Shown in pieces: positions 1-64,000 of a stretch of DNA of 64,000 nt. A program made the position numbers and the translations under genes. The stretch is from positions 1 through 64,000 of IMG/VR virus record IMGVR_UViG_3300023179_000027, one strand, 5' to 3'. Each line of letters opens with the position of its first letter. Position 1 is the first letter of the stretch. Under the pieces are notes generated by a model that searched no databases, was not told the DNA's origin, and saw only the letters and a list, made by a program, of their open reading frames with translations. This stretch comes from a virus.

Positions 1-2
1 GT

Positions 3-1403
3 GCTACTGTATTCTATCCTATTTGGCATCATCAGTTTGATGATCTTATTGTACTTAAAAACAATCAAGGAACCGAAGAAACCAGGGTCCGACATATGGA
101 TTATGGGGTTGTCCTTTCGAGTTTCTTTTGGAGAAGATTCAAAAACAAAGAAAATATAACATTCTTCGATCCAAATGAAGTACCTGATCTATATGAAGTA
201 TTCTATTCAAATACAGAAAAGTTTGAGGAATTATATTTAAAATATGAAAAACAAAAAGGCTTGCGTAAGAAAACTATGTCAGCCGAAGAAGTTTTTAAGA
301 GTGGTATATTAAAGGAGCGTACTGATACAGGTAGAATTTATCTTGTATTCATTGACAACGTAATGAATCAAGGACCATTCGATCCTGATTACCACACAAT
401 CTATCAGTCAAATTTATGTTGTGAAATTTTACTTCCTACTAAGCCCTTTAAGCGTTTGGATGACAGTAATGGCCGTATCGCATTATGCACATTGGGATCA
501 ATCAACTGGGGTGCTTTCCGTAATCCCGAAGATATGCGTAGGGCTTGTCGTGTATTGCAGCGTAGCCTTTGTAATATACTTGATTACCAAGACTTTTTAT
601 CTATACAATCTAAGTTAAGTAATGATGAAATACAACCACTTGGCATAGGTGTTACAAATCTTGCGTATTGGCATGCCAAACGTGGGCTAAAGTATGGACA
701 GAAGGATTCATTACAAGAAGTAAAATCTTGGATGGAGCATCAGGCATATTATCTTACTGAAGCTACTGTAGAATTGGCCAAAGAACGTGGTAAATGTTCA
801 GATAGCGATAAGACTTTTTATGGGCGTGGTATTTTCCCATGGGAACGCAGAGCGAAGGGTGTGAATGATTTAGCTAGTTTCACTCCAGAATTAGATTGGG
901 AAATACTACGTGAAAACATGAAAAAATACGGAGTTCGTAATGCTACATTAATGGCAATAGCACCAGTAGAAAGTAGTAGCGTAGTTATTAATAGTACGAA
1001 TGGTATTGAAATGCCCATGAGTTTAATTACAGTAAAAGAAAGTAAAGCTGCTAGTTTGACACAAGTTGTTCCAGAATATCATAAACTTAAAAATAAGTAC
1101 CAGTTAATGTGGGAGCAAAATGATTGTTTAAATTATCTGAAAACAGCAGCAGTATTGCAGGCGTATGTCGATCAAAGTATTAGTACAAATACATTTTATA
1201 ATCCTGCACATTTTCCAAATCGTAAAGTACCAACTACAACTATTGCCAAGAATTTAATGTTAGCACATTATTATGGTATAAAGACCTTTTACTACTCACT
1301 TATAAATAAATCAGGGTCCAAAATAGAGGACGTAGTAAAAGAAAATAAACAATATAAACCATCGGAAGAACTTGATGAAAATTGTGATGCATGTGTATTA
1401 TGA
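3..1403 (+). CDS. nrdA: Ribonucleoside-diphosphate reductase alpha subunit, class Ia (partial, 5' end outside window)
   Basis: Catalytic subunit that reduces ribonucleoside diphosphates to deoxy forms for phage DNA synthesis. The frame is open from base 3, so the N-terminus lies left of the window. Visible family motifs: the N-x-C-x-E active-site loop (NLCCE, bases 411-425, thiyl-radical Cys codon 417-419), the partner Cys in ALCTLG (codon 486-488), and the YY pair in TFYYSL near the C-terminus that relays the radical from NrdB. The tail ends CDACVL, the expected redox Cys pair re-reduced by glutaredoxin, and a glutaredoxin gene follows nrdB. nrdB starts 44 bases downstream with an AAGGAAG ribosome site. 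An ATG at base 96 falls inside a conserved region and is not the start. Confidence 0.97.
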   Translation, partial: ATVFYPIWHHQFDDLIVLKNNQGTEETRVRHMDYGVVLSSFFWRRFKNKENITFFDPNEVPDLYEVFYSNTEKFEELYLKYEKQKGLRKKTMSAEEVFKSGILKERTDTGRIYLVFIDNVMNQGPFDPDYHTIYQSNLCCEILLPTKPFKRLDDSNGRIALCTLGSINWGAFRNPEDMRRACRVLQRSLCNILDYQDFLSIQSKLSNDEIQPLGIGVTNLAYWHAKRGLKYGQKDSLQEVKSWMEHQAYYLTEATVELAKERGKCSDSDKTFYGRGIFPWERRAKGVNDLASFTPELDWEILRENMKKYGVRNATLMAIAPVESSSVVINSTNGIEMPMSLITVKESKAASLTQVVPEYHKLKNKYQLMWEQNDCLNYLKTAAVLQAYVDQSISTNTFYNPAHFPNRKVPTTTIAKNLMLAHYYGIKTFYYSLINKSGSKIEDVVKENKQYKPSEELDENCDACVL

Positions 1404-1447
1404 TCAAAAAGCTGTAAGAAAAGTAGAATAACCAAGGAAGAAAATAA

Positions 1448-2551
1448 ATGTCTATACAACAATATAACTTACAAACTAAGACAGATTATTTACATCGTAA
1501 AATGTTTTTAGACGATGAGGGGCCTGTCACAATACAGCGATTTGAGGAAGTAAAATATCCTAAAATACAAAAACTAGAACAAACAGCACGTGGATTCTTT
1601 TGGGTTCCTGAAGAGGTTAGTTTAACAAAAGACGCACAAGATTTTAAAGATGCAAGTGATGCAGTAAAACACATTTTTACAAGCAATTTGCTAAGACAAA
1701 CTGCATTGGACAGTTTACAAGGAAGAGGGCCAAGTCAAATTTTTACTCCTGTTATTAGTTTACCTGAACTAGAGGCATTGGTATATAATTGGAGTTTTTT
1801 TGAAACTAATATACATAGCCGTAGTTACAGCCATATTATTCGTAACATCTATAACGTGCCTAAAGAAGTTTTCAATTCAATTCACGATACCAGAGAGATA
1901 GTAGATATGGCTGCAAATGTTGGGCGATACTATGATAGATTACATGAAATTAATTGTTTGAAAGAATTAGGTAAGCCTGATGTAAACGAAGAAATACATA
2001 TTCGAGCGATCTGGTTAGCACTCAATGCCAGTTATGCTTTAGAGGCCTTGCGCTTTATGGTATCGTTTGCTACAAGTCTAGCAATGGTAGAGAATAAAAT
2101 TTTTATTGGCAATGGTAATATCATCAGTTTAATTTTACAAGATGAATTGTTACACAAAGAATGGACAGCATATATTATCAACCAAGTAGTAAAAGAAGAT
2201 AGTAGATTCGTAAAAGCAAAACAAGAATGTGAGCAAGAAGTATATGCCATGTATTTAGGCGTAATCCAAGAAGAAAAACAATGGGCTGAGTATTTGTTTA
2301 AGAAAGGCCCTGTTATTGGACTTAACGCCAATATTCTTAAAGATTTTGTTGATTATACAGCAAACAATGCATTAAAAGAAATTGGCATAAAGTATAATGA
2401 ACATGCACCAAAATCAACACCTATTCCATGGTTTAATAAACACAGCGACACAAGTAAAAAACAAACAGCATTACAAGAAAATGAATCGACAAACTATGTC
2501 ATTGGTGTAATGAGTGACAATTTAGATTACGATGAGTTACCAAGTTTATAA
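1448..2551 (+). CDS. nrdB: Ribonucleoside-diphosphate reductase beta subunit, class Ia
   Basis: Di-iron radical subunit, 367 aa (usual about 375). Metal ligands by comparison with E. coli NrdB: Asp in ALDSLQGR, Glu/His in FFETNIHSRSY, Glu in YALEALRF, Glu/His in DELLH. The radical Tyr is the Y of HSRSY. The C-terminus (DNLDYDELPSL) is the acidic tail that docks on NrdA. The first Glu-His pair reads E-T-N-I-H, one residue longer than the E-T-I-H of E. coli. It forms an nrdA-nrdB-glutaredoxin operon, with the next gene starting 11 bases downstream after an AAGGAG site. Confidence 0.97.
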   Translation: MSIQQYNLQTKTDYLHRKMFLDDEGPVTIQRFEEVKYPKIQKLEQTARGFFWVPEEVSLTKDAQDFKDASDAVKHIFTSNLLRQTALDSLQGRGPSQIFTPVISLPELEALVYNWSFFETNIHSRSYSHIIRNIYNVPKEVFNSIHDTREIVDMAANVGRYYDRLHEINCLKELGKPDVNEEIHIRAIWLALNASYALEALRFMVSFATSLAMVENKIFIGNGNIISLILQDELLHKEWTAYIINQVVKEDSRFVKAKQECEQEVYAMYLGVIQEEKQWAEYLFKKGPVIGLNANILKDFVDYTANNALKEIGIKYNEHAPKSTPIPWFNKHSDTSKKQTALQENESTNYVIGVMSDNLDYDELPSL

Positions 2552-2562
2552 GGAGAAAAAAT

Positions 2563-2793
2563 ATGAAAGCACTAATGTGGAGTAAGTATCATTGCCCCTA
2601 TTGTGACCAAGCAAGACAACTACTCAAAAAGAAAGGATACGAAATAGAAGAAAAAAAGATAGGTGATGGATACAGTAAAGAAGAATTGTTGGAAGCCATT
2701 CCAACTGCAAGAACAGTACCGCAGATATATTTGGATGAGATATATATTGGTGGTTTTCAAGAATTAAAAAAACATTTAGAAAAGGCAGCATAA
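2563..2793 (+). CDS. Glutaredoxin
   Basis: A 76-residue dithiol glutaredoxin with the CPYC redox site near residue 12, the TVPQIYLD cis-Pro segment and the GGF motif before the last helix, a complete minimal thioredoxin fold. It probably reduces the C-terminal cysteines of the adjacent NrdA (T4 NrdC has this role). Strong AAGGAG site; its stop overlaps the next ATG (taATGa), which suggests translational coupling. Confidence 0.93.
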   Translation: MKALMWSKYHCPYCDQARQLLKKKGYEIEEKKIGDGYSKEELLEAIPTARTVPQIYLDEIYIGGFQELKKHLEKAA

Positions 2794-3092
2794 TGAAATT
2801 TGAAATAGGAAAAATTTATAGTTTTAAGTTAAACACTGGAGAAGAATGTATTGCAAAAGTTTTAGCAGTCAACAATGATTGGATAGAGATAAGTGATCCT
2901 GTAAGCATAGCGCCAACTGGCCAAGGAATGAGTTTAATACCTACTATTTTTACCGCAGATACCAAGGATATTATAAAGATAAATATTAATACAGTTACTA
3001 TGTACGGAGCCACAGAAGATGCTGTCAAAAACAAATATATTGAAGCTACAACAGGTATATCAGTACCAACTAAAAAAATTGTTCTAGGGTAA
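2793..3092 (+). CDS. Conserved phage protein, small beta-barrel type
   Basis: A 99-residue protein. The first 60 residues alternate short beta-like stretches (IGKIYSFKLNTGEECIAKVLAV, then WIEISDPVSI), which looks like an Sm/SH3-like barrel. A hydrophilic tail follows (SVPTKK). There is no catalytic motif. It sits between glutaredoxin and the PAAR protein with coupled starts, at the junction of the nucleotide and tail blocks, as similar proteins do in other T4-like phages. The Sm-like reading is inference from pattern only. Confidence 0.6.
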   Translation: MKFEIGKIYSFKLNTGEECIAKVLAVNNDWIEISDPVSIAPTGQGMSLIPTIFTADTKDIIKININTVTMYGATEDAVKNKYIEATTGISVPTKKIVLG

Positions 3093-3096
3093 AATT

Positions 3097-3378
3097 ATGC
3101 CTCAATTAAGTAGGTTAGGAGATATTAATAATGCAGGAGGTAAAATACTTAGGGGTGCAAGCACAGTATTTTGCAACGGAATTCCTGTAGGTTTACATGT
3201 AAGTAGAATTAGTCCTCACCAACCATTTGGCAAACCTCATCCTCCGCATAGTGCAGCAAATACAACAGAGGGTAGTCCAACCGTTTTTGCAGAAAACAGC
3301 CAAGTATTACGTGTAGGGTCTGGGAATACATGTGGTCATAGAATTAGCCAAGGAAGTAGCGATACTTTTTGCCCATAA
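3097..3378 (+). CDS. PAAR-domain tail-spike tip protein
   Basis: A 93-residue single-domain PAAR protein. It shows the repeated glycine-rich blades (LGDINNAGG, GASTVFCNGIPVG, GSPTVFAENSQVLRVG) and His/Cys residues that can bind the tip metal (H-x-x-H pairs in the middle, Cys near the end). PAAR proteins sharpen the membrane-piercing spike of contractile tails (T4 gp5.4). Its stop overlaps the ATG of the large structural gene, so the two are probably co-translated. It is the clearest sign that the phage has a contractile tail. Confidence 0.88.
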   Translation: MPQLSRLGDINNAGGKILRGASTVFCNGIPVGLHVSRISPHQPFGKPHPPHSAANTTEGSPTVFAENSQVLRVGSGNTCGHRISQGSSDTFCP

Positions 3379-6300
3379 TGGCAGATACAGGAAAACAAAC
3401 TCCATTAGGAATGAATGTTTTAGGTAGTTTCCTACGGGATATCGGACTAAACATTAACCCAATAGTTGAGGAATATATTGGTGTAAGCAAAACAAATACA
3501 GATTATTCATTTGGTAAAATAATAAGTGATACATGCTTATTAAAATTAACATGGGCAATTAACGATGCTTATTTAAGAGGATCTCTTGGAGGAGGTGCAT
3601 CAGGTGGACCAACCTATACAAATGATTTATATGATCAATTATTACTTATTGCAGGTGATATACCTGCATTAGGAAATTCTCTTTCTCCAAATTTTATTTT
3701 AACAGATCCTGCTGAATGGTGGTCTGGAAGTACAAATCCAAACGGCAGTATGAGTAAAAAAACTGAAACAAATGCACCTGCTAATACAGGATATGCATTA
3801 TCAGGGATTAGTAATGGCAATGGTCAAACTGCAAAGTGGCGACCATGGGGATCTGCCAATTCATCGAATCATAGTGTTACACAATGGGGATTTTTTAGAT
3901 TGAATGCATTGCAGGCTTGGAATCAGTTTAATTATAATGGAGGTGGAGCAGGCGACAGTGCAAAAACACCTTATCCTACAAAACCTCATCCTGAATATAA
4001 AGAATTTTTGGCAAGTTTTATGCAAGCTTGTAGTTTTTTAGAATACACAAATGCCGCTATATATGCTAATTACGAAAGTTTCAGATTTCTTAAAGGTACA
4101 TATAGCAATATGAATGATTTGATGACAGGTGATGTATTTAATGTCAACATAGCATCAAAGGCATTTGGAAATGATTTAATGGCGCTAGGCAAAAGTTTAG
4201 ATTTATTAACAATAAGTTCATTTGGTTTGCCAAGTAACCTACTTAGAACACTTTATAAAAATAATATTATAACAACTGATCTTATACTAGCCTTAAATGC
4301 AGCAGGAGTAGTACAATCTCAAATAGTTGCCATTACTACAGGAGAAGTAAAAAAATTAGAAACAAATGTTGAAAAAGCTATATATGGAGCTTTTTTGATT
4401 ATAATTGATCAAAATCTCCAACAAATATTAAATGGTCTAAATTGTTCAACTCCTAATTTAACAAGTCTTGCAGACTTACTTAATGTCAAAAAAATGTTCC
4501 CAACAAGTTTTGGTTCATTAACTGTTCCTATATATAATACTACGACAGGGCCAACTAATTCTAAAACATTTTATTTATTATTTACGAATGGCGGGGTTAA
4601 CTCGCAATTAAGTTCAACACAAGTTAAAGAAAAAGTTGGATTTTTAACACTACCTGGACAACCTGTTCCCGAAGAAATAGAAATTGTGGATAAGGAAGTG
4701 GTTATTTCAGATTTGATTCCTGGATTCGATTCATATTTAAGAAATATATTACCGACAGATTTAGCAATTACTGCTGGGGCATTTTCTTACTCAATGCAAC
4801 AAATAAAGAATATCGATAAAATGGATATTGAAAAATTTGGACAGGTTGTTTATAGCCTAGAAGGAAACAATGGTTTAGAATTAACAAATACAGGGACTGA
4901 ATTGCCTACAAATCAAATTGAAGCTTTTTTCGGAACAAATTACATGGCACTAGGGTCAGGGCCATTTGGCACTTATACAGTTAGTGATTTTTTTGGATGC
5001 ATGAGTGCTTTACCTTATCCACATAAAGATACATATGACGCTATAAAACAACTTGAAACTACAAAATTATTTAATATTTATGATCAACTTTATTTGGCAA
5101 CACAATGGGAACGAGCAGAAATTGTAGTTACTCAAACAGATATACAAGTTGTCAAACAAAATTATGTTCCTGCTGTACCTGCTACTCCAACTAAACCAGG
5201 TGTTCCAGCCAAACCCTTGATTGTGGATTGGTACTATACCTGTACATATACGGCAACCGCAGACGGGGGAGGATATGGTAGGGGAGGAGCAGCTCCTCCA
5301 CCAGTAACTTTGTCTCCTAATAATTGTAGGGCCACTATTTCTTCATACTTTTTAGGTGATTCTTTAGGATCAGCAGGAGCAGGTACATATGGTAGAGTAG
5401 GTTTTAAGATCAATAACGGAGGTCAATTTTATTATGGGACAAGCACAGATTTTAGCACTACGCCTACTAAACCAACAAGACCTGTTGAAACAGTTTTAGT
5501 TTACGGGCCTCCGATCGAGTCTTTACCAGTAACGGATCAAGGAAAAGCAACTAATGGAGTTAACATAAATAATGCAAATAATTACTGGCCCTCAACTATG
5601 GGAAGCGTATGCCAAAATTATATTGCTCAAGCAAATAGTGAAGTAGGAAATATTTACAAAAAAAACACAAAGAAAGCTGATTGGCTTAATATAAATTATT
5701 TAATATACGGTTCACAATTAGCTGTAGAACAACGTGCTAGATTTTTAGGGCTTGGTAGTGTTCCTATTGTAGACACAAATAAAAAAGATGTATTTTTAAA
5801 TTCATATCCAGGCACTATTATTAATTTTGTGGATAGTGTACCAACATATGCTAAAAATACATTACCTCATATGCATGTACAGACCCTAGAAGCTATTGCT
5901 AATATTAAAACGGTTGGCGGTCAAAGTTTAATTGCTATGATGAGAGAAGCTAGAAATCAAATTAGATTAAATATATTAGGCACTGATTTATATAATAATA
6001 TACCTGCAGTTCTAGAAGGTATTAGCCTTGCCGATTATCAAAAATTATTATTAAATGGTACAGCTCCAATTGCCCGCGCGGGCAGTGGGGTATTTGTAAA
6101 AGATTGTGCTACCACTTGGACTCTGCCATCGTGGACAAGCACAAATTCAGCTCTTACTCCAAAAGGTAGTTATGTTTATGATCCTGGTCAAGGAGGATTA
6201 ATTTTAGGTACAGGTGCAGGAATAGTTGGAACAAATCTTACCTTTTTAAATGGAGATTGTGAAACTAAAGTTATTCTTCCAATAGTACCATCTGGCCCAT

Positions 6301-6827
6301 ATCTATTGCCTGAAGATATAATTCAAAATGTTGTTACTCCTGTTATAAATACAACCACATTTATTTTTGATACAAAATACAAGGGTAATTTACAAATAGA
6401 TTTAGCTACAGGGAATACAGTTCAATTTGATTTTAGTAAAGTAAATGATGTAACTGATATTGTTACTAACAATATAACAAAAGAGTTACCTATCACTATA
6501 GATAGAACTATTGTGGATCCAAATGTTATAGATGGTAATATAACAACTTTTACCTCAGGTAATGTTAATATTATAACAGGTAATCCTAGAGATAGGACTC
6601 CTTTTAATACAGGTAATATAACAGGTAATTCTAGAAATAGGACTACTTTTAATACAGGCACACTAACATCATTCATTCCTAAAACACGAGGAAGCTTAGG
6701 AAATACTACGTTGGTTGTACCAACTTTGCTTGATTTAACCTTTACGTCAAGCACTATAACTAATTCAACAGTGGACGATGCAATAGCTCAGGTCATTGAG
6801 TGTAATTGTGACTGTTGGCTTATTTAA
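3378..6827 (+). CDS. Large phage structural protein (putative baseplate or tail-fibre associated)
   Basis: 1149 residues from the ATG that overlaps the PAAR stop (taATGg); a TTG nine bases earlier is less likely. No enzyme motif is visible. It is rich in Gly, Asn, Thr and Ser, with a Pro/Gly-rich linker near residues 590-645 and a Thr/Asn-rich C-terminal part with a tandem 15-residue repeat. It ends in a Cys-containing tail (CNCDCWLI). Size, composition and position directly after the spike-tip gene fit a baseplate or fibre-attachment component. The exact role is not recognisable. The endolysin gene follows in the same operon. Confidence 0.7.
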   Translation: MADTGKQTPLGMNVLGSFLRDIGLNINPIVEEYIGVSKTNTDYSFGKIISDTCLLKLTWAINDAYLRGSLGGGASGGPTYTNDLYDQLLLIAGDIPALGNSLSPNFILTDPAEWWSGSTNPNGSMSKKTETNAPANTGYALSGISNGNGQTAKWRPWGSANSSNHSVTQWGFFRLNALQAWNQFNYNGGGAGDSAKTPYPTKPHPEYKEFLASFMQACSFLEYTNAAIYANYESFRFLKGTYSNMNDLMTGDVFNVNIASKAFGNDLMALGKSLDLLTISSFGLPSNLLRTLYKNNIITTDLILALNAAGVVQSQIVAITTGEVKKLETNVEKAIYGAFLIIIDQNLQQILNGLNCSTPNLTSLADLLNVKKMFPTSFGSLTVPIYNTTTGPTNSKTFYLLFTNGGVNSQLSSTQVKEKVGFLTLPGQPVPEEIEIVDKEVVISDLIPGFDSYLRNILPTDLAITAGAFSYSMQQIKNIDKMDIEKFGQVVYSLEGNNGLELTNTGTELPTNQIEAFFGTNYMALGSGPFGTYTVSDFFGCMSALPYPHKDTYDAIKQLETTKLFNIYDQLYLATQWERAEIVVTQTDIQVVKQNYVPAVPATPTKPGVPAKPLIVDWYYTCTYTATADGGGYGRGGAAPPPVTLSPNNCRATISSYFLGDSLGSAGAGTYGRVGFKINNGGQFYYGTSTDFSTTPTKPTRPVETVLVYGPPIESLPVTDQGKATNGVNINNANNYWPSTMGSVCQNYIAQANSEVGNIYKKNTKKADWLNINYLIYGSQLAVEQRARFLGLGSVPIVDTNKKDVFLNSYPGTIINFVDSVPTYAKNTLPHMHVQTLEAIANIKTVGGQSLIAMMREARNQIRLNILGTDLYNNIPAVLEGISLADYQKLLLNGTAPIARAGSGVFVKDCATTWTLPSWTSTNSALTPKGSYVYDPGQGGLILGTGAGIVGTNLTFLNGDCETKVILPIVPSGPYLLPEDIIQNVVTPVINTTTFIFDTKYKGNLQIDLATGNTVQFDFSKVNDVTDIVTNNITKELPITIDRTIVDPNVIDGNITTFTSGNVNIITGNPRDRTPFNTGNITGNSRNRTTFNTGTLTSFIPKTRGSLGNTTLVVPTLLDLTFTSSTITNSTVDDAIAQVIECNCDCWLI
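6573..6662 (+). repeat. Two tandem 45-bp in-frame repeats
   Basis: Two adjacent 45-base units, starting at 6573 and 6618, encode the 15-residue repeat ITGN(P/S)R(D/N)RT(P/T)FNTG near the C-terminus of the large structural protein. They differ at a few bases, mainly at non-synonymous positions. Confidence 0.8.
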
Positions 6828-6852
6828 ATAATTCTAAAAGGAGATTGTAATT

Positions 6853-7389
6853 GTGTCAAAATATTTACAGAATATCTACCATTTATTTGGTTTTTTAATT
6901 GTATTGGTATTTACATTTAATATTACCACACACAAACTTAATGTGTATAAAGCCAATGATTCGGCTCCAATTAATCCGACAACAGCAGAAATAGAAAAAA
7001 CTTTAAACTGTTTAGCATTAAATATATATAGGGAAGGGGCTAATGAACCATTTGAAAGTAAAGTAGGAATAGCACAAGTCACTTTAAATAGAGTAAATCA
7101 TCATGCTTTTCCAAAAGATATATGTAGTGTAGTTTACCAAAAAAATATTATAATGGAAAAAGTGATTTGTCAATTTAGTTGGTATTGTGATAATAATATA
7201 AAAATTAAACCTATACACAAAGAAGCATTTGATGAAAGTATGGCTGTTGCTAAAAAAGTATTACTGGAAGGTTTTAGGCTTGATATACTTAAATATTCTT
7301 TGTACTATCATGCTGTGTATATTAATCCAAATTGGCCTTACAAACGTGTAGCTAAAATAGGTAATCACATTTTTTATAATCAAAGGTAA
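6853..7389 (+). CDS. SleB/CwlJ-type cell-wall hydrolase, probable signal-anchored endolysin
   Basis: 178 residues from a GTG start placed by an AAAAGGAG site. Residues 8-25 form one hydrophobic segment without a clear cleavage site, as in signal-arrest-release endolysins. From residue 47 the SleB/CwlJ hydrolase domain follows: LALNIYREGANEP with the catalytic Glu, then VAQVTLNRV-type and YYHAVYINPNW segments typical of the family. It should cut peptidoglycan from the periplasm at lysis. The next gene, six bases away, encodes a small membrane protein suited to be its holin. Confidence 0.85.
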   Translation: MSKYLQNIYHLFGFLIVLVFTFNITTHKLNVYKANDSAPINPTTAEIEKTLNCLALNIYREGANEPFESKVGIAQVTLNRVNHHAFPKDICSVVYQKNIIMEKVICQFSWYCDNNIKIKPIHKEAFDESMAVAKKVLLEGFRLDILKYSLYYHAVYINPNWPYKRVAKIGNHIFYNQR

Positions 7390-7394
7390 TAAAA

Positions 7395-7715
7395 ATGCAA
7401 ATTTATAATTTTATATTAACTTTTTTAACAAACTTCGGTAAAGACTTTAAAGAAAGAATAACTCATTTATCAAGCGAAACTATACATTGGATGGCGGTAC
7501 TATGTTTTCATTCTGCCACAGCACCTAATTTAATCGGGTTGATGTTCGGAATAACTGATACAATGCCACCTATAGAATTTGTTCTCATAGTATGGACAGG
7601 TTTAGCTTTAATGTTTATGAAAGCTATTATTCAAAAAGATAGATTAAATCTAATAACCATAGGACTAGGTTTTATGGCGCAAGCAGTAGCAATGGCATTG
7701 ATATTTTTTAAATAA
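7395..7715 (+). CDS. Small membrane protein, putative holin
   Basis: 106 residues with three likely transmembrane segments (about residues 34-52, 58-78 and 85-105) and an amphipathic N-terminal stretch. There is no family signature I recognise. Position directly after the endolysin, size and three-helix topology support a holin or lysis accessory role. Its stop overlaps the next ATG (taATGg). Confidence 0.6.
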   Translation: MQIYNFILTFLTNFGKDFKERITHLSSETIHWMAVLCFHSATAPNLIGLMFGITDTMPPIEFVLIVWTGLALMFMKAIIQKDRLNLITIGLGFMAQAVAMALIFFK

Positions 7716-8194
7716 TGGAAAATCCTAAAACCAATTTGGCTCAAGGAAGAAATAGTTTCGACGCAAATTTGGGTACAGGCATAACGCAATTTTTTAATCG
7801 CAATATAACTCCTTATCCAACTGAAGTAGGTGGTCCAAAGTTCGATTTGATTCCTATCGAAAAACAAAAAGACATTATGGTCAATGTAGCAAGACTACAT
7901 GCCCAACAAGAGTATGAAAGAATAATGGATTTGGTTAAGGTATTGGAAAAACAAGCTAATGACATCAAACGTAGATTGGATATTACTGATATGGTACATA
8001 ATGCCCAATATACTTTTCAAATATATCATGGTAATATATACTACTTATTATACGATAACAAGGTTAATTGTACAAGATTAAGTCTTTTAGGACCTAATGA
8101 TTGGTGTACAGGAGCACCTGTTGAATATGAATATATTACCCGTGTTAAATGGTTAGGTGACTATACTTGGATAGAGGTAAATGATGAATCGTAG
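7715..8194 (+). CDS. DUF2452-like protein
   Basis: 159 residues. The middle (residues 50-90) is a probable helical coiled region (KQKDIMVNVARLHAQQEYERIMDLVKVLE). The C-terminal part carries the signature seen in DUF2452 proteins: a short helix with His, then F-x-x-x-x-G-x-x-Y-x-L, then a LSLLGPNDW-type segment and a W-x-G-D/S-Y end. The function of that family is unknown. Coupled to the genes on both sides; the downstream ATG lies 14 bases inside this gene. Confidence 0.65.
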   Translation: MENPKTNLAQGRNSFDANLGTGITQFFNRNITPYPTEVGGPKFDLIPIEKQKDIMVNVARLHAQQEYERIMDLVKVLEKQANDIKRRLDITDMVHNAQYTFQIYHGNIYYLLYDNKVNCTRLSLLGPNDWCTGAPVEYEYITRVKWLGDYTWIEVNDES

Positions 8195-8720
8195 CCCAAA
8201 ACGAAACACTTTTCAGAAAGAAAGATATCTACAACGATGTGCCGAAAATGATCAAAGTGTGAATGAGGATTATCTTAAAATGTTTGATGATATAATAAAT
8301 CAGGAACAAAGTAAATTTGTTGATCCTGAATCAAGAGTAGATAATATGGAGTATGATTTACTTACCACTAAGTGGATTTGTGACAAAGCCAAAGTGAGTG
8401 AGGTTTACGCACAAAACTTGTATGCTGCTATATGTAATAATAACTTTATTCACAATCTTGTATGGCCAATATTAAGTGGTAAATCATGGGGCTGTAGTTG
8501 GCGATATGCTGGTGGTATAATTGCTGATATGCGTGAAGAAGGTGACTATATTGATTGGTACTGTAGTGGAATAAAAGGTAGTCCAAGTATAAATGAAGAA
8601 GGTAAAGAAAATAACGATGGCATAAATGGGTATGTGGGAGAAGGTGTAGTAACTGACGAAATTCGTGATGATTTATTAAAATTAGGATGGTTAGTTGTGA
8701 ATGATGATCATGATGTATAA
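8181..8720 (+). CDS. Conserved phage hypothetical protein
   Basis: 179 residues, soluble and acidic. The block SWRYAGGIIADMREEGDYIDWYCSG (residues about 101-126) resembles a conserved core I associate with proteins of T4-like marine phages of unknown function. No catalytic motif. It could start at either of two adjacent ATG codons (8181 or 8184). The 3' end contains the late promoter of the next operon: its stop codon TAA is part of the TATAAATA octamer at 8716. Confidence 0.65.
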   Translation: MMNRSPKRNTFQKERYLQRCAENDQSVNEDYLKMFDDIINQEQSKFVDPESRVDNMEYDLLTTKWICDKAKVSEVYAQNLYAAICNNNFIHNLVWPILSGKSWGCSWRYAGGIIADMREEGDYIDWYCSGIKGSPSINEEGKENNDGINGYVGEGVVTDEIRDDLLKLGWLVVNDDHDV

Positions 8721-8723
8721 ATA
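8716..8723 (+). promoter_or_regulatory. T4-type late promoter TATAAATA (iscU operon)
   Basis: Exact TATAAATA octamer. Initiation is expected about six bases after it, near 8729, giving a short leader that includes the strong TAGGAGG ribosome site before the ATG at 8741. It differs from the other late-type octamers in the window, which leave no room for such a site. Confidence 0.75.
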
Positions 8724-8740
8724 CAGATAGGAGGTAAAAA

Positions 8741-8908
8741 ATGAATACATGTAAAAATCTTTACCTAGACCAAGAAGTTACTCCAGAAGAGGACGAAGCT
8801 TGGGAAAACTTTTTAGTTAAATTTGCAAATAATCCTCTAAGACAAGAAAATTTAGAGACAACGATTCCAATGGAGAATAAAGATGGCTTACTCAAAACAA
8901 GTAATTGA
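8741..8908 (+). CDS. Small acidic hypothetical protein, first gene of the iscU operon
   Basis: 55 residues, acidic N-terminal half (DQEVTPEEDEAWENFL). It is supported mainly by its excellent ribosome site (TAGGAGG, seven bases before ATG) directly behind an exact late promoter. Its last 26 bases overlap the start of iscU in another frame, an arrangement typical of translational coupling. No known family recognised. Confidence 0.7.
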   Translation: MNTCKNLYLDQEVTPEEDEAWENFLVKFANNPLRQENLETTIPMENKDGLLKTSN

Positions 8909-9263
8909 CCATTATGAAAACCCACGTAACGTGGGAAGTTTTGATAAAAATGATACTAGCGTAGGAACAGGAATGGTCGGTGCACCCGCATGTGGTGATG
9001 TAATGAAGTTACAAATTAAAGTAGATGAAAAAACAGGAGTTATAACAGATGCCAAATTTAAGACATATGGGTGCGGGTCAGCAATTGCTTCGTCAAGTCT
9101 TGTTACAGAGTGGGTCAAGGGTAAAACATTGGATGATGCAACAACAATCAGAAATACTAAAATCGCGGAAGAATTATCTCTCCCCCCAGTCAAAATCCAT
9201 TGCTCAATCCTCGCAGAAGATGCGATAAAAGCTGCAATTAATGATTATCGTAAAAAACACTAA
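8883..9263 (+). CDS. iscU: IscU/NifU-N iron-sulfur cluster assembly scaffold
   Basis: 126 residues (bacterial IscU about 128). All three cluster-binding Cys are present in family context: GAPACGDV, TYGCGSAIASSS (with the preceding Asp-rich segment) and KIHCSILAEDAIKAA. The LPPVKIHCS segment corresponds to the HscA-binding LPPVK motif. It builds transient 2Fe-2S clusters from iron and persulfide sulfur and passes them to apo-proteins. No IscS, HscA or ferredoxin is in the window, so host partners are presumably used. It lies immediately before an island of ten radical-SAM genes, which need 4Fe-4S clusters. Confidence 0.95.
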   Translation: MAYSKQVIDHYENPRNVGSFDKNDTSVGTGMVGAPACGDVMKLQIKVDEKTGVITDAKFKTYGCGSAIASSSLVTEWVKGKTLDDATTIRNTKIAEELSLPPVKIHCSILAEDAIKAAINDYRKKH

Positions 9264-9526
9264 TGAGTAATGAAAGTAGTAGGATAAAAAATTCATCACG
9301 TAGATTACGTGATGAAAATGCAGTTAATCGTCAGGTAAAAATAGTCAAAGCTAAGGGTATTACAGAATCAAATAAACAAGTAGATCAGCCACATAGACTG
9401 ATTAAACATCATGCAATGAATTGTGGGAAACCAAATTGTCAACTATGCGGTAATCCGAGAAAATTGTTTAAAGAAAAAACTATACAGGAGAAAAGATTTG
9501 AACAGCACAAACTTTGGGATGATTAA
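9263..9526 (+). CDS. Conserved small Cys-containing phage protein
   Basis: 87 residues, very basic N-terminal half, then H-H-A-M-N-C-G-x-x-x-C-x-x-C-G-N-P-R-K: three Cys and adjacent His able to bind zinc. The C-terminal part TIQEKRFEQ resembles small proteins common in T4-like phages and some bacteria. The biochemical role is unknown; nucleic-acid binding is plausible from charge. Its ATG overlaps the iscU stop (taATGa). Confidence 0.7.
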   Translation: MSNESSRIKNSSRRLRDENAVNRQVKIVKAKGITESNKQVDQPHRLIKHHAMNCGKPNCQLCGNPRKLFKEKTIQEKRFEQHKLWDD

Positions 9527-9529
9527 ATT

Positions 9530-10414
9530 TTGGAATTTCCTATTCATTTAAATGAAATAGCTTATCATATAACTAATGTTTGTAATTTATCTTGTACACA
9601 TTGTATATCGTATAGTAATATAAAAGGATTTAGTGGTTATTCAAAATGGGAAGATCACTTTAGTAAAAATAAACTTTGGCCTAATTTTATTAATCCTCAT
9701 AAAGTACAAATTACAGGAGGTGAAACTTTTTTAAATCCTGATTTAATAAATTGGGTACGTGGTATACGTAATCTATGGCCCGACAAATATGTATCGGTAC
9801 TTACAAATGGTACATTATTTCATAAATCAAATGTTAAAAAAATTACAAAAGAAATTTTAAACCTTGGATTTGAAATAGAAATTAGTATTCATCATGAAAA
9901 TCATTATCTTCCTGCATATGAATCATTTTTAAATATTTTAAAAGAATCTAACATAAATCACTCTGAAGAATATACTATATTTGCGAAAAATTCTAGTAAA
10001 AAAATTGTTGAAGATTTAAGAAAATTTAGAAATAAAGATACAAATAAAGTGTTAGGTACAATTGAAAGAAAACAAATTTTTTTTCAAAATTCAATAAAAT
10101 TTTACGATAAAAATTTAATTAAAATGCATGATAATGATCCAATTAAAACACATGAAAATTGTTGCCTTAAAACATGTGGAATAATTGTAGATGGCGATTT
10201 ATTCAAATGTGTAGCAGTAGCCGTTGGCAAACAACTTAATAAACAATTTAACGTGCTAAATAAACATAATATGTTATTAAATGATTATGTTCCGTGTAGT
10301 CCAATAATTGGGAAAAATAAAGTGTATGATTTTTTAAAAAATATTAATGAACCTATAAAACAGTGTGGATTATGTGATATAGGTTTCGTTAAAGTGTATA
10401 ATCCTATTAATTAA
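9530..10414 (+). CDS. Radical-SAM protein (paralogue 1 of a tandem pair)
   Basis: 294 residues from a TTG start four bases after the previous stop; no good ribosome site, so coupling is likely. The 4Fe-4S/SAM motif is C18-x3-C22-x2-C25 (CNLSCTHC), followed by ITGGE (SAM amino-group contact) and LTNGT, the radical-SAM core order. The C-terminal third has extra Cys (CCLKTC, FKC, QCGLC) that could hold an auxiliary cluster, SPASM-like. It is about 35-40% identical by eye to the next gene. Substrate unknown. Confidence 0.88.
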   Translation: MEFPIHLNEIAYHITNVCNLSCTHCISYSNIKGFSGYSKWEDHFSKNKLWPNFINPHKVQITGGETFLNPDLINWVRGIRNLWPDKYVSVLTNGTLFHKSNVKKITKEILNLGFEIEISIHHENHYLPAYESFLNILKESNINHSEEYTIFAKNSSKKIVEDLRKFRNKDTNKVLGTIERKQIFFQNSIKFYDKNLIKMHDNDPIKTHENCCLKTCGIIVDGDLFKCVAVAVGKQLNKQFNVLNKHNMLLNDYVPCSPIIGKNKVYDFLKNINEPIKQCGLCDIGFVKVYNPIN

Positions 10415-10415
10415 T

Positions 10416-11273
10416 ATGTTTCCAATTAATGTACCTGAAGTACAATTTTATATAAACAATACATGTAATTTGTCTTGTAGTAATTGTTTAAGCTTCAATA
10501 ACTTTAATTTAAAAGGTTACTTTAAATATAAAGATTATAAAACTAAAAATGAATTATGGCCAAAATATATTTATCCTAATCGTGTATCAATTTTAGGAGG
10601 CGAACCTTATCTTAATCCTGATTTTGAAAATTGGATGATTAATGTTAGAAAATTATGGCCTACGCATAATAACATGACAATATCTACAAATGGAACTTTG
10701 TTTCATAAACTAAAGTATAAAAATTTAGCTAAAAAATCAATAGAAAATAATTATCTTTTAGAAGTAGCTGTACACTATGAAAAAGACTTTGATAACATTT
10801 ATAGAAATGTTAATGAAATATTGCAAGAACTAAAAATAAATTATCGTATCAAAGACGTTGATCCAAATGATTTATATGAGAATAAAATAGTATTTTATAG
10901 TGAATCTACTAATAAACATTTAATATATTTATATAGAAAATACTATTTTATAAAAAATTCAATAACTTCATATAATCAAAAAACTATTAAATTTCATAGT
11001 AATGATGCTAAAACAGTACATGAAAATTGCCCTGCAAAAACCTGTCATTATATTGTTCAAGGTAACTTATACAAATGTCCTGTAGTAGGTACTGGACATT
11101 TATTTGCAAAACAATATACTTTATTGGATGAGAACTTATTTGAAAAATATGAAAGTTGCGATCCTACTATTGATGAATCTTTAATAGAACATTTCCTTCG
11201 TGTGAAAATTAAAAACTATATTCCTCAGTGTAAATTATGTCCTAGTTCACATGCTTTAGAAAAAATTATATGA
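10416..11273 (+). CDS. Radical-SAM protein (paralogue 2 of a tandem pair)
   Basis: 285 residues, starting one base after the stop of its paralogue. CNLSCSNC gives C17, C21 and C24; GGEPYLNPDF and STNGTLFHK follow. The C-terminal cysteines (CPAKTC, YKC, QCKLC) match those of the upstream copy in order, which supports a real auxiliary-cluster region. Its stop overlaps the next ATG by four bases. Confidence 0.88.
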   Translation: MFPINVPEVQFYINNTCNLSCSNCLSFNNFNLKGYFKYKDYKTKNELWPKYIYPNRVSILGGEPYLNPDFENWMINVRKLWPTHNNMTISTNGTLFHKLKYKNLAKKSIENNYLLEVAVHYEKDFDNIYRNVNEILQELKINYRIKDVDPNDLYENKIVFYSESTNKHLIYLYRKYYFIKNSITSYNQKTIKFHSNDAKTVHENCPAKTCHYIVQGNLYKCPVVGTGHLFAKQYTLLDENLFEKYESCDPTIDESLIEHFLRVKIKNYIPQCKLCPSSHALEKII

Positions 11274-12403
11274 ACGGAAATGTAATATTTTTAGATTACT
11301 TTTATTTTTTGGATGAGGTAAAAGCACATGAAGTAATTGAAAATCAGCTTTTAGAAAATCTTCAAACTTTAGTGTGTTGCTTTATTATAGAAACAATGAA
11401 AGAAAATCAAATTGAAAACCTAAAAAAAAATATACAAATAATATATGAAAAAGCTTTAAAATTACACTATAATAATTTTTTTTTAGTTTTAAATTACCCA
11501 TATATAAGGTATGGACAACTCTCTAATAAGTTTGTTACTTATTATTTTAATACATTTGTGCATACTATATATAATAGTTATAAGTTATATCCATATAAAG
11601 TTAACACCAAATATAATATTAAAAATGAAAAATGTCTTATAATAGGTGGTATTCCTAATAGGATTAATAGAATAACTTTAATTAGTAAAATATTTCAACA
11701 AGGATTTTTGGATAAAATTATATATAGTTTGTTTGAACCTTACAGCGAAACAGTTTTAAAAGACTGTAAAATATACACAAAACATTTATCTGAGGCCGAA
11801 AATGAGAAATTTTTTAGAACTTGTTTTAAACACTTAGACACTGATAAGGTAGACTTTATTGGATTTGAATTAGCAGGTTACACAAAAAATATAGATTATA
11901 CAGTAAACAAAAAACATTATGAAAATAGCTGTATATCAGTGGTACCAGAAACTTTTTACAAAAGTAATGATCCAATAGATGACATTTCAGAAAAAACCTA
12001 TCGTGCGATTTATAATAAACACCCTTTTATTATAGTAGGTACTAAGGGCCTAAGGAAAACATTAGAAAGTTATGGCTTTAAAACGTTTATAGAATATTTA
12101 AAATATGATTATGATAATATAATTGACCCTTACCAAAGAATAGATGCTATAATTGAAAATTTACAATATTTTTTAAATAACAAAAATAAATATATTAATG
12201 AATTAAAAAATGATATTGAATATAATTTCAATATTTTTTGTAAGTTAATCGAAAAAAACAACGAAATTTTACAAGTTTTAGAAAAAAACGGAATTTCTAA
12301 AGTTGATATAGACAAAAATTTTAATTTTGCCAGCCCTGTAAATTTAGTTGAACAACAATATAATATTCACGAAAATTTAGACATTAAACAAAATAAAAAT
12401 TAA
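11270..12403 (+). CDS. Hypothetical protein with a C-terminal SEKTxR/PFI glycosyltransferase-like segment
   Basis: 377 residues. The N-terminal half is not recognisable. Residues about 240-300 hold ISEKTYRAIYNKHPFIIVGTKG and ESYGFKTF, then a YD...DPYQRIDAI stretch, a module also present at the end of the protein at 18494 and, from memory, in other phage proteins near glycosyltransferases. The order (E-K-T, P-F-I, G, G-x-K-T-F) recalls the nucleotide-sugar half of GT-B enzymes but no donor-site motif is certain. It converges with the next gene, overlapping by four bases at the stops. Confidence 0.6.
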   Translation: MNGNVIFLDYFYFLDEVKAHEVIENQLLENLQTLVCCFIIETMKENQIENLKKNIQIIYEKALKLHYNNFFLVLNYPYIRYGQLSNKFVTYYFNTFVHTIYNSYKLYPYKVNTKYNIKNEKCLIIGGIPNRINRITLISKIFQQGFLDKIIYSLFEPYSETVLKDCKIYTKHLSEAENEKFFRTCFKHLDTDKVDFIGFELAGYTKNIDYTVNKKHYENSCISVVPETFYKSNDPIDDISEKTYRAIYNKHPFIIVGTKGLRKTLESYGFKTFIEYLKYDYDNIIDPYQRIDAIIENLQYFLNNKNKYINELKNDIEYNFNIFCKLIEKNNEILQVLEKNGISKVDIDKNFNFASPVNLVEQQYNIHENLDIKQNKN

Positions 12404-13197
12404 ATATTTTTATGTAAATTATATTTTTTTAATTCATCAATAAAATTACCTTCGGCTTTTATAGTAATTGAACTAAATGGTATTGGGTTAAAATTACCGT
12501 GCCAATTATGATCATTAAAATATACACAATAACCTTTAAAGGGATAAGATTCTAATATTTTACCATCTTCTATGTCATACACATAAAAATCTCTATTTAG
12601 GTTAAATCTCATCCAAATAAATTCTTGAGCTTTAATTTCTCTTTCTTTCCTAGTATCTTTATCATATGGGAAATAATTAATGTCTGCGTGATAACCAATT
12701 GGCACGTAATGATCTACATAAAATAAAGTTATAGTTTGCAAATCTGTAAATGGTAATTCTTCAAAAAATTTTTTAATATTTGGAAAATTATTAATGCATG
12801 TATTCCATTTGTACGTTTGTTTATTTTCTTCATTGTTTATAACATAACGAAGTTTCATAATTGTGAATGGATCATAAGCATGAAATTTTAACTTGTAAAA
12901 TTTTGCTAATCCATTAATGTCATTTGTTTTTTCAAAATGACTTATATACTTATCTAATTGCTTGTCTGTTTTTCTTAATAATTTTGCTCGATGATGAACA
13001 TAATAAAGTGCATCCTTTTCTCTATAAAATGCATTTTTATGTTCTGGGTTATGATTTCCTGCTACCCATACACCGTCTATTGTATGTTTGTTCTCACTTG
13101 AAACCATAAAATTGAATTCATCTTCTAAATCTAATAATCCTTTAACATTAACATGTTCATCTAAGGTTATATAAGGTGTGTCTTTTCTTAAAATCAT
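12400..13197 (-). CDS. 2-oxoglutarate/Fe(II) (Asp/Asn-hydroxylase-like) protein, long type
   Basis: 265 residues. The C-terminal half has a possible double-stranded beta-helix iron site: H170-A-D172 (GYHADI) and a distal His H233 (DHNWHGN). The usual co-substrate Arg after the distal His appears as Lys (TIKAEG), whereas the paralogue at 16303-17091 has Arg there. The N-terminal 130 residues are family-specific and unknown. If active it would hydroxylate a substrate using O2 and 2-oxoglutarate. Ribosome site AAAGGA. Confidence 0.65.
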   Translation of the reverse strand: MILRKDTPYITLDEHVNVKGLLDLEDEFNFMVSSENKHTIDGVWVAGNHNPEHKNAFYREKDALYYVHHRAKLLRKTDKQLDKYISHFEKTNDINGLAKFYKLKFHAYDPFTIMKLRYVINNEENKQTYKWNTCINNFPNIKKFFEELPFTDLQTITLFYVDHYVPIGYHADINYFPYDKDTRKEREIKAQEFIWMRFNLNRDFYVYDIEDGKILESYPFKGYCVYFNDHNWHGNFNPIPFSSITIKAEGNFIDELKKYNLHKNI

Positions 13198-13214
13198 TTC
13201 ACATAATTATCCTT

Positions 13215-13222
13215 TATAAATA
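13215..13222 (+). promoter_or_regulatory. T4-type late promoter TATAAATA, leaderless configuration
   Basis: Exact octamer in the 31-base gap between divergent genes. Only six bases separate it from the ATG at 13229, so initiation at the usual distance would fall at 13228-13229 and leave no leader or ribosome site. Confidence 0.75.
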
Positions 13223-13228
13223 TTATTT

Positions 13229-13801
13229 ATGAGTGAATATACATATATTTTAAATTGTAATAATTTCCTTAATTGTGATCAGTTATTAGAAGAAATAAAA
13301 CATAAAGAAGGGGTACTAAGGAATGCAAAAACTCCATATGGAAATCCAAAGTTGTTTAATCATCCTATACACGGACCAAAAATAATTGAATTGGGAAATT
13401 ATTGGAAAGATGCTGGATATTTAGATAATGATTCTGTTGAGTATATTAATTATTTTCCTAAACAACATTTTGACATATTATACGTTGAAAAATTAAATGA
13501 ATTATTAAAAACTAATCCAGTAAGAGTATGGATTAGTTCAATTAAACCAGGAAAATGTGTGCCATGGCATTACGATATTGAAGAGAAGGAAGATGAATAT
13601 CTAAAATTAGGTAAAGTTGCACGTTATAGTATTTTTATAGATAAACCAACTGTTGGTAAAATTTTTATACTACAACACGATGTGTTTCATATGATTGAAC
13701 AAGGTAATATTTATAAATGGAAAAATTGGAAAGATTATCATTTAGGATTTAATTGTGGTAACTCAACTAAATATTTGTTACACTATATTGGGATAGAATG
13801 A
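13229..13801 (+). CDS. 2OG/Fe(II) oxygenase-like protein, small HxD...HxG type
   Basis: 190 residues. Iron-site candidates: H114-Y-D116 (PWHYDIEE) and H171 (DYHLGFN). Between them lie the shared family blocks ARYSIFIDKPTVGKIF and GNIYKW. It belongs to the same family as the three minus-strand genes that follow (13802-15665) although it is on the opposite strand. It has its own exact late promoter and no ribosome site. It ends base-to-base against the convergent next gene with no terminator. Confidence 0.75.
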   Translation: MSEYTYILNCNNFLNCDQLLEEIKHKEGVLRNAKTPYGNPKLFNHPIHGPKIIELGNYWKDAGYLDNDSVEYINYFPKQHFDILYVEKLNELLKTNPVRVWISSIKPGKCVPWHYDIEEKEDEYLKLGKVARYSIFIDKPTVGKIFILQHDVFHMIEQGNIYKWKNWKDYHLGFNCGNSTKYLLHYIGIE

Positions 13802-14446
13802 TTAAATAATAGTTCCATCTTTTAGTTTTAGTAAAACAGAATCATTATCTGTTTGCCAAACATATTCATACTCCAGTGGTTCTTTAAGTCTTAAACCTCT
13901 ATATATAAAAAGAGCTTTGTATGTAAATCCTGCATTCGCCCCTGCGTGTTCTGCCATATGATCATCCCATTTATATAAATTTCCTTCCTCCTGCATATAC
14001 ATAGCTACATTTTCAACCATAAAAATATGCCCTATTTCTGGTTTACCTAAATGTAATGAGTATCTTTCAAGATTTCCAAACTTCAATAACTCAGATTCTC
14101 TGTTATCAAAATCTCTATGCCTAGTTGCTGTGATACCAGGTCTTACACGATTTATCCAACATTGAGTACATACGGTACCTAATAATTTATCCAAAAAATA
14201 AACTATATCTTCTGAAAAATGTGTATTAGGATATAGTGTAAAATTATCCCAAATTGGATCTTTTAATCCAGCATCCTTTACTTTTTTAACAAATTCTAAT
14301 GTTTCTTTGGAATTATCATATAGAGGTTTACCATCCTCGTCGTACATTCTTATTATATCTCTATGACCAAGTGTTAAATCATTTACTGACTTCATTATGT
14401 CAGACAAATTAAATTTTTTACTTATATTTTCTAGGAAAACAGCCAT
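13802..14446 (-). CDS. 2OG/Fe(II) oxygenase-like protein, tandem paralogue 3
   Basis: 214 residues. Iron-site candidates H110-R-D112 (TRHRDFDNRE) and H167 (EHAGANAG). Shared blocks: CWINRVRPG before the HxD, GKPEIGHIFMV and GNLYKWDD after it. It is the last gene of a three-gene minus-strand operon of paralogues. Its start lies inside the end of the upstream gene (16-base overlap), consistent with coupled translation. Substrate unknown. Confidence 0.75.
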   Translation of the reverse strand: MAVFLENISKKFNLSDIMKSVNDLTLGHRDIIRMYDEDGKPLYDNSKETLEFVKKVKDAGLKDPIWDNFTLYPNTHFSEDIVYFLDKLLGTVCTQCWINRVRPGITATRHRDFDNRESELLKFGNLERYSLHLGKPEIGHIFMVENVAMYMQEEGNLYKWDDHMAEHAGANAGFTYKALFIYRGLRLKEPLEYEYVWQTDNDSVLLKLKDGTII

Positions 14447-15048
14447 TCATGATCCTTCCAAAGTATTATACAACCATTTTCATTGTTTTCGGTCCACCAG
14501 TCATATTCAATTTTTCTGTTGTCATGGAATTTTATTCCTTTATAAGACAATAAATATTTTTTACATAATCCTGCGTTTATACCGGCATGCCATGCATCAG
14601 GATCATCCCAGATATATGTATTTCCATGTTTTTCCATGTAGTGGCATGTATTATCAACAAAAAATGCATGTCCAAATTTGGGTTCACCTAAATGAATATG
14701 AAATCTTTTATAAATACCTTCTGATTTAAATTTTTTTTCTCTAGGTTCAATATCTTGGTGAGGCGGGGCTACATTCCCAACATCAATTTCGCTAATATTA
14801 AAACCACAGCATATAGTTCCGAAAATCTCATCTAATTCAAAAATTAATTCTTTTGGAACATGAATATGTGCCCAATAACTTACACCAATCCAAGCAGGAT
14901 CCTCATATCCTGCTTTTATTAACTTAGAATGACTATCTCTTTCATTTGGATGATTAATAATTAAGTTTTCTATCCATCCATCTCTTAAATTGTTTAAATT
15001 GATATACTTATCTACAATAGAGGCATAGTTACCAACAAAAGTACTCAT
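14431..15048 (-). CDS. 2OG/Fe(II) oxygenase-like protein, tandem paralogue 2
   Basis: 205 residues. H97-Q-D99 (PHQDIEPRE) and H154 (AWHAGINAG) are the candidate iron ligands; GEPKFGHAFFVDN and GNTYIWDD are the shared blocks. Middle copy of the minus-strand paralogue operon, overlapping its upstream copy by four bases. A TATAAATA on the opposite strand inside this gene (14709) has no start codon behind it. Confidence 0.75.
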   Translation of the reverse strand: MSTFVGNYASIVDKYINLNNLRDGWIENLIINHPNERDSHSKLIKAGYEDPAWIGVSYWAHIHVPKELIFELDEIFGTICCGFNISEIDVGNVAPPHQDIEPREKKFKSEGIYKRFHIHLGEPKFGHAFFVDNTCHYMEKHGNTYIWDDPDAWHAGINAGLCKKYLLSYKGIKFHDNRKIEYDWWTENNENGCIILWKDHEWLFS

Positions 15049-15665
15049 AATTCATAATCCCAATTAATACAATATTCTTTACAATCTCCTAATGTTTCGT
15101 CAATAAAATCCCACCTATAATTTATGTCTATTGGTTCAAATAATTCTACACCGTTATAAATTAAATTAAATTTTGGCTTAAAGCCAACATTTCCTGCACT
15201 ATGTAATTGATTGGGAGTCCATTTATAACAATCACCATGGTTTTGCATATAATTAACTTTATTATCAATAAAAAATACATGCCCAAAGCTTGGGTCACCA
15301 ATATGAATATTATAAGTAACAAGTTTTCCTAGTTTTTTTATTTTAACGAATCTAGGGTCATGATCTCTATGTGGCGGGAAAACTTTACCAACTGGTATTT
15401 CATTTATCCATGCAGCTATTACTTTTGTTTTAAAGACATTATCTAACTCATATATTAATTCTTTAGAAAAATGTACATTAGGGAAATAGTTTATTCCTAT
15501 CCATTTAAATCCAACGTAACCTGCTTCAAATAACATATCACTCTGTTCGTCCCCTATTATTCTTTTTGATTCATCAAGAATAAGTTCATCTCTAATGCCG
15601 TTAATTAATTTTGATATGTCAATATATTTGTCTATAATATGTGACAAATTACCAAAATATTCCAT
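15045..15665 (-). CDS. 2OG/Fe(II) oxygenase-like protein, tandem paralogue 1
   Basis: 206 residues. H99-R-D101 (PPHRDHDPR) and H155 (LHSAGNVGF), with WINEIPVG, GDPSFGHVFFIDN and GDCYKW shared with the two downstream copies. First gene of the operon, with a good AAGGGAG ribosome site ten bases upstream. The 26-base gap to the divergent gene contains the plus-strand late promoter. Confidence 0.77.
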   Translation of the reverse strand: MEYFGNLSHIIDKYIDISKLINGIRDELILDESKRIIGDEQSDMLFEAGYVGFKWIGINYFPNVHFSKELIYELDNVFKTKVIAAWINEIPVGKVFPPHRDHDPRFVKIKKLGKLVTYNIHIGDPSFGHVFFIDNKVNYMQNHGDCYKWTPNQLHSAGNVGFKPKFNLIYNGVELFEPIDINYRWDFIDETLGDCKEYCINWDYEL

Positions 15666-15678
15666 TATAAAACTCCCT

Positions 15679-15686
15679 TATAAATA
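15679..15686 (+). promoter_or_regulatory. T4-type late promoter TATAAATA, leaderless configuration
   Basis: Exact octamer between divergent genes, ending five bases before the ATG at 15692. The expected initiation base (sixth after the octamer) is the A of that ATG. Confidence 0.75.
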
Positions 15687-15691
15687 TTCTT

Positions 15692-16306
15692 ATGATTTCA
15701 AAGATATTTAGTTCACTTACATATGATTTTTATAAAAGCAACCCAATTACAAAGTTAAATTTCATAAAAAATATAAACGGTTTTCTACCTGATAATATCA
15801 TAGATCAATTTGAAAATCATAACTGGAATCTTGTTCCTACGAGAAACTTTGATACTATTAAAAATTTTGTTGAAAGTAATAATAAAGATTTTGTAAATCT
15901 ATCACATTTTAATCACTTTGTTTCTACAAATATATGCCAATGGAAAATTACAAATTATTCTACTATAATAGGTAATGATGATTTCATAAATTTTTTAAAT
16001 TCAAAATTTATAAAATATAAAGTATGGGTAACTCAAATACCTCCAGGATGTTGTATACCAAATCATATTGATACTGTCGATGAATTTATTGAATCTAATA
16101 ATATAGACAAATCTAATATAATGAAAATAAAACGTTATCTTATTTTACCAGAAGATATTAAACCATGGCATCATTTATGGTATGGAAATACAATTTTATC
16201 CACTGGATTAAAGGGAGATATGTATGAATTTGATTTTTGGTTAGCACATGGCGGTGGAAATTTAGGACCAACCAACAAATATACTATTCAAATAATGGCA
16301 ATTTAA
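15692..16306 (+). CDS. Asp/Asn-hydroxylase-like 2OG/Fe(II) protein
   Basis: 204 residues. WVTQIPPGCCIPNHIDTVDE supplies H125-I-D127; the distal His is H186 in WLAHGGGNLGPTNKYTIQI. It differs from the neighbouring paralogue set in its N-terminal half, so it is a separate lineage. It is alone in its transcription unit, with its own late promoter, and converges with the next gene (four-base overlap of stops). Confidence 0.7.
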   Translation: MISKIFSSLTYDFYKSNPITKLNFIKNINGFLPDNIIDQFENHNWNLVPTRNFDTIKNFVESNNKDFVNLSHFNHFVSTNICQWKITNYSTIIGNDDFINFLNSKFIKYKVWVTQIPPGCCIPNHIDTVDEFIESNNIDKSNIMKIKRYLILPEDIKPWHHLWYGNTILSTGLKGDMYEFDFWLAHGGGNLGPTNKYTIQIMAI

Positions 16307-17091
16307 TAATTTTCTAAATGGTCTATGCCTAATTTTTGTCTAAATTCTTCTGTAAAAACACCATCTATTCTAATGCCATAAGTCTGTACAGGACTTGAAC
16401 TTCCGCTATGCCAATCTAAATCGTTAAACCAACATGCTCTTGAATTTATTTTAAGTCTTTCGTTTGTGTCTGGGTCCCATAAAAATAATCCTTTATTGTT
16501 GTCAGGGGTAATGTGTATAAATTCATGTCTGTGTGGGGTGTAAGAAAATGCATCACCTTGATATAAGTCTCTATGTATGCCAGGTCTTGTGTCATGTTCT
16601 TGTTTAAAGAAAATAATTCGTCCTAAATGTTTGAAAATATTGTCTTTGACAAGATTTTCTAACCATATTTTAAGATTAGGAAAATATACTATATCTGGAG
16701 TATAATCTTTTTCTTCAAATCTACTATCCCATCCACCTGATTCAGTCTTTAAAAAAACAAACTGGTAGGCATCATATGCACCTAATACTAGTTTTAAATA
16801 TAATATAAACTGGTCACGGTTTTTGTGCAATCCACCTAATTTTTCTCCTTGAATTTTTATTGGATCATTATTTGGTAATTTGTTATATTCCTCTATCGCA
16901 TAATAAGTCCATTTACGATATCCGTAGTCAGGGCTAGTCTCAGCTCCCGCACATACATACAAATTTCCTTCTTTTTTGTGCTTTGATAATACTAATCCAG
17001 CACAAATTTCAGGATGCAATTTTAAAAAACCTTCTATATCGATTAGGTTATCTAAATCGTAATATGGTTTGCCATTTATACCTTTTATCAT
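16303..17091 (-). CDS. 2-oxoglutarate/Fe(II) (Asp/Asn-hydroxylase-like) protein, long type
   Basis: 262 residues, paralogue of the gene at 12400-13197. Candidate iron site H173-R-D175 (GIHRDL) and H228 (DLDWHSG), with R241 (YGIRIDG) in the co-substrate position, so this copy looks complete. Shared architecture: about 130 family-specific residues, an IVYFPNL/NFPNI-type segment, then the beta-helix. Last of three coupled minus-strand genes (four-base overlap with the next upstream). Confidence 0.72.
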   Translation of the reverse strand: MIKGINGKPYYDLDNLIDIEGFLKLHPEICAGLVLSKHKKEGNLYVCAGAETSPDYGYRKWTYYAIEEYNKLPNNDPIKIQGEKLGGLHKNRDQFILYLKLVLGAYDAYQFVFLKTESGGWDSRFEEKDYTPDIVYFPNLKIWLENLVKDNIFKHLGRIIFFKQEHDTRPGIHRDLYQGDAFSYTPHRHEFIHITPDNNKGLFLWDPDTNERLKINSRACWFNDLDWHSGSSSPVQTYGIRIDGVFTEEFRQKLGIDHLENY

Positions 17092-17771
17092 AAAATAACA
17101 TAATCCTTGTTAATTAATTTAAGTTTATCTATTATATCATTTAAAGTATGTTGTTCACATTCTATTAAAATTTCTCCATTTACAAAATCAAAAAAACCAA
17201 TTTCTTTCTGTTTAATTTTATGTGATATTATAGGAGAAATTTCATTGTCAAAATCATATCTAAATTTGTCATAAACTTTAACAAATTTTATTTTTTTAAG
17301 TTTAAAGTTAATATTTGTGTTTTTAATTAACCTTACCCTTACTACTAACTGAATTCTATCAAAGGATCCAAAATTTGCAGCAACGTGTTTATGACTTGCG
17401 TCCATATAATAAACAAAATTATCACTAATTGTTTTATATAAAGTCTGTGTGTCGAGGTCTATTAAGTAACTTTGGTCATTTCCTATTATATTAATATGTA
17501 ATCTGTCATCAACATCCGTATGTGAACGATAACAGGTTCCAGGTTGTAATTTAATAAGTCTTGCCTCACCAATAGGGTAGGTGTTTGATAACATATTTAA
17601 AAGTTCTTCAAATCCTGTATTTTTCCATAAATCCTTCATTATATATGGATCATATAGCCAATTACCTATAGGAGAATTTAATTGGCATCTATTTTTTTCA
17701 TCCCATTTTATATTATTTAACAATGGAATTAAATCATTTACGTTATAATATAAATTTGTTTTAGTTAGCAT
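17088..17771 (-). CDS. Asp/Asn beta-hydroxylase-like 2OG/Fe(II) protein
   Basis: 227 residues. Residues 60-150 show the clearest hydroxylase pattern of this operon: LIKLQPGTCYRSHTDVDDRLH (H84-T-D86), then SHKHVAANFGSFDRIQLVVRV with H129 and R139. An 80-residue C-terminal extension is unrecognised. It overlaps the upstream kinase-like gene by 11 bases. Confidence 0.75.
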   Translation of the reverse strand: MLTKTNLYYNVNDLIPLLNNIKWDEKNRCQLNSPIGNWLYDPYIMKDLWKNTGFEELLNMLSNTYPIGEARLIKLQPGTCYRSHTDVDDRLHINIIGNDQSYLIDLDTQTLYKTISDNFVYYMDASHKHVAANFGSFDRIQLVVRVRLIKNTNINFKLKKIKFVKVYDKFRYDFDNEISPIISHKIKQKEIGFFDFVNGEILIECEQHTLNDIIDKLKLINKDYVIL

Positions 17772-18453
17772 AAATTTTTATAGCGGAATTTATAAAATCA
17801 TTTGGATAATTAGAGCGGAATGATTCAAAACATAATATTTGTAGTTTTTTATAACATATTTTATCTTCCCATTTTATATTAAGTGCTGCCATAATATCTT
17901 TCATTTTTTCTTGTCTTTCTAAACTAATGTGACTTCTGTGCTCCTCCAAAGTAACAATAGGTTCATTAGATTCATATGTAAAAAAATAATTTATGCTCTT
18001 TAATTTATCATTAACTATAAAATAACTGCTAGGGTGCAGACTAAATTTATACCATCCTAAGTCTCTATAAAGTTGTAATATATGAAGCATTTGATCCTGC
18101 CAATCAGGAACTATTTTATTATAGTTTGTTTCCTGACAATTGGCTTTTTCCCAAAAATCGTCTCCTTGAATTTCAAAATAAATTTTCTGTTGTAAATCAT
18201 CTATTTTTATAATTTTTGGAATTAAATTTGAATTAATTTTCTCTAATTTTCTTAAAAAATATACCTCACGATCAAATTTTTTACGCATCAGAGAGGGATC
18301 TATAACTTGGTTTCGTCCTTTATGGTATTCTGTATCGTTGTGAAACCATTTTAAAAATATAGTTTTTTCTCTGTTTATTAAACTTGTATAAACCAAATTA
18401 TTTCTAACTTTTCCTAAATTTGGCACATTATTGTAATAGTATTCAAATTCCAT
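17761..18453 (-). CDS. Kinase-like fold protein with degenerate active site
   Basis: 230 residues. It has an N-lobe-like pattern: KKFDREVYFLRKLEKI with a helix-C Glu, a hinge-like KIYFEIQGDDFWE, then LYRDLGWYKFSLHPSSYFIVNDKLKSINYFFTYE where a kinase would carry H-x-D...N and the metal-binding D-x-D/G. Here His is followed by Pro-Ser and no second Asp is clear. I infer a protein/aminoglycoside-kinase-like pseudoenzyme or a divergent kinase. First gene of its operon, behind a late promoter four bases upstream. Confidence 0.5.
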   Translation of the reverse strand: MEFEYYYNNVPNLGKVRNNLVYTSLINREKTIFLKWFHNDTEYHKGRNQVIDPSLMRKKFDREVYFLRKLEKINSNLIPKIIKIDDLQQKIYFEIQGDDFWEKANCQETNYNKIVPDWQDQMLHILQLYRDLGWYKFSLHPSSYFIVNDKLKSINYFFTYESNEPIVTLEEHRSHISLERQEKMKDIMAALNIKWEDKICYKKLQILCFESFRSNYPNDFINSAIKIYAN

Positions 18454-18457
18454 AATA

Positions 18458-18465
18458 TATTTATA
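18458..18465 (-). promoter_or_regulatory. T4-type late promoter TATAAATA (minus strand), leaderless configuration
   Basis: Read on the minus strand this is an exact TATAAATA. Four bases separate it from the ATG whose first base is 18453, leaving no space for a ribosome site. Confidence 0.72.
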
Positions 18466-18493
18466 ATATTATTGTTTTAGTAAATAATTGTAC

Positions 18494-19780
18494 ATGAAAA
18501 AACTTCGTAATTTAGACCAAGGTAAATTTTTACATACCATTTATGAAAACTCTCAAATAAATAAGCCTCGGGTAATTACATTAGGATCTAAAATTATTTA
18601 CAGCAGTTCCGACACTATTGAATATAATTTTTTTGATTTTCATGAGGATCATTACAAAAACACAGCTTTTGAAAAAATTAATGACCCATATTTAATTATA
18701 ACCGGTTTCGGAACATTGCCAAATTTAGAAAAATTACTTTACGATGATTTACATGTGCAACATTTCAATAATGTAGGTTTGACGATTTATCTACAAGAAG
18801 TATTGGTAATAAGTTATTATGAAAAAAAACCAATTATGGTATGTAATTATGAAAATTTGTCTGATAATGAATTAAATGAATTAAGAAATATTGTATATGG
18901 GTCAAGGAGCAAAATTAATTATGAAAATATGTTTTCAGCAGAATTTGAAAGCATTAAAGTATTTGTAGATAATAACAAATTAACCAATGTCACTATAAAA
19001 ACATACGAAAAGAATGCAGATAAGTTTTTGCAAAAATTCTATCCAAATTTTAAAATTTCCAATCACAATATTTGGAGTGATTATGTTATGTCATTGGATT
19101 TTGAATATACTCCTTTCAGTTTAAATAGTCAACATATTATAAAGCATTTTTATAGTCCTACAAGGAGATATATGCCTGAGAGACATTTATTAACAGCGCA
19201 TTTACTAAAAAAGAGTGCTTACTTGTCTTTTCTTAGTTTGGGTGAGATACCAACAATTGAAAATTTGAAAAAATATTTATGGTTTGATTTGGAGGAATGT
19301 ACATCAAATTATACTCATATTTTTGAAAATTTAAAAATTATTGAAAAAATCTTTCCAATTACTTTAGATGAAGATAAGTCATTATTAAATATATCACCTT
19401 GTTCTTTTAAAAATTTATTACCTTTAGAGTATATGCAAAATTCTTTTTGCCATGTAGTAGCTCAAACAAGATTTGTAAGTCCATTTAGTATATCAGATGA
19501 AAGAGTAAGGCAAACTATGTTAGCCTGTCGACCCTTTATAATACTTGGTCCTCCTCATTCGCTTGAATTTATACGTGATCAGGGTTATAAAACATTTAAT
19601 AACTTTTTTGACGAAACCTACGATAATTTAGAAGATCATAAAGAAAGATTATTTGCTATTTTTGATTTGTTAAATAGTATTGAAACTTTTACTATTGATA
19701 AATGCAGGAAGTTGCTAGAAAAAATGCAAGTTGTGTTAGAACATAATTTTAATCATATCCCATATAATAAATTTAAATGA
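18494..19780 (+). CDS. Hypothetical protein with C-terminal PFI/GYKTF module
   Basis: 428 residues from the ATG at 18494; a TTG six bases earlier in frame is less likely. The N-terminal 300 residues are unrecognised. Residues about 330-400 hold SISDERVRQTMLACRPFIILGPPHS, then GYKTFNNFFDETYDN and an R-x-x-x-I helix, the same module as in the protein at 11270. It may be a glycosyltransferase-like domain; this is inference. Probably transcribed from the imperfect late box AGTAAATA at 18479-18486. Its stop overlaps the next start. Confidence 0.6.
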   Translation: MKKLRNLDQGKFLHTIYENSQINKPRVITLGSKIIYSSSDTIEYNFFDFHEDHYKNTAFEKINDPYLIITGFGTLPNLEKLLYDDLHVQHFNNVGLTIYLQEVLVISYYEKKPIMVCNYENLSDNELNELRNIVYGSRSKINYENMFSAEFESIKVFVDNNKLTNVTIKTYEKNADKFLQKFYPNFKISNHNIWSDYVMSLDFEYTPFSLNSQHIIKHFYSPTRRYMPERHLLTAHLLKKSAYLSFLSLGEIPTIENLKKYLWFDLEECTSNYTHIFENLKIIEKIFPITLDEDKSLLNISPCSFKNLLPLEYMQNSFCHVVAQTRFVSPFSISDERVRQTMLACRPFIILGPPHSLEFIRDQGYKTFNNFFDETYDNLEDHKERLFAIFDLLNSIETFTIDKCRKLLEKMQVVLEHNFNHIPYNKFK

Positions 19781-21243
19781 ATGCCTTAATTTTTACTGGG
19801 TATGAAAACTCACATGGACTAGAGAGAGTGGGCGGAGCATATAGAATATCAACATATTTAAGACCATATGGTTGGAATGTTGAAGTAATAGATTTCTTTT
19901 ATATTTGGGACCTACTTGAATTAATGCAACTTATTGATAAGCGTAATAAACAAGAAAGAATCGAATGGATAGGATTCAGTATAACTTGGTTAAATTATGC
20001 TAGCGAAAACACTCATAAAAAATTAATAGAAATATTAAGCCATGTCAGAAAATATTTTAAACACATTAAAATAATTGCGGGTGGACAAAATCCAAATTTA
20101 GAGTTACAAATTTATAATGATGTTGATTACATCATAAAAGGTTTCGGTGAAGTAGCTATATTAGAATTACTTAAATACTTATATAGTAACGGAAAAAAAC
20201 CAAAAGGAATTCCATGGAAAAATAGTTGGATAATTGATGCTAATGCATTTTATCAAGCATGGCCAATTAAAGATTTATCAATTGAATATCAACCAAATGA
20301 TTTTATTTTTCCAAACGAAACATTAACGCTTGAATTTAGTAGAGGATGCAAATTTGCCTGTGCTTTTTGTAACTTTCCTGTGTTGGGAGTAAAAGAAGAT
20401 ACCACAGTAGATTTAACAATTTTAGAAAATGATTTGCGAAGAAATTATGATTTATACGGTGTAACTAATTATCAAGTAGCTGATGAAACACTTAATGATA
20501 GAGATGAAAAACTTATTAATATAGGTAATATTGTTAACAGATTAAGTTTTGAACCAAATTTTAGTGCATTTATAAGAGGAGATATTTTATTTTTAAGACA
20601 ACAACAATTAGAAATGTTAGTAAATGCCAGAGTATGGGGACATTATTATGGTATAGAAACCTTTAATCATGAAACAGGCAAAATAATAGGTAAAGGATTA
20701 CATCCAGATAAAATTAAGCAAGGGTTATTAACAACAAAGGAATACTTTTATAAACATTTAGGTTTATATAGAGGAACAGTAAGTTTAATATATGGATTAC
20801 CAAAAGAAACTATTCAAACAATTACAGAAGCCCAACAGTGGCTAAAAAATAATTGGGAGGATAATGCAACAATTATTTTTCCTTTCACAATCACTATCAA
20901 TGGTAAAAAATCAAAAATTGATGAGAATTTAGAAAAGTATAATTATAAAATATTAAGTATTGAAAATCGTGATTATTACAATCCAGGTAATAGTTTTTTT
21001 GCAGGGCAGTATATAATTTGGGAAAATCCTGATATGAATTTTAATGATGCAGTAAGATTAGCTAATTTAAAGCTAAATGTAAATGGGTATGATTTACCCG
21101 ATAGCTGGCTCCTATTTTCATTATTTCCATTAGTTGATAATATGCAAAATGCTCTGTTATATAATCTTGAATCAGAATTAAAAATAAATAAAAAAGGAAA
21201 AACAATTAAAAGAGATTACGTTCAAAAAAAATTGGGTATATGA
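19777..21243 (+). CDS. B12-binding-type radical-SAM protein
   Basis: 488 residues. Residues 1-135 look like a cobalamin-binding Rossmann domain (IEWIGFSITW, IKIIAGGQNPN, DYIIKGFGEVA), the last resembling the G-x-GE turn common in this class. Then comes the radical-SAM motif C191-x3-C195-x2-C198 in SRGCKFACAFC and an iron-sulfur barrel with GIETF and LIYGLP segments. Members methylate, ring-close or rearrange varied substrates. It may not bind B12, since the classic D-x-H-x-x-G lower-ligand motif is not visible. Four-base overlap with neighbours on both sides. Confidence 0.82.
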   Translation: MNALIFTGYENSHGLERVGGAYRISTYLRPYGWNVEVIDFFYIWDLLELMQLIDKRNKQERIEWIGFSITWLNYASENTHKKLIEILSHVRKYFKHIKIIAGGQNPNLELQIYNDVDYIIKGFGEVAILELLKYLYSNGKKPKGIPWKNSWIIDANAFYQAWPIKDLSIEYQPNDFIFPNETLTLEFSRGCKFACAFCNFPVLGVKEDTTVDLTILENDLRRNYDLYGVTNYQVADETLNDRDEKLINIGNIVNRLSFEPNFSAFIRGDILFLRQQQLEMLVNARVWGHYYGIETFNHETGKIIGKGLHPDKIKQGLLTTKEYFYKHLGLYRGTVSLIYGLPKETIQTITEAQQWLKNNWEDNATIIFPFTITINGKKSKIDENLEKYNYKILSIENRDYYNPGNSFFAGQYIIWENPDMNFNDAVRLANLKLNVNGYDLPDSWLLFSLFPLVDNMQNALLYNLESELKINKKGKTIKRDYVQKKLGI

Positions 21244-22505
21244 AATCTATTAGCAAAACATTTTGTATGCACCCTTTCACTGGACTAGCTACTAGAGAAG
21301 ATGGATCAGTTAAAGTATGTTGTAGATCATTGCCAATTGGGCACATTGAAAAAGAGTCTTTAGAAGAAATTTGGAATAATAATAATATAAAACTTGTACG
21401 TAAACAAGTTTTAAATAATATACGTCCCAATGTTTGTAAACCTTGTTTTGATCTTGAAGATCAGGGAGTGGAAAGTTTAAGACAGAGGCATATAAATGGA
21501 ATTATTCCTGAATCAAGAATCAAACTTTATCCAAATGCATTAAATCAATTAGCAGATGATTATTCAATGCCATTTACCTTTCCCACAATGGAAATTAAAC
21601 TTAATAATTTATGTAATTTAAAATGCAGGATGTGTCATCCATTGGATAGTACTTCTTGGAATGATTGGGATAAAATTGAAGAATTTTACAGTAAGGAAAA
21701 TAATTACCTAGTCCCTGTAATTAACGAATTAGGACTAAAAACTAGTAGATATATATGCCCATTTGAAAACACAGATAATTGGTGGAATAGTTTTGAAAAA
21801 TTATTACCGCACTTTCGTAGAGTTGAGTTTGCTGGAGGCGAACCATTAATGGATCCTCAACATTACAAAATACTTGATATGTTAAAACCCTATGGAAATC
21901 AAATAGAACTAAAATATGCAACAAATGGAACTACATTAGGAATTAGTAAAAATAGAACAATACATGATTATTGGCCATACTTTAAAAGTATTGCAGTAAA
22001 CGTAAGTATAGACGGGTTACATCAGGTATATAATTATATTCGTACCAATAGTGATTTCATACAGGTTGAAAATAATATAAAAGAAATACAAACTTTACCT
22101 AATATTAGTAGGATTGTTGGGGCGTTTACTGCACAGGCAGGTAATATGCTACAAATTGCTGATTGTATTGATTACTTTATAAACAAGATGAACATTGCAT
22201 TTTATAGTCATAGAGTAAGCTATCCGAATTTTTTATCCGCTCAGGTTTTGCCAATGGACCTAAAAGAAAATATAATAAAAGATTTACAACACATAAGCAA
22301 TAAATTAGACAATTACAGTAATATTAAAAAATTTCCTATACTAAAATCAATTACCTTACAACAAATTCAAGATAATATTAATTATCTTAGTGCAACAGAT
22401 CAATTTAATTTATTTCAAACTTTTATAAATTTTAATATCAAATTGGATAAAAGTAGAAAACAAGATATTTTCTCTATATGGCCTATACTAAAAAATTATG
22501 TTTAA
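21240..22505 (+). CDS. Twitch-domain radical-SAM protein
   Basis: 421 residues. An N-terminal auxiliary-cluster (twitch/SPASM-type) domain carries C9 (FCMHPF), C27-C28 (KVCCRS) and C66-x2-C69 (VCKPCF), with the GHIEKESLEEIWNN linker typical of SPASM proteins. The radical-SAM core follows: C125-x3-C129-x2-C132 (CNLKCRMC), VEFAGGEPL and YATNGT. It therefore probably holds two clusters. The same layout occurs at 24165-25550. Such enzymes often modify peptides or act as maturases. Confidence 0.87.
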   Translation: MKSISKTFCMHPFTGLATREDGSVKVCCRSLPIGHIEKESLEEIWNNNNIKLVRKQVLNNIRPNVCKPCFDLEDQGVESLRQRHINGIIPESRIKLYPNALNQLADDYSMPFTFPTMEIKLNNLCNLKCRMCHPLDSTSWNDWDKIEEFYSKENNYLVPVINELGLKTSRYICPFENTDNWWNSFEKLLPHFRRVEFAGGEPLMDPQHYKILDMLKPYGNQIELKYATNGTTLGISKNRTIHDYWPYFKSIAVNVSIDGLHQVYNYIRTNSDFIQVENNIKEIQTLPNISRIVGAFTAQAGNMLQIADCIDYFINKMNIAFYSHRVSYPNFLSAQVLPMDLKENIIKDLQHISNKLDNYSNIKKFPILKSITLQQIQDNINYLSATDQFNLFQTFINFNIKLDKSRKQDIFSIWPILKNYV

Positions 22506-23301
22506 GGTTGTCCTAGCTAATAATAACAGCAGGTATGAGTTATTTTTTAAGTTATTACCTACTGACATAGCTAATCGTTGGTATAAAGAATTATTAAATA
22601 ATTATAGGTTATATGAAACTTTAAGATTTACTGACTTTAAAAATAATAATATTGATTTGTTAATACAAAATGAAATTGATATTATTAATTCATATTTTAA
22701 AATAATTTTTAAAAAATTACCTATTAAACCTACACAAAAAGATTACAATGAACTTCATAAAATTTTCGAAGACTTACGCGGAAACATTGAAGTTGGAACA
22801 AATTTTTACAATTATGCTCCTTCTAATATAAAACAAAGTCTTGAACGATTTAATATATACATACATCAAGCAGAAGCACAATTACGAACAAAGGGAAAAC
22901 ACCCAACAATTGTAGTAACTTTTAAGGATAGGCCTAGGCATTTATTGCTAAAGGAAGATTTTAAACATTTTACAACAAAATGGACTGAAGGCATGGTTTA
23001 TATTAATTATTGCCATGTGGGTAAAACTATATTAGATGCTTATAAAGATAATGATGTTATTTGCAAAAATATAGTGCCTCAAACACATTATAGCGCAGAT
23101 TTTATGATAAAATTTGGTCCTAGCACTAATTATTGGGTTGATTTAACTAGACGTTACTTATTAAAGCGATATATACAAAAAAATAAATTTAATTTTAAAA
23201 ATTATAGTTTAGGAATGATTCCTGTTGCACAGTGCATAACAAAATATAATAAAAATATTTTGAATTTTAATAGAGTGGAATCGATAAAATGTATAGTGTA
23301 A
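22498..23301 (+). CDS. Hypothetical protein, unknown function
   Basis: 267 residues, basic and Asn/Lys rich. A helical N-terminal half contains N-E-L-H-K-I-F-E-D-L, a pattern I have seen in unannotated phage proteins. The C-terminal half has beta-like stretches (HPTIVVTFKDRPRHLLL) and several His, but no iron-site HxD. It overlaps both neighbouring radical-SAM genes (8 and 13 bases), so it is made together with them and could be a partner protein. Confidence 0.6.
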   Translation: MFKVVLANNNSRYELFFKLLPTDIANRWYKELLNNYRLYETLRFTDFKNNNIDLLIQNEIDIINSYFKIIFKKLPIKPTQKDYNELHKIFEDLRGNIEVGTNFYNYAPSNIKQSLERFNIYIHQAEAQLRTKGKHPTIVVTFKDRPRHLLLKEDFKHFTTKWTEGMVYINYCHVGKTILDAYKDNDVICKNIVPQTHYSADFMIKFGPSTNYWVDLTRRYLLKRYIQKNKFNFKNYSLGMIPVAQCITKYNKNILNFNRVESIKCIV

Positions 23302-24182
23302 GAAATGTGTGGGGACATGAGAAGTTTATTAAAATAGAATGGAACCTTGGTAAACGATGCAACTACGATTGTAGCTATTGTCCTTCAGTTATACATGATA
23401 ATTTTAGTAAGCATACTGATTTAGAAATTATAAAATTAGCTATAGATAAATTTAAGGAATTTTCTAAACCAGTTAGATTAAGTTTTACAGGAGGCGAACC
23501 AACAGTACATCCTTATTTTTCTGATATTATTGAATATGTAAATCAAAATAATGTTAATTTTATAAGTGTAACAACTAATGGGACTAGATTACCAGATTAT
23601 TATATTAGTTTAAATGTAACACAATATGTTTTTAGTTTACATTTTGAATATGATTATAATAAGGTTTTACAAACAATTATAAAAGTATTTAAACATAAAC
23701 CAAGTCTTTTAGTAAACATTATGGCACATCATGATTATATGGTAGAAGTTAAAAATGTAGTGAACCTCTTAGAGGAAGCAAAAATTCCTTATAATATAAG
23801 GAGAATACGATGGACTGATTTGGATCATGATGATTTTGATGATAATCGCTATCAACCAAAAGATTTAGATTATGTGCTTAAAACTAATTCCACTGTTAAA
23901 CCTAATTGTGTTATAGATAATGTTGAATATTTGCATGCCAATGATATTATTAAATTACATAAAAATAAATTTAAAAACTTTGAATGTAACGCTGGTTTAG
24001 AGAGTCTAATGATAGATCACGATGGAAGTGTTTACAGAGCAACTTGTAGAGTGGGCGGGTGTTTGGGAAATATATATAAAAACACTTTTATTATACCAAA
24101 CACTAGTGTTATTTGCACACGAGAGTTTTGTACATGTGCAGCAGATATACCTCTTACCAAAGTTTTAAAACAGATGACTTAA
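23289..24182 (+). CDS. Radical-SAM protein with C-terminal Cys cluster (SPASM-like)
   Basis: 297 residues. C24-x3-C28-x2-C31 (CNYDCSYC), then LSFTGGEPTVHP and TTNGT. The C-terminal 65 residues carry seven Cys (ECNAG, ATCRVGGC, ICTREFCTCAAD) around the GLESLMIDHDGSVYRA block found in SPASM domains, consistent with one or two auxiliary clusters. It converges with the next gene, overlapping its 3' end by 18 bases. The gene at 36195-37154 has the same layout. Confidence 0.87.
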   Translation: MYSVRNVWGHEKFIKIEWNLGKRCNYDCSYCPSVIHDNFSKHTDLEIIKLAIDKFKEFSKPVRLSFTGGEPTVHPYFSDIIEYVNQNNVNFISVTTNGTRLPDYYISLNVTQYVFSLHFEYDYNKVLQTIIKVFKHKPSLLVNIMAHHDYMVEVKNVVNLLEEAKIPYNIRRIRWTDLDHDDFDDNRYQPKDLDYVLKTNSTVKPNCVIDNVEYLHANDIIKLHKNKFKNFECNAGLESLMIDHDGSVYRATCRVGGCLGNIYKNTFIIPNTSVICTREFCTCAADIPLTKVLKQMT

Positions 24183-25550
24183 TTCAGGTATATAGTTTTT
24201 AATATTAATATTGCGTATTATATCCATTTCTTTAATATATTCTTGCAATCCAGGTATTTCCATAGACATATCTTTGCTATTCATGTGTTCTAACACTGCG
24301 TTCCAACGTTTCCAACCATATGGATTTTTAAGCCAATAATCATCATCTTTACGATAATTTTCATATAACCAACTTTTTAATTCTTTAAATCTTTCACTTA
24401 CATCAATTTTGTCAATTTGTGGTAAAACTTGTATACTTAAAAAGGTAGGAATGTATAATAAATGCATATTAATTATTCCTCCGCCTGCTTCTATTCCACC
24501 TATTGTGTTCGTAAAGTTTATTTTTTTATAATTTTGTTTAATTTTCCACTTTGCTAAATCAGGCAAATGTTTTATGTTAAGTATTTGTATAGCAGTTGCA
24601 ATACTAACATGTATGTTGCTTGGTGTATTATCTAAGCGTTCTAAGTTATTTATAATTGTATTCCAATCGCTTGGATAACGTATATAGTAATTTCTATTCT
24701 CTATAGCATCTATACTAAATCCAATTTTAACTTTTTTAAACTGTTTCCATAAATTAATTATATCTTCGTCAAGTTTTAGTCCATTAGTATTATATCTAAT
24801 TAATATATTATTATGATAACCTTTTCTTATTATTTCTTCTAAAAATAATTTATGTTCCTTTATCATAAGAGGTTCCCCACCGGCAAAATATACTTGCTTT
24901 AAATTTGGTATTTGTTCATAAATTTCTTCCCAAAATTTTGGGTTTTCATGCCAAAAATTATCAAAAGTTTTTCTATCCCATGTCATTTGTTTAATTACAC
25001 TTGAGTTGGTTACTTTTTTCATTAGTTTTTTTTGATCAGATACCCATTGACTACTATCATGCGGACTGCACATAATACATTTAAGATTACATGTATGCCC
25101 CAACCTTAGGTCTAGATAAACTAATTCATTTGGTATGGTTCCATCTTTTTCTGTTTTATTTACAAGTTGGTTAATACTAATTCCACTCTCTACCCATTCT
25201 CCTGTTTCCCATAATCTTTTACTTACAACGCCTTTTGATTCCTCTTCATAACATTTACTACAACTTGCAGGAATATTTCCTTGTAACATTGTAGTTCTTA
25301 CACTACGCATGTACTCATTATTCCATGCACTCAATGGAGTTTCTGTTTTAAAATTAGCAGGTCTACCGCTTTCATTTTTTACTAAACCAATTTCATGGTC
25401 AGTGCCTGCTCCGCTGCTATTACTATTGCAACATAATCTCATATCGCCGTTTGGTCTGGTAGCGAAATGCATCCATGGCAATATACAAAAAGTTTTACTA
25501 CCCGACAACTTCCCTATTTTATTTTGCCATTCATTTATCTTATTAATCAT
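24165..25550 (-). CDS. Twitch-domain radical-SAM protein
   Basis: 461 residues. N-terminal auxiliary-cluster domain: C22 (FCILPWMHF), C40-C41 (RLCCNS) and C97-x2-C100. The radical-SAM core has C154-x3-C158-x2-C161 (CNLKCIMC), VYFAGGEPL and YNTNG. It is the longer counterpart of the twitch protein at 21240, on the opposite strand. The NCBI family 'twitch domain-containing radical SAM protein' has this organisation. Substrate unknown. Second gene of a two-gene operon, two bases after the preceding stop. Confidence 0.87.
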   Translation of the reverse strand: MINKINEWQNKIGKLSGSKTFCILPWMHFATRPNGDMRLCCNSNSSGAGTDHEIGLVKNESGRPANFKTETPLSAWNNEYMRSVRTTMLQGNIPASCSKCYEEESKGVVSKRLWETGEWVESGISINQLVNKTEKDGTIPNELVYLDLRLGHTCNLKCIMCSPHDSSQWVSDQKKLMKKVTNSSVIKQMTWDRKTFDNFWHENPKFWEEIYEQIPNLKQVYFAGGEPLMIKEHKLFLEEIIRKGYHNNILIRYNTNGLKLDEDIINLWKQFKKVKIGFSIDAIENRNYYIRYPSDWNTIINNLERLDNTPSNIHVSIATAIQILNIKHLPDLAKWKIKQNYKKINFTNTIGGIEAGGGIINMHLLYIPTFLSIQVLPQIDKIDVSERFKELKSWLYENYRKDDDYWLKNPYGWKRWNAVLEHMNSKDMSMEIPGLQEYIKEMDIIRNINIKNYIPELSHLF

Positions 25551-25552
25551 TT

Positions 25553-26623
25553 TTATAATGTTTCATAGTTTATTATTTGATTTGGTGTTATACTTATTTG
25601 CCTTACTTTTGATACACCACAATTTTTTGAACATATAAGCAAATCTTTATTTTTCCATTTATTTTCATATATTGTTTGCCAAACTTTAGAGTTTATAATA
25701 TTTTTTATAGTATTTTTATCAAGGGATAAAAAATCGTACCCACCCAAGTCACTTATAAGTTGATCGCATTCTTTGTTTATACGTAATATATATGGATGTA
25801 AAATATCATTTGGTTTGGTATATAGATAAAAACTTGAAGCTATCCAACAACATGGGTACATTATTTTTTGAAAATCAATATAAATTTCTTTTGTTTTTAA
25901 GACTTGGCAACTAGGTTCAGTATTGTTAAACCATTCGTCGAAATTTTGAATGGTATCTTTGTTAACAAAACTTAAAATATTATCATTTGGTGGTTCCAAT
26001 TGATATAAAGTTTTACCATTCTTATCATATACATTAAAATTTTCATCCGTAAATCTTACACTATTTTTAGTAATAAAACTTGAAAAACCAATATCCTTAG
26101 CTAATTTTTTAGCCAATTCAATTTGGTGTGCGTTATGTTTAAAAACAATATAAACCCATTCTGCTGTTCCACCATTTTCTATAAATGATTTGGCATTGTT
26201 AATAATTTTTTCAAAGTTAGTTCCTATTCTATAAAGATGATGTGTATCAGTTAAACCATCTATTCCAAAAACAACTTTATGTTTTTTTGGTAAAGCTTTT
26301 GCTAATTCTGCCCAATAACTTGTTGAACGTATGCTACCATTTGTATGAATATTAATATGTTGATTTGTAATCAATTTTACCATAGATAAAAGATCATTAT
26401 TCATTAATGGATCACCCAAACTTCCACAAAAAGTTATAGTTTTTATTTGATTCAGTACATCATTGTTAAAAATTTTATTAAAATCTTGTAAAGTCCAATC
26501 ATTTAATTTAAGTTTGGGATTAGGCAAGTTACCCCTATAGTTTCTTGCACACATAGGGCAGCTTGCCTGACAATTACTTGTTATTTCAATTTGAATTGTG
26601 TTTAAGTCATTAAAATTAAACAT
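25553..26623 (-). CDS. Radical-SAM protein (CQASCPMC type)
   Basis: 356 residues. C18-x3-C22-x2-C25 (CQASCPMC) and a TFCGSLGDPL segment where most family members have GGEP. The C-terminal region has CQVL, PCCWIAS and ICSKNCG, a probable auxiliary-cluster site. It is a clear paralogue of the gene at 30842-31885 (same CQASCPMCARN, HTNGS, VFGIDG and CCWI blocks). First gene of its operon. Confidence 0.87.
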   Translation of the reverse strand: MFNFNDLNTIQIEITSNCQASCPMCARNYRGNLPNPKLKLNDWTLQDFNKIFNNDVLNQIKTITFCGSLGDPLMNNDLLSMVKLITNQHINIHTNGSIRSTSYWAELAKALPKKHKVVFGIDGLTDTHHLYRIGTNFEKIINNAKSFIENGGTAEWVYIVFKHNAHQIELAKKLAKDIGFSSFITKNSVRFTDENFNVYDKNGKTLYQLEPPNDNILSFVNKDTIQNFDEWFNNTEPSCQVLKTKEIYIDFQKIMYPCCWIASSFYLYTKPNDILHPYILRINKECDQLISDLGGYDFLSLDKNTIKNIINSKVWQTIYENKWKNKDLLICSKNCGVSKVRQISITPNQIINYETL

Positions 26624-26681
26624 ATTGATATTTACATTATATTTTTTTTACAATAAATATGTTTGCGGAGATAAAACAGTT

Positions 26682-27455
26682 TTGGAAACCAATATTTTTC
26701 CTAATGTTAAAAATAAATTAAGACCATATCCTAAAAATGATCTAACCAAAAAGGTTGATGTAATTTTTAATTATGATGTGTTAGAATTAGGTTGGTTGAT
26801 CAAAAAATGGTTCCGTTATGATCAAACTCTTTTAAAAGAATGGTATAATGATTTGTTGTTAAATTACGATGATTGGAAATGGAAATACGGTGAGCACAAA
26901 TACATGTGGAAATATGATCCACTCAGTCAATTAGGTAATGATGCACATTTAGAAAATGATACCTCTTGGATAATGTTAACTTGGGGTGATAATAAAGTTG
27001 GACCGGTCCCTTGGTTACGAACTTTAGTAAAAGATGAATATAATGCTGCTATGCCAAGAAATACTAGTGAAAGTAAATTAGTAAAAGAACCAGAATCTTT
27101 AGGTGCAAGAGAATGTTTTTATGGGTATGCTAAACAAGTTATTGAAGAAATGTCATGCGGTCCACATGATATTCAAGTAGCTATACATACTCCTAATACC
27201 AAACTCCCACAACATCAAGATACTCCAGATAAATTAAGATTTCATATGCCAATTATAACAAATACTGATGCTAGATTTATTATAAATGGAAATGATATAC
27301 ATTTACCAGCAGACGGGTGGTGTTATTTGGTAAATACAAGTTACCTACATTCCACACATAATAAAGGAAATACTGATAGGGTTCATATTTATGGTGCTGT
27401 TTGGACACATAATATTTTAGACTGTGATTTAACACAATGCGAGACAGTACTATAA
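26682..27455 (+). CDS. Aspartyl/asparaginyl beta-hydroxylase family protein
   Basis: 257 residues from a TTG behind a GGAG site; an upstream TTG at 26625 would run through a low-complexity hydrophobic stretch and is less likely. The C-terminal 100 residues match the Asp/Asn beta-hydroxylase fold closely: H178-Q-D180 (QHQDTPD), RFHMPIITN, then NTSYLHSTHNKGNTDRVHIYGAV with His about 226 and Arg about 233. It is the best-conserved hydroxylase of the island. First gene of a four-gene plus-strand run. An AATAAATA late-like box lies at 26652. Confidence 0.83.
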   Translation: METNIFPNVKNKLRPYPKNDLTKKVDVIFNYDVLELGWLIKKWFRYDQTLLKEWYNDLLLNYDDWKWKYGEHKYMWKYDPLSQLGNDAHLENDTSWIMLTWGDNKVGPVPWLRTLVKDEYNAAMPRNTSESKLVKEPESLGARECFYGYAKQVIEEMSCGPHDIQVAIHTPNTKLPQHQDTPDKLRFHMPIITNTDARFIINGNDIHLPADGWCYLVNTSYLHSTHNKGNTDRVHIYGAVWTHNILDCDLTQCETVL

Positions 27456-28048
27456 TGGCACCTTATTATCATAAAGTTTATATACCATTTACTATAGAAG
27501 AATACATTAATCTTGAAGTTATAGAAACCTTAAATATAAATTTGTCTATTACTGAAGATAATTATGTACGTAAAGACGTATTATCAAAAGATATACTAAA
27601 TTATGATTTTTGTGCCTATGTAGAAAATATTGCACAAATGAAAATAGGCAAAATATTATTATGGCATTGGCGAATAACTAATCCAAATGTTGCTCATGTA
27701 GACTGTGATGTTACGGGTGTAATATCGCCGCATGGAGCATTTAACTGGACTTATAGTACGGAATATAGTTCAGTCCAGTGGTATGACGTACCTTTTAAAG
27801 AACAATTATATATGGGTAATGAATTTGATAAAAAATATAATTTTAATACACCTACAAGTTATATACCAGTACCTAATATTGATATGACAACAAAGGATGA
27901 TGAATGGGATGACCAAGGACCTGCTATAATTAATACCTCAATACCTCATATGATTTATGCTCCAAATACCAGAGTTTCTGTTAGTTTGCAATTTGCAGGA
28001 CTTTATTCTTTTAACGATTTGTACGAAAGATTTAAAAATGTTTCTTGA
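27455..28048 (+). CDS. 2OG/Fe(II)-oxygenase-like protein
   Basis: 197 residues from the ATG overlapping the previous stop (taATGg). ILLWHWRITNPNVAHVDCD supplies H-x-D, and the C-terminal block IINTSIPHMIYAPNTRVSVSLQF supplies a distal His and Arg, in the order expected for Asp/Asn-hydroxylase-like proteins. The HGAFNWTY segment between them is shared in spirit with the next two genes (PHGVNN). The last 11 bases overlap the next gene. Confidence 0.65.
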   Translation: MAPYYHKVYIPFTIEEYINLEVIETLNINLSITEDNYVRKDVLSKDILNYDFCAYVENIAQMKIGKILLWHWRITNPNVAHVDCDVTGVISPHGAFNWTYSTEYSSVQWYDVPFKEQLYMGNEFDKKYNFNTPTSYIPVPNIDMTTKDDEWDDQGPAIINTSIPHMIYAPNTRVSVSLQFAGLYSFNDLYERFKNVS

Positions 28049-28622
28049 ACCATCAGAAAAACTAAATCATACTATTTTATTTCAACACTTTGATGATATT
28101 AAAAATGATTATTTTACTTTTAAACAAAATAATTTATTTCAAGATTACATAAGCATAGATGATTGCATTAATAATCCAAAAAATACAGGATATTATTGGC
28201 AAGTCTGTCCTATATTTTTTATGGGTAATATTTTTCCGAATAGTTCACAATTAATTCGTAAAAGTAAAATATTAGATTGTATAACACGATTTACTATTTT
28301 ACCTACAATTGCAACATTTAGTATTTTAGCCCCCAATTCAAAAATTGATACACATAAGGATCATGATGACAATAGAGCTATAGATACAAAAAATATTTTG
28401 GCTGATTTAAGAACTACTTCAATGGTAAAATATCATTTGGCAATTGAAATACCAACCGATAATGTATCAACTATTACAGTATCCGAAGAAACACGTACTT
28501 TAAAAGTTAAAGATTTAAATATTTTTGATGAAACTTCTCCGCATGGTGTAAACAATTATAGTTTAACAATGCCACGTGGGGTATTAATTTGTAGTTGGTT
28601 GAGATCGGATTTATATGAATAA
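28038..28622 (+). CDS. Asp/Asn-hydroxylase-like 2OG/Fe(II) protein
   Basis: 194 residues from the ATG at 28038. TFSILAPNSKIDTHKDHDDNR gives the H-x-D, YHLAIEIPTDN the following strand, and FDETSPHGVNNYSLTMPRGVLICSW the distal His and Arg. Overlaps both neighbours by a few bases, so it is translationally coupled. Confidence 0.68.
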   Translation: MFLEPSEKLNHTILFQHFDDIKNDYFTFKQNNLFQDYISIDDCINNPKNTGYYWQVCPIFFMGNIFPNSSQLIRKSKILDCITRFTILPTIATFSILAPNSKIDTHKDHDDNRAIDTKNILADLRTTSMVKYHLAIEIPTDNVSTITVSEETRTLKVKDLNIFDETSPHGVNNYSLTMPRGVLICSWLRSDLYE

Positions 28623-29214
28623 TTTTGCAATTGACTTAAATTTAGAAATAGATTATATACTTAAAAATGAAAATTTTTTTAGTACATTAAACTTTACTAA
28701 AGTTAATAAACCAAATCATGTTCAGGTAAATGTAAACGAATGTAAAGATCAATTTTTAGATTGGGTAACCGATTTAGGATTGTTTATTAAACATTTAGAA
28801 ATTTTTTACACTAATCCATATGGCAATATTTTTATACATGTAGATGACATTGATCCAATAGATAGTTGTAAAATTAATTATGTGTATGATTGTGGAAACA
28901 CAACAATGAATTGGTATAGAATAAAAAACAATGCTAGTTTAAAAGTAAAAAACAATAATATAGGTAGTACCTATTTATCCTGTGATAATGAAACTGATTA
29001 TATTTTAGCTTATAAACATGTAATTAAAAAAGGGACTCTAGTAAATGTTGCTATTCCACATGGCGTACAAAATAATAGTAAATACCCAAGATATTGTATA
29101 AGTGTAACTTTTCAATGTAAAAATAATCCTAAAAGAATTGGTTTTAATGAAATGTTACAATTAGTTAACCCATGGATAATTCCCAACGAGGGTAATTTTT
29201 TAAGTCATTTGTAA
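28615..29214 (+). CDS. 2OG/Fe(II)-oxygenase-like protein
   Basis: 199 residues. FIHVDDIDP gives H-x-D(D), and NVAIPHGVQNNSKYPRYCISVTF gives the distal His and Arg; the YVYDCGNTTMNWY segment between resembles the two preceding genes. Its last 50 bases overlap the convergent GNAT-like gene, the longest 3' overlap in the island. Confidence 0.62.
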   Translation: MNNFAIDLNLEIDYILKNENFFSTLNFTKVNKPNHVQVNVNECKDQFLDWVTDLGLFIKHLEIFYTNPYGNIFIHVDDIDPIDSCKINYVYDCGNTTMNWYRIKNNASLKVKNNNIGSTYLSCDNETDYILAYKHVIKKGTLVNVAIPHGVQNNSKYPRYCISVTFQCKNNPKRIGFNEMLQLVNPWIIPNEGNFLSHL

Positions 29215-29752
29215 AAGCTTCACGATCAAACATCCATATTGTTTGTAAGCTGCCTCTATACAACATGTCTTTTTCGTATTTAAGTATACCTTTTTTTTCC
29301 ATTAATGGTGCGAATAATGTGTGAACTGACTTTTGTTTTGCTGTGTTATCGTTGTTAGTAGTTATATATAGTTTACTACATAATGGGGTCCATTGTAAAC
29401 AAGCAGGTATTAAAAATTGACTTGTCACATGTTGATGACTATTAAGACCATTTAATGTACCTAATGTTCTTTGGTTAGTATACCATTTTGGTGTAGGTGC
29501 AAGATTTGAAAAAACACAAGTTCTTGCTGCTATTCTGTAAGAATTTGATCCTAATTCAGGAAAACTATGTGCGCCTATGCTACCTATCGGGGTGTTGTTA
29601 TAATATAAAATAAATATAACGTGTTCTTTTTCACTATAGATACTATCTATTAAACTTTTTTTACTATTATTATTTGTATAACCACGCTTAGATGATTCTT
29701 CATAAAAAAAACTTAAATCTAATGAATCGTTATATGGTACAATTTTATACAA
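29165..29752 (-). CDS. GNAT-acetyltransferase-like protein
   Basis: 195 residues. HVIFILYYNNTPIGSIGAHSFPELGSNSYRIAARTCVF resembles strands 2-4 of a GNAT fold, including a G-x-I-x-G turn and an R-x-A/L-x-R-T block I associate with phage GNAT-like proteins. The acetyl-CoA loop (Q/R-x-x-G-x-G/A) is not clear, so activity is uncertain. It overlaps the methyltransferase gene upstream by eight bases. Confidence 0.5.
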   Translation of the reverse strand: MYKIVPYNDSLDLSFFYEESSKRGYTNNNSKKSLIDSIYSEKEHVIFILYYNNTPIGSIGAHSFPELGSNSYRIAARTCVFSNLAPTPKWYTNQRTLGTLNGLNSHQHVTSQFLIPACLQWTPLCSKLYITTNNDNTAKQKSVHTLFAPLMEKKGILKYEKDMLYRGSLQTIWMFDREAFTNDLKNYPRWELSMG

Positions 29753-30341
29753 CTTTTTTCCCTATTAGCATGAACCTATTATACAATGGTAGTTCAAGCA
29801 CATCTAAATTTATAATATTCAAATTGGATTGTTTTACAAATTCATCTAAGTTTTTAGCTATTCTTATATGTTCATCAATAATATAATTATTGCTTTGCAG
29901 AACGATTATACTATTTTTACTTATGTTGGATAACCATAATTCATAATCTTTTTGGTTAATATGTTCACAACTAGTGTTTATAACTATATCAGACAAATCT
30001 GTATAATCCACCATATTTTTAGTAACAGCATTAAATTTTCCCTGATTATACTCTTCTTGATTCATAATTTTTGCTATTGGTTCAACTAAAGGATCAATAT
30101 CAACATTTATTATATGCTTAATATTTTTAAAACTTTCAAACATCATACTTGCTAATACCCCTACCCAGCCACCATATATTGTTATACAGCAATTATTAAC
30201 TATATAAGGACTAATATTGTCTATTAACCATTCTTTACTACGAATTTGTCCTTGCCAAAATGCGTCTAATGTACGTTGTGGATCAGGACTTTTACGTATT
30301 GCTTGAAACCAATAGTGTAACCTGTCAGTAGAAATTTTCAA
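29745..30341 (-). CDS. Class I SAM-dependent methyltransferase
   Basis: 198 residues. ITIYGGWVGVLASMMF is motif I (the SAM glycine loop), INVDIDPLVEPIA is the acidic ribose-contact strand, DIVINTSCEHI is motif IV. A short helical N-terminus ends in WLIDNISPYI. Similar compact methyltransferases are common in T4-like phages; the substrate is unknown. It sits in a five-gene minus-strand operon with a hydroxylase-like protein, a radical-SAM protein and an epimerase. Confidence 0.8.
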   Translation of the reverse strand: MKISTDRLHYWFQAIRKSPDPQRTLDAFWQGQIRSKEWLIDNISPYIVNNCCITIYGGWVGVLASMMFESFKNIKHIINVDIDPLVEPIAKIMNQEEYNQGKFNAVTKNMVDYTDLSDIVINTSCEHINQKDYELWLSNISKNSIIVLQSNNYIIDEHIRIAKNLDEFVKQSNLNIINLDVLELPLYNRFMLIGKKVV

Positions 30342-30845
30342 TTATGTATGCCCTGTTAGTTGTAAAGTATATCTATCTAATTCTCCTAAGTTGGCAGCTA
30401 GATGTGGAGTATCTCCTGTCCACGATACAAAATCTCCTGCTTTCCAATTTGGTAAACTAAAATTTTTAAATTGAAAAATATGTCCTGGACTCCAATCTTC
30501 TAAAAAAATAATTACTCTAGTTATTTTACGAATATCATTTACATTATAATATAAAGAATATTTAGAATATAAGTCACTATGAAAGGGTAACACCAAGCCA
30601 GGTCTTATTTTATGAATAGCATATGACTTATCATGTAGCCATAAAAATTCTTGTTCTAAACTAAATGTTTTTTCTATAAAATTATCTTCGGCCCTAAAAT
30701 ATCCTATTTCTAATTTATATATGTTATAATCTTCGTTGTAGTTTAAATTTATTGATTTGTTTTGGTGATATGGGTAATTGTGAAAATTTAAATTTAAATA
30801 GTCTGATTTTTGCCAATTGCACTGTATTGATCCCTGCATTATCAT
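30342..30845 (-). CDS. Asp/Asn-hydroxylase-like 2OG/Fe(II) protein
   Basis: 167 residues from the ATG that overlaps the upstream stop (ATGA); another in-frame ATG lies two codons later. IRPGLVLPFHSDLY gives H-x-D, ITRVIIFLEDWSPGHIFQF follows, then WTGDTPHLAANLGELDRYTLQLTG with distal His and Arg. The TPHLAANLG ending is like that of the protein at 17088 (KHVAANFG). Confidence 0.78.
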   Translation of the reverse strand: MIMQGSIQCNWQKSDYLNLNFHNYPYHQNKSINLNYNEDYNIYKLEIGYFRAEDNFIEKTFSLEQEFLWLHDKSYAIHKIRPGLVLPFHSDLYSKYSLYYNVNDIRKITRVIIFLEDWSPGHIFQFKNFSLPNWKAGDFVSWTGDTPHLAANLGELDRYTLQLTGHT

Positions 30846-31885
30846 TTTAGTTCCCCGCAATTTTTTACACAAATACTTGCTTTGTTAGGTTCTTCCCATT
30901 TTGTATTTAAGTCATTAAAAATTCCCATATATATTAACTTTAAAATATTTGAATTGTTAAGGTTATAAACATTATTAAAATGTTTTTTTGTATCGGCAAC
31001 TAAGTTATTACGTAGTTTTTGTATAGTAAAAGTTTCTGTAATAGGTTCCTCTACAATGTCACTGCCTATCCAACAGCATGGAGTAACTATTCCTCTTGCA
31101 TCAACGTAAATAGAACTTTCATTTACACATTTAGGATTTATATTAGAGTTTTTTACTATATTATGCCAAATTTCAATATTATTATTAATTTCATTTAGTT
31201 TAATAATGCTAATTTTTTTATATGGAGTTATATTTGCAGGTTCTAGGTAATATTCATGTTGTAAATTCTTATCTAAAACAGGAAATTTTTCCATATCATA
31301 AAATCTTTTAGTTGATTTAAAGTTTACTTTTTTAAAACCATAATCTAACATAGTTCTTTTAAATTCATCTAATTCATGTTGATTGTGTTTAAAGACTAAA
31401 CAATCAATAGTGGCGATACCGCCTGCTGAAATAAAACTTATAGCATTTTGAATGATTTTGTACCAATTCGTTCCACGCCTATATAAATTATGACTCTCAC
31501 TAAATCCATCTATACCAAATACAACCTCCTGATTGGCTCCTAATATATTAGCTAATTTTTGCCACCAATCGACTGATCTAGCACTGCCGTTGGTATGTAT
31601 AGAAAGTTTTGTGGTTGGATTTACACTACGAACATATTCAAAAATTTCTAAACAATCCTTAGCTATAATTGGATCACCGTAATTACCACAGGCATAAAAA
31701 TTATTTAAATTTTTTAACCAATCTATTGGAAACCAATTTATAAAATCATCCAAATATATTTCATGATTTCCGACAAAAGGTCTTGGCGGACCTCCCTGTA
31801 TATTCCTAGCACACATTGGGCAACTTGCTTGGCATTTATCTGTTAATTCTATATGTAAGCTTGTTATATTTTTTGGGTACGCCAT
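30842..31885 (-). CDS. Radical-SAM protein (CQASCPMC type)
   Basis: 347 residues. C18-x3-C22-x2-C25 (CQASCPMC), FYACGNYGDP in place of GGEP, IHTNGSARS, VVFGIDG, and C-terminal PCCWIGSD and CVKNCG. It is the paralogue of the gene at 25553 across the full length. Its start overlaps the epimerase gene by 22 bases. Confidence 0.88.
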   Translation of the reverse strand: MAYPKNITSLHIELTDKCQASCPMCARNIQGGPPRPFVGNHEIYLDDFINWFPIDWLKNLNNFYACGNYGDPIIAKDCLEIFEYVRSVNPTTKLSIHTNGSARSVDWWQKLANILGANQEVVFGIDGFSESHNLYRRGTNWYKIIQNAISFISAGGIATIDCLVFKHNQHELDEFKRTMLDYGFKKVNFKSTKRFYDMEKFPVLDKNLQHEYYLEPANITPYKKISIIKLNEINNNIEIWHNIVKNSNINPKCVNESSIYVDARGIVTPCCWIGSDIVEEPITETFTIQKLRNNLVADTKKHFNNVYNLNNSNILKLIYMGIFNDLNTKWEEPNKASICVKNCGELK

Positions 31886-32772
31886 AATGTAATTGTCCTA
31901 TCTATTCCTTCACTATAACTAATTTTTGGTGTCCAACCTGTCATTGTGGTAAGTTTATTATGATTACTATTTAACCAATATATTTCGCCTGGCCTAGGAG
32001 GTTTAGTATAGTATTTTACAGTACCACTAAAATTAAGTTTATTTGCAATTAAGTCTACACAGTCACTTATTTTTCTTGGATCATTTGGCCCAATTGTAAA
32101 TATTTCATTATTAAATATAGCATATTTTTCAATTATGGTTAAGTATAAAGTAATTAAATCATCAATATAGATAAAATTTCTATAAGGTTCAGGATATCCT
32201 AGATTAACTATTTTTTTAGTAAGCATTTGCGTAATTATTTGTTCAGTGACAAAGTAATCGTTATCATTTCTACCGTAACTATTAGTTTGACGTAAAGCAA
32301 CATAAGGCAAACCATATGACCGATTAGCATACTCTAAATATTTTTCACAACCATATTTGGCAACTGCATATGGTGCGTTTGGATTAGGAACTGTAGTTTC
32401 ATCAAACGTAATAGGTACAAAATCTAAATTATTTTTTATTTGATCACTTATAGGTTGCCATCCATATACTTCCATTGTACTAGCAAACAAAAAAAAGGGT
32501 AACTTTTTACAAAGTCTACAGCTTTCAATTAAATTTACTGTTCCTACATAATTTATTTCACTAAAGGTAACTTGTTCTACAAAACTTTCTTGTACCTCTG
32601 TACGAGCAGCCAAATGTACTACAATGTCTGGTTGTAAAGATAAAACTTCTAATTTTACTTTTTCATAATCTCTAAGGTCATTTTTTAAACTTACAGTTTG
32701 TCCATATTTATTTAAATATGGAATAAGATTTTTACCTATAAAACCACTTGAGCCTGTAATTAATATTTTCAT
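31864..32772 (-). CDS. NAD-dependent epimerase/dehydratase (extended SDR, nucleotide-sugar type)
   Basis: 302 residues. G-x-x-G-x-x-G NAD loop (GSSGFIG), HLAARTEVQES, an FASTMEVYG catalytic Ser/Thr region, PYAVAKYGCEKY with the Y-x3-K pair, and FIYIDDL. Members interconvert UDP- or GDP-sugars (4-epimerase, 4,6-dehydratase); the specific reaction cannot be told. It supplies an activated sugar to the glycosyltransferase-like genes of the region. First gene of the operon; no clear ribosome site. Confidence 0.9.
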   Translation of the reverse strand: MKILITGSSGFIGKNLIPYLNKYGQTVSLKNDLRDYEKVKLEVLSLQPDIVVHLAARTEVQESFVEQVTFSEINYVGTVNLIESCRLCKKLPFFLFASTMEVYGWQPISDQIKNNLDFVPITFDETTVPNPNAPYAVAKYGCEKYLEYANRSYGLPYVALRQTNSYGRNDNDYFVTEQIITQMLTKKIVNLGYPEPYRNFIYIDDLITLYLTIIEKYAIFNNEIFTIGPNDPRKISDCVDLIANKLNFSGTVKYYTKPPRPGEIYWLNSNHNKLTTMTGWTPKISYSEGIDRTITLWRTQKI

Positions 32773-32795
32773 TATGCTGTTTTATTAAATAGTAG

Positions 32796-33392
32796 ATGTT
32801 TGAATATATAACAAATTTTGAAAAAATTATTGCTGATTTTTATAATGCACCTTACGCAGTAGCCACAGATTGTTGTACTCACGCTATTGAATTATGTTTA
32901 CGGTTGCAAAAAATAAAACAAACCTCTGTTCCTAAGCATACATATTTATCGATACCTATGACTTTAGATAAATTAAACATATATTATGAATGGAGAGATG
33001 ATTATTGGCAAAATTTTTATTATTTTTCTAATACCAATATTATTGATGCAGCAGTATATTGGAAAAAAAATGGATATATTAAAGACACATTTATGTGCTT
33101 AAGTTTTCAACATAAGAAGCATTTAAGTTTGGGTCGAGGAGGTTGCATACTCTTAAGCAATGAACAAGATTATTTAGAATTAATTAAAATGTCATATGAC
33201 GGAAGAAGTCGTGATAAGCCTTGGGCAGAACAAAATGTTACAACAATTGGATACCATTATTACATGACACCTGAAACAGCCTTACTTGGTATTGATAAAT
33301 TTTACCAAATAACAGACATAGTACCAAAATTTTGGTCGTATAATGACTATCCTGATTTATCAAAATTAAAGGTATTTTCACATGTTAAGTAA
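32796..33392 (+). CDS. Half-length DegT/DnrJ/EryC1-type (PLP) aminotransferase-like protein
   Basis: 198 residues against about 370 for full enzymes. Family order is kept: TDCCTHAIELCLRL (cofactor phosphate region), CLSFQHKKHLSLGRGGCIL with the Schiff-base Lys at position 108, and a YHYYMTPETALLG segment where the family has G-Y-N-x-R-M. The C-terminal domain is missing. It may act on a nucleotide sugar or be a binding remnant. A second copy lies at 41901. Four bases separate an imperfect late box (ATTAAATA) from its ATG. Confidence 0.72.
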   Translation: MFEYITNFEKIIADFYNAPYAVATDCCTHAIELCLRLQKIKQTSVPKHTYLSIPMTLDKLNIYYEWRDDYWQNFYYFSNTNIIDAAVYWKKNGYIKDTFMCLSFQHKKHLSLGRGGCILLSNEQDYLELIKMSYDGRSRDKPWAEQNVTTIGYHYYMTPETALLGIDKFYQITDIVPKFWSYNDYPDLSKLKVFSHVK

Positions 33393-34365
33393 AAATGAAT
33401 GGGATCCACTTAAAAAGGTTATTGTTGGTATAGCAGACAATGCTCAAATACCTAAGGATGATATAAGTTTACGTCTAGTAAATTATGCTGATAAAGATGA
33501 TAGCTATATTGTTAAAACAGGATATTATCCTCAACAAGTGATTGATGAAGCAAATGAAGATTTAGAAAAACTAGTGGACGCTCTTAAAAAAGAAAATGTT
33601 GAGGTGTGTAGACCTAATTCTACAGTTGCAAACAATTATTATAATTATTGTCCTAGAGATAGTGTATTAGTTTATGATGATTTAATACTTGCGACTCCAC
33701 AGCCATTACGTGCTAGACAAAATGAGTATATATCAATGGATAGCATATTTACTAGTTATAACAATGTTCGTTATGTTAAAAAAAATGCAAAGAAGTTAGA
33801 TAGTTTATATAATAAAAATTGTATCGGTAATAAAGACATACTCGCACTTAATGAAACCGAACCATGCTTTGATGCTGCAAATATAATTAGAGATAATGAT
33901 AATTTATATTATTTAGTGAGCAACAGTGGGAATGAAGCAGGTGCTGATTACCTACAAGAGTTAGTAGGTAGTAACAAAAAGGTTTACAAGATAAAAGGAA
34001 TATATGCATATATGCATATTGACAGTACCATTACATTATTACGTGAAGGGTTAATGTTATTAAATCCAAGTAGAGTAAAAAGTTTAGAACAATTACCTAA
34101 ACCGTTACAATCATGGGATGTAATTTGGTGTCCTACCCCACAGTTTGAATATCATTATCCACAATACTGTCATGCTAGTGTATGGATAAATGTTAATTTA
34201 TTAAGTATTAATCCCAATTTGGTTGTCATACATGAAAATGAAACAAATTTACGGAAAGAGTTAAATAAGCACAATATTGATTGTGTAATGTTACCAGGTA
34301 GGCATCAAAGAACTTTGGGTGGTGGATTTCATTGTGTTACATTAGATTTAGAGAGAAAACATTAA
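33382..34365 (+). CDS. Glycine-amidinotransferase-like enzyme (GATM superfamily)
   Basis: 327 residues. It opens with NEWDPLKKVIVG, the usual family start, and keeps all main active-site residues of L-arginine:glycine amidinotransferase: D93 (CPRDSV), D164 (EPCFDAAN), H212 and D214 (MHIDST), and the nucleophile C318 (GGGFHCVTLD). It moves an amidino group from arginine to an amine, giving a guanidino product. The natural acceptor here is unknown. Overlaps the aminotransferase-like gene by 11 bases, which suggests a linked amine-then-amidination step. Ends base-to-base with the convergent gene. Confidence 0.88.
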   Translation: MLSKNEWDPLKKVIVGIADNAQIPKDDISLRLVNYADKDDSYIVKTGYYPQQVIDEANEDLEKLVDALKKENVEVCRPNSTVANNYYNYCPRDSVLVYDDLILATPQPLRARQNEYISMDSIFTSYNNVRYVKKNAKKLDSLYNKNCIGNKDILALNETEPCFDAANIIRDNDNLYYLVSNSGNEAGADYLQELVGSNKKVYKIKGIYAYMHIDSTITLLREGLMLLNPSRVKSLEQLPKPLQSWDVIWCPTPQFEYHYPQYCHASVWINVNLLSINPNLVVIHENETNLRKELNKHNIDCVMLPGRHQRTLGGGFHCVTLDLERKH

Positions 34366-36189
34366 TTAAATCACTGTAATTTTGTTTTTTAACAATCCTA
34401 GTCTTCTAAATCTGTAATAATTCCAAGTTAATGATTTTGTTTTATGTAACTCTCTTGGAGCTACTTTAATATCAATATTTTTATCATATACTTCTGTCAA
34501 TGTGAAATCTGTATTAATAATTACAGGAAAGTCTAGTTTAGGATCATAAATGTAATATTTTTGCAATTCATATATATGGTCAGGGGTTTTAAAAAATTCA
34601 TTAGCAACATCTTTAGCCAAATCAAATATTAATTCTTTATTATCATATAAAAATTCATATGTTGAAGTATGTAAGGCATGTCCTCCACCTTGTATCTGTT
34701 TTCCATCTTTTTTAATTATACTGCCTGAACTCAAATACAATGCAGTTGCTTCTTTGAGTAAGTTAAATTGGTCCTTTATAAAGCTATTTTCTAATTTTGT
34801 AAATAATTTGTCATAAAATTGTCTATACGATACGTTGTGTTTTTCTCTCATATAACGTGCAAATACCTGTGTATAACCTGTAATATGAAATTGTATTATC
34901 ATCCATCCATACATGTATGCTTCAATAAAATCATCTGTTGTCATTGTACTAGTTTGATTTATCAAATTTATTTTTTCTTCTACCTCAGGATCCTCAGGAC
35001 ATTTATCTACATACATTGGCATATAATTTTTAAAATTTGTAGTAACACTTTTAATTCCATATTTAAGTTTTGAATTTAATGAATTTAACTCACTATTTTC
35101 TAGTAATTGTCCAAACCATTGTTCAATATTTTGGTGTTGACCCATTTCTAATATATCATTATATCCCTGTTTCCATGAATCCAGTGTTTCAAGTGGCATA
35201 CCCAATATTAATTCAGTATAGGTTATAACATCATATTTTTCACTTAATTTCATTAAAGTTTTAATGTTATTAATTTCCATGTTGGTTCTTTTGATTGCTT
35301 CTAATGTAGATTCATTCATACTTTGCATACTAATAGTAAGTCCCCTACTATAGGGACCTATTATTTTTGCTATTTCAAAATTTAATTCAGTAGAATTTTT
35401 TGCTGACTGCAAGTTTATACTGTCAACTGTTTTGCTTCTATCCGCTACATCCCTTAAAATTAGTGCAATTTGCCTATCACGTTCTTTAAAAATTCCGAAA
35501 TTTGCATCAGCACATATTATGTATCCAATTGGCTTATTTACAATCCATTCTAATTCATTTTTAATTTTTTCAATATCAAATTTTTTTACTTTACTATAAG
35601 TTACGCCTCCCCAATCACAAAACGTACAAGCATAAGGACATCCTCTATTAGTCTCAAATGTAAAGCTCCATAATGCTTTAGGATTTTCATCTATTATTTT
35701 GTCAAACACCCCTGTTGTATATGGACTGGGGATATCTAAATTATCTAATCTTTTCTTGTCATAAAATGTTTTTAATTTTTTATCTGATATGGTATCACGT
35801 AATATTTCTAAAAAGTTTTCTTCACCTTCTGCCATTACTATGCTGTCAATAAATTCATAGTTTAATAGTTTTCCACTAGCTTGCGGTCCACCAAAAATGA
35901 TTCTACAATTAGGAAATTTTTCCTTAATCATTTTTGCCATTTTTAAATTATATCTTTCATTCCAAATATAAGTGCTAAAACCACAAAGTGTAGGATTTTC
36001 TACTTTATTTAAAACTTCTATTGGATTATCTCTTGCATAAAATAAGTCTTTTAGGATAAAATTATCTTTAATGTCATCAAACTGATTAGCGTAAGACCAT
36101 ATGCATCCAGAACTATATGGTAACCAATAAGTATCTTCATTGTCGATTGTTACATTATGTTGTGGCTGAAAAAGATATAAATTTTTCAT
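34366..36189 (-). CDS. B12-binding-type radical-SAM protein, long
   Basis: 607 residues. Residues 1-150 resemble a cobalamin-binding domain (CGFSTYIWN, RIIFGGPQASG, IVMAEGEENF). C184-x3-C188-x2-C191 in NRGCPYACTFCDWGG is the radical-SAM motif with the CDWGG seen in this subclass; ILGMPLET follows in the barrel. About 200 C-terminal residues form a family-specific domain. Last gene of a three-gene operon, but with its own exact late promoter six bases before the ATG. Substrate unknown. Confidence 0.87.
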   Translation of the reverse strand: MKNLYLFQPQHNVTIDNEDTYWLPYSSGCIWSYANQFDDIKDNFILKDLFYARDNPIEVLNKVENPTLCGFSTYIWNERYNLKMAKMIKEKFPNCRIIFGGPQASGKLLNYEFIDSIVMAEGEENFLEILRDTISDKKLKTFYDKKRLDNLDIPSPYTTGVFDKIIDENPKALWSFTFETNRGCPYACTFCDWGGVTYSKVKKFDIEKIKNELEWIVNKPIGYIICADANFGIFKERDRQIALILRDVADRSKTVDSINLQSAKNSTELNFEIAKIIGPYSRGLTISMQSMNESTLEAIKRTNMEINNIKTLMKLSEKYDVITYTELILGMPLETLDSWKQGYNDILEMGQHQNIEQWFGQLLENSELNSLNSKLKYGIKSVTTNFKNYMPMYVDKCPEDPEVEEKINLINQTSTMTTDDFIEAYMYGWMIIQFHITGYTQVFARYMREKHNVSYRQFYDKLFTKLENSFIKDQFNLLKEATALYLSSGSIIKKDGKQIQGGGHALHTSTYEFLYDNKELIFDLAKDVANEFFKTPDHIYELQKYYIYDPKLDFPVIINTDFTLTEVYDKNIDIKVAPRELHKTKSLTWNYYRFRRLGLLKNKITVI

Positions 36190-36194
36190 AAAAG

Positions 36195-37154
36195 TTATTT
36201 ATATTTGGGGATTTTACTATCCGCTGAACTAACGCATCTTTGAGTAATGCATTTTGTTGGGTGTTGAAATAAAATAAAATCTTTTAAAGTTCCCATTGGG
36301 ATGTCCTTACAACTATAACTACGTCTTACCTCATTCAATCTTATTACCAAACTTTGATACCCACTATTACAATTCCAATCTTTAAATTGATTAAAATTAA
36401 ATGCATTAAATCGTTCAGCCTGATCTATATAATAAACGTTATGTTGTTCATCATATAATTTTACTTGTAAAAGTTCTTTATCATTAATTTTTTGAGGTAA
36501 GCCTGATTTCATAATATTTATCATATCCTCTGTATACTCTGTAATTACATTACTAGCTGTTAAATCACTCTGTGGCTTAAGAGTAACGTTTATTCCTTGT
36601 TCACTAAATCTTAAACATCTTTCATAAAGTTCATAAAACAATTTTGGTACCATTACCTGATTTACAGTAACAAATACATTATTATTCATTAACCATAATA
36701 TTTTTTCTATAAATTCTGACTCAATTGCAAATTCATGATGAAAGCTTGCTGTCAAACTACGTCTAATAGAATTTTTAGTTAATTCAACATATTTGTTCCA
36801 ATACTGTAATCCTGGACTTAAGTTTGTTGTCATATGTATACTATCTCCATCTATTTCTTTTAACAAATAAAACAAATGTTTATAGGCTGTAGGTTCACCA
36901 CCGCTGAATGACCAATGGAATTTTGTAAATTTATTTTCTTTTGCCAAATGTTTAATTTTAGCTATAGTGTTTATGTATAAGTCTAATTCTTGATAATCGG
37001 GAATATCGGCATGTGCATATGGCCAACAGTAGGAACAATTATAATTACAAAATCGTCCTAATATCCAACTTATTGTAAATAAATCTGTATCAAGTAAAGT
37101 TTCTTGCCCAAATTTTATAATTTTATTAAATGGGATTTTCGTAAAATCTGTCAT
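36195..37154 (-). CDS. Radical-SAM protein with C-terminal Cys cluster (SPASM-like)
   Basis: 319 residues. C36-x3-C40-x2-C43 (CNYNCSYC), HWSFSGGEPTAY, MTTN. The C-terminal end carries CNSGYQSLVIRLNEVRRSYSC and CITQRCVSSAD, an auxiliary-cluster region like that of the gene at 23289. Its start lies 29 bases inside the upstream glycosyltransferase-like gene. Confidence 0.87.
   Translation of the reverse strand: MTDFTKIPFNKIIKFGQETLLDTDLFTISWILGRFCNYNCSYCWPYAHADIPDYQELDLYINTIAKIKHLAKENKFTKFHWSFSGGEPTAYKHLFYLLKEIDGDSIHMTTNLSPGLQYWNKYVELTKNSIRRSLTASFHHEFAIESEFIEKILWLMNNNVFVTVNQVMVPKLFYELYERCLRFSEQGINVTLKPQSDLTASNVITEYTEDMINIMKSGLPQKINDKELLQVKLYDEQHNVYYIDQAERFNAFNFNQFKDWNCNSGYQSLVIRLNEVRRSYSCKDIPMGTLKDFILFQHPTKCITQRCVSSADSKIPKYK
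36196..36203 (-). promoter_or_regulatory. T4-type late promoter TATAAATA (minus strand), leaderless configuration
   Basis: Exact octamer on the minus strand, overlapping the last codons of the upstream radical-SAM gene. Six bases lie between it and the ATG (A at 36189), so the predicted mRNA begins about one base before the start codon. Confidence 0.72.
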
Positions 37155-38688
37155 ATTGTTCTTTTAACCAATCATAGTCATTAATTAACATCAATTTTTC
37201 TTTATTATTTTTATTGGCTAAACCGTAAGACCTACCGTATAAAGCACCATCAATACAATATTTGCCAAATGGTTTATCAAGTCCTTTTGTACACCAAACG
37301 TGTAAACGTTCTGCTGTGTCTAAGGTATTTTGGTTATTTATTTGCTCACTTGCCAATTTACTACATTCTCTAAAAGCACTTCTCCATGTATTAAAGGAAT
37401 TAGTATTAAATTTAGTTATATTACTTAATTCATTTACTCGCTCATAAATTATTCCTAAACTTGTGGACATGTCAGGATCAGTTTTTTTTAACCTTGCTGT
37501 AATAGTCCTAGGTAAAAGTTTAACTGCACCATATCCATATTCTAGATCATTAATGCAATTTTTAGCTCTCCACACTCTTATTTTAGGTTGGTCATAAAAC
37601 GGCACTTTATAATCAAAATTAAATGAATCTAGTATTTCTGCATCTCCATCCACTACATAAAAATAATCTGTTTTACATAACATAGCAGCTTTTATATGAG
37701 CATTGTGTATGCCTTTTACTTTTTGAATACGCAGTGCTCTAGGAAATCTTTTTGTAAGATGTTTATAATTTTCATCAGCAAAGGTTTCATCGTAGTCTAT
37801 GAAAACAATGTCGTAAGGTATGTCATCAGGACAACGTAATATAGGTTTTACTTGGTGTTTATAATTAAAACTTTCATTTACAGAATAAACATCATCTACT
37901 ATATCTTTATCCAATAGTATGTTTATTTTATTACCTAATTCATTACATAATTCTAATAGATTAGTAGAATAATTTTTCATGTGAAATAATGAATTTAAAT
38001 AATCAAAATCGTGTAAATTTTTTAAATCAAAATTTATTAGGCTTTTATAAACTCCCAATCGAGCTCCATAAATTGCAAATAATCCATTTTCTACATCCGC
38101 TCCAATATGCATCCAGTTATATAATCTATCAAAATTTCTCCAGTCTAGGCTATTCAGGTCTGAAATAAGTTTTCCATTCTCAAGCAACAACTTGACTCCC
38201 TCACGAAAACCTGCACGCCATGCTTGTAAAGGACTTGAATTAATAATAATATCACTGGCAATATGGTTTAACTGTATATAATTACTTAAATCAAAATCTA
38301 CTAATGTACTTAAATCATTACTATTTTCATGTGTTTTCATCGTCCTAATAATTTTAAGAGGCCAACATTTTATACCACCGTTACCATACTGTTGTCCATT
38401 AATGATATTGTGTGCAGTAAAACTTACAACTTTATCATTATAATTGTTTACAAGATATTTTTGTTTATAAAAATCATCTCTAACAAAATTATCTCCATCT
38501 ACTATAATGACGTGGCTATCGCTAGGAAATAAGGCAGCAACTTTTTTATGTGCGGCGTCACTGCCTTTTATACCATGTACTCTTTTGGCCTTTGGACATA
38601 CTAATAATAAATTTTCAAAGTTTTTTTCACAGTTAGGTTCATCATAACTTAAAAATACAGTCTGATAATTATTGGGATCTAAAAACAT
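37126..38688 (-). CDS. Internally duplicated glycosyltransferase-like protein (two GT-A-like modules)
   Basis: 520 residues made of two related halves. Module 1 (about residues 10-190): VFLSYDEPNCEKNFENLL, KGSDAAHKK, IIVDGDNF, YGNGGIKCWP. Module 2 (about 290-500): VFIDYDETFADENYKHL, KGIHNAHIKA, YVVDGDAEI, YGYGAVKLLP. Each has a D-G-D motif where GT-A enzymes bind the metal and sugar nucleotide, and each ends in a W-R-(A/S)-(A/G)-F-R-E block. Similar proteins occur in cyanophages. Probably transfers sugar to a surface or virion target. First gene of the operon, behind an exact late promoter. Confidence 0.72.
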   Translation of the reverse strand: MFLDPNNYQTVFLSYDEPNCEKNFENLLLVCPKAKRVHGIKGSDAAHKKVAALFPSDSHVIIVDGDNFVRDDFYKQKYLVNNYNDKVVSFTAHNIINGQQYGNGGIKCWPLKIIRTMKTHENSNDLSTLVDFDLSNYIQLNHIASDIIINSSPLQAWRAGFREGVKLLLENGKLISDLNSLDWRNFDRLYNWMHIGADVENGLFAIYGARLGVYKSLINFDLKNLHDFDYLNSLFHMKNYSTNLLELCNELGNKINILLDKDIVDDVYSVNESFNYKHQVKPILRCPDDIPYDIVFIDYDETFADENYKHLTKRFPRALRIQKVKGIHNAHIKAAMLCKTDYFYVVDGDAEILDSFNFDYKVPFYDQPKIRVWRAKNCINDLEYGYGAVKLLPRTITARLKKTDPDMSTSLGIIYERVNELSNITKFNTNSFNTWRSAFRECSKLASEQINNQNTLDTAERLHVWCTKGLDKPFGKYCIDGALYGRSYGLANKNNKEKLMLINDYDWLKEQYDRFYENPI

Positions 38689-38692
38689 TTAT

Positions 38693-38700
38693 TATTTATA
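38693..38700 (-). promoter_or_regulatory. T4-type late promoter TATAAATA (minus strand), leaderless configuration
   Basis: Exact octamer on the minus strand, four bases before the ATG whose A is 38688. Drives the three-gene run 38688-34366. Confidence 0.75.
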
Positions 38701-38786
38701 TTCATATTTTGGGAAAAAATAAACTTGTTTTTTATTTAAAAATACTATATTATTATGAATAGGAATAAATAAAATACTATGATGAA

Positions 38787-38903
38787 TACCTACTTGAAAA
38801 TAAATTTATGTCATTGGTTTAATGCCAATGAATCCTTTGCGCCAGTAAACTCATCAAGTATCCAGCGCACACAGTTAAATAGAGGATACCTGGGGATTAG
38901 GTA
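38787..38903 (+). ncRNA. Candidate structured RNA with pseudoknot, unclassified
   Basis: Nested and crossing pairings seen on the plus strand: TACCTA 38787-38792 with TAGGTA 38898-38903; hairpin TCATTGG 38811-38817 / CCAATGA 38825-38831; AATCC 38831-38835 with GGATT 38894-38898 (single-base conflicts at the edges); TGCGC 38838-38842 with GCGCA 38865-38869; and GTATCC 38858-38863, inside that loop, with GGATAC 38884-38889, which makes a pseudoknot. A rho-independent terminator follows 20 bases later. It could be a riboswitch-like leader for the gene at 38977 or a free small RNA. No family assigned. Confidence 0.55.
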
Positions 38904-38923
38904 AAACTAGAAAAGTTAAATCT

Positions 38924-38960
38924 AAACCCTGGGAAACTTAAAAACCCAGGGTTTTTTGTT
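38924..38960 (+). terminator. Rho-independent terminator after the structured RNA
   Basis: Perfect 10-bp stem, AAACCCTGGG (38924-38933) with CCCAGGGTTT (38945-38954), 11-base loop, then a T-rich run to 38960. The T-run is on the plus strand only. It lies just before the ribosome site of the next gene, so it could serve as an expression platform. Confidence 0.85.
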
Positions 38961-38976
38961 TTATAATAGGAGAAAT

Positions 38977-39144
38977 ATGAAGGTTGACAGTAATTATGAA
39001 ATTGATGTAGAGTACGGTTTCTTTGATGAATTTGATTTTACAGAGCCATTAACAGAGGAACAGTACAGTATGCTTATTGAACGAAAGTTGAATATAGCGA
39101 AATTCTATCATACATTGGATCAGAATAGATTTAAAATATTATGA
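38977..39144 (+). CDS. Small acidic hypothetical protein
   Basis: 55 residues from the ATG behind a TAGGAG site; in-frame codons further upstream lie within the terminator. Strongly acidic middle (EYGFFDEFDFTEPLTEEQ). No family recognised. First coding sequence after the structured RNA and terminator, and overlapped by the next ATG (ATGA). Confidence 0.65.
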   Translation: MKVDSNYEIDVEYGFFDEFDFTEPLTEEQYSMLIERKLNIAKFYHTLDQNRFKIL

Positions 39145-39266
39145 TAGTAGTGTATAAGGTAACGAGGGCCAAGAAACAGCACTATAAAATTGTTTCAAAC
39201 GGGCGGACAGTATACATGAAATTTGCGGAGGTAACGCACAAAGTAAGACTGCTGATTGGGGCATGA
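39141..39266 (+). CDS. Small basic hypothetical protein
   Basis: 41 residues, basic (VTRAKKQHYKIVSNGRTVYMKF, beta-strand-like). Supported by the ATGA overlap with the preceding stop and by the hairpin that follows its stop. Too short to assign a family. Confidence 0.5.
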   Translation: MIVVYKVTRAKKQHYKIVSNGRTVYMKFAEVTHKVRLLIGA

Positions 39267-39273
39267 CCCCAAT

Positions 39274-39295
39274 ATGCCGTGTTTAAACACGGCAT
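39274..39295 (+). other. Perfect 22-bp palindrome (hairpin)
   Basis: ATGCCGTGTTT followed directly by its reverse complement AAACACGGCAT, eight bases after a stop codon. No T-run follows, so it is not a classic terminator. It may protect the 3' end of the small-gene mRNA, mark a processing site before the tRNAs, or bind a dimeric protein. Confidence 0.7.
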
Positions 39296-39353
39296 TCTAA
39301 AATGTATCAAGATATATTTTGGAATGCCTGTTTATCTAGTAAATATAATCAGT

Positions 39354-39428
39354 TGGAGGTTCGCCAAGTGGTAAGGCCCCGGATTTTGATTCCGGTATGC
39401 ATAGGTTCGAATCCTATACCTCCTGCCA
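39354..39428 (+). tRNA. tRNA-Gln (TTG)
   Basis: Full cloverleaf with CCA encoded. Anticodon stem CCGGA/TCCGG, loop with TTG. Acceptor 1-72 is T-T, a weak first pair as favoured by GlnRS. A TATAAT-like box lies at 39344-39349. Confidence 0.92.
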
Positions 39429-39431
39429 AAT

Positions 39432-39506
39432 GCTGATGTAGATCAGTGGTAGATCGCTTTCTTGGTAAGAAAGAAGTCGTGAGTTCAAATCTCGCCATCA
39501 GCACCA
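39432..39506 (+). tRNA. tRNA-Thr (GGT)
   Basis: Acceptor GCTGATG / CATCAGC, anticodon stem CTTTC/GAAAG around GGT, CCA encoded. Three bases after tRNA-Gln, so co-transcribed. Confidence 0.92.
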
Positions 39507-39518
39507 AACAAATTAACC

Positions 39519-40742
39519 ATGTATAATAGATTTGACATTATAGACTTTCAAGTGATTTATGATAAATGGATGGCTAATACCAACCCATTTAATGTTTACA
39601 TACACAGCCCCTTTTGTCAGTCAATTTGTAAGTTTTGTATCTATAAAGGGTTGAAGTACAACAATACTTTATTTGAACAATACTACGATCATTACCTACC
39701 TAAGGTAGTTGATATGTACAGTAACATTTTAGATACTAAAACTAATTTAATTACTAGTTGGTTTTTTGGTGGTGGTACACCGTCATTAATGACAGCTAGT
39801 ATGGCAGATATGTTATTTGATTCTTTACCAAACTTTGCTAATCATCCTAGTGAAAAGGTTTTTGAAATACACCCTGGTGCATACACTGTTGAACTTTTAG
39901 ATGTGCTTAAAAAATACAATTTTACAACTGTAATCATTTGCCAACAAACATTTGATATAGGCACATTAAAACGTCAAAATAGAACTGTATCAGGTATTGA
40001 TACATGTAAAAAGTTGTTTAAGGAGTGCAGAAAACGTGGATTTAAAATAGGATTAGACTTAATAGCTTTTTTAAATCAGCAACCGACTGACATACAAATC
40101 CTACAAAATGATTTAGATATTGTCAGTCAACTTAAACCTGATGAAATTAGTGTACAAACTTTGTATCAGCGTAAAGATTTGACAAGAATGGTTTTGGATT
40201 CTATCTTTAATCATAAACTCATCAAACACTATACTCCTGAATGGGCTGATAAATTGTCAAAAGATGATTTACTTGTTATCAATCAACAATTAAAATGTTT
40301 TAGGTTATTTAATAATAAGACACCTAAAAACAATGAATTTTATAGTTTTACTGGTAATATGGATCCGAATTGGCAAATTTTAAACAATCAATTACAAACA
40401 CTAGCTATTGGTTCTTATAAGAACCAATTGACACAAACACATTCAAACATTAGTGGTTTTAATTACTTTGAGACAAATATTAATAATATTGATCCAGTAT
40501 TTAAGTTTGTCACAAATGACCTAGAGCAAGAAAAGTTATATGTACAAAATGTTCTTAAAGAAGCAAACATTGTTAAATCTGTAGACGATATTGTTTATAG
40601 TCATAGTTTTATCTATGCAAGAGAGATACCTATTATGTTAGATTTTAGTGTACGTAATCTAAATGAACAAGAAGTAGATAATATTATAAAAAAGATACAT
40701 AATAAAAAAAGAATGATGTTAAAAAAATTTAAGGAGAATTAA
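39519..40742 (+). CDS. HemN/HemW-like radical-SAM protein
   Basis: 407 residues. YIHSPFCQSICKFCIYKG contains C33-x3-C37-x2-C40 in the HemN-type context, followed by SWFFGGGTPSLM, typical of coproporphyrinogen dehydrogenase/HemW relatives, and EIHPGAYT. The extra Cys of true HemN (C-x3-C-x2-C-x-C) is absent. The C-terminal half does not match HemW closely, so porphyrin chemistry should not be assumed. It starts 12 bases after tRNA-Thr with no ribosome site. Confidence 0.82.
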   Translation: MYNRFDIIDFQVIYDKWMANTNPFNVYIHSPFCQSICKFCIYKGLKYNNTLFEQYYDHYLPKVVDMYSNILDTKTNLITSWFFGGGTPSLMTASMADMLFDSLPNFANHPSEKVFEIHPGAYTVELLDVLKKYNFTTVIICQQTFDIGTLKRQNRTVSGIDTCKKLFKECRKRGFKIGLDLIAFLNQQPTDIQILQNDLDIVSQLKPDEISVQTLYQRKDLTRMVLDSIFNHKLIKHYTPEWADKLSKDDLLVINQQLKCFRLFNNKTPKNNEFYSFTGNMDPNWQILNNQLQTLAIGSYKNQLTQTHSNISGFNYFETNINNIDPVFKFVTNDLEQEKLYVQNVLKEANIVKSVDDIVYSHSFIYAREIPIMLDFSVRNLNEQEVDNIIKKIHNKKRMMLKKFKEN

Positions 40743-40892
40743 ATGTACAAATATAAATTATGGGTAAAAATAAATGATTTTCAAACTGCCGAAACGATTG
40801 TTTATGCAAATAATGACTTTGAAGCAAAAATGTTAGGTGAAGCACAATATGGTCAAGGTAATGTATTAAATTACACAAGACTATCAGATTAA
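40743..40892 (+). CDS. Small hypothetical protein
   Basis: 49 residues, starting right after the radical-SAM stop behind AAGGAG. Pattern Y-K-L-W-V-K-I-N...A-x-x-F-E-A-K-x-L-G-E-A-Q-Y-G resembles small phage proteins whose second half is one helix plus G-x-G-N-V. Function unknown. Confidence 0.65.
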   Translation: MYKYKLWVKINDFQTAETIVYANNDFEAKMLGEAQYGQGNVLNYTRLSD

Positions 40893-40900
40893 AATACAAC

Positions 40901-40975
40901 TCCAGATTAGCTCAGTGGTAGAGCACTGTTTTGATAAAGCAGGGGTCGGTGGATCATTCCCACCATCTGGAACCA
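40901..40975 (+). tRNA. tRNA-Ile (GAT)
   Basis: Acceptor TCCAGAT/ATCTGGA, anticodon stem CTGTT/AGCAG with loop TTGATAA, CCA encoded. Confidence 0.9.
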
Positions 40976-40979
40976 ATAT

Positions 40980-41055
40980 GCCTCTTAAGCTAATCTAGTG
41001 AAAGCGCTGGTCTGAAGAACCAGATAGTCAGGAGCGTAACCTGGAGGAGGCCCCA
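40980..41055 (+). tRNA. tRNA-Phe (GAA), unusual elbow
   Basis: Acceptor GCCTCTT/AGGAGGC, anticodon stem CTGGT/ACCAG with loop CTGAAGA, CCA encoded. The T-loop reads AGCGTAA instead of TTCRANN, and the D-loop lacks the GG pair that normally contacts TTC. Confidence 0.82.
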
Positions 41056-41056
41056 T

Positions 41057-41329
41057 TTAATTTTCATCTTTGACTTTACCCCAACCTGATTTGGCACGTA
41101 TAGCAAATGCAAGTTCACGCATACGACCGTATTCAGGACTACCTTTTTTATGAGGGCCACTTGATTTTAGTTGGTTATAGCTTTTTAGTAATTCTTGTTT
41201 AGATTTACCCTTGTACTTACCTTTTTCTTCAGGACTTACTACAGTAGGCTTGCCCCATTTCTCATTGATTTGTGTAACAGCTTCATTTATTATGTTTAAA
41301 TATCTACGTAGTAGATCTGGGTTATGCAT
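41057..41329 (-). CDS. Conserved small phage protein (KGKSKQELLKSY family)
   Basis: 90 residues. The C-terminal 50 residues carry blocks (GKSKQELLKSYNQLK, SGPHKKGSPEYGRM, RELAFAIRAKSGWGKV) that I recall from small proteins of T4-like phages; function unknown, basic, probably a small helical protein. Strong AAAGGAG site. It is the only minus-strand gene in the tRNA region and ends two bases from tRNA-Phe. Confidence 0.75.
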   Translation of the reverse strand: MHNPDLLRRYLNIINEAVTQINEKWGKPTVVSPEEKGKYKGKSKQELLKSYNQLKSSGPHKKGSPEYGRMRELAFAIRAKSGWGKVKDEN

Positions 41330-41385
41330 AATTACTCCTTTGTAAATATGTATATGTATTTAATAATAAAAAGGTGTACTTAAGT

Positions 41386-41817
41386 ATGAAACTTGACAAA
41401 ACATTGCTGAAAAATGTTTGTGTTATCGCTAATTTTGATAAACCAAAAAAGAATTTACAATTGGTACAAGAATTGTTTAGGTTGATGAATAAAGAACAAG
41501 GTATAGGATTAGCAGCGAACCAAGCAGGAGTTAATTTGCGTGTTTTTGTTATGTTAGTAAATGATAAACCTTACCATTGTTTTAATCCTAAAATATTAGA
41601 ATATGGTAACGAAAAAGTATCATTCAATGAAGGATGTTTAAGTTTCCCAAATGAACGTTGTGAAATTATTAGACCAGATAGAATACAAGTTAAATATCAT
41701 AGTGCATATGGTGTTGAAACTATTGAGTGGTTAGATGGGCTAGCCAGTCGTTGTTTTCAGCATGAGTTAGACCATTTAAATGGATTAACGATGCATGACA
41801 GAATTACGCCCCGGTGA
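41386..41817 (+). CDS. def: Peptide deformylase
   Basis: 143 residues (bacterial enzymes about 165), short at the N-terminus as in phage deformylases. All three motifs are present: GIGLAANQ, EGCLSFP (metal Cys) and HELDHLNG (metal His pair and catalytic Glu). It removes the formyl group from nascent proteins and uses Fe(II). Start chosen at the ATG behind AAAGGTG. Its last ten bases form the 5' acceptor strand of tRNA-Leu. Confidence 0.93.
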   Translation: MKLDKTLLKNVCVIANFDKPKKNLQLVQELFRLMNKEQGIGLAANQAGVNLRVFVMLVNDKPYHCFNPKILEYGNEKVSFNEGCLSFPNERCEIIRPDRIQVKYHSAYGVETIEWLDGLASRCFQHELDHLNGLTMHDRITPR

Positions 41818-41884
41818 CGGAATTGGCATACGTGCATGACTTAGGATCATGATTTTAGGAGTTCGACTCTCCTCTGGGGCACCA
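41808..41884 (+). tRNA. tRNA-Leu (TAG), short variable loop
   Basis: Acceptor GCCCCGG/CTGGGGC, anticodon stem CATGA/TCATG with loop CTTAGGA, CCA encoded. The long variable arm normal for leucine tRNAs is reduced to about five bases. The 5' end overlaps the def coding sequence. Confidence 0.85.
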
Positions 41885-41900
41885 AATAACAGGATTTTGA

Positions 41901-42533
41901 ATGGCAAATGGAATTTATAAAATAACTGAAGAATTTGAGAAAGCTATTTCAGATTATACTGGTGCACCTTATGCTATTACAGTTGATAATCAAAGTAACG
42001 CATTATTTTTGGCATTAATGTACATTGGTGTAAAAGATCAAACAATTACTATTCCAAGCAGAACTTATCCTAGTGTTCCTTGCGAAATCATTCATGCAGG
42101 GGCTAAAGTAAAATTTAGTCCTGTAGAAGGAAAAACTATTAAAGGTGCATATCGTTTAGAACCTACACCAGTTTGGGACAGTGCTTTACGCTTTACTTGT
42201 GACATGTATATACCTAAACAGTATATGTGTTTAAGTTTTACTGGCCCATACAAACACTTTAAGTTAAGTAAAGGTGGTTGTATACTAACTGATAATTATG
42301 AGGCAATGTTATGGTTTAAACGTGCTAGATTTAGTGGTCGTCGTGAGTGTAGTTATCATGAGGATCATTTTGACATGTTAGGTTGGAATTTTTACATGAT
42401 GCCTGAATTAGCAGCACGTGGGTTATTATTGATGAATCAGTTTTATAATTCTAGTGATGGCAGCAAAAAACATAATGAAGATATAGAACATGCTTATCCT
42501 GATTTAAGCAAGTTTGAGGTTTACAAAAAATGA
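41901..42533 (+). CDS. Half-length DegT/DnrJ/EryC1-type aminotransferase-like protein
   Basis: 210 residues, paralogue of the gene at 32796. DNQSNALFLAL (phosphate-binding turn), TIPSRTYPSVPCEIIHAGAKV (typical of sugar aminotransferases: proper P-x-x-T/S-Y followed by A-G-A), CLSFTGPYKHFKLSKGGCIL with the candidate Schiff-base Lys, WNFYMMPELAARG. The C-terminal domain of full enzymes is absent. It heads a sugar-decoration block with an acyltransferase and glycosyltransferases. Confidence 0.78.
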   Translation: MANGIYKITEEFEKAISDYTGAPYAITVDNQSNALFLALMYIGVKDQTITIPSRTYPSVPCEIIHAGAKVKFSPVEGKTIKGAYRLEPTPVWDSALRFTCDMYIPKQYMCLSFTGPYKHFKLSKGGCILTDNYEAMLWFKRARFSGRRECSYHEDHFDMLGWNFYMMPELAARGLLLMNQFYNSSDGSKKHNEDIEHAYPDLSKFEVYKK

Positions 42534-43129
42534 AGTATATTGTTTTTGGTTCGGGTGGATTTGCAAAAGAGGTTATAGGTTACATAGAAAGTGATAATCA
42601 TGAAATCGTTGCAGTTGTGAGTACACAGCCTTTTAATTGTGAAAGTTATAACAAATATAAAGTTTATGAAAAATTAGACAAAGGTATGTTTCCTGATGCA
42701 AAATTTATAATGGCTGTAGGTGATATTAATATTAAAAAAATATTTGTAGAACAAAATGAAAACCGTTGGGGAAATTTTATTCATAGTTCATGTCATGTTT
42801 CTAATCATGCGAAATTAGGTAACGGAATCGTAATGTGTCCTTTTAGTTCTATATTAGGAGATGCCATAGTAGGAGATTTTGTAACATTTAATGTATATTC
42901 ATGCGTTGCACACGATAATAAAATAGGTGATTACGTTACTTTTAGTCCACATTGTGGTACAATGGGTAATTGTGAAATAGGCAATGAATGTTTTTTTGGT
43001 ACTGCTGCCTATTGCATACCAAAAGTAAAATTAGCAGATAAAATTAAAGTTAGTGCTGGATCAATGGTAAGACATTCATATTCAAGCGAATGTACACTTT
43101 TAGGTAATCCCGCTAAACCTCGTACTTAA
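42530..43129 (+). CDS. NeuD/PglD-type sugar O- or N-acyltransferase
   Basis: 199 residues. N-terminal Rossmann-like domain (IVFGSGGFAKEVIGYI), then from residue 85 imperfect hexapeptide repeats forming a left-handed beta-helix (KLGNGIVMCPFSSI, AIVGDFVTFNVYSCVAHDNKIGDYVTFSPHC). His of CVAHDN is the usual catalytic base. Coupled to the DegT-like gene (ATGA overlap), matching the PglE-PglD style pair: amino sugar made, then acetylated. Confidence 0.88.
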   Translation: MKYIVFGSGGFAKEVIGYIESDNHEIVAVVSTQPFNCESYNKYKVYEKLDKGMFPDAKFIMAVGDINIKKIFVEQNENRWGNFIHSSCHVSNHAKLGNGIVMCPFSSILGDAIVGDFVTFNVYSCVAHDNKIGDYVTFSPHCGTMGNCEIGNECFFGTAAYCIPKVKLADKIKVSAGSMVRHSYSSECTLLGNPAKPRT

Positions 43130-43130
43130 T

Positions 43131-44480
43131 ATGATTATTCCTAGTTTAGAATCACTTAATATTGTTGAAAATATTGCTATTACGATGAAAGAAAAAACTT
43201 TTCATCATCATTATCATTTACTATTGGATATAGCAAATACTTATCCAAAAGATTATAGACTTACTTATTTAGAAATAGGAGCATATGCGGGAGGATCTGC
43301 TTGTTTAATGATGCATAGACCACATACTGATGTTATTAGTATAGATTTAGGTTGGCCTATAGATCCTGAAATTGTATTAAAAAATGTTTGGCAATTTAAT
43401 AAACATCAAAATTCCTATAGCTATATAAAAGGTGACTCAAAATCTGATGATGTAAAAAATAGAGTTAAAAATGTAAAGGCAGATATTTTGTTTATTGACG
43501 GTGATCATAGTTATATGGGTGTTTGGAACGATTTTTTAAATTACAGGCATCTTGTTAATAATGGTGGCTATATAGTTTTTGATGATTACAATGATCATAT
43601 GCATAGTCCAATGGTAAAATCAGCAGTTGATCATATTTGTAACTTAATTACAGATGATTTTGAAATCATTGGAACATTTAGTAATATATTTAATGCAAAA
43701 GGCGACACAAATGAAGCTAAAGACGGTAATTGTTTTGTAATAAGAAAAAAAGATAAATTACCTGGATTTGATATTCCTATTGCAATCTGTATAGCAACTT
43801 ATTATAAAGAAGATGGATCAACAATAAAATTATTAGAAAAAACGTTAGATAGTGTTTTTAATCAAACTTATAAAAATTTTAAAGTATTTTTGTATGGAGA
43901 TCATTATACTAAAGAAGACCAAGTGGTAGAACTTATTAAAAAATATCCTAGTGATAAAATAATTTTTAAGAATATACCTTATGCTAGAGAACGTCAGCTT
44001 CATAAAGATAAAAAAACTCTTTGGAAGTATGGTGGAGTTAATACGGTTAATAAAGCTATAGATTATGCTATAGACTGTGGGTATTCATATGTTGCACGTT
44101 TAGATCATGACGATTTATGGGAGAACAATCATTTACAAGAAATCGTTAATTGTGTTGAAATTACCGGAGCAGATTTTATTTGTACAAGGGCAAAGCATGT
44201 AACAGGATTTACATTGCCTATTATTTTTGAAACTCTAGAAAAATATGTTAAATTTTATCCAATTTATAACCAAATCGTTCATTCTAGTGTATGTATGAAT
44301 TTTGCAAAGATCCCGTTACGTTATAGAGATTTGTGGCTTGATAATGGTTCCATAGATAGCAAAACATTGCCTGGTGATGGTGATATGTGGGAACGTTGTC
44401 GCAAATACATGATAAGTAATAGTTTACGCAGTGTATGTATTAATAAAGTTACATGCATTCATGACACGGAGACAACTTGA
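43131..44480 (+). CDS. Methyltransferase-glycosyltransferase (GT2) fusion protein
   Basis: 449 residues. Residues 1-205: class I methyltransferase of the CmcI/Methyltransf_24 kind (TYLEIGAYAGGSACLM, VISIDLG, ILFIDGDHSYMGVWND, YIVFDDYND). Residues 215-449: GT2 glycosyltransferase (IAICIATYYKEDGS, LEKTLDSVFNQTYKNFKVFLYGD, YVARLDHDDLW with the metal-binding D-H-D-D, then GDGDMW). The two enzymes would methylate and build a glycan in one polypeptide. It starts one base after the acyltransferase stop, without a clear ribosome site. Confidence 0.87.
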   Translation: MIIPSLESLNIVENIAITMKEKTFHHHYHLLLDIANTYPKDYRLTYLEIGAYAGGSACLMMHRPHTDVISIDLGWPIDPEIVLKNVWQFNKHQNSYSYIKGDSKSDDVKNRVKNVKADILFIDGDHSYMGVWNDFLNYRHLVNNGGYIVFDDYNDHMHSPMVKSAVDHICNLITDDFEIIGTFSNIFNAKGDTNEAKDGNCFVIRKKDKLPGFDIPIAICIATYYKEDGSTIKLLEKTLDSVFNQTYKNFKVFLYGDHYTKEDQVVELIKKYPSDKIIFKNIPYARERQLHKDKKTLWKYGGVNTVNKAIDYAIDCGYSYVARLDHDDLWENNHLQEIVNCVEITGADFICTRAKHVTGFTLPIIFETLEKYVKFYPIYNQIVHSSVCMNFAKIPLRYRDLWLDNGSIDSKTLPGDGDMWERCRKYMISNSLRSVCINKVTCIHDTETT

Positions 44481-45259
44481 ATAAAATACCTGTGATCGGT
44501 ACAGCTATTGTTAATACTGTAAGTTGGTTAGAAAAACTTATTGCCAGTGTAAATTATCCAACTGAAAATTTTGTTATTATTAATAATAATGGGCGTGGAC
44601 AATTAACCGATGATATTAATTCATTGTGTAATAAACCACATCCTTATATACAAAACTTTCATCCTGTACATTTGCCACGTAATATTGGATGTTCTGGAGC
44701 TTGGAATTTAATTATTAAGTTGTTTATGAATAGTCCATATTGGATTATAACAAATCACGATGTTGAATTTACTGAAGGTTTTTTAGATAAAATGGTAAGT
44801 TTAGCGAGTGACCCAATCTATGGTATGGTGCATGGACATGGTGGGCCTACAAGTTTTATGGGTGGCTATAGTTTATTTTTAATACGTGATTGGGTTGTGC
44901 GAGATTTTGGTTTATTTGATGAGAACTTTTATCCTGGTTATGCAGAAGATACTGATTATGAAATGCGTTTTTTGATAAAGCCTATTAAACGTCATTTATC
45001 AGTAGGAATACCATATAAGCATGGTGGCACTTTTGAGTATGGGATAAGCGGGTCACAAACATGGCGCCAAGATATGACATTAAAAGACAAAATTGATCAT
45101 GGTCGTTATATAAATGAGTTAGAGTATATGACTAAAAAATGGGGACCAAATTGGAGAAATTGTCAACCATGGGAGTTCCCATTTAATATACAAGGCAATC
45201 CTATTAGTGCTACCAGTTATGATTTAAGTTTTGTTCGACGAAAAAATTTAGGATTCTAA
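44477..45259 (+). CDS. GT2-family glycosyltransferase
   Basis: 260 residues from a TTG placed by CGGAG five bases upstream; overlaps the fusion gene by four bases. ENFVIINNNGRGQ, LPRNIGCSGAWN and WIITNHDVEF (metal site region) are the rhamnosyltransferase-like GT2 pattern, and FGLFDENFYPGYAEDTDYEMRF holds the catalytic-base E-D-T-D-Y motif. Last gene of the four-gene sugar block; a terminator follows. Confidence 0.88.
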   Translation: MNKIPVIGTAIVNTVSWLEKLIASVNYPTENFVIINNNGRGQLTDDINSLCNKPHPYIQNFHPVHLPRNIGCSGAWNLIIKLFMNSPYWIITNHDVEFTEGFLDKMVSLASDPIYGMVHGHGGPTSFMGGYSLFLIRDWVVRDFGLFDENFYPGYAEDTDYEMRFLIKPIKRHLSVGIPYKHGGTFEYGISGSQTWRQDMTLKDKIDHGRYINELEYMTKKWGPNWRNCQPWEFPFNIQGNPISATSYDLSFVRRKNLGF

Positions 45260-45262
45260 ATA

Positions 45263-45289
45263 CAAAGGTTAGTTTACTAACCTTTTTTT
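45263..45289 (+). terminator. Rho-independent terminator after the sugar block
   Basis: Stem AAAGGTTAG (45263-45271) / CTAACCTTT (45276-45284), TTTA loop, run of seven T. Confidence 0.88.
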
Positions 45290-45317
45290 ATTGCTGGAAA
45301 ATCAAAAAGGAGATATT

Positions 45318-45485
45318 ATGAAGCAATTAGTATTTGAAAACATTATTAATGGTGAAAAGTATGTATGTCCAGCAAAATCTGAGACAAGAACCATTGATGG
45401 GATAGATTACATTAGAGTTTTTAAAATGGGCACTAATCGAGAAGTCCTTATAAGAAAGGACACATTACGTAAGGTAAAACAATAG
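45318..45485 (+). CDS. Conserved small phage protein
   Basis: 55 residues from the ATG behind AAAAAGGAG. Pattern: T/I-N-G-E-x-Y-x-C-P...T-I-D-G-I-D-Y-I-R-V-F...R-E-V-L-I-R-K-D-T-L-R-K-V, a beta-rich small protein like others I recall from T4-like phages. Function unknown. Confidence 0.7.
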   Translation: MKQLVFENIINGEKYVCPAKSETRTIDGIDYIRVFKMGTNREVLIRKDTLRKVKQ

Positions 45486-45494
45486 GAGGTTAAA

Positions 45495-46055
45495 ATGTCA
45501 GTACTAGCCCTTGACGTTACAGGAATTCCAAGACAGTGGATCAGCTATGATAATGCTATAACATATCATGCTAAAAAAGCAGTTTCTTGGACAATGGGTG
45601 ACATTGTGGCTAGATACCGCGGTGGTCATCAGAAAACTGGTGAACTTAGTTACATTGAAACTACTAGCATTATAGCTATAAAAGGCCATGGATTCGATCC
45701 ATATAAACATGGTAGAGTATCATTAAGCAATCGTACCTTGTTTGGACGAGATCGAAACACTTGTGCTTATTGTGGAAAGCATTTCGCTAATCATAATCAA
45801 TTAAGCCGTGATCACATTGTCCCAAAAAGTAAAGGTGGCAAAAACGAATGGATGAATGTAGTTACTGCATGTAAAAAATGTAATAGCGAAAAAGGTAATC
45901 ATACTTTGAAAGAAGCTAGAATGGAAATATTGTATGTGCCATATGTTCCAAATCATTTTGAAAACATGATATTGCAAAATCGCAATATCCTAACAGACCA
46001 AATGAATTATTTATTAGCTGGAATACCTAAACATAGTAGGTTAATTTTGTCTTAA
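45495..46055 (+). CDS. HNH endonuclease
   Basis: 186 residues with an excellent TAGGAGG site. Residues 77-140 are a textbook HNH domain: LFGRDRNTCAYCGKHF, LSRDHIVPKSKGGKNEWMNVVTACKKCN, with two CxxC-type zinc pairs. Probably a free-standing homing-type or packaging-related nuclease; no intron is visible next to it. Followed by the promoter of the next tRNA group. Confidence 0.88.
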   Translation: MSVLALDVTGIPRQWISYDNAITYHAKKAVSWTMGDIVARYRGGHQKTGELSYIETTSIIAIKGHGFDPYKHGRVSLSNRTLFGRDRNTCAYCGKHFANHNQLSRDHIVPKSKGGKNEWMNVVTACKKCNSEKGNHTLKEARMEILYVPYVPNHFENMILQNRNILTDQMNYLLAGIPKHSRLILS

Positions 46056-46083
46056 AAATATATACAAACTTCTGACAAAAAAC

Positions 46084-46112
46084 TTGACAAAAAACCTGTC
46101 TTAGTGTATTAT
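46084..46112 (+). promoter_or_regulatory. Sigma-70 promoter of tRNA group (Thr-Asn-Arg)
   Basis: TTGACA (46084-46089), 17-base spacer, TATTAT (46107-46112). Initiation near 46119, ten bases before tRNA-Thr. Confidence 0.8.
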
Positions 46113-46128
46113 CTGTAAATAGATTAAC

Positions 46129-46204
46129 GCTGCATTAGCTCATTCGGTAGAGCAACTGCCTTGTAAGCAGTAGGTGCCCAGTTCGAATCCGGGATGCAGC
46201 ACCA
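46129..46204 (+). tRNA. tRNA-Thr (TGT)
   Basis: Acceptor GCTGCAT/ATGCAGC, anticodon stem ACTGC/GCAGT with loop CTTGTAA, CCA encoded. Confidence 0.93.
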
Positions 46205-46210
46205 AGCTAT

Positions 46211-46286
46211 TCACCGATAGCTCAGTTGGTAGAGCGCCGGACTGTTAATCCGTCGGTCCCTGGTTCGAGCCCAGGTCGGTGAGCCA
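46211..46286 (+). tRNA. tRNA-Asn (GTT)
   Basis: Acceptor TCACCGA/TCGGTGA, anticodon loop CTGTTAA, TTCGAGC T-loop, CCA encoded. Confidence 0.93.
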
Positions 46287-46297
46287 AGGTTCGTATT

Positions 46298-46374
46298 CTG
46301 ACCGTAGCTCAGTAGGATAGAGCAATGGATTTCTAATCCATTGGTCGGGGGTTCGAATCCCTCCGGTCAGGCCA
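46298..46374 (+). tRNA. tRNA-Arg (TCT)
   Basis: Acceptor CTGACCG/CGGTCAG, anticodon stem ATGGA/TCCAT with loop TTTCTAA, CCA encoded. Reads AGA, a frequent Arg codon in this genome. Confidence 0.93.
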
Positions 46375-46388
46375 TTATTATATACTAT

Positions 46389-47036
46389 ATGTTTACAATT
46401 TACAATTTATTTTATACCCCAGTCATAAAAGTTAAAGTTAATCCAACTTCTTTTGATAAAAAGACTATTCTTAATACAGTAATTAAAAATTACAGGAAAC
46501 AACCATTTCGTAATAAGCATGATACTCAAAGTAAATTACACCATTATTATAATGATTGGGATAATGAAAAATTTGATAAGGTAGATTTAAGTAGTTTGGT
46601 TAATGTTTATGATGAGATTTTTAAAAATTTAGTTTCAAACATTCCTAACAAAGCACCTATCTCTTATCAATTTGAAATTGAAAACATTACAGTTATGAAG
46701 AATAAGAGCAATGATTTTAAAAAACATAATCATTTAAATGGAAATATATATTTTGCTTGTGTACACTATATTAGTGTTGGAAAAAATAGTGCGCCATTAA
46801 GACTCCATAATCCTTTACCTTTATATGATTATCTTCCTAAGGAGTTAAATACATTAAGGGATAGCAAATTCGATATTAAAAACCCATTTCATAGCTTAGT
46901 TTGTAGTCATTATGATATAATTGTAGAAGAAGATGATATGATAATTATACCTAGTTTTCTTTTACATAGTGTTTCACAAGAAGAAAACGATACCAAACAT
47001 AGAGTTGCTATTGCTACAAATTTAAGTTTAATGTAA
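46389..47036 (+). CDS. 2OG/Fe(II) oxygenase (HxH type, TIGR02466-like)
   Basis: 215 residues from the ATG 14 bases after tRNA-Arg; no ribosome site. KHNHLNGNIYFACVHYI supplies H-x-H, DIIVEEDDMIIIPSFLLHSVSQEE the distal His (typical D-x-L/I-I-I-F/I-P-S-x-x-x-H), and KHRVAIATNLSL the Arg. It fits the 'putative 2OG-Fe(II) oxygenase' phage family in which the usual Asp is replaced by His. Transcribed with the tRNAs. Confidence 0.78.
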   Translation: MFTIYNLFYTPVIKVKVNPTSFDKKTILNTVIKNYRKQPFRNKHDTQSKLHHYYNDWDNEKFDKVDLSSLVNVYDEIFKNLVSNIPNKAPISYQFEIENITVMKNKSNDFKKHNHLNGNIYFACVHYISVGKNSAPLRLHNPLPLYDYLPKELNTLRDSKFDIKNPFHSLVCSHYDIIVEEDDMIIIPSFLLHSVSQEENDTKHRVAIATNLSLM

Positions 47037-47045
47037 TTAATATTT

Positions 47046-47123
47046 CTCGGATTAGTTCAGTTTGGTTAGAATGCCTGCTTTGGGAGCAGGAGGTCGTGAG
47101 TTCGAATCCCACATCCGAGACCA
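47046..47123 (+). tRNA. tRNA-Pro (TGG)
   Basis: Acceptor CTCGGAT/ATCCGAG, anticodon stem CCTGC/GCAGG with loop TTTGGGA, CCA encoded. Confidence 0.93.
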
Positions 47124-47130
47124 AATATTT

Positions 47131-47206
47131 GGACGTTTAGCTCAGTTGGTAGAGCGGTGCCCTTACAAGGCATAGGTCGGCAGTTCGAACCTGTCATCGT
47201 CCACCA
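47131..47206 (+). tRNA. tRNA-Val (TAC)
   Basis: Acceptor GGACGTT/ATCGTCC (one weak pair), anticodon stem GTGCC/GGCAT with loop CTTACAA, CCA encoded. Confidence 0.93.
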
Positions 47207-47211
47207 AATTT

Positions 47212-47784
47212 ATGCAGAAAATATCAGACCTTATAACAGTTGTTGACAATTTTGTAGACAAGAGTTTTTGTAAAAAAACCTACAATTTTTTATTAGGTAA
47301 GACAAATTGTCCTTATTATAATGATAACAATATGCCATGGTTCATTGGAAACAATGTTTTTTATTATAATATTGATAACAAAGCTCTTAATAAAAAAGTA
47401 ATTGAAATAAACTACAGTGTAGCAGAGTTGTTAACAACTATCCACAAGGTACAAGTTTATCCACATTTTTGTGATTTAGTACTATGGCGTGAAGGGCAAA
47501 GCATGGAGAGACATGTAGATGATGGCTCCAACTCTAATAATAGAGAAGATTTAAATATGCGTAAATATTCTGCAATTTTATATCTTAATGATGATTATAT
47601 TGGGGGTAAAACTTTTATCAAAGTTACAAATGAAACTGATTACTTTTCTGTTCCAAAGACAGGAACATTGGTTATGTTTACAGGAGACTCTAGGTCTGCT
47701 CATGGAGTAACTAAAATAGAAAAGGGTAACAGGGGAACTATTGCAATGTGGTTTTGCACTGATAAGCAGTTTTGCCAAATGTAG
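47212..47784 (+). CDS. Prolyl-4-hydroxylase-like 2OG/Fe(II) oxygenase
   Basis: 190 residues. DLVLWREGQSMERHVDDGS supplies H-x-D, YSAILYLNDDYIGGKTFI is the P4H-like strand pair (L-Y-L-N-D-x-Y-x-G-G), and DSRSAHGVTKIEKGNRGTIAMWF the distal His and Arg. A complete active site is therefore visible. The ATG lies five bases after the tRNA-Val CCA, so tRNA 3' processing would leave an almost leaderless mRNA. Confidence 0.85.
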   Translation: MQKISDLITVVDNFVDKSFCKKTYNFLLGKTNCPYYNDNNMPWFIGNNVFYYNIDNKALNKKVIEINYSVAELLTTIHKVQVYPHFCDLVLWREGQSMERHVDDGSNSNNREDLNMRKYSAILYLNDDYIGGKTFIKVTNETDYFSVPKTGTLVMFTGDSRSAHGVTKIEKGNRGTIAMWFCTDKQFCQM

Positions 47785-47794
47785 CAATTAAAAT

Positions 47795-47823
47795 TTGACA
47801 ATAAATTGTAGTTCGTATATAAT
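47795..47823 (+). promoter_or_regulatory. Sigma-70 promoter before tRNA-Leu (TAA)
   Basis: TTGACA (47795-47800), 17-base spacer, TATAAT (47818-47823). Shares ATATAATGCTTGTATT with the promoter at 48705. Confidence 0.88.
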
Positions 47824-47842
47824 GCTTGTATTCTGTAGTAAA

Positions 47843-47854
47843 CGATCTTTAAAA
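47843..47854 (+). promoter_or_regulatory. boxA-like element in tRNA leader
   Basis: CGATCTTTAAAA, nine of twelve bases matching the enterobacterial rRNA boxA (TGCTCTTTAACA), 18 bases before the tRNA-Leu 5' end. The rest of the leader (AGTTGAAGTACAAAGTTTTGC) parallels that before tRNA-Glu. Confidence 0.4.
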
Positions 47855-47872
47855 GTTGAAGTACAAAGTTTT

Positions 47873-47958
47873 GCCCGTATGGTGAAATCGGTAGACACAA
47901 GGGACTTAAAATCCCTCGCTTAACAGGCGTGCTGGTTCGAGTCCGGCTACGGGCACCA
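47873..47958 (+). tRNA. tRNA-Leu (TAA)
   Basis: Class II tRNA with long variable arm. Acceptor GCCCGTA/TACGGGC, anticodon stem AGGGA/TCCCT with loop CTTAAAA, CCA encoded. Confidence 0.94.
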
Positions 47959-47964
47959 TTTTTG

Positions 47965-48225
47965 AAGTATCCCCGGCCCTACGCCGGTCAGTAAGTAGGC
48001 GGTTGGACTTACGTTAGTAGTCTAGGTTAGCTCAACGACCTCCCTTCGGGCCTTTCATCCGGTGTGGTAAATGTTGAGATGTGATTGGCCTTCAGACGAA
48101 CAGGCACGGACAGGGTAACAACTCAAGTTGGGGCTTGTGGGAACAAGTAGCCGACACTATATTCAAGCACATTAAGCAGATGTAAGTCGTCCGTTTAGGC
48201 GCAGTTGTAAGTCTTAGTGTGTTTC
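47965..48225 (+). ncRNA. Candidate structured RNA of about 260 nt between tRNA-Leu and the YkgJ-like gene
   Basis: This stretch has no supported coding frame, is visibly richer in G+C than its surroundings, and contains many pairings: CCGGC/GCCGG (47973-47987), GTAAGT/ACTTAC (47991-48012), CTCAAC 48031-48036 with GTTGAG 48073-48078 enclosing a CCC-TTC-GGG hairpin, CAAC-TCAA-GTTG (48119-48130), CTTGT-GGGA-ACAAG (48134-48147), and ACACTA 48154-48159 with TAGTGT 48215-48220. TGTAAGTC occurs twice (48181, 48206) and can compete for GACTTAC. It lacks recognisable RNase P, tmRNA or SRP signatures. Confidence 0.55.
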
Positions 48226-48253
48226 AATATGATGAAAGTATAAGTTAAATATT

Positions 48254-48715
48254 ATGAAAAAATTGAATATTCCTGTAACAATGTTAGGTCCTGCGAGGCA
48301 GTGTGGTACTTGTACTGCATGTTGTGAAGGTTGGTTAGAAGGTGAAGCATACGGGTATAACTTTTTTTCAGGAAAAATGTGTCACTATAAAGGCGAAAAC
48401 AATTGTACTATTTATAAAAATCGCCCTGAAGAACCTTGTAAAACTTATAAGTGCGAATGGTTAGTAAACCATAGTATACCAGAATGGATGAAGCCTAGCT
48501 TATCAAAGGTTATCATAACTAAACGTCTAAAAAAAGGTATAACTTATCTTGAAGTTATAGAAGCAGGGCAAAAAATAGATAGCACTGTATTAAATTGGCT
48601 TTTCGTAGAGCATTTAAAGGGTACTATTCCTAATCTTGCATACAAAGTAAACAATGGTCAAAATTATTTAGGAAGTCAAGATTTCATAGAGATGGTACAG
48701 CAGGTTGACAATTAA
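48254..48715 (+). CDS. YkgJ-family Cys-cluster protein, copy 1
   Basis: 153 residues. RQCGTCTACCEGW is the C-x2-C-x2-CC signature of YkgJ (putative zinc/iron-chelating) proteins, followed by CHYKGENNCTIYKNRPEEPCKTYKCEW, giving eight or more Cys in the first 75 residues. The metal and role are not established. A second copy lies at 51557. Its stop is inside the promoter of the next tRNA group. Confidence 0.8.
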   Translation: MKKLNIPVTMLGPARQCGTCTACCEGWLEGEAYGYNFFSGKMCHYKGENNCTIYKNRPEEPCKTYKCEWLVNHSIPEWMKPSLSKVIITKRLKKGITYLEVIEAGQKIDSTVLNWLFVEHLKGTIPNLAYKVNNGQNYLGSQDFIEMVQQVDN

Positions 48716-48733
48716 TCAGTCATCACATATAAT
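48705..48733 (+). promoter_or_regulatory. Sigma-70 promoter of the main tRNA cluster
   Basis: TTGACA (48705-48710), 17-base spacer, TATAAT (48728-48733). The TAA stop of the YkgJ-like gene lies in the spacer. Predicted to start transcription through tRNA-Glu and at least ten following tRNAs. Confidence 0.9.
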
Positions 48734-48747
48734 GCTTGTATTGAATG

Positions 48748-48784
48748 ACTTGTACGCAAGTTAACACTTAAATGTTCATTAACA
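48748..48784 (+). promoter_or_regulatory. rRNA-leader-like hairpin plus boxA before the tRNA cluster
   Basis: Hairpin ACTTG-TACG-CAAGT (48748-48761), then TGTTCATTAACA (48773-48784), which matches ten of twelve bases of the rRNA boxA, continuing AATTGAT as in bacterial 16S leaders. Hairpin-then-boxA is the order of rRNA antitermination sites. Confidence 0.45.
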
Positions 48785-48801
48785 ATTGATGTACACATTT
48801 T

Positions 48802-48876
48802 GCACCGTTCGACTATCGGTTAGGTCGTTACCCTTTCAAGGTAAAAAGATGGGTTCGACTCCCATACGGTGTACCA
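48802..48876 (+). tRNA. tRNA-Glu (TTC)
   Basis: Acceptor GCACCGT/ACGGTGT (near-complete), anticodon stem TACC/GGTA with loop CTTTCAA, CCA encoded. First tRNA after the 48705 promoter. Confidence 0.92.
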
Positions 48877-48933
48877 TTTTTATTTATTTTAATGAGTAAA
48901 GTTGCCAGTAAAACATATAAAATAATTATAAAT

Positions 48934-49008
48934 GCGGGTATAGCTCAGAGGAAGAGCAAATGGCTTTTAACCATTAGGTCGTAGGTTCGATCCCTGCTAC
49001 CCGTACCA
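48934..49008 (+). tRNA. tRNA-Lys (TTT)
   Basis: Acceptor GCGGGTA/TACCCGT, anticodon stem ATGG/CCAT with loop CTTTTAA, CCA encoded. Confidence 0.93.
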
Positions 49009-49014
49009 AACAAA

Positions 49015-49102
49015 GGGTGTTGCCCCCGTCGGCGGACTGTAAATCCGTTACTCTAAGAGATGGGAAGTTGAGTTCGTGGAGCGTTACCATCAACACCCAC
49101 CA
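49015..49102 (+). tRNA. tRNA-Tyr (GTA), unusual D-arm and T-loop
   Basis: Acceptor GGGTGTT/AACACCC, anticodon stem CGGA/TCCG with loop CTGTAAA, short variable hairpin CTC-TAA-GAG, CCA encoded, 88 nt. The D region is only about 11 bases with no clear stem, and the T-loop reads AGCGTTA rather than TTCRANN. Confidence 0.75.
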
Positions 49103-49109
49103 AACAATC

Positions 49110-49182
49110 GCGGGTTGTAGAAATGGCATCTAACCAGTCTCATAAGCTGGAGTTGGGGGTTCGACTCCCTCACCCGCAACCA
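49110..49182 (+). tRNA. tRNA-Met (CAT), elongator type
   Basis: Acceptor GCGGGT/ACCCGC (one mismatch at the inner end), anticodon stem CCAGT/GCTGG with loop CTCATAA, CCA encoded. A paired G1-C72 end argues against an initiator. Confidence 0.85.
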
Positions 49183-49272
49183 AGATGCACAGTCTCGCTT
49201 TACGCTGTGGCAGGATGGCCTCTCAGACTGCGACTAGAGTCCTACTTGCAAGGTTGGACATAGCACAAATTT
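49183..49272 (+). other. Inter-tRNA spacer with pairing potential
   Basis: 90 bases with no tRNA I can fold and no gene. Possible pairs: CACAG/CTGTG (49188-49208) and a nested AGGA...CTCT/AGAG-TCCT stem. It may be a degenerate tRNA, a spacer hairpin for processing, or a small RNA. Confidence 0.35.
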
Positions 49273-49347
49273 GGTTCCATAGTATAGTGGTAAGTATAGG
49301 GCACTGTCACTGCCCAGGCAGGAGTTCAATTCTCCTTGGGACCGCCA
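49273..49347 (+). tRNA. tRNA-Asp (GTC)
   Basis: Acceptor GGTTCCA/TGGGACC, anticodon stem GGGCA/TGCCC with loop CTGTCAC, CCA encoded. Confidence 0.92.
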
Positions 49348-49439
49348 AACACAGTCGCCAGGATAGGGCGACAACATAGGGAGGGCAGCGGAGTACGCTA
49401 GGCTCTTAAACGACAGCAACTATGCGTCCCGTAGCATTT
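49348..49439 (+). other. Inter-tRNA spacer with pairing potential
   Basis: 92 bases without a recognisable tRNA or gene. Possible stems: GTCGCC/GGCGAC, AGCG-GAGTA-CGCT, CATAG/CTATG and ATGC/GCAT. Similar in length to the spacer at 49183 and sharing CAGGATRG with it. Confidence 0.35.
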
Positions 49440-49531
49440 GGAGAGTTGCCCGAGAGGCCGAAGGGAGCGGTTTGCTAAACCGTCGAACGTAGAAATATGT
49501 TCCGTGGGTTCGAATCCCACACTCTCTACCA
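49440..49531 (+). tRNA. tRNA-Ser (GCT)
   Basis: Class II with long variable arm. Acceptor GGAGAGT/ACTCTCT, anticodon stem CGGT/ACCG with loop TTGCTAA, CCA encoded. Confidence 0.94.
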
Positions 49532-49536
49532 GTAAT

Positions 49537-49610
49537 GTCTCAGTGGTGTAATGGTAGCATGACAGTCTCCAAAACTGTTCGTGGGGGTTCGAATCCCTCC
49601 TGAGACGCCA
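49537..49610 (+). tRNA. tRNA-Trp (CCA)
   Basis: Acceptor GTCTCAG/CTGAGAC, anticodon stem ACAGT/ACTGT with loop CTCCAAA, CCA end encoded. Confidence 0.93.
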
Positions 49611-49628
49611 CTTTTAGGTAATATAACT

Positions 49629-49719
49629 GGAAGCGCAAACCGACTGGCGACGGTACCTGTCTTGAAAACAGTTGAGCGTTAATAACGCCTTGGGGGTTCA
49701 ACTCCGCCCGCTTCCGCCA
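49629..49719 (+). tRNA. tRNA-Ser (TGA)
   Basis: Class II with variable arm (GCGTTAATAACGC). Acceptor GGAAGCG/CGCTTCC, anticodon stem CTGT/ACAG with loop CTTGAAA, CCA encoded. Confidence 0.94.
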
Positions 49720-49725
49720 ATCAAT

Positions 49726-49801
49726 GGTGATCTTAGTGTAGTGGTCTGCACATTTCGTTGTGACCGAAAAAGTATGAGTTCAATCCTCATAGATCACCCC
49801 A
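49726..49801 (+). tRNA. tRNA-His (GTG)
   Basis: Extra G(-1) paired with C73, the histidine identity element: GGTGATCT pairs with AGATCACC directly before CCA. Anticodon stem TTTCG/CGAAA with loop TTGTGAC. Confidence 0.92.
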
Positions 49802-49808
49802 GTTTAAT

Positions 49809-49885
49809 CCGTCATTAGTTCAGCAGAATAGAACGCTTGGCTACGGACCAAGAGGTCGGGGGTTTGAATCCTTCATGACGGGCCA
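49809..49885 (+). tRNA. tRNA-Arg (ACG)
   Basis: Acceptor CCGTCAT/ATGACGG, anticodon stem TTGG/CCAA with loop CTACGGA, CCA encoded. ACG would need A34-to-inosine editing by host TadA to read CGT/CGC/CGA. Confidence 0.92.
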
Positions 49886-49891
49886 AATTAT

Positions 49892-49969
49892 GCATCGGTA
49901 CCAGAGAAGACTAATGGCGCGGTCTGCAAAACCGTTGATTCGTAGGTGCAAATCCTATCCGATGCTCCA
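49892..49969 (+). tRNA. tRNA-Cys (GCA)
   Basis: Acceptor GCATCGG/CCGATGC, anticodon stem CGGT/ACCG with loop CTGCAAA, U73 discriminator and CCA encoded. Confidence 0.93.
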
Positions 49970-50006
49970 AAATATTATTTACTATATCACAGATTGTAAA
50001 TACAAT

Positions 50007-50332
50007 ATGCAGGATATATATCAGTATATTAAACTTCCTAAAGATGTTCGCACTGTACACTTAAACCTAGACACAGCCTGTATAGAAAGAGGTGGAGGAA
50101 GTACTTATTGTAAAGGTCTACTAGCCCATTTACTAGAGACAACAATACCTAAAGGACATATCATACATGTCTGTCATGCATGTAATAATAGCAAATGTAG
50201 TAACCCTGAGCATTTGTATTGGGGTACTGCAAGCGAAAACAGGCGTGATAGAGTAAAATATGAAAATCGTTGTTTAATAGAAATATATGCAGATGACTTT
50301 AGAAAAAAGTTAACAGAACGTAGTAAAAAATT

Positions 50333-50342
<10 letters not shown>
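50007..50342 (+). CDS. HNH endonuclease (small)
   Basis: 111 residues from the ATG at 50007; the open frame extends upstream through two tRNA genes, so that part is not coding. The C-terminal half is an HNH domain of phage type: HIIHVCHACNNSKCSNPEHLYWGTASENRRDR. It may be a mobile free-standing nuclease inserted in the tRNA array. Its last ten bases are the 5' strand of the next tRNA. Confidence 0.8.
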
Positions 50343-50411
<69 letters not shown>

Positions 50412-50417
50412 AAATAT

Positions 50418-50512
50418 GGTAGATAGCACTGGTGTGCGGCGGAGATTTATAAACTCTGGAGACTGGTCAGATGGGCTGGAACGGTAGGGTTCGAATCCCT
50501 AGTCTACTACCA
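50418..50512 (+). tRNA. Atypical class-II-like tRNA, anticodon uncertain (possibly TAT)
   Basis: 95 nt. Acceptor GGTAGAT/GTCTACT with A73 and CCA, good T-arm TAGGG-TTCGAAT-CCCTA, D-arm GCAC-TGGT-GTGC with a four-base loop, and a variable region of about 26 bases. The anticodon stem CGGAG/CTCTG encloses nine bases (ATTTATAAA), two more than normal; the centre is TAT. Confidence 0.6.
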
Positions 50513-50529
50513 AAAATTGTAGATATAAT

Positions 50530-50700
50530 ATGGATAAAAATGAATTTAGTGAAGATTACGCAAAAACAAGATTTGATATTTGCAAGTCCTGTGAACATTT
50601 TTTTATAAATTTGTGTAAGATATGTAAATGTTTTATGCCAATCAAAACTAGCATTAAATACGCTAGTTGTCCATTAAACAAATGGAAAGAATTGGAGTAG
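50530..50700 (+). CDS. Small Cys-rich phage protein (zinc-ribbon-like)
   Basis: 56 residues. RFDICKSCEHFFINLCKICKCFMPIKTSIKYASCPLNKW: six Cys in the order C-x2-C...C-x2-C-x-C...C-P, a pattern of small zinc-binding proteins common in T4-like phages. Function unknown. It starts 17 bases after the atypical tRNA. Confidence 0.7.
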   Translation: MDKNEFSEDYAKTRFDICKSCEHFFINLCKICKCFMPIKTSIKYASCPLNKWKELE

Positions 50701-50704
50701 ATAC

Positions 50705-51526
50705 ATGTTTAAAAAAATAAAAAGTAGTCAAACCTTTTTACCATCAGGATTCGAAATTTATGATGGTACTTGGGCACAGGTTGGAAAAAATAAGTGGTTC
50801 GGCGGAGATCATGAAAAGTTATTTAAGGAACACTGTAAAAAATTTCCTAGTGACTGGTATTACAGAACTCACGAAGTAAATTATACAGTTAATAGTTTAG
50901 GTTATAGAGCGCCAGAATTTTCTTCAATAAAATGGGAAGAATCAATTGTAATATTTGGTTGTTCTACCGTATTTGGTATTGGAGTGGATGATTCTGAAAC
51001 AATTAGTTCTTATTTGCAAGATATCACTAATATACCAGTTATTAATTTAGGTAGTGGTGGTAAGAGTATTAATTTTATACATCATAATTCCATTATATTA
51101 AGTGAATTTTACAAATTGCCTTTAGCAGTTGTAATTATTTGGCCTAATTTTTCAAGATTTACGATGTATAAACCAGAAGTTGTTGTAAGCCTAAGTTCAG
51201 CGAGTGAATTTGCAAACTTTTGGTCAGAATATTGGTTAGGTACTGAACATAATGCAGAAACATATGCATACTTTGCAAGATTAGCTAGTAAAAATATTTT
51301 CGGATCGAAGTGTATTTATTATGATTTAAGTTGGGATGAAGACACAGCAGATATTTTAGGATGTGAAAATTATCCTAAAAGCAGAATGTCATATAATTTA
51401 TTGCCAGTGCATAAAGCACGAGATGGTGTTCATCAGCCTTCTATACAGTTAAAAGATACTGCCAAATTAATTGCAAAAAATTTATTTAAACAAGGTTTAA
51501 ATTTCTCTTTTGATAATCTAAAATAA
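50705..51526 (+). CDS. SGNH/GDSL-hydrolase-like protein
   Basis: 273 residues. VNSLGYRAPEF leads to SIVIFGCSTVFGIGVDDSETISSYL (block I; G-C-S-T replaces G-D-S), NLGSGGKSINF (block II Gly region), VVIIWPNFSR (block III N/R-type) and ARDGVHQPSIQLKDTAKLI (D-x-x-H of block V). Members remove acyl groups from carbohydrates or lipids. The fold is likely; the substrate is unknown. GGAG site six bases upstream. Confidence 0.75.
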   Translation: MFKKIKSSQTFLPSGFEIYDGTWAQVGKNKWFGGDHEKLFKEHCKKFPSDWYYRTHEVNYTVNSLGYRAPEFSSIKWEESIVIFGCSTVFGIGVDDSETISSYLQDITNIPVINLGSGGKSINFIHHNSIILSEFYKLPLAVVIIWPNFSRFTMYKPEVVVSLSSASEFANFWSEYWLGTEHNAETYAYFARLASKNIFGSKCIYYDLSWDEDTADILGCENYPKSRMSYNLLPVHKARDGVHQPSIQLKDTAKLIAKNLFKQGLNFSFDNLK

Positions 51527-51556
51527 GTATTACAGTGCGGACTCAAGTAATAAAAT

Positions 51557-52027
51557 ATGGCATCAATCGTTCCAATTAAAATAGAGCGTTCATGTAATGG
51601 GTGCACTAAATGTTGTGATGGTTGGTTAACAGGTACCGCACATGGACATGACTTTTATCCTGGAAAAAAGTGTTATTGGTCAGGAAAAAATGGGTGTAAC
51701 ATTTATGAGTTTAGACCACATGATCCATGTGTTACGTTTAAGTGTTTTTGGAAAACTAGTCGGCTTGTTCCAAATCATTTTAAACCAAGTACGATTGGTG
51801 TTATCTTTGTTGAAAGATATTTAGATACTTATGCTTTTTTAGATGTTAATTATGGTGGTGCAGTTTTATCTAATGAAGTTATTGATTGGTTGTACAAGGT
51901 TTTTAATGAAAACAAAATACCTCATATTAGATATAGAAAAGACGGAAAATATCGTATATTAAGTAATGATATTGAGTTTGTTAAGCTTATGGAAAATAAA
52001 TTAGGAAAAGAAAATTTAGATAGATGA
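51557..52027 (+). CDS. YkgJ-family Cys-cluster protein, copy 2
   Basis: 156 residues, paralogue of the gene at 48254: RSCNGCTKCCDGWLTG, then CYWSGKNGCNIYEFRPHDPCVTFKCFW, same Cys spacing and the same following W-L-Y/F and FVKLM end. No good ribosome site. Its stop overlaps the next 2OG oxygenase by four bases, which directly links a predicted metal-binding protein with an Fe(II) enzyme. Confidence 0.8.
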   Translation: MASIVPIKIERSCNGCTKCCDGWLTGTAHGHDFYPGKKCYWSGKNGCNIYEFRPHDPCVTFKCFWKTSRLVPNHFKPSTIGVIFVERYLDTYAFLDVNYGGAVLSNEVIDWLYKVFNENKIPHIRYRKDGKYRILSNDIEFVKLMENKLGKENLDR

Positions 52028-52581
52028 AAAAATTTTTATTTGAAACATTTTATATTATTGATTCTTTACCAAATCATACGGCTATAAAGCCATTATTATT
52101 AAATGAAATTTCTAAAATTAGCACAAACAATAGCCTTGTAGATGATAATAATTTTATTAGTAAATTAGATTGGCAAAGTAGCGACACTAATCAAAAATGG
52201 AAAGATATATTTTTGCCATATTTAAATTCTAAATTATTAGAAATTGCAAATGATAATGGATATAAAAATATACGTATAGATGAGTTGTGGTTTCAGCAAT
52301 ATAAAAAGAATGGTAGACATGGTTGGCACACGCATGGATCCAACTTTACAGGTATATATTATTTAGAATTGCCAAAATACGCTCCTAAAACTGAACTTAT
52401 TCTACCTTGTTTATGTAAACCATTTACGCCTGATATTGCTGAAGGAGATATATTAATATTTCCAAGTTATGTAGTACATAGAGCACCCATTATAACTAGG
52501 AAATTAAGAAAAACTATTATATCATTTAATTTCACTATGATGATGTTAACAGATATTTTCTTACAAAGTATAGGCGAATAA
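52024..52581 (+). CDS. 2OG/Fe(II) oxygenase (HxH type)
   Basis: 185 residues. ELWFQQYKKNGRHGWHTHGSNFTGIYYLELP gives H-x-H and the Y-Y-L strand, IAEGDILIFPSYVVHRAPI the distal His, and RKTIISFNF the Arg, the same family as the protein at 46389. Coupled to the YkgJ-like gene. Its TAA stop lies within an AATAAATA box that ends seven bases before tRNA-Gly. Confidence 0.8.
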   Translation: MKKFLFETFYIIDSLPNHTAIKPLLLNEISKISTNNSLVDDNNFISKLDWQSSDTNQKWKDIFLPYLNSKLLEIANDNGYKNIRIDELWFQQYKKNGRHGWHTHGSNFTGIYYLELPKYAPKTELILPCLCKPFTPDIAEGDILIFPSYVVHRAPIITRKLRKTIISFNFTMMMLTDIFLQSIGE

Positions 52582-52591
52582 ATAATATTGT

Positions 52592-52664
52592 GCGGGTGTT
52601 CTCCTGGGAGAGGACTTAGCCTTCCAAGCTAATGAAGAGGGTTCGAATCCCTTCGCCCGCTCCA
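52592..52664 (+). tRNA. tRNA-Gly (TCC)
   Basis: Acceptor GCGGGTG/CGCCCGC, anticodon stem TTAGC/GCTAA with loop CTTCCAA, CCA encoded. A late-like box AATAAATA (52577-52584) would start transcription about two bases upstream. Confidence 0.93.
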
Positions 52665-52680
52665 ATAATAGGACTTTATT

Positions 52681-53397
52681 ATGCATAATAATTTTATAAA
52701 AAATGATGGGGTTTCAGTAGTAGATGTTAATACTAAGGGAAACAGAGATTTGGAAGAAATTACCCCTATAACTTACAAACTTAATTCTGGAATCACATTG
52801 AGCTTTACTAATCATTTAGATTGTGGAGGCACATCAGGTTATGAGGAATTTGGTAACTTGGTAAGTAAATATAAAACAAAAAATAAATATAATAGGTGTT
52901 TTGAATGGTGTGCTGGACTAGGAGCTTTTGGTTTTCACATGTATGGATTAGATTTATGTGAGACAATTGTTTTTAATGATTATTATGAATTTGCAACATC
53001 TATGTGTAAAAAAACTGCTTTAGATAACAATATTGCTGATAAGGTAACTGTTTACACTACCGCAAATATATCTAATATACCTACTACTGAAAAATATGAT
53101 TTGGTTATAGGTAATCCTCCACATGTTTGGGAACCTATACTTTTTGAAAATGATAATTCACCTGATGAAAAAGATAAAATGAATTTAACGAGGTGCCTGG
53201 TTGATTATAACATGGAAACACATAATAAATTTTTTACCCATATACGTGATTATATAACAGATGATGCAGATTTATTTATTGTAGAAAATGACCATAGATA
53301 TGTAGAAGATTGGGCAAAGTTAGCAAAACTTGTTGTTGTTAATAAAATAAAAATGTATTCCGAGCTTTGGCATTTAATACATTATAAACCTAAATAA
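52681..53397 (+). CDS. SAM-dependent methyltransferase (NPPH type)
   Basis: 238 residues. CFEWCAGLGAFGFHMYGL is motif I, IVFNDYYEFATSMC the acidic strand, YDLVIGNPPHVWEP the catalytic motif IV. N-P-P-(Y/H) is found in PrmC-like protein-glutamine and in N6-adenine or RNA methyltransferases; which one applies cannot be told. Flanked by two glycine tRNAs. A weak AGGA site precedes the ATG. Confidence 0.78.
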   Translation: MHNNFIKNDGVSVVDVNTKGNRDLEEITPITYKLNSGITLSFTNHLDCGGTSGYEEFGNLVSKYKTKNKYNRCFEWCAGLGAFGFHMYGLDLCETIVFNDYYEFATSMCKKTALDNNIADKVTVYTTANISNIPTTEKYDLVIGNPPHVWEPILFENDNSPDEKDKMNLTRCLVDYNMETHNKFFTHIRDYITDDADLFIVENDHRYVEDWAKLAKLVVVNKIKMYSELWHLIHYKPK

Positions 53398-53419
53398 TCA
53401 ACCAATAGATACAAAACTT

Positions 53420-53495
53420 GCGGGTATGGTGCTAACGGTTAACACACGACCTTGCCAAGGTTGAGTTGAGGGTTCGATTCCCTCTACCCGCTCCA
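53420..53495 (+). tRNA. tRNA-Gly (GCC)
   Basis: Acceptor GCGGGTA/TACCCGC, anticodon stem CGACC/GGTTG with loop TTGCCAA, CCA encoded. Last tRNA of the window. Confidence 0.94.
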
Positions 53496-53515
53496 AATTA
53501 ATAAAGGAGATTAAT

Positions 53516-54085
53516 ATGCCTGCTGTATGGCTTATAAGTGACACACATTTTGGTCACGAAAAAACCTGTACTGTTTTTAAACGTATGGATGGAAGTCCAC
53601 TTCGTCCATTTAGGAGTGCTGAGGAAATGGATGAAGAAATGGTTAAACGATGGAACGACCGTGTACGTCCTAAGGATAAAGTATATCATCTTGGAGACGT
53701 TGTTATTTCACGTAAGTCACTGCAAATATTAAGTAGACTTAACGGAGATAAGGTTCTTATTCGTGGTAATCATGATATTTTTAAACTTAGTGATTACACC
53801 GAACACTTTAGGGACATTCGAGGATATCATGTTATGAATGGACTTATTCTTAGTCACGTACCTATACATGAAGAAAGTCTTGCAAGATTTGGATGCAACA
53901 TACATGGACATCTTCACGCTAACAGAGTAATGAAAGATAACAAAATTGATAAACGTTACTTTAATGTTAGTGTAGAATGCATAGACTTTGCCCCAATTCT
54001 TTTTGAGGACGCTCAAAAACGTATTGTGGAAGAAGGTGGACATGTTGGTTTCAAAAACGGTAATGGGCCTATTGAAGTAATGTAA
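53516..54085 (+). CDS. Calcineurin-like metallophosphoesterase
   Basis: 189 residues. All metal-site motifs of small phage phosphoesterases: ISDTHFGH, HLGDVV, IRGNHD, LSHVPIH and NIHGHLHAN. Likely a di-metal phosphatase or nuclease; substrate unknown. Strong AAAGGAG site. Confidence 0.9.
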   Translation: MPAVWLISDTHFGHEKTCTVFKRMDGSPLRPFRSAEEMDEEMVKRWNDRVRPKDKVYHLGDVVISRKSLQILSRLNGDKVLIRGNHDIFKLSDYTEHFRDIRGYHVMNGLILSHVPIHEESLARFGCNIHGHLHANRVMKDNKIDKRYFNVSVECIDFAPILFEDAQKRIVEEGGHVGFKNGNGPIEVM

Positions 54086-54095
54086 TAAATAGTTC

Positions 54096-54596
54096 ATGCT
54101 ATACATTTCTTACAGAGGCTTAATTAACGGAGAAGATCCAAGTGTTGAAAATACCCCTAGCCAAATTGCGAAAGCATTTGGTTATGGGTTTAATTGCATG
54201 GTAGATGCTTGGCGTGTTGATAACATCATATATTTAGGCAGTAATTTACCGCTTACTGAAGTTAGTCCAACTTTTCTCAAAGGTAATAGGTTTTGGATTA
54301 ATGCTAGAAATAATGATATGTATACTTGGTTACAATCTCAGCAATTAACAAATTATCCTAACTATTTTACAGTGCAGTTACCATTGCAAAATTATTATAC
54401 CACAAGTAGTAATTACTTATGGACTTTTCAAGACAAGCCTATTAGTAATTTAAGTATTATGGCTATACCTGAATCATATGATAGCGGATTGTTTAGTACA
54501 GTAAATTTACGTTGTCATGGTGTATGTAGTAGTTTATGCCCTACAATTAAACGTATGCGTAATGAGGGGTTAAGTATATATGGGCAGTTTTATTAA
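54096..54596 (+). CDS. Degenerate GDPD-like (TIM-barrel phosphodiesterase) protein
   Basis: 166 residues. YISYRGLINGEDPSVENTPSQIAKAFGYGFNCMVDAWRVDNIIYLGSN follows the opening of glycerophosphodiester phosphodiesterases (S-H-R-G...E-N-T...E-x-D-V), and FWINARNNDMYTWL and YLWTFQDK match later blocks. The catalytic His of HRG is Tyr and the E-x-D pair is M-V-D, so activity as a GDPD is doubtful. An AATAAATA box lies four bases before the ATG. A terminator follows. Confidence 0.6.
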   Translation: MLYISYRGLINGEDPSVENTPSQIAKAFGYGFNCMVDAWRVDNIIYLGSNLPLTEVSPTFLKGNRFWINARNNDMYTWLQSQQLTNYPNYFTVQLPLQNYYTTSSNYLWTFQDKPISNLSIMAIPESYDSGLFSTVNLRCHGVCSSLCPTIKRMRNEGLSIYGQFY

Positions 54597-54599
54597 TTA

Positions 54600-54620
54600 G
54601 GGCCATATGGCCCTTTTTTT
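54600..54620 (+). terminator. Rho-independent terminator
   Basis: GGGCC-ATAT-GGCCC followed by seven T. Separates the tRNA region from the early-type genes. Confidence 0.9.
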
Positions 54621-54636
54621 GTGGCTAAATAACCTT

Positions 54637-55077
54637 ATGACAAGTGAAAACAAATTTTTGTATATTGATGGACGTTTTGATTCTAATAAAGAAATTGTTT
54701 TAAATAAGGTTGTAAATGTCGCTAAACAACATTTTAAATTACCTGATAAAATTATATTTGAAATGCGTAAACTAGGATTTTCAACTTATGGAGAAACAAT
54801 TGTAGATCCTAGGTACAAAAATAGAATTAAATTAAATATAGATTTGGGAATAAATGAAACAGTATATGTATTGACCCACGAAATAATTCATCTAAGTCAA
54901 ATTACCACAGGGCAACTTGCTATGGGCAGAAATGGATCATATGTATGGGATTTCGGATACGAGATCCCAAAACATAAAGTATACAACTTGTCTTATGCAG
55001 AATACTTGCAACTTCCATGGGAAGCAGATGTTGTTAAAAAACAACAGTTTTTCTTGGAAAAGTTGCTTAAAAAATAA
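54637..55077 (+). CDS. Zinc-metallopeptidase-like protein (HExxH)
   Basis: 146 residues from the ATG at 54637; an earlier in-frame ATG lies within the terminator. YVLTHEIIHLSQITTGQ gives H-E-x-x-H, and LPWEADV about 60 residues later gives a likely third ligand Glu. Size and layout fit small phage zincins; target unknown. An imperfect late box (GCTAAATA) ends five bases before the start. Confidence 0.72.
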   Translation: MTSENKFLYIDGRFDSNKEIVLNKVVNVAKQHFKLPDKIIFEMRKLGFSTYGETIVDPRYKNRIKLNIDLGINETVYVLTHEIIHLSQITTGQLAMGRNGSYVWDFGYEIPKHKVYNLSYAEYLQLPWEADVVKKQQFFLEKLLKK

Positions 55078-55089
55078 GCAGATTAGTAT

Positions 55090-55118
55090 TTGACAATAAA
55101 TGTGTATGGGTGTATAAT
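55090..55118 (+). promoter_or_regulatory. Sigma-70 promoter, leaderless configuration
   Basis: TTGACA (55090-55095), 17-base spacer, TATAAT (55113-55118). The next usable ATG (55126) is seven bases away, at the expected initiation site. Confidence 0.88.
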
Positions 55119-55125
55119 GTCTTTT

Positions 55126-55452
55126 ATGCTAAAGAATCGTAAAAAACGCAGTGACAGGAACCATGTAATTTACCTGATTGAAAACAAGTTCACAGGTGAA
55201 AAGTACATTGGGTTGACAGCCCTTATTTACAATGGCAACGTATATAAAACGTTACGTAGGCGTATGCAAAAGCATTTGCAAAGGGCTTTAACTGAGAATA
55301 AAAGTTGGGGTTTGTGTGTTGCACTTAGAACACAAGGACCAGAATCGTTTGTGTTTAGTAAGTTGGAGGTAGTACGTGGTAAAAAAGAAGCACACCAACG
55401 TGAGACTATTTTAATTGCAGAGTTAAAGCCTGCCCTAAATACTTTTAAATAA
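55126..55452 (+). CDS. GIY-YIG-like nuclease domain protein
   Basis: 108 residues. HVIYLIENKFTGEKYIGLTAL corresponds to the paired G/V-I-Y...Y-I-G motif; KTLRRRMQKHLQRA holds the Arg-rich helix and AHQRETILIAELKPALN the E...N end of the domain. A stand-alone minimal nuclease. Start chosen at 55126 because upstream in-frame codons are inside the promoter; it would be translated from a leaderless mRNA. Confidence 0.72.
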   Translation: MLKNRKKRSDRNHVIYLIENKFTGEKYIGLTALIYNGNVYKTLRRRMQKHLQRALTENKSWGLCVALRTQGPESFVFSKLEVVRGKKEAHQRETILIAELKPALNTFK

Positions 55453-55499
55453 ATTGGCTTTTTGCTATGATAGACTTTTAAATATTATGTGAGGATGTT

Positions 55500-56006
55500 A
55501 TGAACCTAAAAGACCTTTTTGAAGTTTTTAATTATAAAATTACTGATGGTAGTGAATATCAATGGCATTGTTATGGCTCAAATGCTAGGTTCTTAGATTT
55601 TGAAAATGATCATGCAACCGCTAGTGTCATTTTTGATAGTGAAACACAGGTTGTTTATCAATGTGAAGTGTGGCCTAAAAACGAAGGTGAACGCCCTTAT
55701 CGGTATGTAAATCCTGATTATTCTGATAGTTTAAAAAATGAGGCAGAAGAAAAAAAAATAGATAATAGTATTGCATTTGACAATACTAAATTTATTGATT
55801 TGGAAGTGTATGAAGATTTTTTAGAAAAAGGTTTGGCAATATGGAATAATTTGCCTTTTGATAAGCGTATTCAAATTCCTATTGAGGAAGATTTGTTTTA
55901 TGATTTAGCTAAACGTGCACATTATCGTGATATTACCATAAATAGTTTAGTTGAAGAAATTTTACTAAATGTTATAAAGGAACATAATCGTGAAAACAAT
56001 ACATAA
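55500..56006 (+). CDS. Hypothetical protein with helix-turn-type C-terminus
   Basis: 168 residues, acidic. The N-terminal 75 residues look like mixed alpha-beta (FLDFENDHATASVIFDSETQVVYQCEVW). The end, IPIEEDLFYDLAKRAHYRDITINSLVEEILLNVI, resembles a ribbon-helix-helix DNA-binding unit. A regulatory role is possible but not shown. Possible promoter with TATGAT near 55468. Confidence 0.55.
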   Translation: MNLKDLFEVFNYKITDGSEYQWHCYGSNARFLDFENDHATASVIFDSETQVVYQCEVWPKNEGERPYRYVNPDYSDSLKNEAEEKKIDNSIAFDNTKFIDLEVYEDFLEKGLAIWNNLPFDKRIQIPIEEDLFYDLAKRAHYRDITINSLVEEILLNVIKEHNRENNT

Positions 56007-56346
56007 AGCAATTTTAGGTTTGGCGTTAATAGCTACCCCACTTATTGCACAGGCTGATTTGTCGGTACGTGAAAGAAATATTGCAATAGGTGGATTGGTA
56101 GTTGGTGCTTTAATTGGCAACTCTATGCAACCAAATTCAATGCCACAAATTAACACCATGCCAATGTATAACATGCAATCACCTGCATACTATGCACAAC
56201 CTGCGATGAATCAATGTGAAGTAAGATATTATAGGCAGGGTTACATTCAAAATTGTTATCCAACTGGACATTATAGAATTACACCCCCTATCATACCACA
56301 CCCTACTCCATATCCACAAAATATTAATTTTTACTATGTAAGATAA
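55990..56346 (+). CDS. Exported glycine-zipper-like small protein
   Basis: 118 residues from GTG behind AAAGGAA. Residues 1-22 form a signal peptide (K-x-x-HKAILGLALIATPLIAQA, cleavage after AQA). Then IAIGGLVVGALIGNSM, a glycine-zipper segment, and a Pro/Met/Tyr-rich tail with two Cys. Likely periplasmic or outer-membrane associated; it could take part in superinfection exclusion. Overlaps the previous gene by 17 bases. Confidence 0.7.
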   Translation: MKTIHKAILGLALIATPLIAQADLSVRERNIAIGGLVVGALIGNSMQPNSMPQINTMPMYNMQSPAYYAQPAMNQCEVRYYRQGYIQNCYPTGHYRITPPIIPHPTPYPQNINFYYVR

Positions 56347-56348
56347 AA

Positions 56349-56678
56349 ATGGAATCTACTGAGCAACTAAATAACAAATATCAACCTACACAAGATTGGA
56401 AAGACAATGATTGGGAATTATTTGAATCATGGTTAAGAGGTGTTTTGCATAGTAACATTGTTGATATTACTTTTATAAAGAAAGACGGTACAGAACGGAT
56501 TATGAAATGTACACTTGATCCAAGTTTACTTCCTGAGATTACTAAGCTTACCGAAACAAAGACCAAGAAACAATCAACTACAAGTATTCCTGTCTATGAT
56601 TTAGAAGCCAGTGGTTGGAGAAGTTTCGTTACAAAATCTGTGAAAAGAGTGCAATTTACCTTGTCTCAGGAAAAATAA
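56349..56678 (+). CDS. Conserved phage protein, SH3-like barrel type
   Basis: 109 residues. WLRGVLHSNIVDITFIKKDGTERIMKCTLDPSLLP and VYDLEASGWRSFVTKSVKRV match the layout of small phage proteins that databases describe as SH3-beta-barrel-fold: D-G-T-E-R-x-M-K-C-T-L, then Y-D-L-E-x-x-G-W-R-S-F. Role unknown. Starts two bases after the preceding gene. Confidence 0.7.
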   Translation: MESTEQLNNKYQPTQDWKDNDWELFESWLRGVLHSNIVDITFIKKDGTERIMKCTLDPSLLPEITKLTETKTKKQSTTSIPVYDLEASGWRSFVTKSVKRVQFTLSQEK

Positions 56679-56679
56679 A

Positions 56680-57132
56680 ATGTCTTATGACTATGAAAAA
56701 CAAAAGCTTATTAACGAAGAAAGTCTACATAATCCAAGAATCGGTGATTATTGGCAAGAGAGGTTTTGTCCTTACTTCCTTGTAGTTGATGTTAAAGATA
56801 AAGATGTAACTGTATTAAGTTGTCTAGGTGGACCTAACAGTTTTAATCGCAAGCATGAATTATATGCTAGAATTGAACTTGACAAAGATCACTGGACTTG
56901 GGACTTGTCCAAATCGATGGTTGTTGACCGTAACTGGATATTTAAGGCTGTTAAGTATGATAGCGGTGAAGGTTTTGTTGCTGATGTAATTAATAGTGAA
57001 AAGACAGTCAAAATGGCCATGGAGTGGCGTGATTGGAAACAAAAAGATATTCGCAAACAAATCATTAATCTCGAAAAGCAATTTAAAGATTTTACAGGTT
57101 GGTCAGTGTTGAAGGAAGGAGTTACCTCATGA
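56680..57132 (+). CDS. Hypothetical protein
   Basis: 150 residues. NPRIGDYWQERFCPYFLVVDVKDKDVTVLSC suggests a small beta-barrel, and the C-terminal half (MEWRDWKQKDIRKQIINLEKQFKDFTGW) is helical and charged. No family recognised. Starts one base after the previous stop; overlaps the next ATG (ATGA). Confidence 0.6.
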   Translation: MSYDYEKQKLINEESLHNPRIGDYWQERFCPYFLVVDVKDKDVTVLSCLGGPNSFNRKHELYARIELDKDHWTWDLSKSMVVDRNWIFKAVKYDSGEGFVADVINSEKTVKMAMEWRDWKQKDIRKQIINLEKQFKDFTGWSVLKEGVTS

Positions 57133-57320
57133 ATGATAATATTAAAGCAATTTTGAACAAAGCTTCATCAAGTTATCAACAGGCAGATACCAGTTGGGAA
57201 ACAAAAACTAACTTTTTAAATAGGTTTGCTGAACTTATTGTCTTAGAATGTGCCAAGATTGCAGAAAATGCAGAACCTTATCAATCTAGTGATTTGATTA
57301 AACAAAAGTTTGGATTGTGA
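57129..57320 (+). CDS. Small FAELIV-type phage protein
   Basis: 63 residues from the ATG overlapping the previous stop. It contains RFAELIVLECAKIAENA...LIKQKFGL, the pattern (FAxLIVxEC ... IKxxFG) shared with the genes at 58996 and 59205 and common in phages. A single helix followed by an I-K-x-x-F-G tail; function unknown. Confidence 0.65.
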   Translation: MNDNIKAILNKASSSYQQADTSWETKTNFLNRFAELIVLECAKIAENAEPYQSSDLIKQKFGL

Positions 57321-57532
57321 ATCCATTAATTCGTGCTATTTTTTATAAGTCAGTAACAACAACCTATGAAGTAAGACCCAATGAAGATGAAACACATATT
57401 GTAACCAAATTTGATTACGATAATTTTGCTTTATATCTTATACAAGAATCCGTTAGACACCTAAAAGAAAACAACCAATCTGAAGCGGCAAAACTTTTGG
57501 AATCATATTGGACAGAGAATCCTTATATTTGA
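57317..57532 (+). CDS. Small hypothetical protein
   Basis: 71 residues from a GTG that overlaps the previous stop. FDYDNFALYLIQESVRHLKENNQSEAAKLLESYW resembles the FAELIV-type proteins in its middle. Its TGA stop is part of the TTGACA of the following promoter. Confidence 0.6.
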   Translation: MNPLIRAIFYKSVTTTYEVRPNEDETHIVTKFDYDNFALYLIQESVRHLKENNQSEAAKLLESYWTENPYI

Positions 57533-57557
57533 CAATAATTCCATAGTAGCTTAAATT
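57529..57557 (+). promoter_or_regulatory. Sigma-70 promoter
   Basis: TTGACA (57529-57534), 17-base spacer, TAAATT (57552-57557, weak -10). Drives the gene at 57587. Confidence 0.65.
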
Positions 57558-57586
57558 GTACAGCTTAATCAATTAAAGGAATTCTT

Positions 57587-57796
57587 ATGCGAGTTGAACG
57601 TGTTGGTGGTATCGAATCTAGTCCTGCCCGTGCTTTGTTTTACGAACTGTGGCGTGAAAAGATGAGTGCAAGTGCCAGATTAACAAAATTGGTGCGTGAG
57701 GGTAGTCCTGCTGAAAAAGAATGGGAAATCCGTCGACGGAAAGTAGAACCTGCGGTACGTGTAGAGATTAGCCAAGCCGCTAAAAAGGTATCCTAA
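57587..57796 (+). CDS. Small basic hypothetical protein
   Basis: 69 residues, Arg/Lys rich and helical (RALFYELWREKMSASARLTKLVREGSPAEKEWEIRRRKVEP). AAAGGAA site. No family recognised; charge suggests nucleic-acid or host-protein binding. Confidence 0.6.
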   Translation: MRVERVGGIESSPARALFYELWREKMSASARLTKLVREGSPAEKEWEIRRRKVEPAVRVEISQAAKKVS

Positions 57797-57798
57797 AT

Positions 57799-57827
57799 TT
57801 GACAATAAATGGTCATGGGTGTACAAT
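57799..57827 (+). promoter_or_regulatory. Sigma-70 promoter, leader type B
   Basis: TTGACA (57799-57804), 17-base spacer, TACAAT (57822-57827). The leader AGCATTATTGACAGTTAAACAACGGAG is almost the same as that behind the promoter at 59439. Confidence 0.88.
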
Positions 57828-57860
57828 AGCATTATTGACAGTTAAACAACGGAGTAGCAA

Positions 57861-58136
57861 ATGGTAACTTATGCACAAATGTCTGAAAAGCAAAAGCGTG
57901 AAGTCCGTATGTATGGATGCACTGAAGACCAAATGCGTGAGTCTGTGGAGCAAAGCCTGACGTTTCGTTTCTCAGGACCTGCTATGATGGCTGCTAGTTT
58001 GATGAGTGATTGTCAGGAAATGTTGTCTAGTGACAACGGTGGGCAGTTTGATTTGATGATTGCCGAGGATGTACGTCAAGCCCTTAATCGTGCTAAATGG
58101 ATTCTGTTTAACTATGTAATGGAAAAACGGGCTTGA
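57861..58136 (+). CDS. Conserved small phage protein
   Basis: 91 residues. SLTFRFSGPAMMAASLMSDCQEML and DVRQALNRAKWILFNYVM follow a pattern familiar from T4-like phage proteins (G-P-A-M-M-A ... R-Q-x-L-N-R-A-K-W). Helical, unknown function. ACGGAG site. Its TGA stop is inside the next promoter's TTGACA. Confidence 0.68.
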   Translation: MVTYAQMSEKQKREVRMYGCTEDQMRESVEQSLTFRFSGPAMMAASLMSDCQEMLSSDNGGQFDLMIAEDVRQALNRAKWILFNYVMEKRA

Positions 58137-58161
58137 CAATAAATGGGCTTGGTAGTATACT
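58133..58161 (+). promoter_or_regulatory. Sigma-70 promoter, leader type A, copy 1
   Basis: TTGACA (58133-58138), 17-base spacer, TATACT (58156-58161). The cassette continues ATGGGTATAGTGAATAACAAGGAG and recurs at 58460 and 58699. Confidence 0.9.
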
Positions 58162-58191
58162 ATGGGTATAGTGAATAACAAGGAGCTACAT

Positions 58192-58449
58192 ATGGTCTGC
58201 GAAAAAGAAGTATTAACTAAAGTTGCTAAGATTATTGATGCCGACATGGCAAGTTTTTGTTTTGGATCACTTAGTGTGATTTGTACAAGGGCAGAAGCCA
58301 AAAAAATTCTTCGAATCCTTAGTAAAGATTACAAGGTTCAAATTAGCAAAGATGGTTCCTATGGTTTTATGTTTGACTTCGTTTGTGATGAAACTCAACC
58401 CAAACGAGATATCTTTTTAGATATCAATGGAACCGGCGGTAAGTGGTAA
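58192..58449 (+). CDS. Small hypothetical protein
   Basis: 85 residues from the ATG after AAGGAG; the ATG 30 bases upstream touches the -10 box and cannot be used. Alternating strand pattern (KIIDADMASFCFGSLSVICTRAEAKKILRIL, VQISKDGSYGFMFDFV) suggests a small alpha-beta fold. No family recognised. Confidence 0.65.
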   Translation: MVCEKEVLTKVAKIIDADMASFCFGSLSVICTRAEAKKILRILSKDYKVQISKDGSYGFMFDFVCDETQPKRDIFLDINGTGGKW

Positions 58450-58459
58450 TATTCACTGG

Positions 58460-58488
58460 TTGACAATAAATAAGTTTGGTAGTATACT
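58460..58488 (+). promoter_or_regulatory. Sigma-70 promoter, leader type A, copy 2
   Basis: TTGACA (58460-58465), 17-base spacer, TATACT (58483-58488), followed by the same leader as copy 1. Confidence 0.9.
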
Positions 58489-58518
58489 ATGGGTATAGTG
58501 AATAACAAGGAGTTAGAG

Positions 58519-58689
58519 ATGGAATATCTAAAACGAGCCCAACAATACGCAGAAGCCCGCGGGGATGATAATTATTTCCGTGAAGCCTATACTGTATTGC
58601 GGGAAACTAATTCCGTAGAGGACAGTGTTTGGCGTGCGTTGGAATACCTTTATGATGGATTTATAGCAGATTTACTACGATTTAAGTAA
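58519..58689 (+). CDS. Small hypothetical protein
   Basis: 56 residues from the ATG after AAGGAG. One or two helices (LKRAQQYAEARG, SVWRALEYLYDGFIADLLRF). No family recognised. Alone behind its own promoter cassette. Confidence 0.6.
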   Translation: MEYLKRAQQYAEARGDDNYFREAYTVLRETNSVEDSVWRALEYLYDGFIADLLRFK

Positions 58690-58698
58690 CCCTACAGG

Positions 58699-58727
58699 TT
58701 GACAATAAATGGGTTTGGTAGTATACT
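58699..58727 (+). promoter_or_regulatory. Sigma-70 promoter, leader type A, copy 3
   Basis: TTGACA (58699-58704), 17-base spacer, TATACT (58722-58727), followed by the same leader as copies 1 and 2. Confidence 0.9.
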
Positions 58728-58757
58728 ATGGGTATAGTGAATAACAAGGAGTTGACA

Positions 58758-58985
58758 ATGGTTAGAGATACAGAAATCATCATACAAGGTCGTAAAGCTT
58801 TGGTTGCAAAAGAACATGTTAAGACCTTCCTTACAAAGCAAAAATTGGTTGCTGAGGCTAGCCGCCTTAATACTATGGTTGCTGAATGTCCTGAGGTACT
58901 TAAAGATTTACATAAGACTGTAAATAAAATCATGCGTATCAACCAAAAAATGCGCCGCGAGAACATTTTCGCTAAATTTGTCTAG
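58758..58985 (+). CDS. Small basic hypothetical protein
   Basis: 75 residues from the ATG after AAGGAG. Mostly helical with a basic end (KTVNKIMRINQKMRRENIFAKF), possibly coiled coil. No family recognised. Confidence 0.62.
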   Translation: MVRDTEIIIQGRKALVAKEHVKTFLTKQKLVAEASRLNTMVAECPEVLKDLHKTVNKIMRINQKMRRENIFAKFV

Positions 58986-58995
58986 GATTCCTAGA

Positions 58996-59202
58996 ATGAA
59001 CGAACGAATAATTGACCTATATGAACAAGCCTCTGATTTAGAAAGAGATGTAGAAACTAGTAAAAAAAGTTATAGCGACCGCGTAACACTTAGATTTGCT
59101 GAATTGTTAGTAGCAGAAACATTAAAATTGGCAACTGAAAATATGGGCTATTCAGAATACATTCATGTTAAAAACCGTATTAAAGAACATTTCGGGGTTT
59201 AA
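58996..59202 (+). CDS. Small FAELIV-type phage protein
   Basis: 68 residues from the ATG behind TAGGA. MNERIIDLYEQA start, LRFAELLVAETLKLA middle, VKNRIKEHFGV end: the same layout as the genes at 57129 and 59205 (N-E-R start, FAxLxV helix, I-K-x-H-F-G-V end), so a local paralogue family. Confidence 0.68.
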   Translation: MNERIIDLYEQASDLERDVETSKKSYSDRVTLRFAELLVAETLKLATENMGYSEYIHVKNRIKEHFGV

Positions 59203-59204
59203 GA

Positions 59205-59429
59205 TTGAACGAACGAGTTCAAGAACTTTGGCGGGCTTGTGTGCTAAAACATACCAAGGATCCTATGAACTGGCAGACGGTGGCTGATGAATTTGCCCTG
59301 TTGATTGTTCAGGAATGTCTTTTGTCATTGGAGCCTAATCTATACAGTAAAGAAATTGACTATGAGTTTGAACAACGATTTTTTAAACGGTGCCGAGATA
59401 AAATAGTAAAACATTTCGGAGTTGAATAA
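59205..59429 (+). CDS. Small FAELIV-type phage protein
   Basis: 74 residues from a TTG two bases after the previous stop. MNERVQELWRAC start, FALLIVQECLL middle, RDKIVKHFGVE end. Paralogue of the preceding gene. Function unknown. Confidence 0.68.
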   Translation: MNERVQELWRACVLKHTKDPMNWQTVADEFALLIVQECLLSLEPNLYSKEIDYEFEQRFFKRCRDKIVKHFGVE

Positions 59430-59438
59430 CCCTTGAGG

Positions 59439-59467
59439 TTGACAATAAATGGACTTGGTAGTATAAT
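59439..59467 (+). promoter_or_regulatory. Sigma-70 promoter, leader type B, copy 2
   Basis: TTGACA (59439-59444), 17-base spacer, TATAAT (59462-59467). The upstream half matches the type A cassettes (ATAAATGGACTTGGTAG), the downstream half matches the 57799 leader: a mosaic of the two. Confidence 0.9.
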
Positions 59468-59500
59468 AGCATTATTGACAGTTAGATAACGGAGCAAAAA

Positions 59501-60223
59501 ATGTACTTTCGTAAAAGCTACAATAATCTCAGTAAAGGCAAAATCGTGCGTAATCAACGTCCAGTAATCAGCCATGTCGCTGACGATGTTTGGGCAAGTG
59601 CTTGTGCCGCCCAACGCATCAACGGTAGCTATGTCAAGTTGGTAACATCCTGGGCTACCAACGAGGAAATCCTTCCTAATTCACTACAACAGGCAGACAA
59701 AAAAACCAACCGTCAATTGATGTATGGTTTGCTCGATGACACCTCACAAATCACCGAACAAGACCGTGAACAAGGTTTGGCTGTTCGCCAATATTACAAA
59801 GCTTTTACTTTCAAAATTCTACAAGGTAAAAAATTGTCGGAGTTTGACAGTACTGCTATGAGCATTGCAAACCGTGATGAAATCACTAGCGATTATGATA
59901 TTGCTGTAATTGCCTCACTTCCAAGTTGTTACCTACGCAATGTGGAACGTGATAACCTTGATCGTAAAATGTCAAGTGCTAATGGTGGGTTGATTGGTAA
60001 AGTTGGAGACAAAGTAAAAGCTACGCTTGAAATTGTCAAAGTCACATTTAGTCAACAATACAATTGCTACTTTATTTCAGGTCTTACGGATAAGAACCAA
60101 GCAGTATTTTTTGCGTACAATCGTGAGGGTGTTAAGGTAGGTGACACTATCAATGTACAAGGTACAGTAAAAGCACACCGTGATGGTACTACAACCCAAC
60201 TTAATCGTGTAAAGGTAATCTAA
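59501..60223 (+). CDS. Phage protein with C-terminal OB-fold-like region
   Basis: 240 residues, ACGGAG site. The N-terminal 130 residues are helical and unrecognised. The C-terminal 90 residues (GDKVKATLEIVKVTFSQQYNCYFISGLTDKNQAVFFAYN, VGDTINVQGTVKAHRDGTTTQLNRVKV) look like an OB barrel with the last strands typical of nucleic-acid-binding domains. A DNA- or RNA-binding early protein is plausible. Codons here are less AT-biased than in the island. Confidence 0.6.
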   Translation: MYFRKSYNNLSKGKIVRNQRPVISHVADDVWASACAAQRINGSYVKLVTSWATNEEILPNSLQQADKKTNRQLMYGLLDDTSQITEQDREQGLAVRQYYKAFTFKILQGKKLSEFDSTAMSIANRDEITSDYDIAVIASLPSCYLRNVERDNLDRKMSSANGGLIGKVGDKVKATLEIVKVTFSQQYNCYFISGLTDKNQAVFFAYNREGVKVGDTINVQGTVKAHRDGTTTQLNRVKVI

Positions 60224-60423
60224 TGGAACTTCAACTTCAAAACGCTGACCAGCATAGAATCGCAGACCTATTGTGGAATGCTAAAGATCAAAAAGAGGTC
60301 AAGGTGATCTTACGATTGTTTGGACATGACGCACAAGTGGTTTACAACATGATGATGGCGGCATATTTTGACCAAATCGATGATACTGATTTAGCAGAAT
60401 CACTATTAAATAGTATTAAATGA
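60223..60423 (+). CDS. Small hypothetical protein
   Basis: 66 residues, helical. NADQHRIADLLWNAKDQKEVKVILRLFGHDAQVVYNMMMAAYFDQIDD resembles small phage proteins with an I-A-D-x-L-W-x-A start. It begins at the stop of the previous gene (taATGg). Confidence 0.65.
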   Translation: MELQLQNADQHRIADLLWNAKDQKEVKVILRLFGHDAQVVYNMMMAAYFDQIDDTDLAESLLNSIK

Positions 60424-60635
60424 AAATTCAACCTAAATATACACTGATACCAAATGAATATGCTGTATTCCCCATTGATGCTTGGAGTAGGAAACACATA
60501 CGCAACTTATGTGATAATCTTTGCGTTAAGTATGTAGAAATATCTACCACAATGAACGCTCCTGCTTTTCAATTTACTCAACAAGACTATAAAAATGTTA
60601 CAGCATTTCTAAAGGATTATACAGTTAATGAGTAA
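60420..60635 (+). CDS. Small hypothetical protein
   Basis: 71 residues, overlapping both neighbours by a few bases. Alpha-beta pattern with a central Cys pair (LCDNLCVKYVEIS). No family recognised. Confidence 0.6.
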   Translation: MKIQPKYTLIPNEYAVFPIDAWSRKHIRNLCDNLCVKYVEISTTMNAPAFQFTQQDYKNVTAFLKDYTVNE

Positions 60636-60834
60636 CTTGGATAAAATTCTCAGTGATTCAATCAAAGGTATAGATAGTGCTTATAAAGACATGGCAGTAT
60701 GTCGTAGTATTGCCAAACACATAATAAAAGATTTGGATAACGAGTTAAGCAAACCCAAATGGGTTGGTGATGATGAGGGTTGGAATAAGGCTATTGAAGC
60801 AGTTAAAAAAGAAATCAAACAAAGGTATGTATAG
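60628..60834 (+). CDS. Small hypothetical protein
   Basis: 68 residues, helical and charged (LDKILSDSIKGIDSAYKDMAVCRSIAKHIIKDLDNEL, then W-x-G-D-D-E-G-W). Coupled to the preceding gene by an eight-base overlap. Confidence 0.6.
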   Translation: MSNLDKILSDSIKGIDSAYKDMAVCRSIAKHIIKDLDNELSKPKWVGDDEGWNKAIEAVKKEIKQRYV

Positions 60835-61048
60835 GCAAGTGTCCAATTTAAGCAATACAGTAATAATAAAGGATGTAAAACCGACAGATGCATTGGACTA
60901 CAAATATGAACTTACCTCAAACGGATATGAATTGAATAAAGATTTTTCTTGGTATTGGAGAGCACCTAGTATACATGGAATAGGATCAGTTGAATTTTAT
61001 TTTTCTGATCCAAAGCTTGCAACTTTTTTTAGAATAAAATGGTCATGA
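60827..61048 (+). CDS. Small hypothetical protein
   Basis: 73 residues from the ATG overlapping the previous gene. TVIIKDVKPTDALDYKYELTSNGYELNKDFSWYWRAPSIHGIGSVEFYFSDPKLATFFRIKW is beta-rich with many aromatic residues. No family recognised; the ending F-x-x-K-W is common in small phage proteins. Confidence 0.6.
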   Translation: MYRQVSNLSNTVIIKDVKPTDALDYKYELTSNGYELNKDFSWYWRAPSIHGIGSVEFYFSDPKLATFFRIKWS

Positions 61049-61057
61049 GAGGAATAT

Positions 61058-61189
61058 ATGTATAATTTCATTGCTGGTACATTTTTTGGTATTGTTATAG
61101 CAACGATTGGTTTTAGTGGTGTTGCCAAATTGCTTGACAATAGCGTAGATGTAGTTAAAAGTACTGTACAAGAACAAGCAAATAAGTGA
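61058..61189 (+). CDS. Tiny single-helix membrane protein
   Basis: 43 residues. One transmembrane helix (FIAGTFFGIVIATIGFSGVAKLL) followed by a charged tail (DNSVDVVKSTVQEQANK). Similar tiny G-x-x-x-G-F-S-G membrane proteins occur in T4-like marine phages. Ribosome site GAGAGGA. Function unknown. Confidence 0.68.
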   Translation: MYNFIAGTFFGIVIATIGFSGVAKLLDNSVDVVKSTVQEQANK

Positions 61190-61227
61190 CAGGTTTTTAT
61201 AGTAAACGAAAGTCTAAGGAGTTAGAT

Positions 61228-61593
61228 ATGGGTCTTGATCAATACGCTTATATCGCAAACAAAGCCAACACTGAATGGAATGACGATTGCCGTCAGGATG
61301 TGGCATACTGGCGCAAGCATCCTAATCTACAAGGTTGGATGGAGAAACTTGCAGAACAAAAGGGTCTACATTATGACGTATTTAACGGCGTAGAACTTGA
61401 GCTTACTTGGGAAGATGTAGACAATCTAGAATCGGACATAAGATCAGGTGTATTGTCTATAATGGATACTAAAGGTTTCTTTTTTGGCAATCCTAGTGAC
61501 GATTACTACCTTGAACAAGACCTACAATTTTGTGTAAATGCAAAAGCAGAATTGTTTTTAGGTAGAAAAGTATTTTATAATTCAAGTTGGTGA
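61228..61593 (+). CDS. Conserved phage protein (MGLDQYAY family)
   Basis: 121 residues from the ATG after AAGGAG. MGLDQYAYIA, AYWRKHPNLQGWMEKL, FNGVELELTWEDVDNLE, GFFFGNPSDDYY and VFYNSSW are blocks I associate with a widespread phage family of unknown function; automated enzyme names sometimes given to such proteins are not supported by any motif here. Confidence 0.75.
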   Translation: MGLDQYAYIANKANTEWNDDCRQDVAYWRKHPNLQGWMEKLAEQKGLHYDVFNGVELELTWEDVDNLESDIRSGVLSIMDTKGFFFGNPSDDYYLEQDLQFCVNAKAELFLGRKVFYNSSW

Positions 61594-61595
61594 AT

Positions 61596-62021
61596 ATGTT
61601 TAACAAATTAAAAGAAATATTACAAAGTGAGGGCTGGTATGTAGGTTGGGCATTACCTTGTTGTCAAACATGTGCTTGGGAAGAACTACCTCTTTTTCAT
61701 GAAGATGGACCGTTTGAAGGTAAGGAAATTGAAATACATAAAGTATTGTTTAGTCATGAACAGGATTGCCAATTGGATGTATACTTTGATGAAATCAAAG
61801 AGGAGTATATTTTACCTGACGGCTACACAAAGGATGACTATAGTACCTTCCCACATTATCGCCCACATGAAACAAATGGATCATTGTTTTGTTTTGCAGG
61901 AGATGATGAAGGTGTAAAAAACCTTATTGAAGTACTACCATTGATTGAAAAATCAGGATGTAAAATAGTTTGGAATCAAACAGGAAATATGAGACCATAT
62001 ATAAGTTGGGGAAAAGAATGA
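61596..62021 (+). CDS. DUF6891-like conserved phage protein
   Basis: 141 residues from the ATG at 61596 (GTG at 61590 possible). LQSEGWYVGWALPCCQTCAWEEL has a CC-x2-C cluster after a G-W segment, and the C-terminal half is alpha-beta (CFAGDDEGVKNLIEVLPLIEKSGCKIVWNQTG). Such proteins are frequent in phages; function unknown. Confidence 0.65.
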   Translation: MFNKLKEILQSEGWYVGWALPCCQTCAWEELPLFHEDGPFEGKEIEIHKVLFSHEQDCQLDVYFDEIKEEYILPDGYTKDDYSTFPHYRPHETNGSLFCFAGDDEGVKNLIEVLPLIEKSGCKIVWNQTGNMRPYISWGKE

Positions 62022-62365
62022 GCGGTTATGCATTGATTCGTAGGATAAGAATTTTAGAGGAAAAATGTGATGAGCTTGGATTTCGTATGTGCCAATCACG
62101 AGACTTTCATAATGAGTTTGGCGATACTTTAGCTATCAAACCAAAAGACGAGTGTTTACCAGTCTATAGCCGTGATGCTGAGTTATTCGTAGGGACAATA
62201 GGTGACTTAGAAAGGTTTATTCAAGGCATTGAATGGGCTAGAAAATACGATACAATGGTATTTGGTAGGTCACAGGACGACAAACGGGCACGTAAGGAAC
62301 AAGACTTTAAAAATAAACAATTGGTCAATATCCTTAAGGGTGAAAAGGTTGACAGTAAATCCTAA
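62018..62365 (+). CDS. Conserved phage protein (YSRDAEL family)
   Basis: 115 residues, ATGA overlap with the previous gene and a GGGGA site. RRIRILEEKCDELGFRMCQSRDF, GDTLAIKPKDECLPVYSRDAELFVGTIGDLERFIQGIEWARKYD and KRARKEQD are blocks like those of small T4-like phage proteins of unknown function. Confidence 0.72.
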   Translation: MSGYALIRRIRILEEKCDELGFRMCQSRDFHNEFGDTLAIKPKDECLPVYSRDAELFVGTIGDLERFIQGIEWARKYDTMVFGRSQDDKRARKEQDFKNKQLVNILKGEKVDSKS

Positions 62366-62377
62366 TTAAGCTATAAT
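62349..62377 (+). promoter_or_regulatory. Sigma-70 promoter of the DNA ligase gene
   Basis: TTGACA (62349-62354), 17-base spacer, TATAAT (62372-62377). The stop codon of the upstream gene lies in the spacer. Leader with AAGGAA before ATG 62403. Confidence 0.88.
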
Positions 62378-62402
62378 CTAGTTTTACGCTAAGGAATTAA
62401 CT

Positions 62403-63737
62403 ATGTCTGCTAGTTGGATCGCTAAACTTAACGAAAGTGATAGTCGTTTACACAAGGAAGATGTACTTAAACAAGCCAAGGAAGCTATGACATTAGGTAG
62501 TGTCAATGCTATCAACTTTTTACAATTGCTAAAGATTTGCTATAACCCCTACGTTACCTTCGGTGTAAAACAAGTACCTGATACAGTTGGAATTGTAGAT
62601 GCAGAAAATCCTTGGAGTGATTTTCTTGAATTACTAGGTTACCTTGCAGTGAGAGAGTTAACTGGTAATACAGCCCGTGATGCAATTCAGGATATGAGTG
62701 AACGGTTTGATAGTGTTGAATGGAATAACTTTTGTGCTCCAGTCATTCGCCGTGATATGAGAGCAGGTATTAGTGATAAAACAATCAATAAAATCTTTAA
62801 GGATACTGAGTACGAAATCCCTGTGTTTGGTTGTCAACTAGCAACCAATAGTGAGGGTCGTCCTGAAATGAAGGGCACTAAGCGACTAGAGCCAAAACTA
62901 GATGGAGTGCGAGTATTGCTTAAAGTTGTAAATATGGGTGATACTATTGTAACTGATTGCTATAGCCGTAATGGTAAGGTGTTTGATAACTTTAAGCACA
63001 TTGAAAAACAAATTAAGGACAATTTTAACAAAATTATAAGACAAGCTGGTACTAGTAACCTAAGCATGGGTTTTATGTTAGATGGTGAAGTTATTGGTAA
63101 TAGTTTTCAGGAGTTGATGCGTCAAGCACGCCGTAAGGAAAATGTTGATAACGATGACAGTGTATTTCATATTTTTGATATTATTCCTATTGAGGATTTT
63201 CGTCGTGGGCATTGGAATACACAATTGAGCAAACGTATTAAAATCCTTGAAAGCATCCGAAGTGTTGTAGAGACTATGCCTAATGTTGAATTACTACCGC
63301 ATATTATGGTAGACTTAGACACGGCCGCTGGGCGTGATCAACTTGAACGTTATGCTAAAGATCAGGTCAATGCAGGCTTTGAGGGCATTATGATTAAGGA
63401 TGTTAATGCACCATACGAATGTAAGCGTAATACATTTTGGATGAAATGGAAACCTACCATTACAGTAGATTTGGAGGTGGTCGGTGTTGAAGAAGGTACG
63501 GGAAGAAATATTGGACGCCTGGGAGCATTGGTTTGCTTTGGAATTGACGACGGAAAAGAAATTTCAGTCAATGTGGGTAGTGGTTTTAGTGACGTTGATA
63601 GAGATGAGCTATACGCTAATCGCAATTTGGTCATTGGTCGTACTGTTGAAATCTTATGTGATGTAATTACACAAAACCAAGATGGTAGTTACAGTTTGCG
63701 TTTCCCTAGATTTGTGAGGTTCCGTGATGATAAGTAA
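62403..63737 (+). CDS. ATP-dependent DNA ligase (T4 gp30-like)
   Basis: 444 residues (T4 gp30 is 487). N-terminal helical DNA-binding region to about residue 150; then motif I EPKLDGVRV with the AMP-accepting Lys, motif Ia YSRNGKV, motif III FMLDGEVI, motif IV FEGIMIKD and motif V FWMKWKP; OB-f fold C-terminal domain. It seals nicks during phage replication and repair. Own sigma-70 promoter. Confidence 0.93.
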   Translation: MSASWIAKLNESDSRLHKEDVLKQAKEAMTLGSVNAINFLQLLKICYNPYVTFGVKQVPDTVGIVDAENPWSDFLELLGYLAVRELTGNTARDAIQDMSERFDSVEWNNFCAPVIRRDMRAGISDKTINKIFKDTEYEIPVFGCQLATNSEGRPEMKGTKRLEPKLDGVRVLLKVVNMGDTIVTDCYSRNGKVFDNFKHIEKQIKDNFNKIIRQAGTSNLSMGFMLDGEVIGNSFQELMRQARRKENVDNDDSVFHIFDIIPIEDFRRGHWNTQLSKRIKILESIRSVVETMPNVELLPHIMVDLDTAAGRDQLERYAKDQVNAGFEGIMIKDVNAPYECKRNTFWMKWKPTITVDLEVVGVEEGTGRNIGRLGALVCFGIDDGKEISVNVGSGFSDVDRDELYANRNLVIGRTVEILCDVITQNQDGSYSLRFPRFVRFRDDK

Positions 63738-64000
63738 GTATAGACCAATGGATGTTCAAAAAGTTTTTAGATTAAAGCATTATGTGCGATATGGATTCTT
63801 ACCAAAGAGTTATAACTGGAAACCATATCAACAATACGTTTTAGATAAGCAAATAAATCCAAACAGTGCAATAATAAAAGCATTTATAGTATTGCATTAT
63901 CTTGCTATGCATTCGCCCGAAAAGGTTCAAGTCAGGTATAAAAGAGCATATAATCGTTTTTACAAAATACACTTTGGCTCAGATAAAGCTAATATGAAAT
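63727..64000 (+). CDS. Hypothetical protein (partial, runs off the right edge)
   Basis: At least 91 residues, open to the window end; starts inside the ligase gene (11-base overlap), with an alternative ATG at 63748. Basic and aromatic (FRLKHYVRYGFLPKSYNWKPYQQYVL, VRYKRAYNRFYKIHFG). No family recognised from this part. Confidence 0.55.
   Translation, partial: MISKYRPMDVQKVFRLKHYVRYGFLPKSYNWKPYQQYVLDKQINPNSAIIKAFIVLHYLAMHSPEKVQVRYKRAYNRFYKIHFGSDKANMK

Follow-up and report, generated by a model that had tools for sequence, protein, structure and literature searches.

Comparison with described phage and bacterial systems

The closest described systems are the clusters of the T4-like Campylobacter phages CP220 and CPt10 (Firehammervirus), described in 2010 as carrying 11 and 12 radical-SAM genes, respectively, together with an amidinotransferase and an adjoining PAAR gene, and interpreted by their authors as metabolic genes taken from the host that enhance its metabolism in the course of infection (PMC2853527). 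These clusters are interchangeable, with five radical-SAM genes per swapped cluster, and follow the genes for PAAR and baseplate lysozyme; in CP220, two nucleotide-diphospho-sugar-transferase-like genes adjoin the cluster. Within the openly accessible literature, a search for phage aminocyclitol or radical-SAM/2OG glycan pathways returned only CP220, CPt10 and related Campylobacter phages. The cultured cyanophage S-SCSM2R (PQ898602, SSCSM2R_301-310) encodes a half-size DegT aminotransferase, a single radical-SAM enzyme, a 2OG oxygenase and an amidinotransferase within a few kb, accompanied by several genes annotated as glycosyltransferases, one belonging to family 25. Partial parallels are also found in streptomycin/validamycin-type aminocyclitol pathways (StrB1, ValA) and in the bacillosamine/Pgl pair of PglE (DegT) and PglD.

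Here we analysed a 64,000-nucleotide window of a 130-kb viral record (IMGVR_UViG_3300023179_000027), naming each gene by its first position in the window. The phage is a large virus of bacteria and, because the nearest relatives of its DNA polymerase come from phages of 350-490 kb, the record probably covers part of a larger genome. One 29-kb block (Table 1) holds ten of the phage's eleven radical-SAM enzymes together with nine or more iron oxygenases; it falls into a descriptive class of CP220/CPt10-type clusters (a T4-like phage with many radical-SAM genes and an amidinotransferase near a PAAR gene, the latter recognized by eye). The preliminary description, which knew of no phage system of this composition, was thus overstated. 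Amidinotransferase 33382 is homologous to that of CP220/CPt10 (25% identity) and 55% identical to that of S-SCSM2R. Unlike the Campylobacter phages, however, this phage has ten radical-SAM genes in one block; CP220/CPt10 yielded distant matches to the radical-SAM families of the window, with none to 24165, 21240, 29745 or 17088 among the best, no half-DegT/2OG partner was matched there, and oxygenases are not mentioned in the paper's text (PMC2853527). S-SCSM2R encodes a homologue of 9530 in its cluster (1.6e-29) but lacks the core block described below. What appears to be new about the island is its oxygenase component, its conserved core and its interpretation as carbohydrate chemistry.

Organization of the island

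The span first proposed was 31 kb (9530-40742). Its dense part covers 9530-38688, with about 35 tightly packed enzyme genes, a coding density of 99.6% and no gap above 34 bp, whilst the HemN-like gene 39519 stands apart, surrounded by tRNA genes, and probably does not belong to the core. That this is an organized phage modification or biosynthetic island was borne out by the confirmed enzyme families, the near-full coding density and a six-gene core recurring in ~20 other contigs. The IscU/NifU_N gene at the left edge is likewise found at the island edge in two relatives (L026 and L028). A PAAR-like gene, read by eye, lies ~6 kb before the island start, and a large structural-looking protein is also encoded just upstream.

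Table 1. Genes of the island and its surroundings, with the evidence for each assignment
Gene product	Coordinates	Strand	Evidence
IscU/NifU_N Fe-S scaffold protein	8883..9263	+	Pfam NifU_N 1.5e-55; left island edge
Radical SAM, paralogue of 10416	9530..10414	+	Pfam 2.2e-10; pair BLAST 1e-63
Radical SAM	10416..11273	+	Pfam Fer4_12 barely over cutoff; Radical_SAM 6e-4, under cutoff; CxxxCxxC and GGE motifs
Family shared with 18488; putatively GT-like	11270..12403	+	No convincing Pfam or PDB match
Probable 2OG oxygenase, 16303 family	12400..13197	-	Alignment and predicted fold
2OG/Asp-hydroxylase-type oxygenase	13229..13801	+	Alignment; AF2 pLDDT 95.5; Foldseek AspH 2e-5
2OG oxygenase, 13229 family	13802..14446	-	Profile family and alignment
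2OG oxygenase, 13229 family	14431..15048	-	Profile family and alignment
2OG oxygenase, 13229 family	15045..15665	-	Profile family and alignment
2OG oxygenase, 13229 family	15692..16306	+	Profile family and alignment
Probable 2OG oxygenase	16303..17091	-	Alignment and predicted fold
Core 2OG oxygenase	17088..17771	-	Pfam Asp_Arg_Hydrox 1e-5; position kept in relatives
Kinase-like protein (weak), common accessory gene	17761..18453	-	Weak profile matches to protein kinases (PDB)
Family shared with 11270; putatively GT-like	18488..19780	+	No Pfam or PDB support
B12-binding radical SAM	19777..21243	+	Pfam Radical_SAM 4e-10; B12-binding 3e-5, under cutoff
Core N-terminal twitch radical SAM	21240..22505	+	NF033640 1.3e-92; kept order
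Family not recognized; present in few relatives	22498..23301	+	
Core radical SAM	23289..24182	+	Pfam 9e-14; kept order
Core N-terminal twitch radical SAM	24165..25550	-	NF033640 2.7e-116; Cys invariant
Radical SAM, accessory	25553..26623	-	Pfam 5e-8
Asp_Arg_Hydrox oxygenase	26598..27455	+	Pfam 3.4e-11
HxD protein	27437..28048	+	Motif only
Asp_Arg_Hydrox oxygenase	27957..28622	+	Pfam 1.4e-13
HxD protein	28615..29214	+	Motif only
GNAT-like (weak), common accessory gene	29165..29752	-	FeeM 0.042, under cutoff
Core methyltransferase-like protein	29745..30341	-	Kept order; 67% mean column identity, 17 sequences
2OG oxygenase, amidinotransferase-associated type	30342..30872	-	Profile family; Asp_Arg_Hydrox 0.001 in L109 homologue
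Radical SAM, accessory; member of bacterial block	30842..31885	-	Pfam 5.5e-6, under cutoff
NDP-sugar epimerase/dehydratase	31864..32772	-	Pfam Epimerase 1e-39
Half-size DegT PLP aminotransferase, large domain only	32796..33392	+	Pfam 4e-14
Amidinotransferase, closest to inosamine-phosphate amidinotransferase StrB1	33382..34365	+	PDB 1bwd 5e-63 vs AGAT 6e-36
B12-binding radical SAM	34366..36189	-	Pfam 6e-11; B12-binding 1.5e-4, under cutoff
Core radical SAM	36195..37154	-	Pfam 7e-11; kept order
Two-domain protein, VDGD motif; putatively GT-A-like	37126..38688	-	Single-domain homologues in bacterial block
HemN-like radical SAM among tRNA genes	39519..40742	+	Pfam 2.4e-9; NF006064 90 bits, under its cutoff
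Half-size DegT aminotransferase, second copy, outside 9530-40742	41901..42533	+	Pfam 5e-15
PglD-like hexapeptide acyltransferase	42530..43129	+	Pfam PglD_N 1.4e-6, Hexapep 2e-7
Methyltransferase-GT2 fusion	43131..44480	+	Pfam Methyltransf_24 2.5e-13, GT2 1.6e-9
GT2 glycosyltransferase	44477..45259	+	Pfam 1e-5

Radical-SAM enzymes and oxygenases

All eleven proteins previously noted for a C-x3-C-x2-C motif correspond to open reading frames and match Pfam Radical_SAM (PF04055; E = 9e-14 to 6e-4), nine of them above the Pfam cutoff (10416 and 30842 fall under it), and nine of the eleven carry a GGE, GGGTP or equivalent motif. No further C-x3-C-x2-C protein was found in the remainder of the 130-kb record, so the radical-SAM proteins are concentrated in the island. 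Ten form paralogue pairs (9530/10416, 21240/24165, 23289/36195, 25553/30842 and the B12-binding type 19777/34366), with HemN-like 39519 standing alone. Against a cutoff of 170 bits for NF033640 ('N_Twi_rSAM'), 21240 scored 311 and 24165 scored 389. Viperin identity was considered and rejected (53 bits against a cutoff of 180).

Thirteen further proteins had been proposed as oxygenases from an HxD motif. On its own, the loose pattern H.D...H...[RK] is a poor indicator, since 33% of shuffled versions of these proteins match it, as do 9 of 51 control proteins; nine of the thirteen are nevertheless firmly of 2OG/Asp-hydroxylase type and two are probable, whereas 27437 and 28615 have the motif only and no Pfam match. 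Pfam Asp_Arg_Hydrox directly matches 17088, 26598 and 27957, and 17088 forms one profile family with 13229, 13802, 14431, 15045, 15692 and 30342, in whose alignment (13229/17088 family) H114, D116 and H171 are invariant over 40 sequences. The structure prediction advocated as a check favoured the oxygenase fold for 13229, whose confident AlphaFold2 model matched AspH and other 2OG enzymes in Foldseek. For the 12400/16303 family the model also matches 2OG enzymes, but with a pLDDT of only 78 and an HxD loop below 50; given the invariant H173-x-D175 and H228 of the family alignment, these two are probable 2OG oxygenases. Foldseek matches of the oxygenases include protein hydroxylases (AspH, P4H) and free-metabolite hydroxylases (7v4f, L-proline hydroxylase), and a PHROGs search of the oxygenases gave almost no matches.

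Among the interleaved genes, the epimerase, half-size DegT and amidinotransferase were confirmed, whereas methyltransferase-like 29745 and GNAT-like 29165 are assigned by eye or weakly. Neither Pfam nor PDB searches matched 29745. The glycosyltransferase-like label given to 11270, 18488 and 37126 did not gain Pfam or PDB support (PDB profile searches with the 29745, 37126 and 18488 families returned nothing, and 37126 had no Pfam match); genuine GT2 domains are found at 43131 and 44477. In several phages, relatives of 11270 form a fusion with a 30342-type oxygenase, and 17761 has a best-hit homologue in 17 relatives.

A conserved core in viral and bacterial relatives

Six genes recur in fixed order and strand, 36195>29745>24165>23289>21240>17088 (+++--+), in ~20 IMG/VR contigs containing the full set; in the window this order runs in reverse. 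Between them lie variable radical-SAM and oxygenase genes that differ among contigs. Random gene content between relatives, without conserved pairs, had been named as grounds for abandoning the pathway idea, and the recurring core order and strands argue against such randomness. Core protein 24165 is 55-73% identical across 36 IMG/VR loci. Among cultured phages, relatives of the twitch radical-SAM enzymes were found only in two Vibrio phages and one marine fragment; the Vibrio phage region holds five such genes in 29 kb and gave no amidinotransferase match. Bdellovibrionota MAGs contain cognate multi-radical-SAM blocks in which homologues of 36195, 30842, 24165, 29745 and 37126 are clustered, grouping the same core families, but on bacterial contigs and with few oxygenases.

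Amidinotransferase, half-DegT and sister clusters

Amidinotransferase 33382 aligns with 1bwd over residues 4-325 and keeps the FDAAN, H-DST and GGGFHC regions (pentein Asp/His/Cys). It resembles the inosamine-phosphate enzyme of streptomycin more than AGAT, a glycine enzyme, and by similarity is a putative StrB-type inosamine-phosphate amidinotransferase. A half-DegT accompanies the amidinotransferase in all 37 loci (contigs), as does a 30342-type 2OG oxygenase, frequently as a fusion with an 18488-like domain, in about 30 of the 37. The DegT proteins 32796 (198 residues) and 41901 (210 residues) align to the 360-position profile over its N-terminal part only and lack the C-terminal domain of the full fold; their sequences do contain the SFQHKKHLSLGRGG region, which includes a candidate PLP lysine. 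Near 41901, the neighbouring PglD-like gene recalls the bacillosamine pair, although the DegT here is half-size and neither a dehydratase nor an oligosaccharyltransferase was identified next to them.

Sister clusters add a UDP-glucose dehydrogenase and a NodU/CmcH carbamoyltransferase, and one (L109) encodes a cyclase closest to ValA (valiolone-synthase-like), with an NTP transferase and a kinase-like protein. The likeness to streptomycin/validamycin-type pathways comprises an aminotransferase and a StrB1-type amidinotransferase here and a ValA-like cyclase in the sister cluster; evidence of an antibiotic was not found. Neither the cyclase nor the carbamoyltransferase was found in the window's record, a weak negative since that record is probably a partial genome.

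A candidate carbohydrate-tailoring pathway

We propose, at about an even chance of being right, that the island encodes a phage pathway for the chemical tailoring of a carbohydrate, the likeliest candidate being a glycan exposed on the virion or on the surface of the infected cell. Of the products earlier left open (glycan, virion protein or exported metabolite), the sister-cluster evidence favours a glycan, consistent with the StrB1-like amidinotransferase, its half-DegT/oxygenase partners and the epimerase, PglD-like and GT2 genes of the window. Counterpoints are that no glycosyltransferase was confirmed by Pfam or PDB profiles inside 9.5-38.7 kb, that no obvious O-antigen locus surrounds the bacterial blocks and that the sister cyclase and carbamoyltransferase were not recovered from the record. 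We infer a carbohydrate substrate and the following order of steps. The core (radical-SAM 36195, 24165, 23289 and 21240, methyltransferase-like 29745 and 2OG oxygenase 17088) would perform shared steps, and exchangeable radical-SAM, B12-radical-SAM and 2OG enzymes would add lineage-specific oxidations, epimerizations, hydroxylations or C-methylations. Aminotransferase 32796 might aminate a keto-sugar or cyclitol, to which 33382 could transfer the amidino group of arginine, giving a guanidino sugar; epimerase 31864 and the DegT/PglD-like/GT2 module at 41.9-45.3 kb may serve sugar supply and attachment, and IscU iron-sulfur cluster loading. The product, presumably destined for the cell surface or virion, might serve receptor change, masking or defence evasion. 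More tentatively, and possible rather than probable, this would be a modular, streptidine-like phage chemistry in which the fixed core and swappable enzymes yield glycans that bear guanidino, carbamoyl or cyclitol groups, differ between lineages and are displayed on virions or infected cells.

Peptides are frequent targets of twitch/SPASM radical-SAM and AspH-type enzymes, so these enzyme types fit a protein target as well. Such enzymes might crosslink or epimerize (radical-SAM twitch) and hydroxylate (AspH-like) a virion protein of the tail or baseplate, or a host protein, with glycosyltransferases perhaps glycosylating the hydroxylated sites. The N-terminal SPASM/twitch domains of two core enzymes, the protein hydroxylases among the nearest solved folds and the position after a PAAR-like gene, shared with CP220/CPt10, are in keeping with this. 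We regard it as somewhat unlikely: the partner enzymes (amidinotransferase, DegT, epimerase, UDP-glucose dehydrogenase, carbamoyltransferase, cyclase) belong to sugar or small-molecule metabolism, and the 2OG fold also includes free-metabolite hydroxylases.

The interpretation given for CP220/CPt10, a loose store of host-derived genes boosting metabolism during infection (PMC2853527), would account for the highly variable accessory content. It is improbable here, as the fixed core, the tight amidinotransferase-DegT-oxygenase trio and the related bacterial block point to one pathway. Maturation of a phage-encoded precursor peptide (RiPP) is very improbable, because 9530-38688 leaves no intergenic room for a precursor gene (very short reading frames overlapping other genes set aside); RiPP pathways do use many radical-SAM/SPASM, B12-radical-SAM and 2OG enzymes, but the weak NCBIfam cross-hits to peptide maturases score far under their cutoffs. 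DNA hypermodification, which can involve 2OG and radical-SAM enzymes, we reject as the island's role because the queuosine-type genes (QueE/QueD/FolE-like) lie 60-70 kb away in the same genome, and none of the island's genes was recognized as DNA-binding, base-specific or a nucleotide kinase.

If the carbohydrate reading is correct, some phages go beyond glucosylating DNA or acetylating O-antigen, using a multi-step radical/oxygenase pathway comparable to antibiotic tailoring and built from a fixed core and exchangeable parts. It would add a new layer to the contest over cell-surface receptors, offer a large unexplored source of C-H-functionalizing enzymes for sugars and yield a testable explanation for the radical-SAM clusters of Campylobacter phages, hitherto unaccounted for. 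A further question is what is made by the related blocks of Bdellovibrionota, whose 24165 proteins fall on a side of the tree separate from those of the phages.

Radical-SAM and oxygenase complement of the island

The preliminary description had counted eleven radical-SAM proteins, recognized by a C-x3-C-x2-C motif, and thirteen oxygenase-like proteins with an HxD...H pattern, all named here by the start coordinates of their genes in the window. The radical-SAM proteins were confirmed as real in every case (11 of 11), with paralogue pairs making up most of them. Two of the eleven are members of the NCBI twitch-domain family NF033640, and a weak match to a B12-binding domain was found in two radical-SAM proteins, 19777 and 34366. 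The island itself, at 9530-38688, is 99.6% coding with a largest gap of at most 34 bp; beyond its right edge lies 39519, a HemN-like radical-SAM protein surrounded by tRNA genes.

The oxygenase count stood in part. The bare HxD pattern proved uninformative, being present in 33% of shuffles and in 9 of 51 control proteins. Pfam assigned three of the thirteen proteins to the Asp/Asn beta-hydroxylase type, six more joined one of these three in an iterated profile search, and the H, D and H positions were invariant across a 40-sequence alignment of the profile-linked oxygenases. The predicted model of 13229 reached a pLDDT of 95.5, with AspH and other 2OG enzymes as its structural matches, whilst the model of the 12400/16303 family was weaker, yet concordant with a 2OG fold. 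Proteins 27437 and 28615, which matched by motif only, are candidate oxygenases.

A fixed core with exchangeable parts

Searching with the radical-SAM protein 24165 recovered 37 contigs, one of which carries a protein identical to that of the window. Six core genes occurred together in approximately 20 of these, some being near-duplicates of one another, and in nearly constant order: 36195 (radical SAM), 29745 (methyltransferase-like), 24165, 23289 and 21240 (all radical SAM) and 17088 (2OG oxygenase), on strands +++--+. The window has exactly this order, as the reverse complement. Between the core genes, radical-SAM and oxygenase genes differ in number and kind from contig to contig.

Related blocks (36195, 30842, 24165, 29745 and 37126) were also carried by Bdellovibrionota contigs. 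In the 24165 protein tree, phage and bacterial rows fell on opposite sides with one exception, a 3.5-kb contig that was assigned to an archaeal bin and is likely of viral origin. On these protein sequences, the split suggests that a single ancient exchange may have taken place between phage and bacteria, in either direction. Approximately ten radical-SAM genes within 18-21 kb were seen in each of L069 (Rickettsiales MED657 MAG) and L083 (Gammaproteobacteria MED685 MAG), contigs whose blocks could be bacterial or mis-binned phage.

Amidinotransferase module and substrate

The best-supported inference, which we hold with about even confidence, is that the island acts on carbohydrate, because its partner enzymes are sugar and cyclitol enzymes. 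The closest match to 33382 was an inosamine-phosphate amidinotransferase (1bwd, 5e-63), with which its catalytic regions are conserved, followed by HsvA (5e-36) and the glycine enzyme (6e-36). Amidinotransferase genes were recovered from 37 other contigs, again including some near-duplicates, with a half-size DegT protein (32796-type) nearby in all 37 and a 30342-type oxygenase in approximately 30; fusion of this oxygenase with an 11270/18488-family domain was frequent. In cyanophage S-SCSM2R, the half-DegT, oxygenase and amidinotransferase trio is found together with several annotated glycosyltransferases.

Sister clusters contain a UDP-glucose dehydrogenase and a NodU/CmcH-type carbamoyltransferase. 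One such cluster, L109, which has a block of 31864 (epimerase), 29745, 36195 and 37126 in common with the window, also encodes a kinase-like protein, an NTP transferase and a sugar-phosphate cyclase. The closest PDB entry to the cyclase is 4p53 (2.4e-78), titled only 'Cyclase', which we take to be ValA, the 2-epi-5-epi-valiolone synthase of validamycin biosynthesis. In the 130,630-base record of the window, searches for the cyclase and for the carbamoyltransferase were both negative. Protein 37126 is GT-A-like by inference, and the related repeats of sister clusters L117 and L123 have apparently lost the VDGD motif.

The main rival, a protein substrate, draws on the frequent action of twitch radical-SAM and AspH-like enzymes on proteins, and we consider it doubtful beside the sugar and cyclitol partners. 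A ribosomal peptide product is unlikely, since the tightly packed genes of the island leave no space between them for a precursor gene.

Relation to described phage clusters

The earlier statement that no phage system of this composition had been described was too strong, given that 11 and 12 radical-SAM proteins were reported in Campylobacter phages CP220 and CPt10, whose interchangeable clusters each combine a putative glycine amidinotransferase with five radical-SAM genes; the authors proposed a metabolic boost to the host (Timms et al. 2010; PMC2853527). Those clusters adjoin PAAR and baseplate lysozyme genes, and the window resembles them in encoding a PAAR-like protein at 3097-3378, which was recognized by eye and precedes the island by 6 kb. 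Against this precedent, the novelty appears to lie in the large number of oxygenases, in the combination of a fixed core and exchangeable parts, in the bacterial cognates and in the StrB-like/DegT/2OG trio, which ties such phage clusters to carbohydrate chemistry.

Source genome

Features located in the window, the whole record (G000:C1) and sister clusters
Feature	Location	Strand	Remarks
QueE-like gene	G000:C1 106946-107830		by sequence
QueD-like gene	G000:C1 108171-108641		by sequence
FolE-like gene	G000:C1 111495-112175		by sequence
Two sulfotransferase-like genes in tandem	G000:C1 108918-110282		SSPRSGS motif
Structural-looking protein, 1,152 residues	window 3369-6827		C-terminal end NCDCWLI
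RuBisCO-like protein	L109 9694-10830	-	next to ValA-like cyclase, phage contig
Repeat protein, 1,600-1,900 residues	L117 13463-18331		cluster end; ~100-residue repeats related to 37126
Repeat protein, 1,600-1,900 residues	L123 15082-20772		cluster end; ~100-residue repeats related to 37126

The window covers bases 1-64000 of the record. By its ribonucleotide reductase and DNA polymerase, the record lies close to large T4-like phages. The closest DNA polymerases belong to Sinorhizobium phage Phosso, Agrobacterium phage Atu_ph07 and relatives with genomes of 350-490 kb, so the record is probably a fragment of a bigger genome. The 1,152-residue structural-looking protein had no match among 50,697 phage records. 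Judged by sequence resemblance, the QueE-, QueD- and FolE-like genes suggest that a 7-deazaguanine DNA modification may be encoded away from the island. The window also contains 23 tRNA genes (39354-53495), covering most amino acids.
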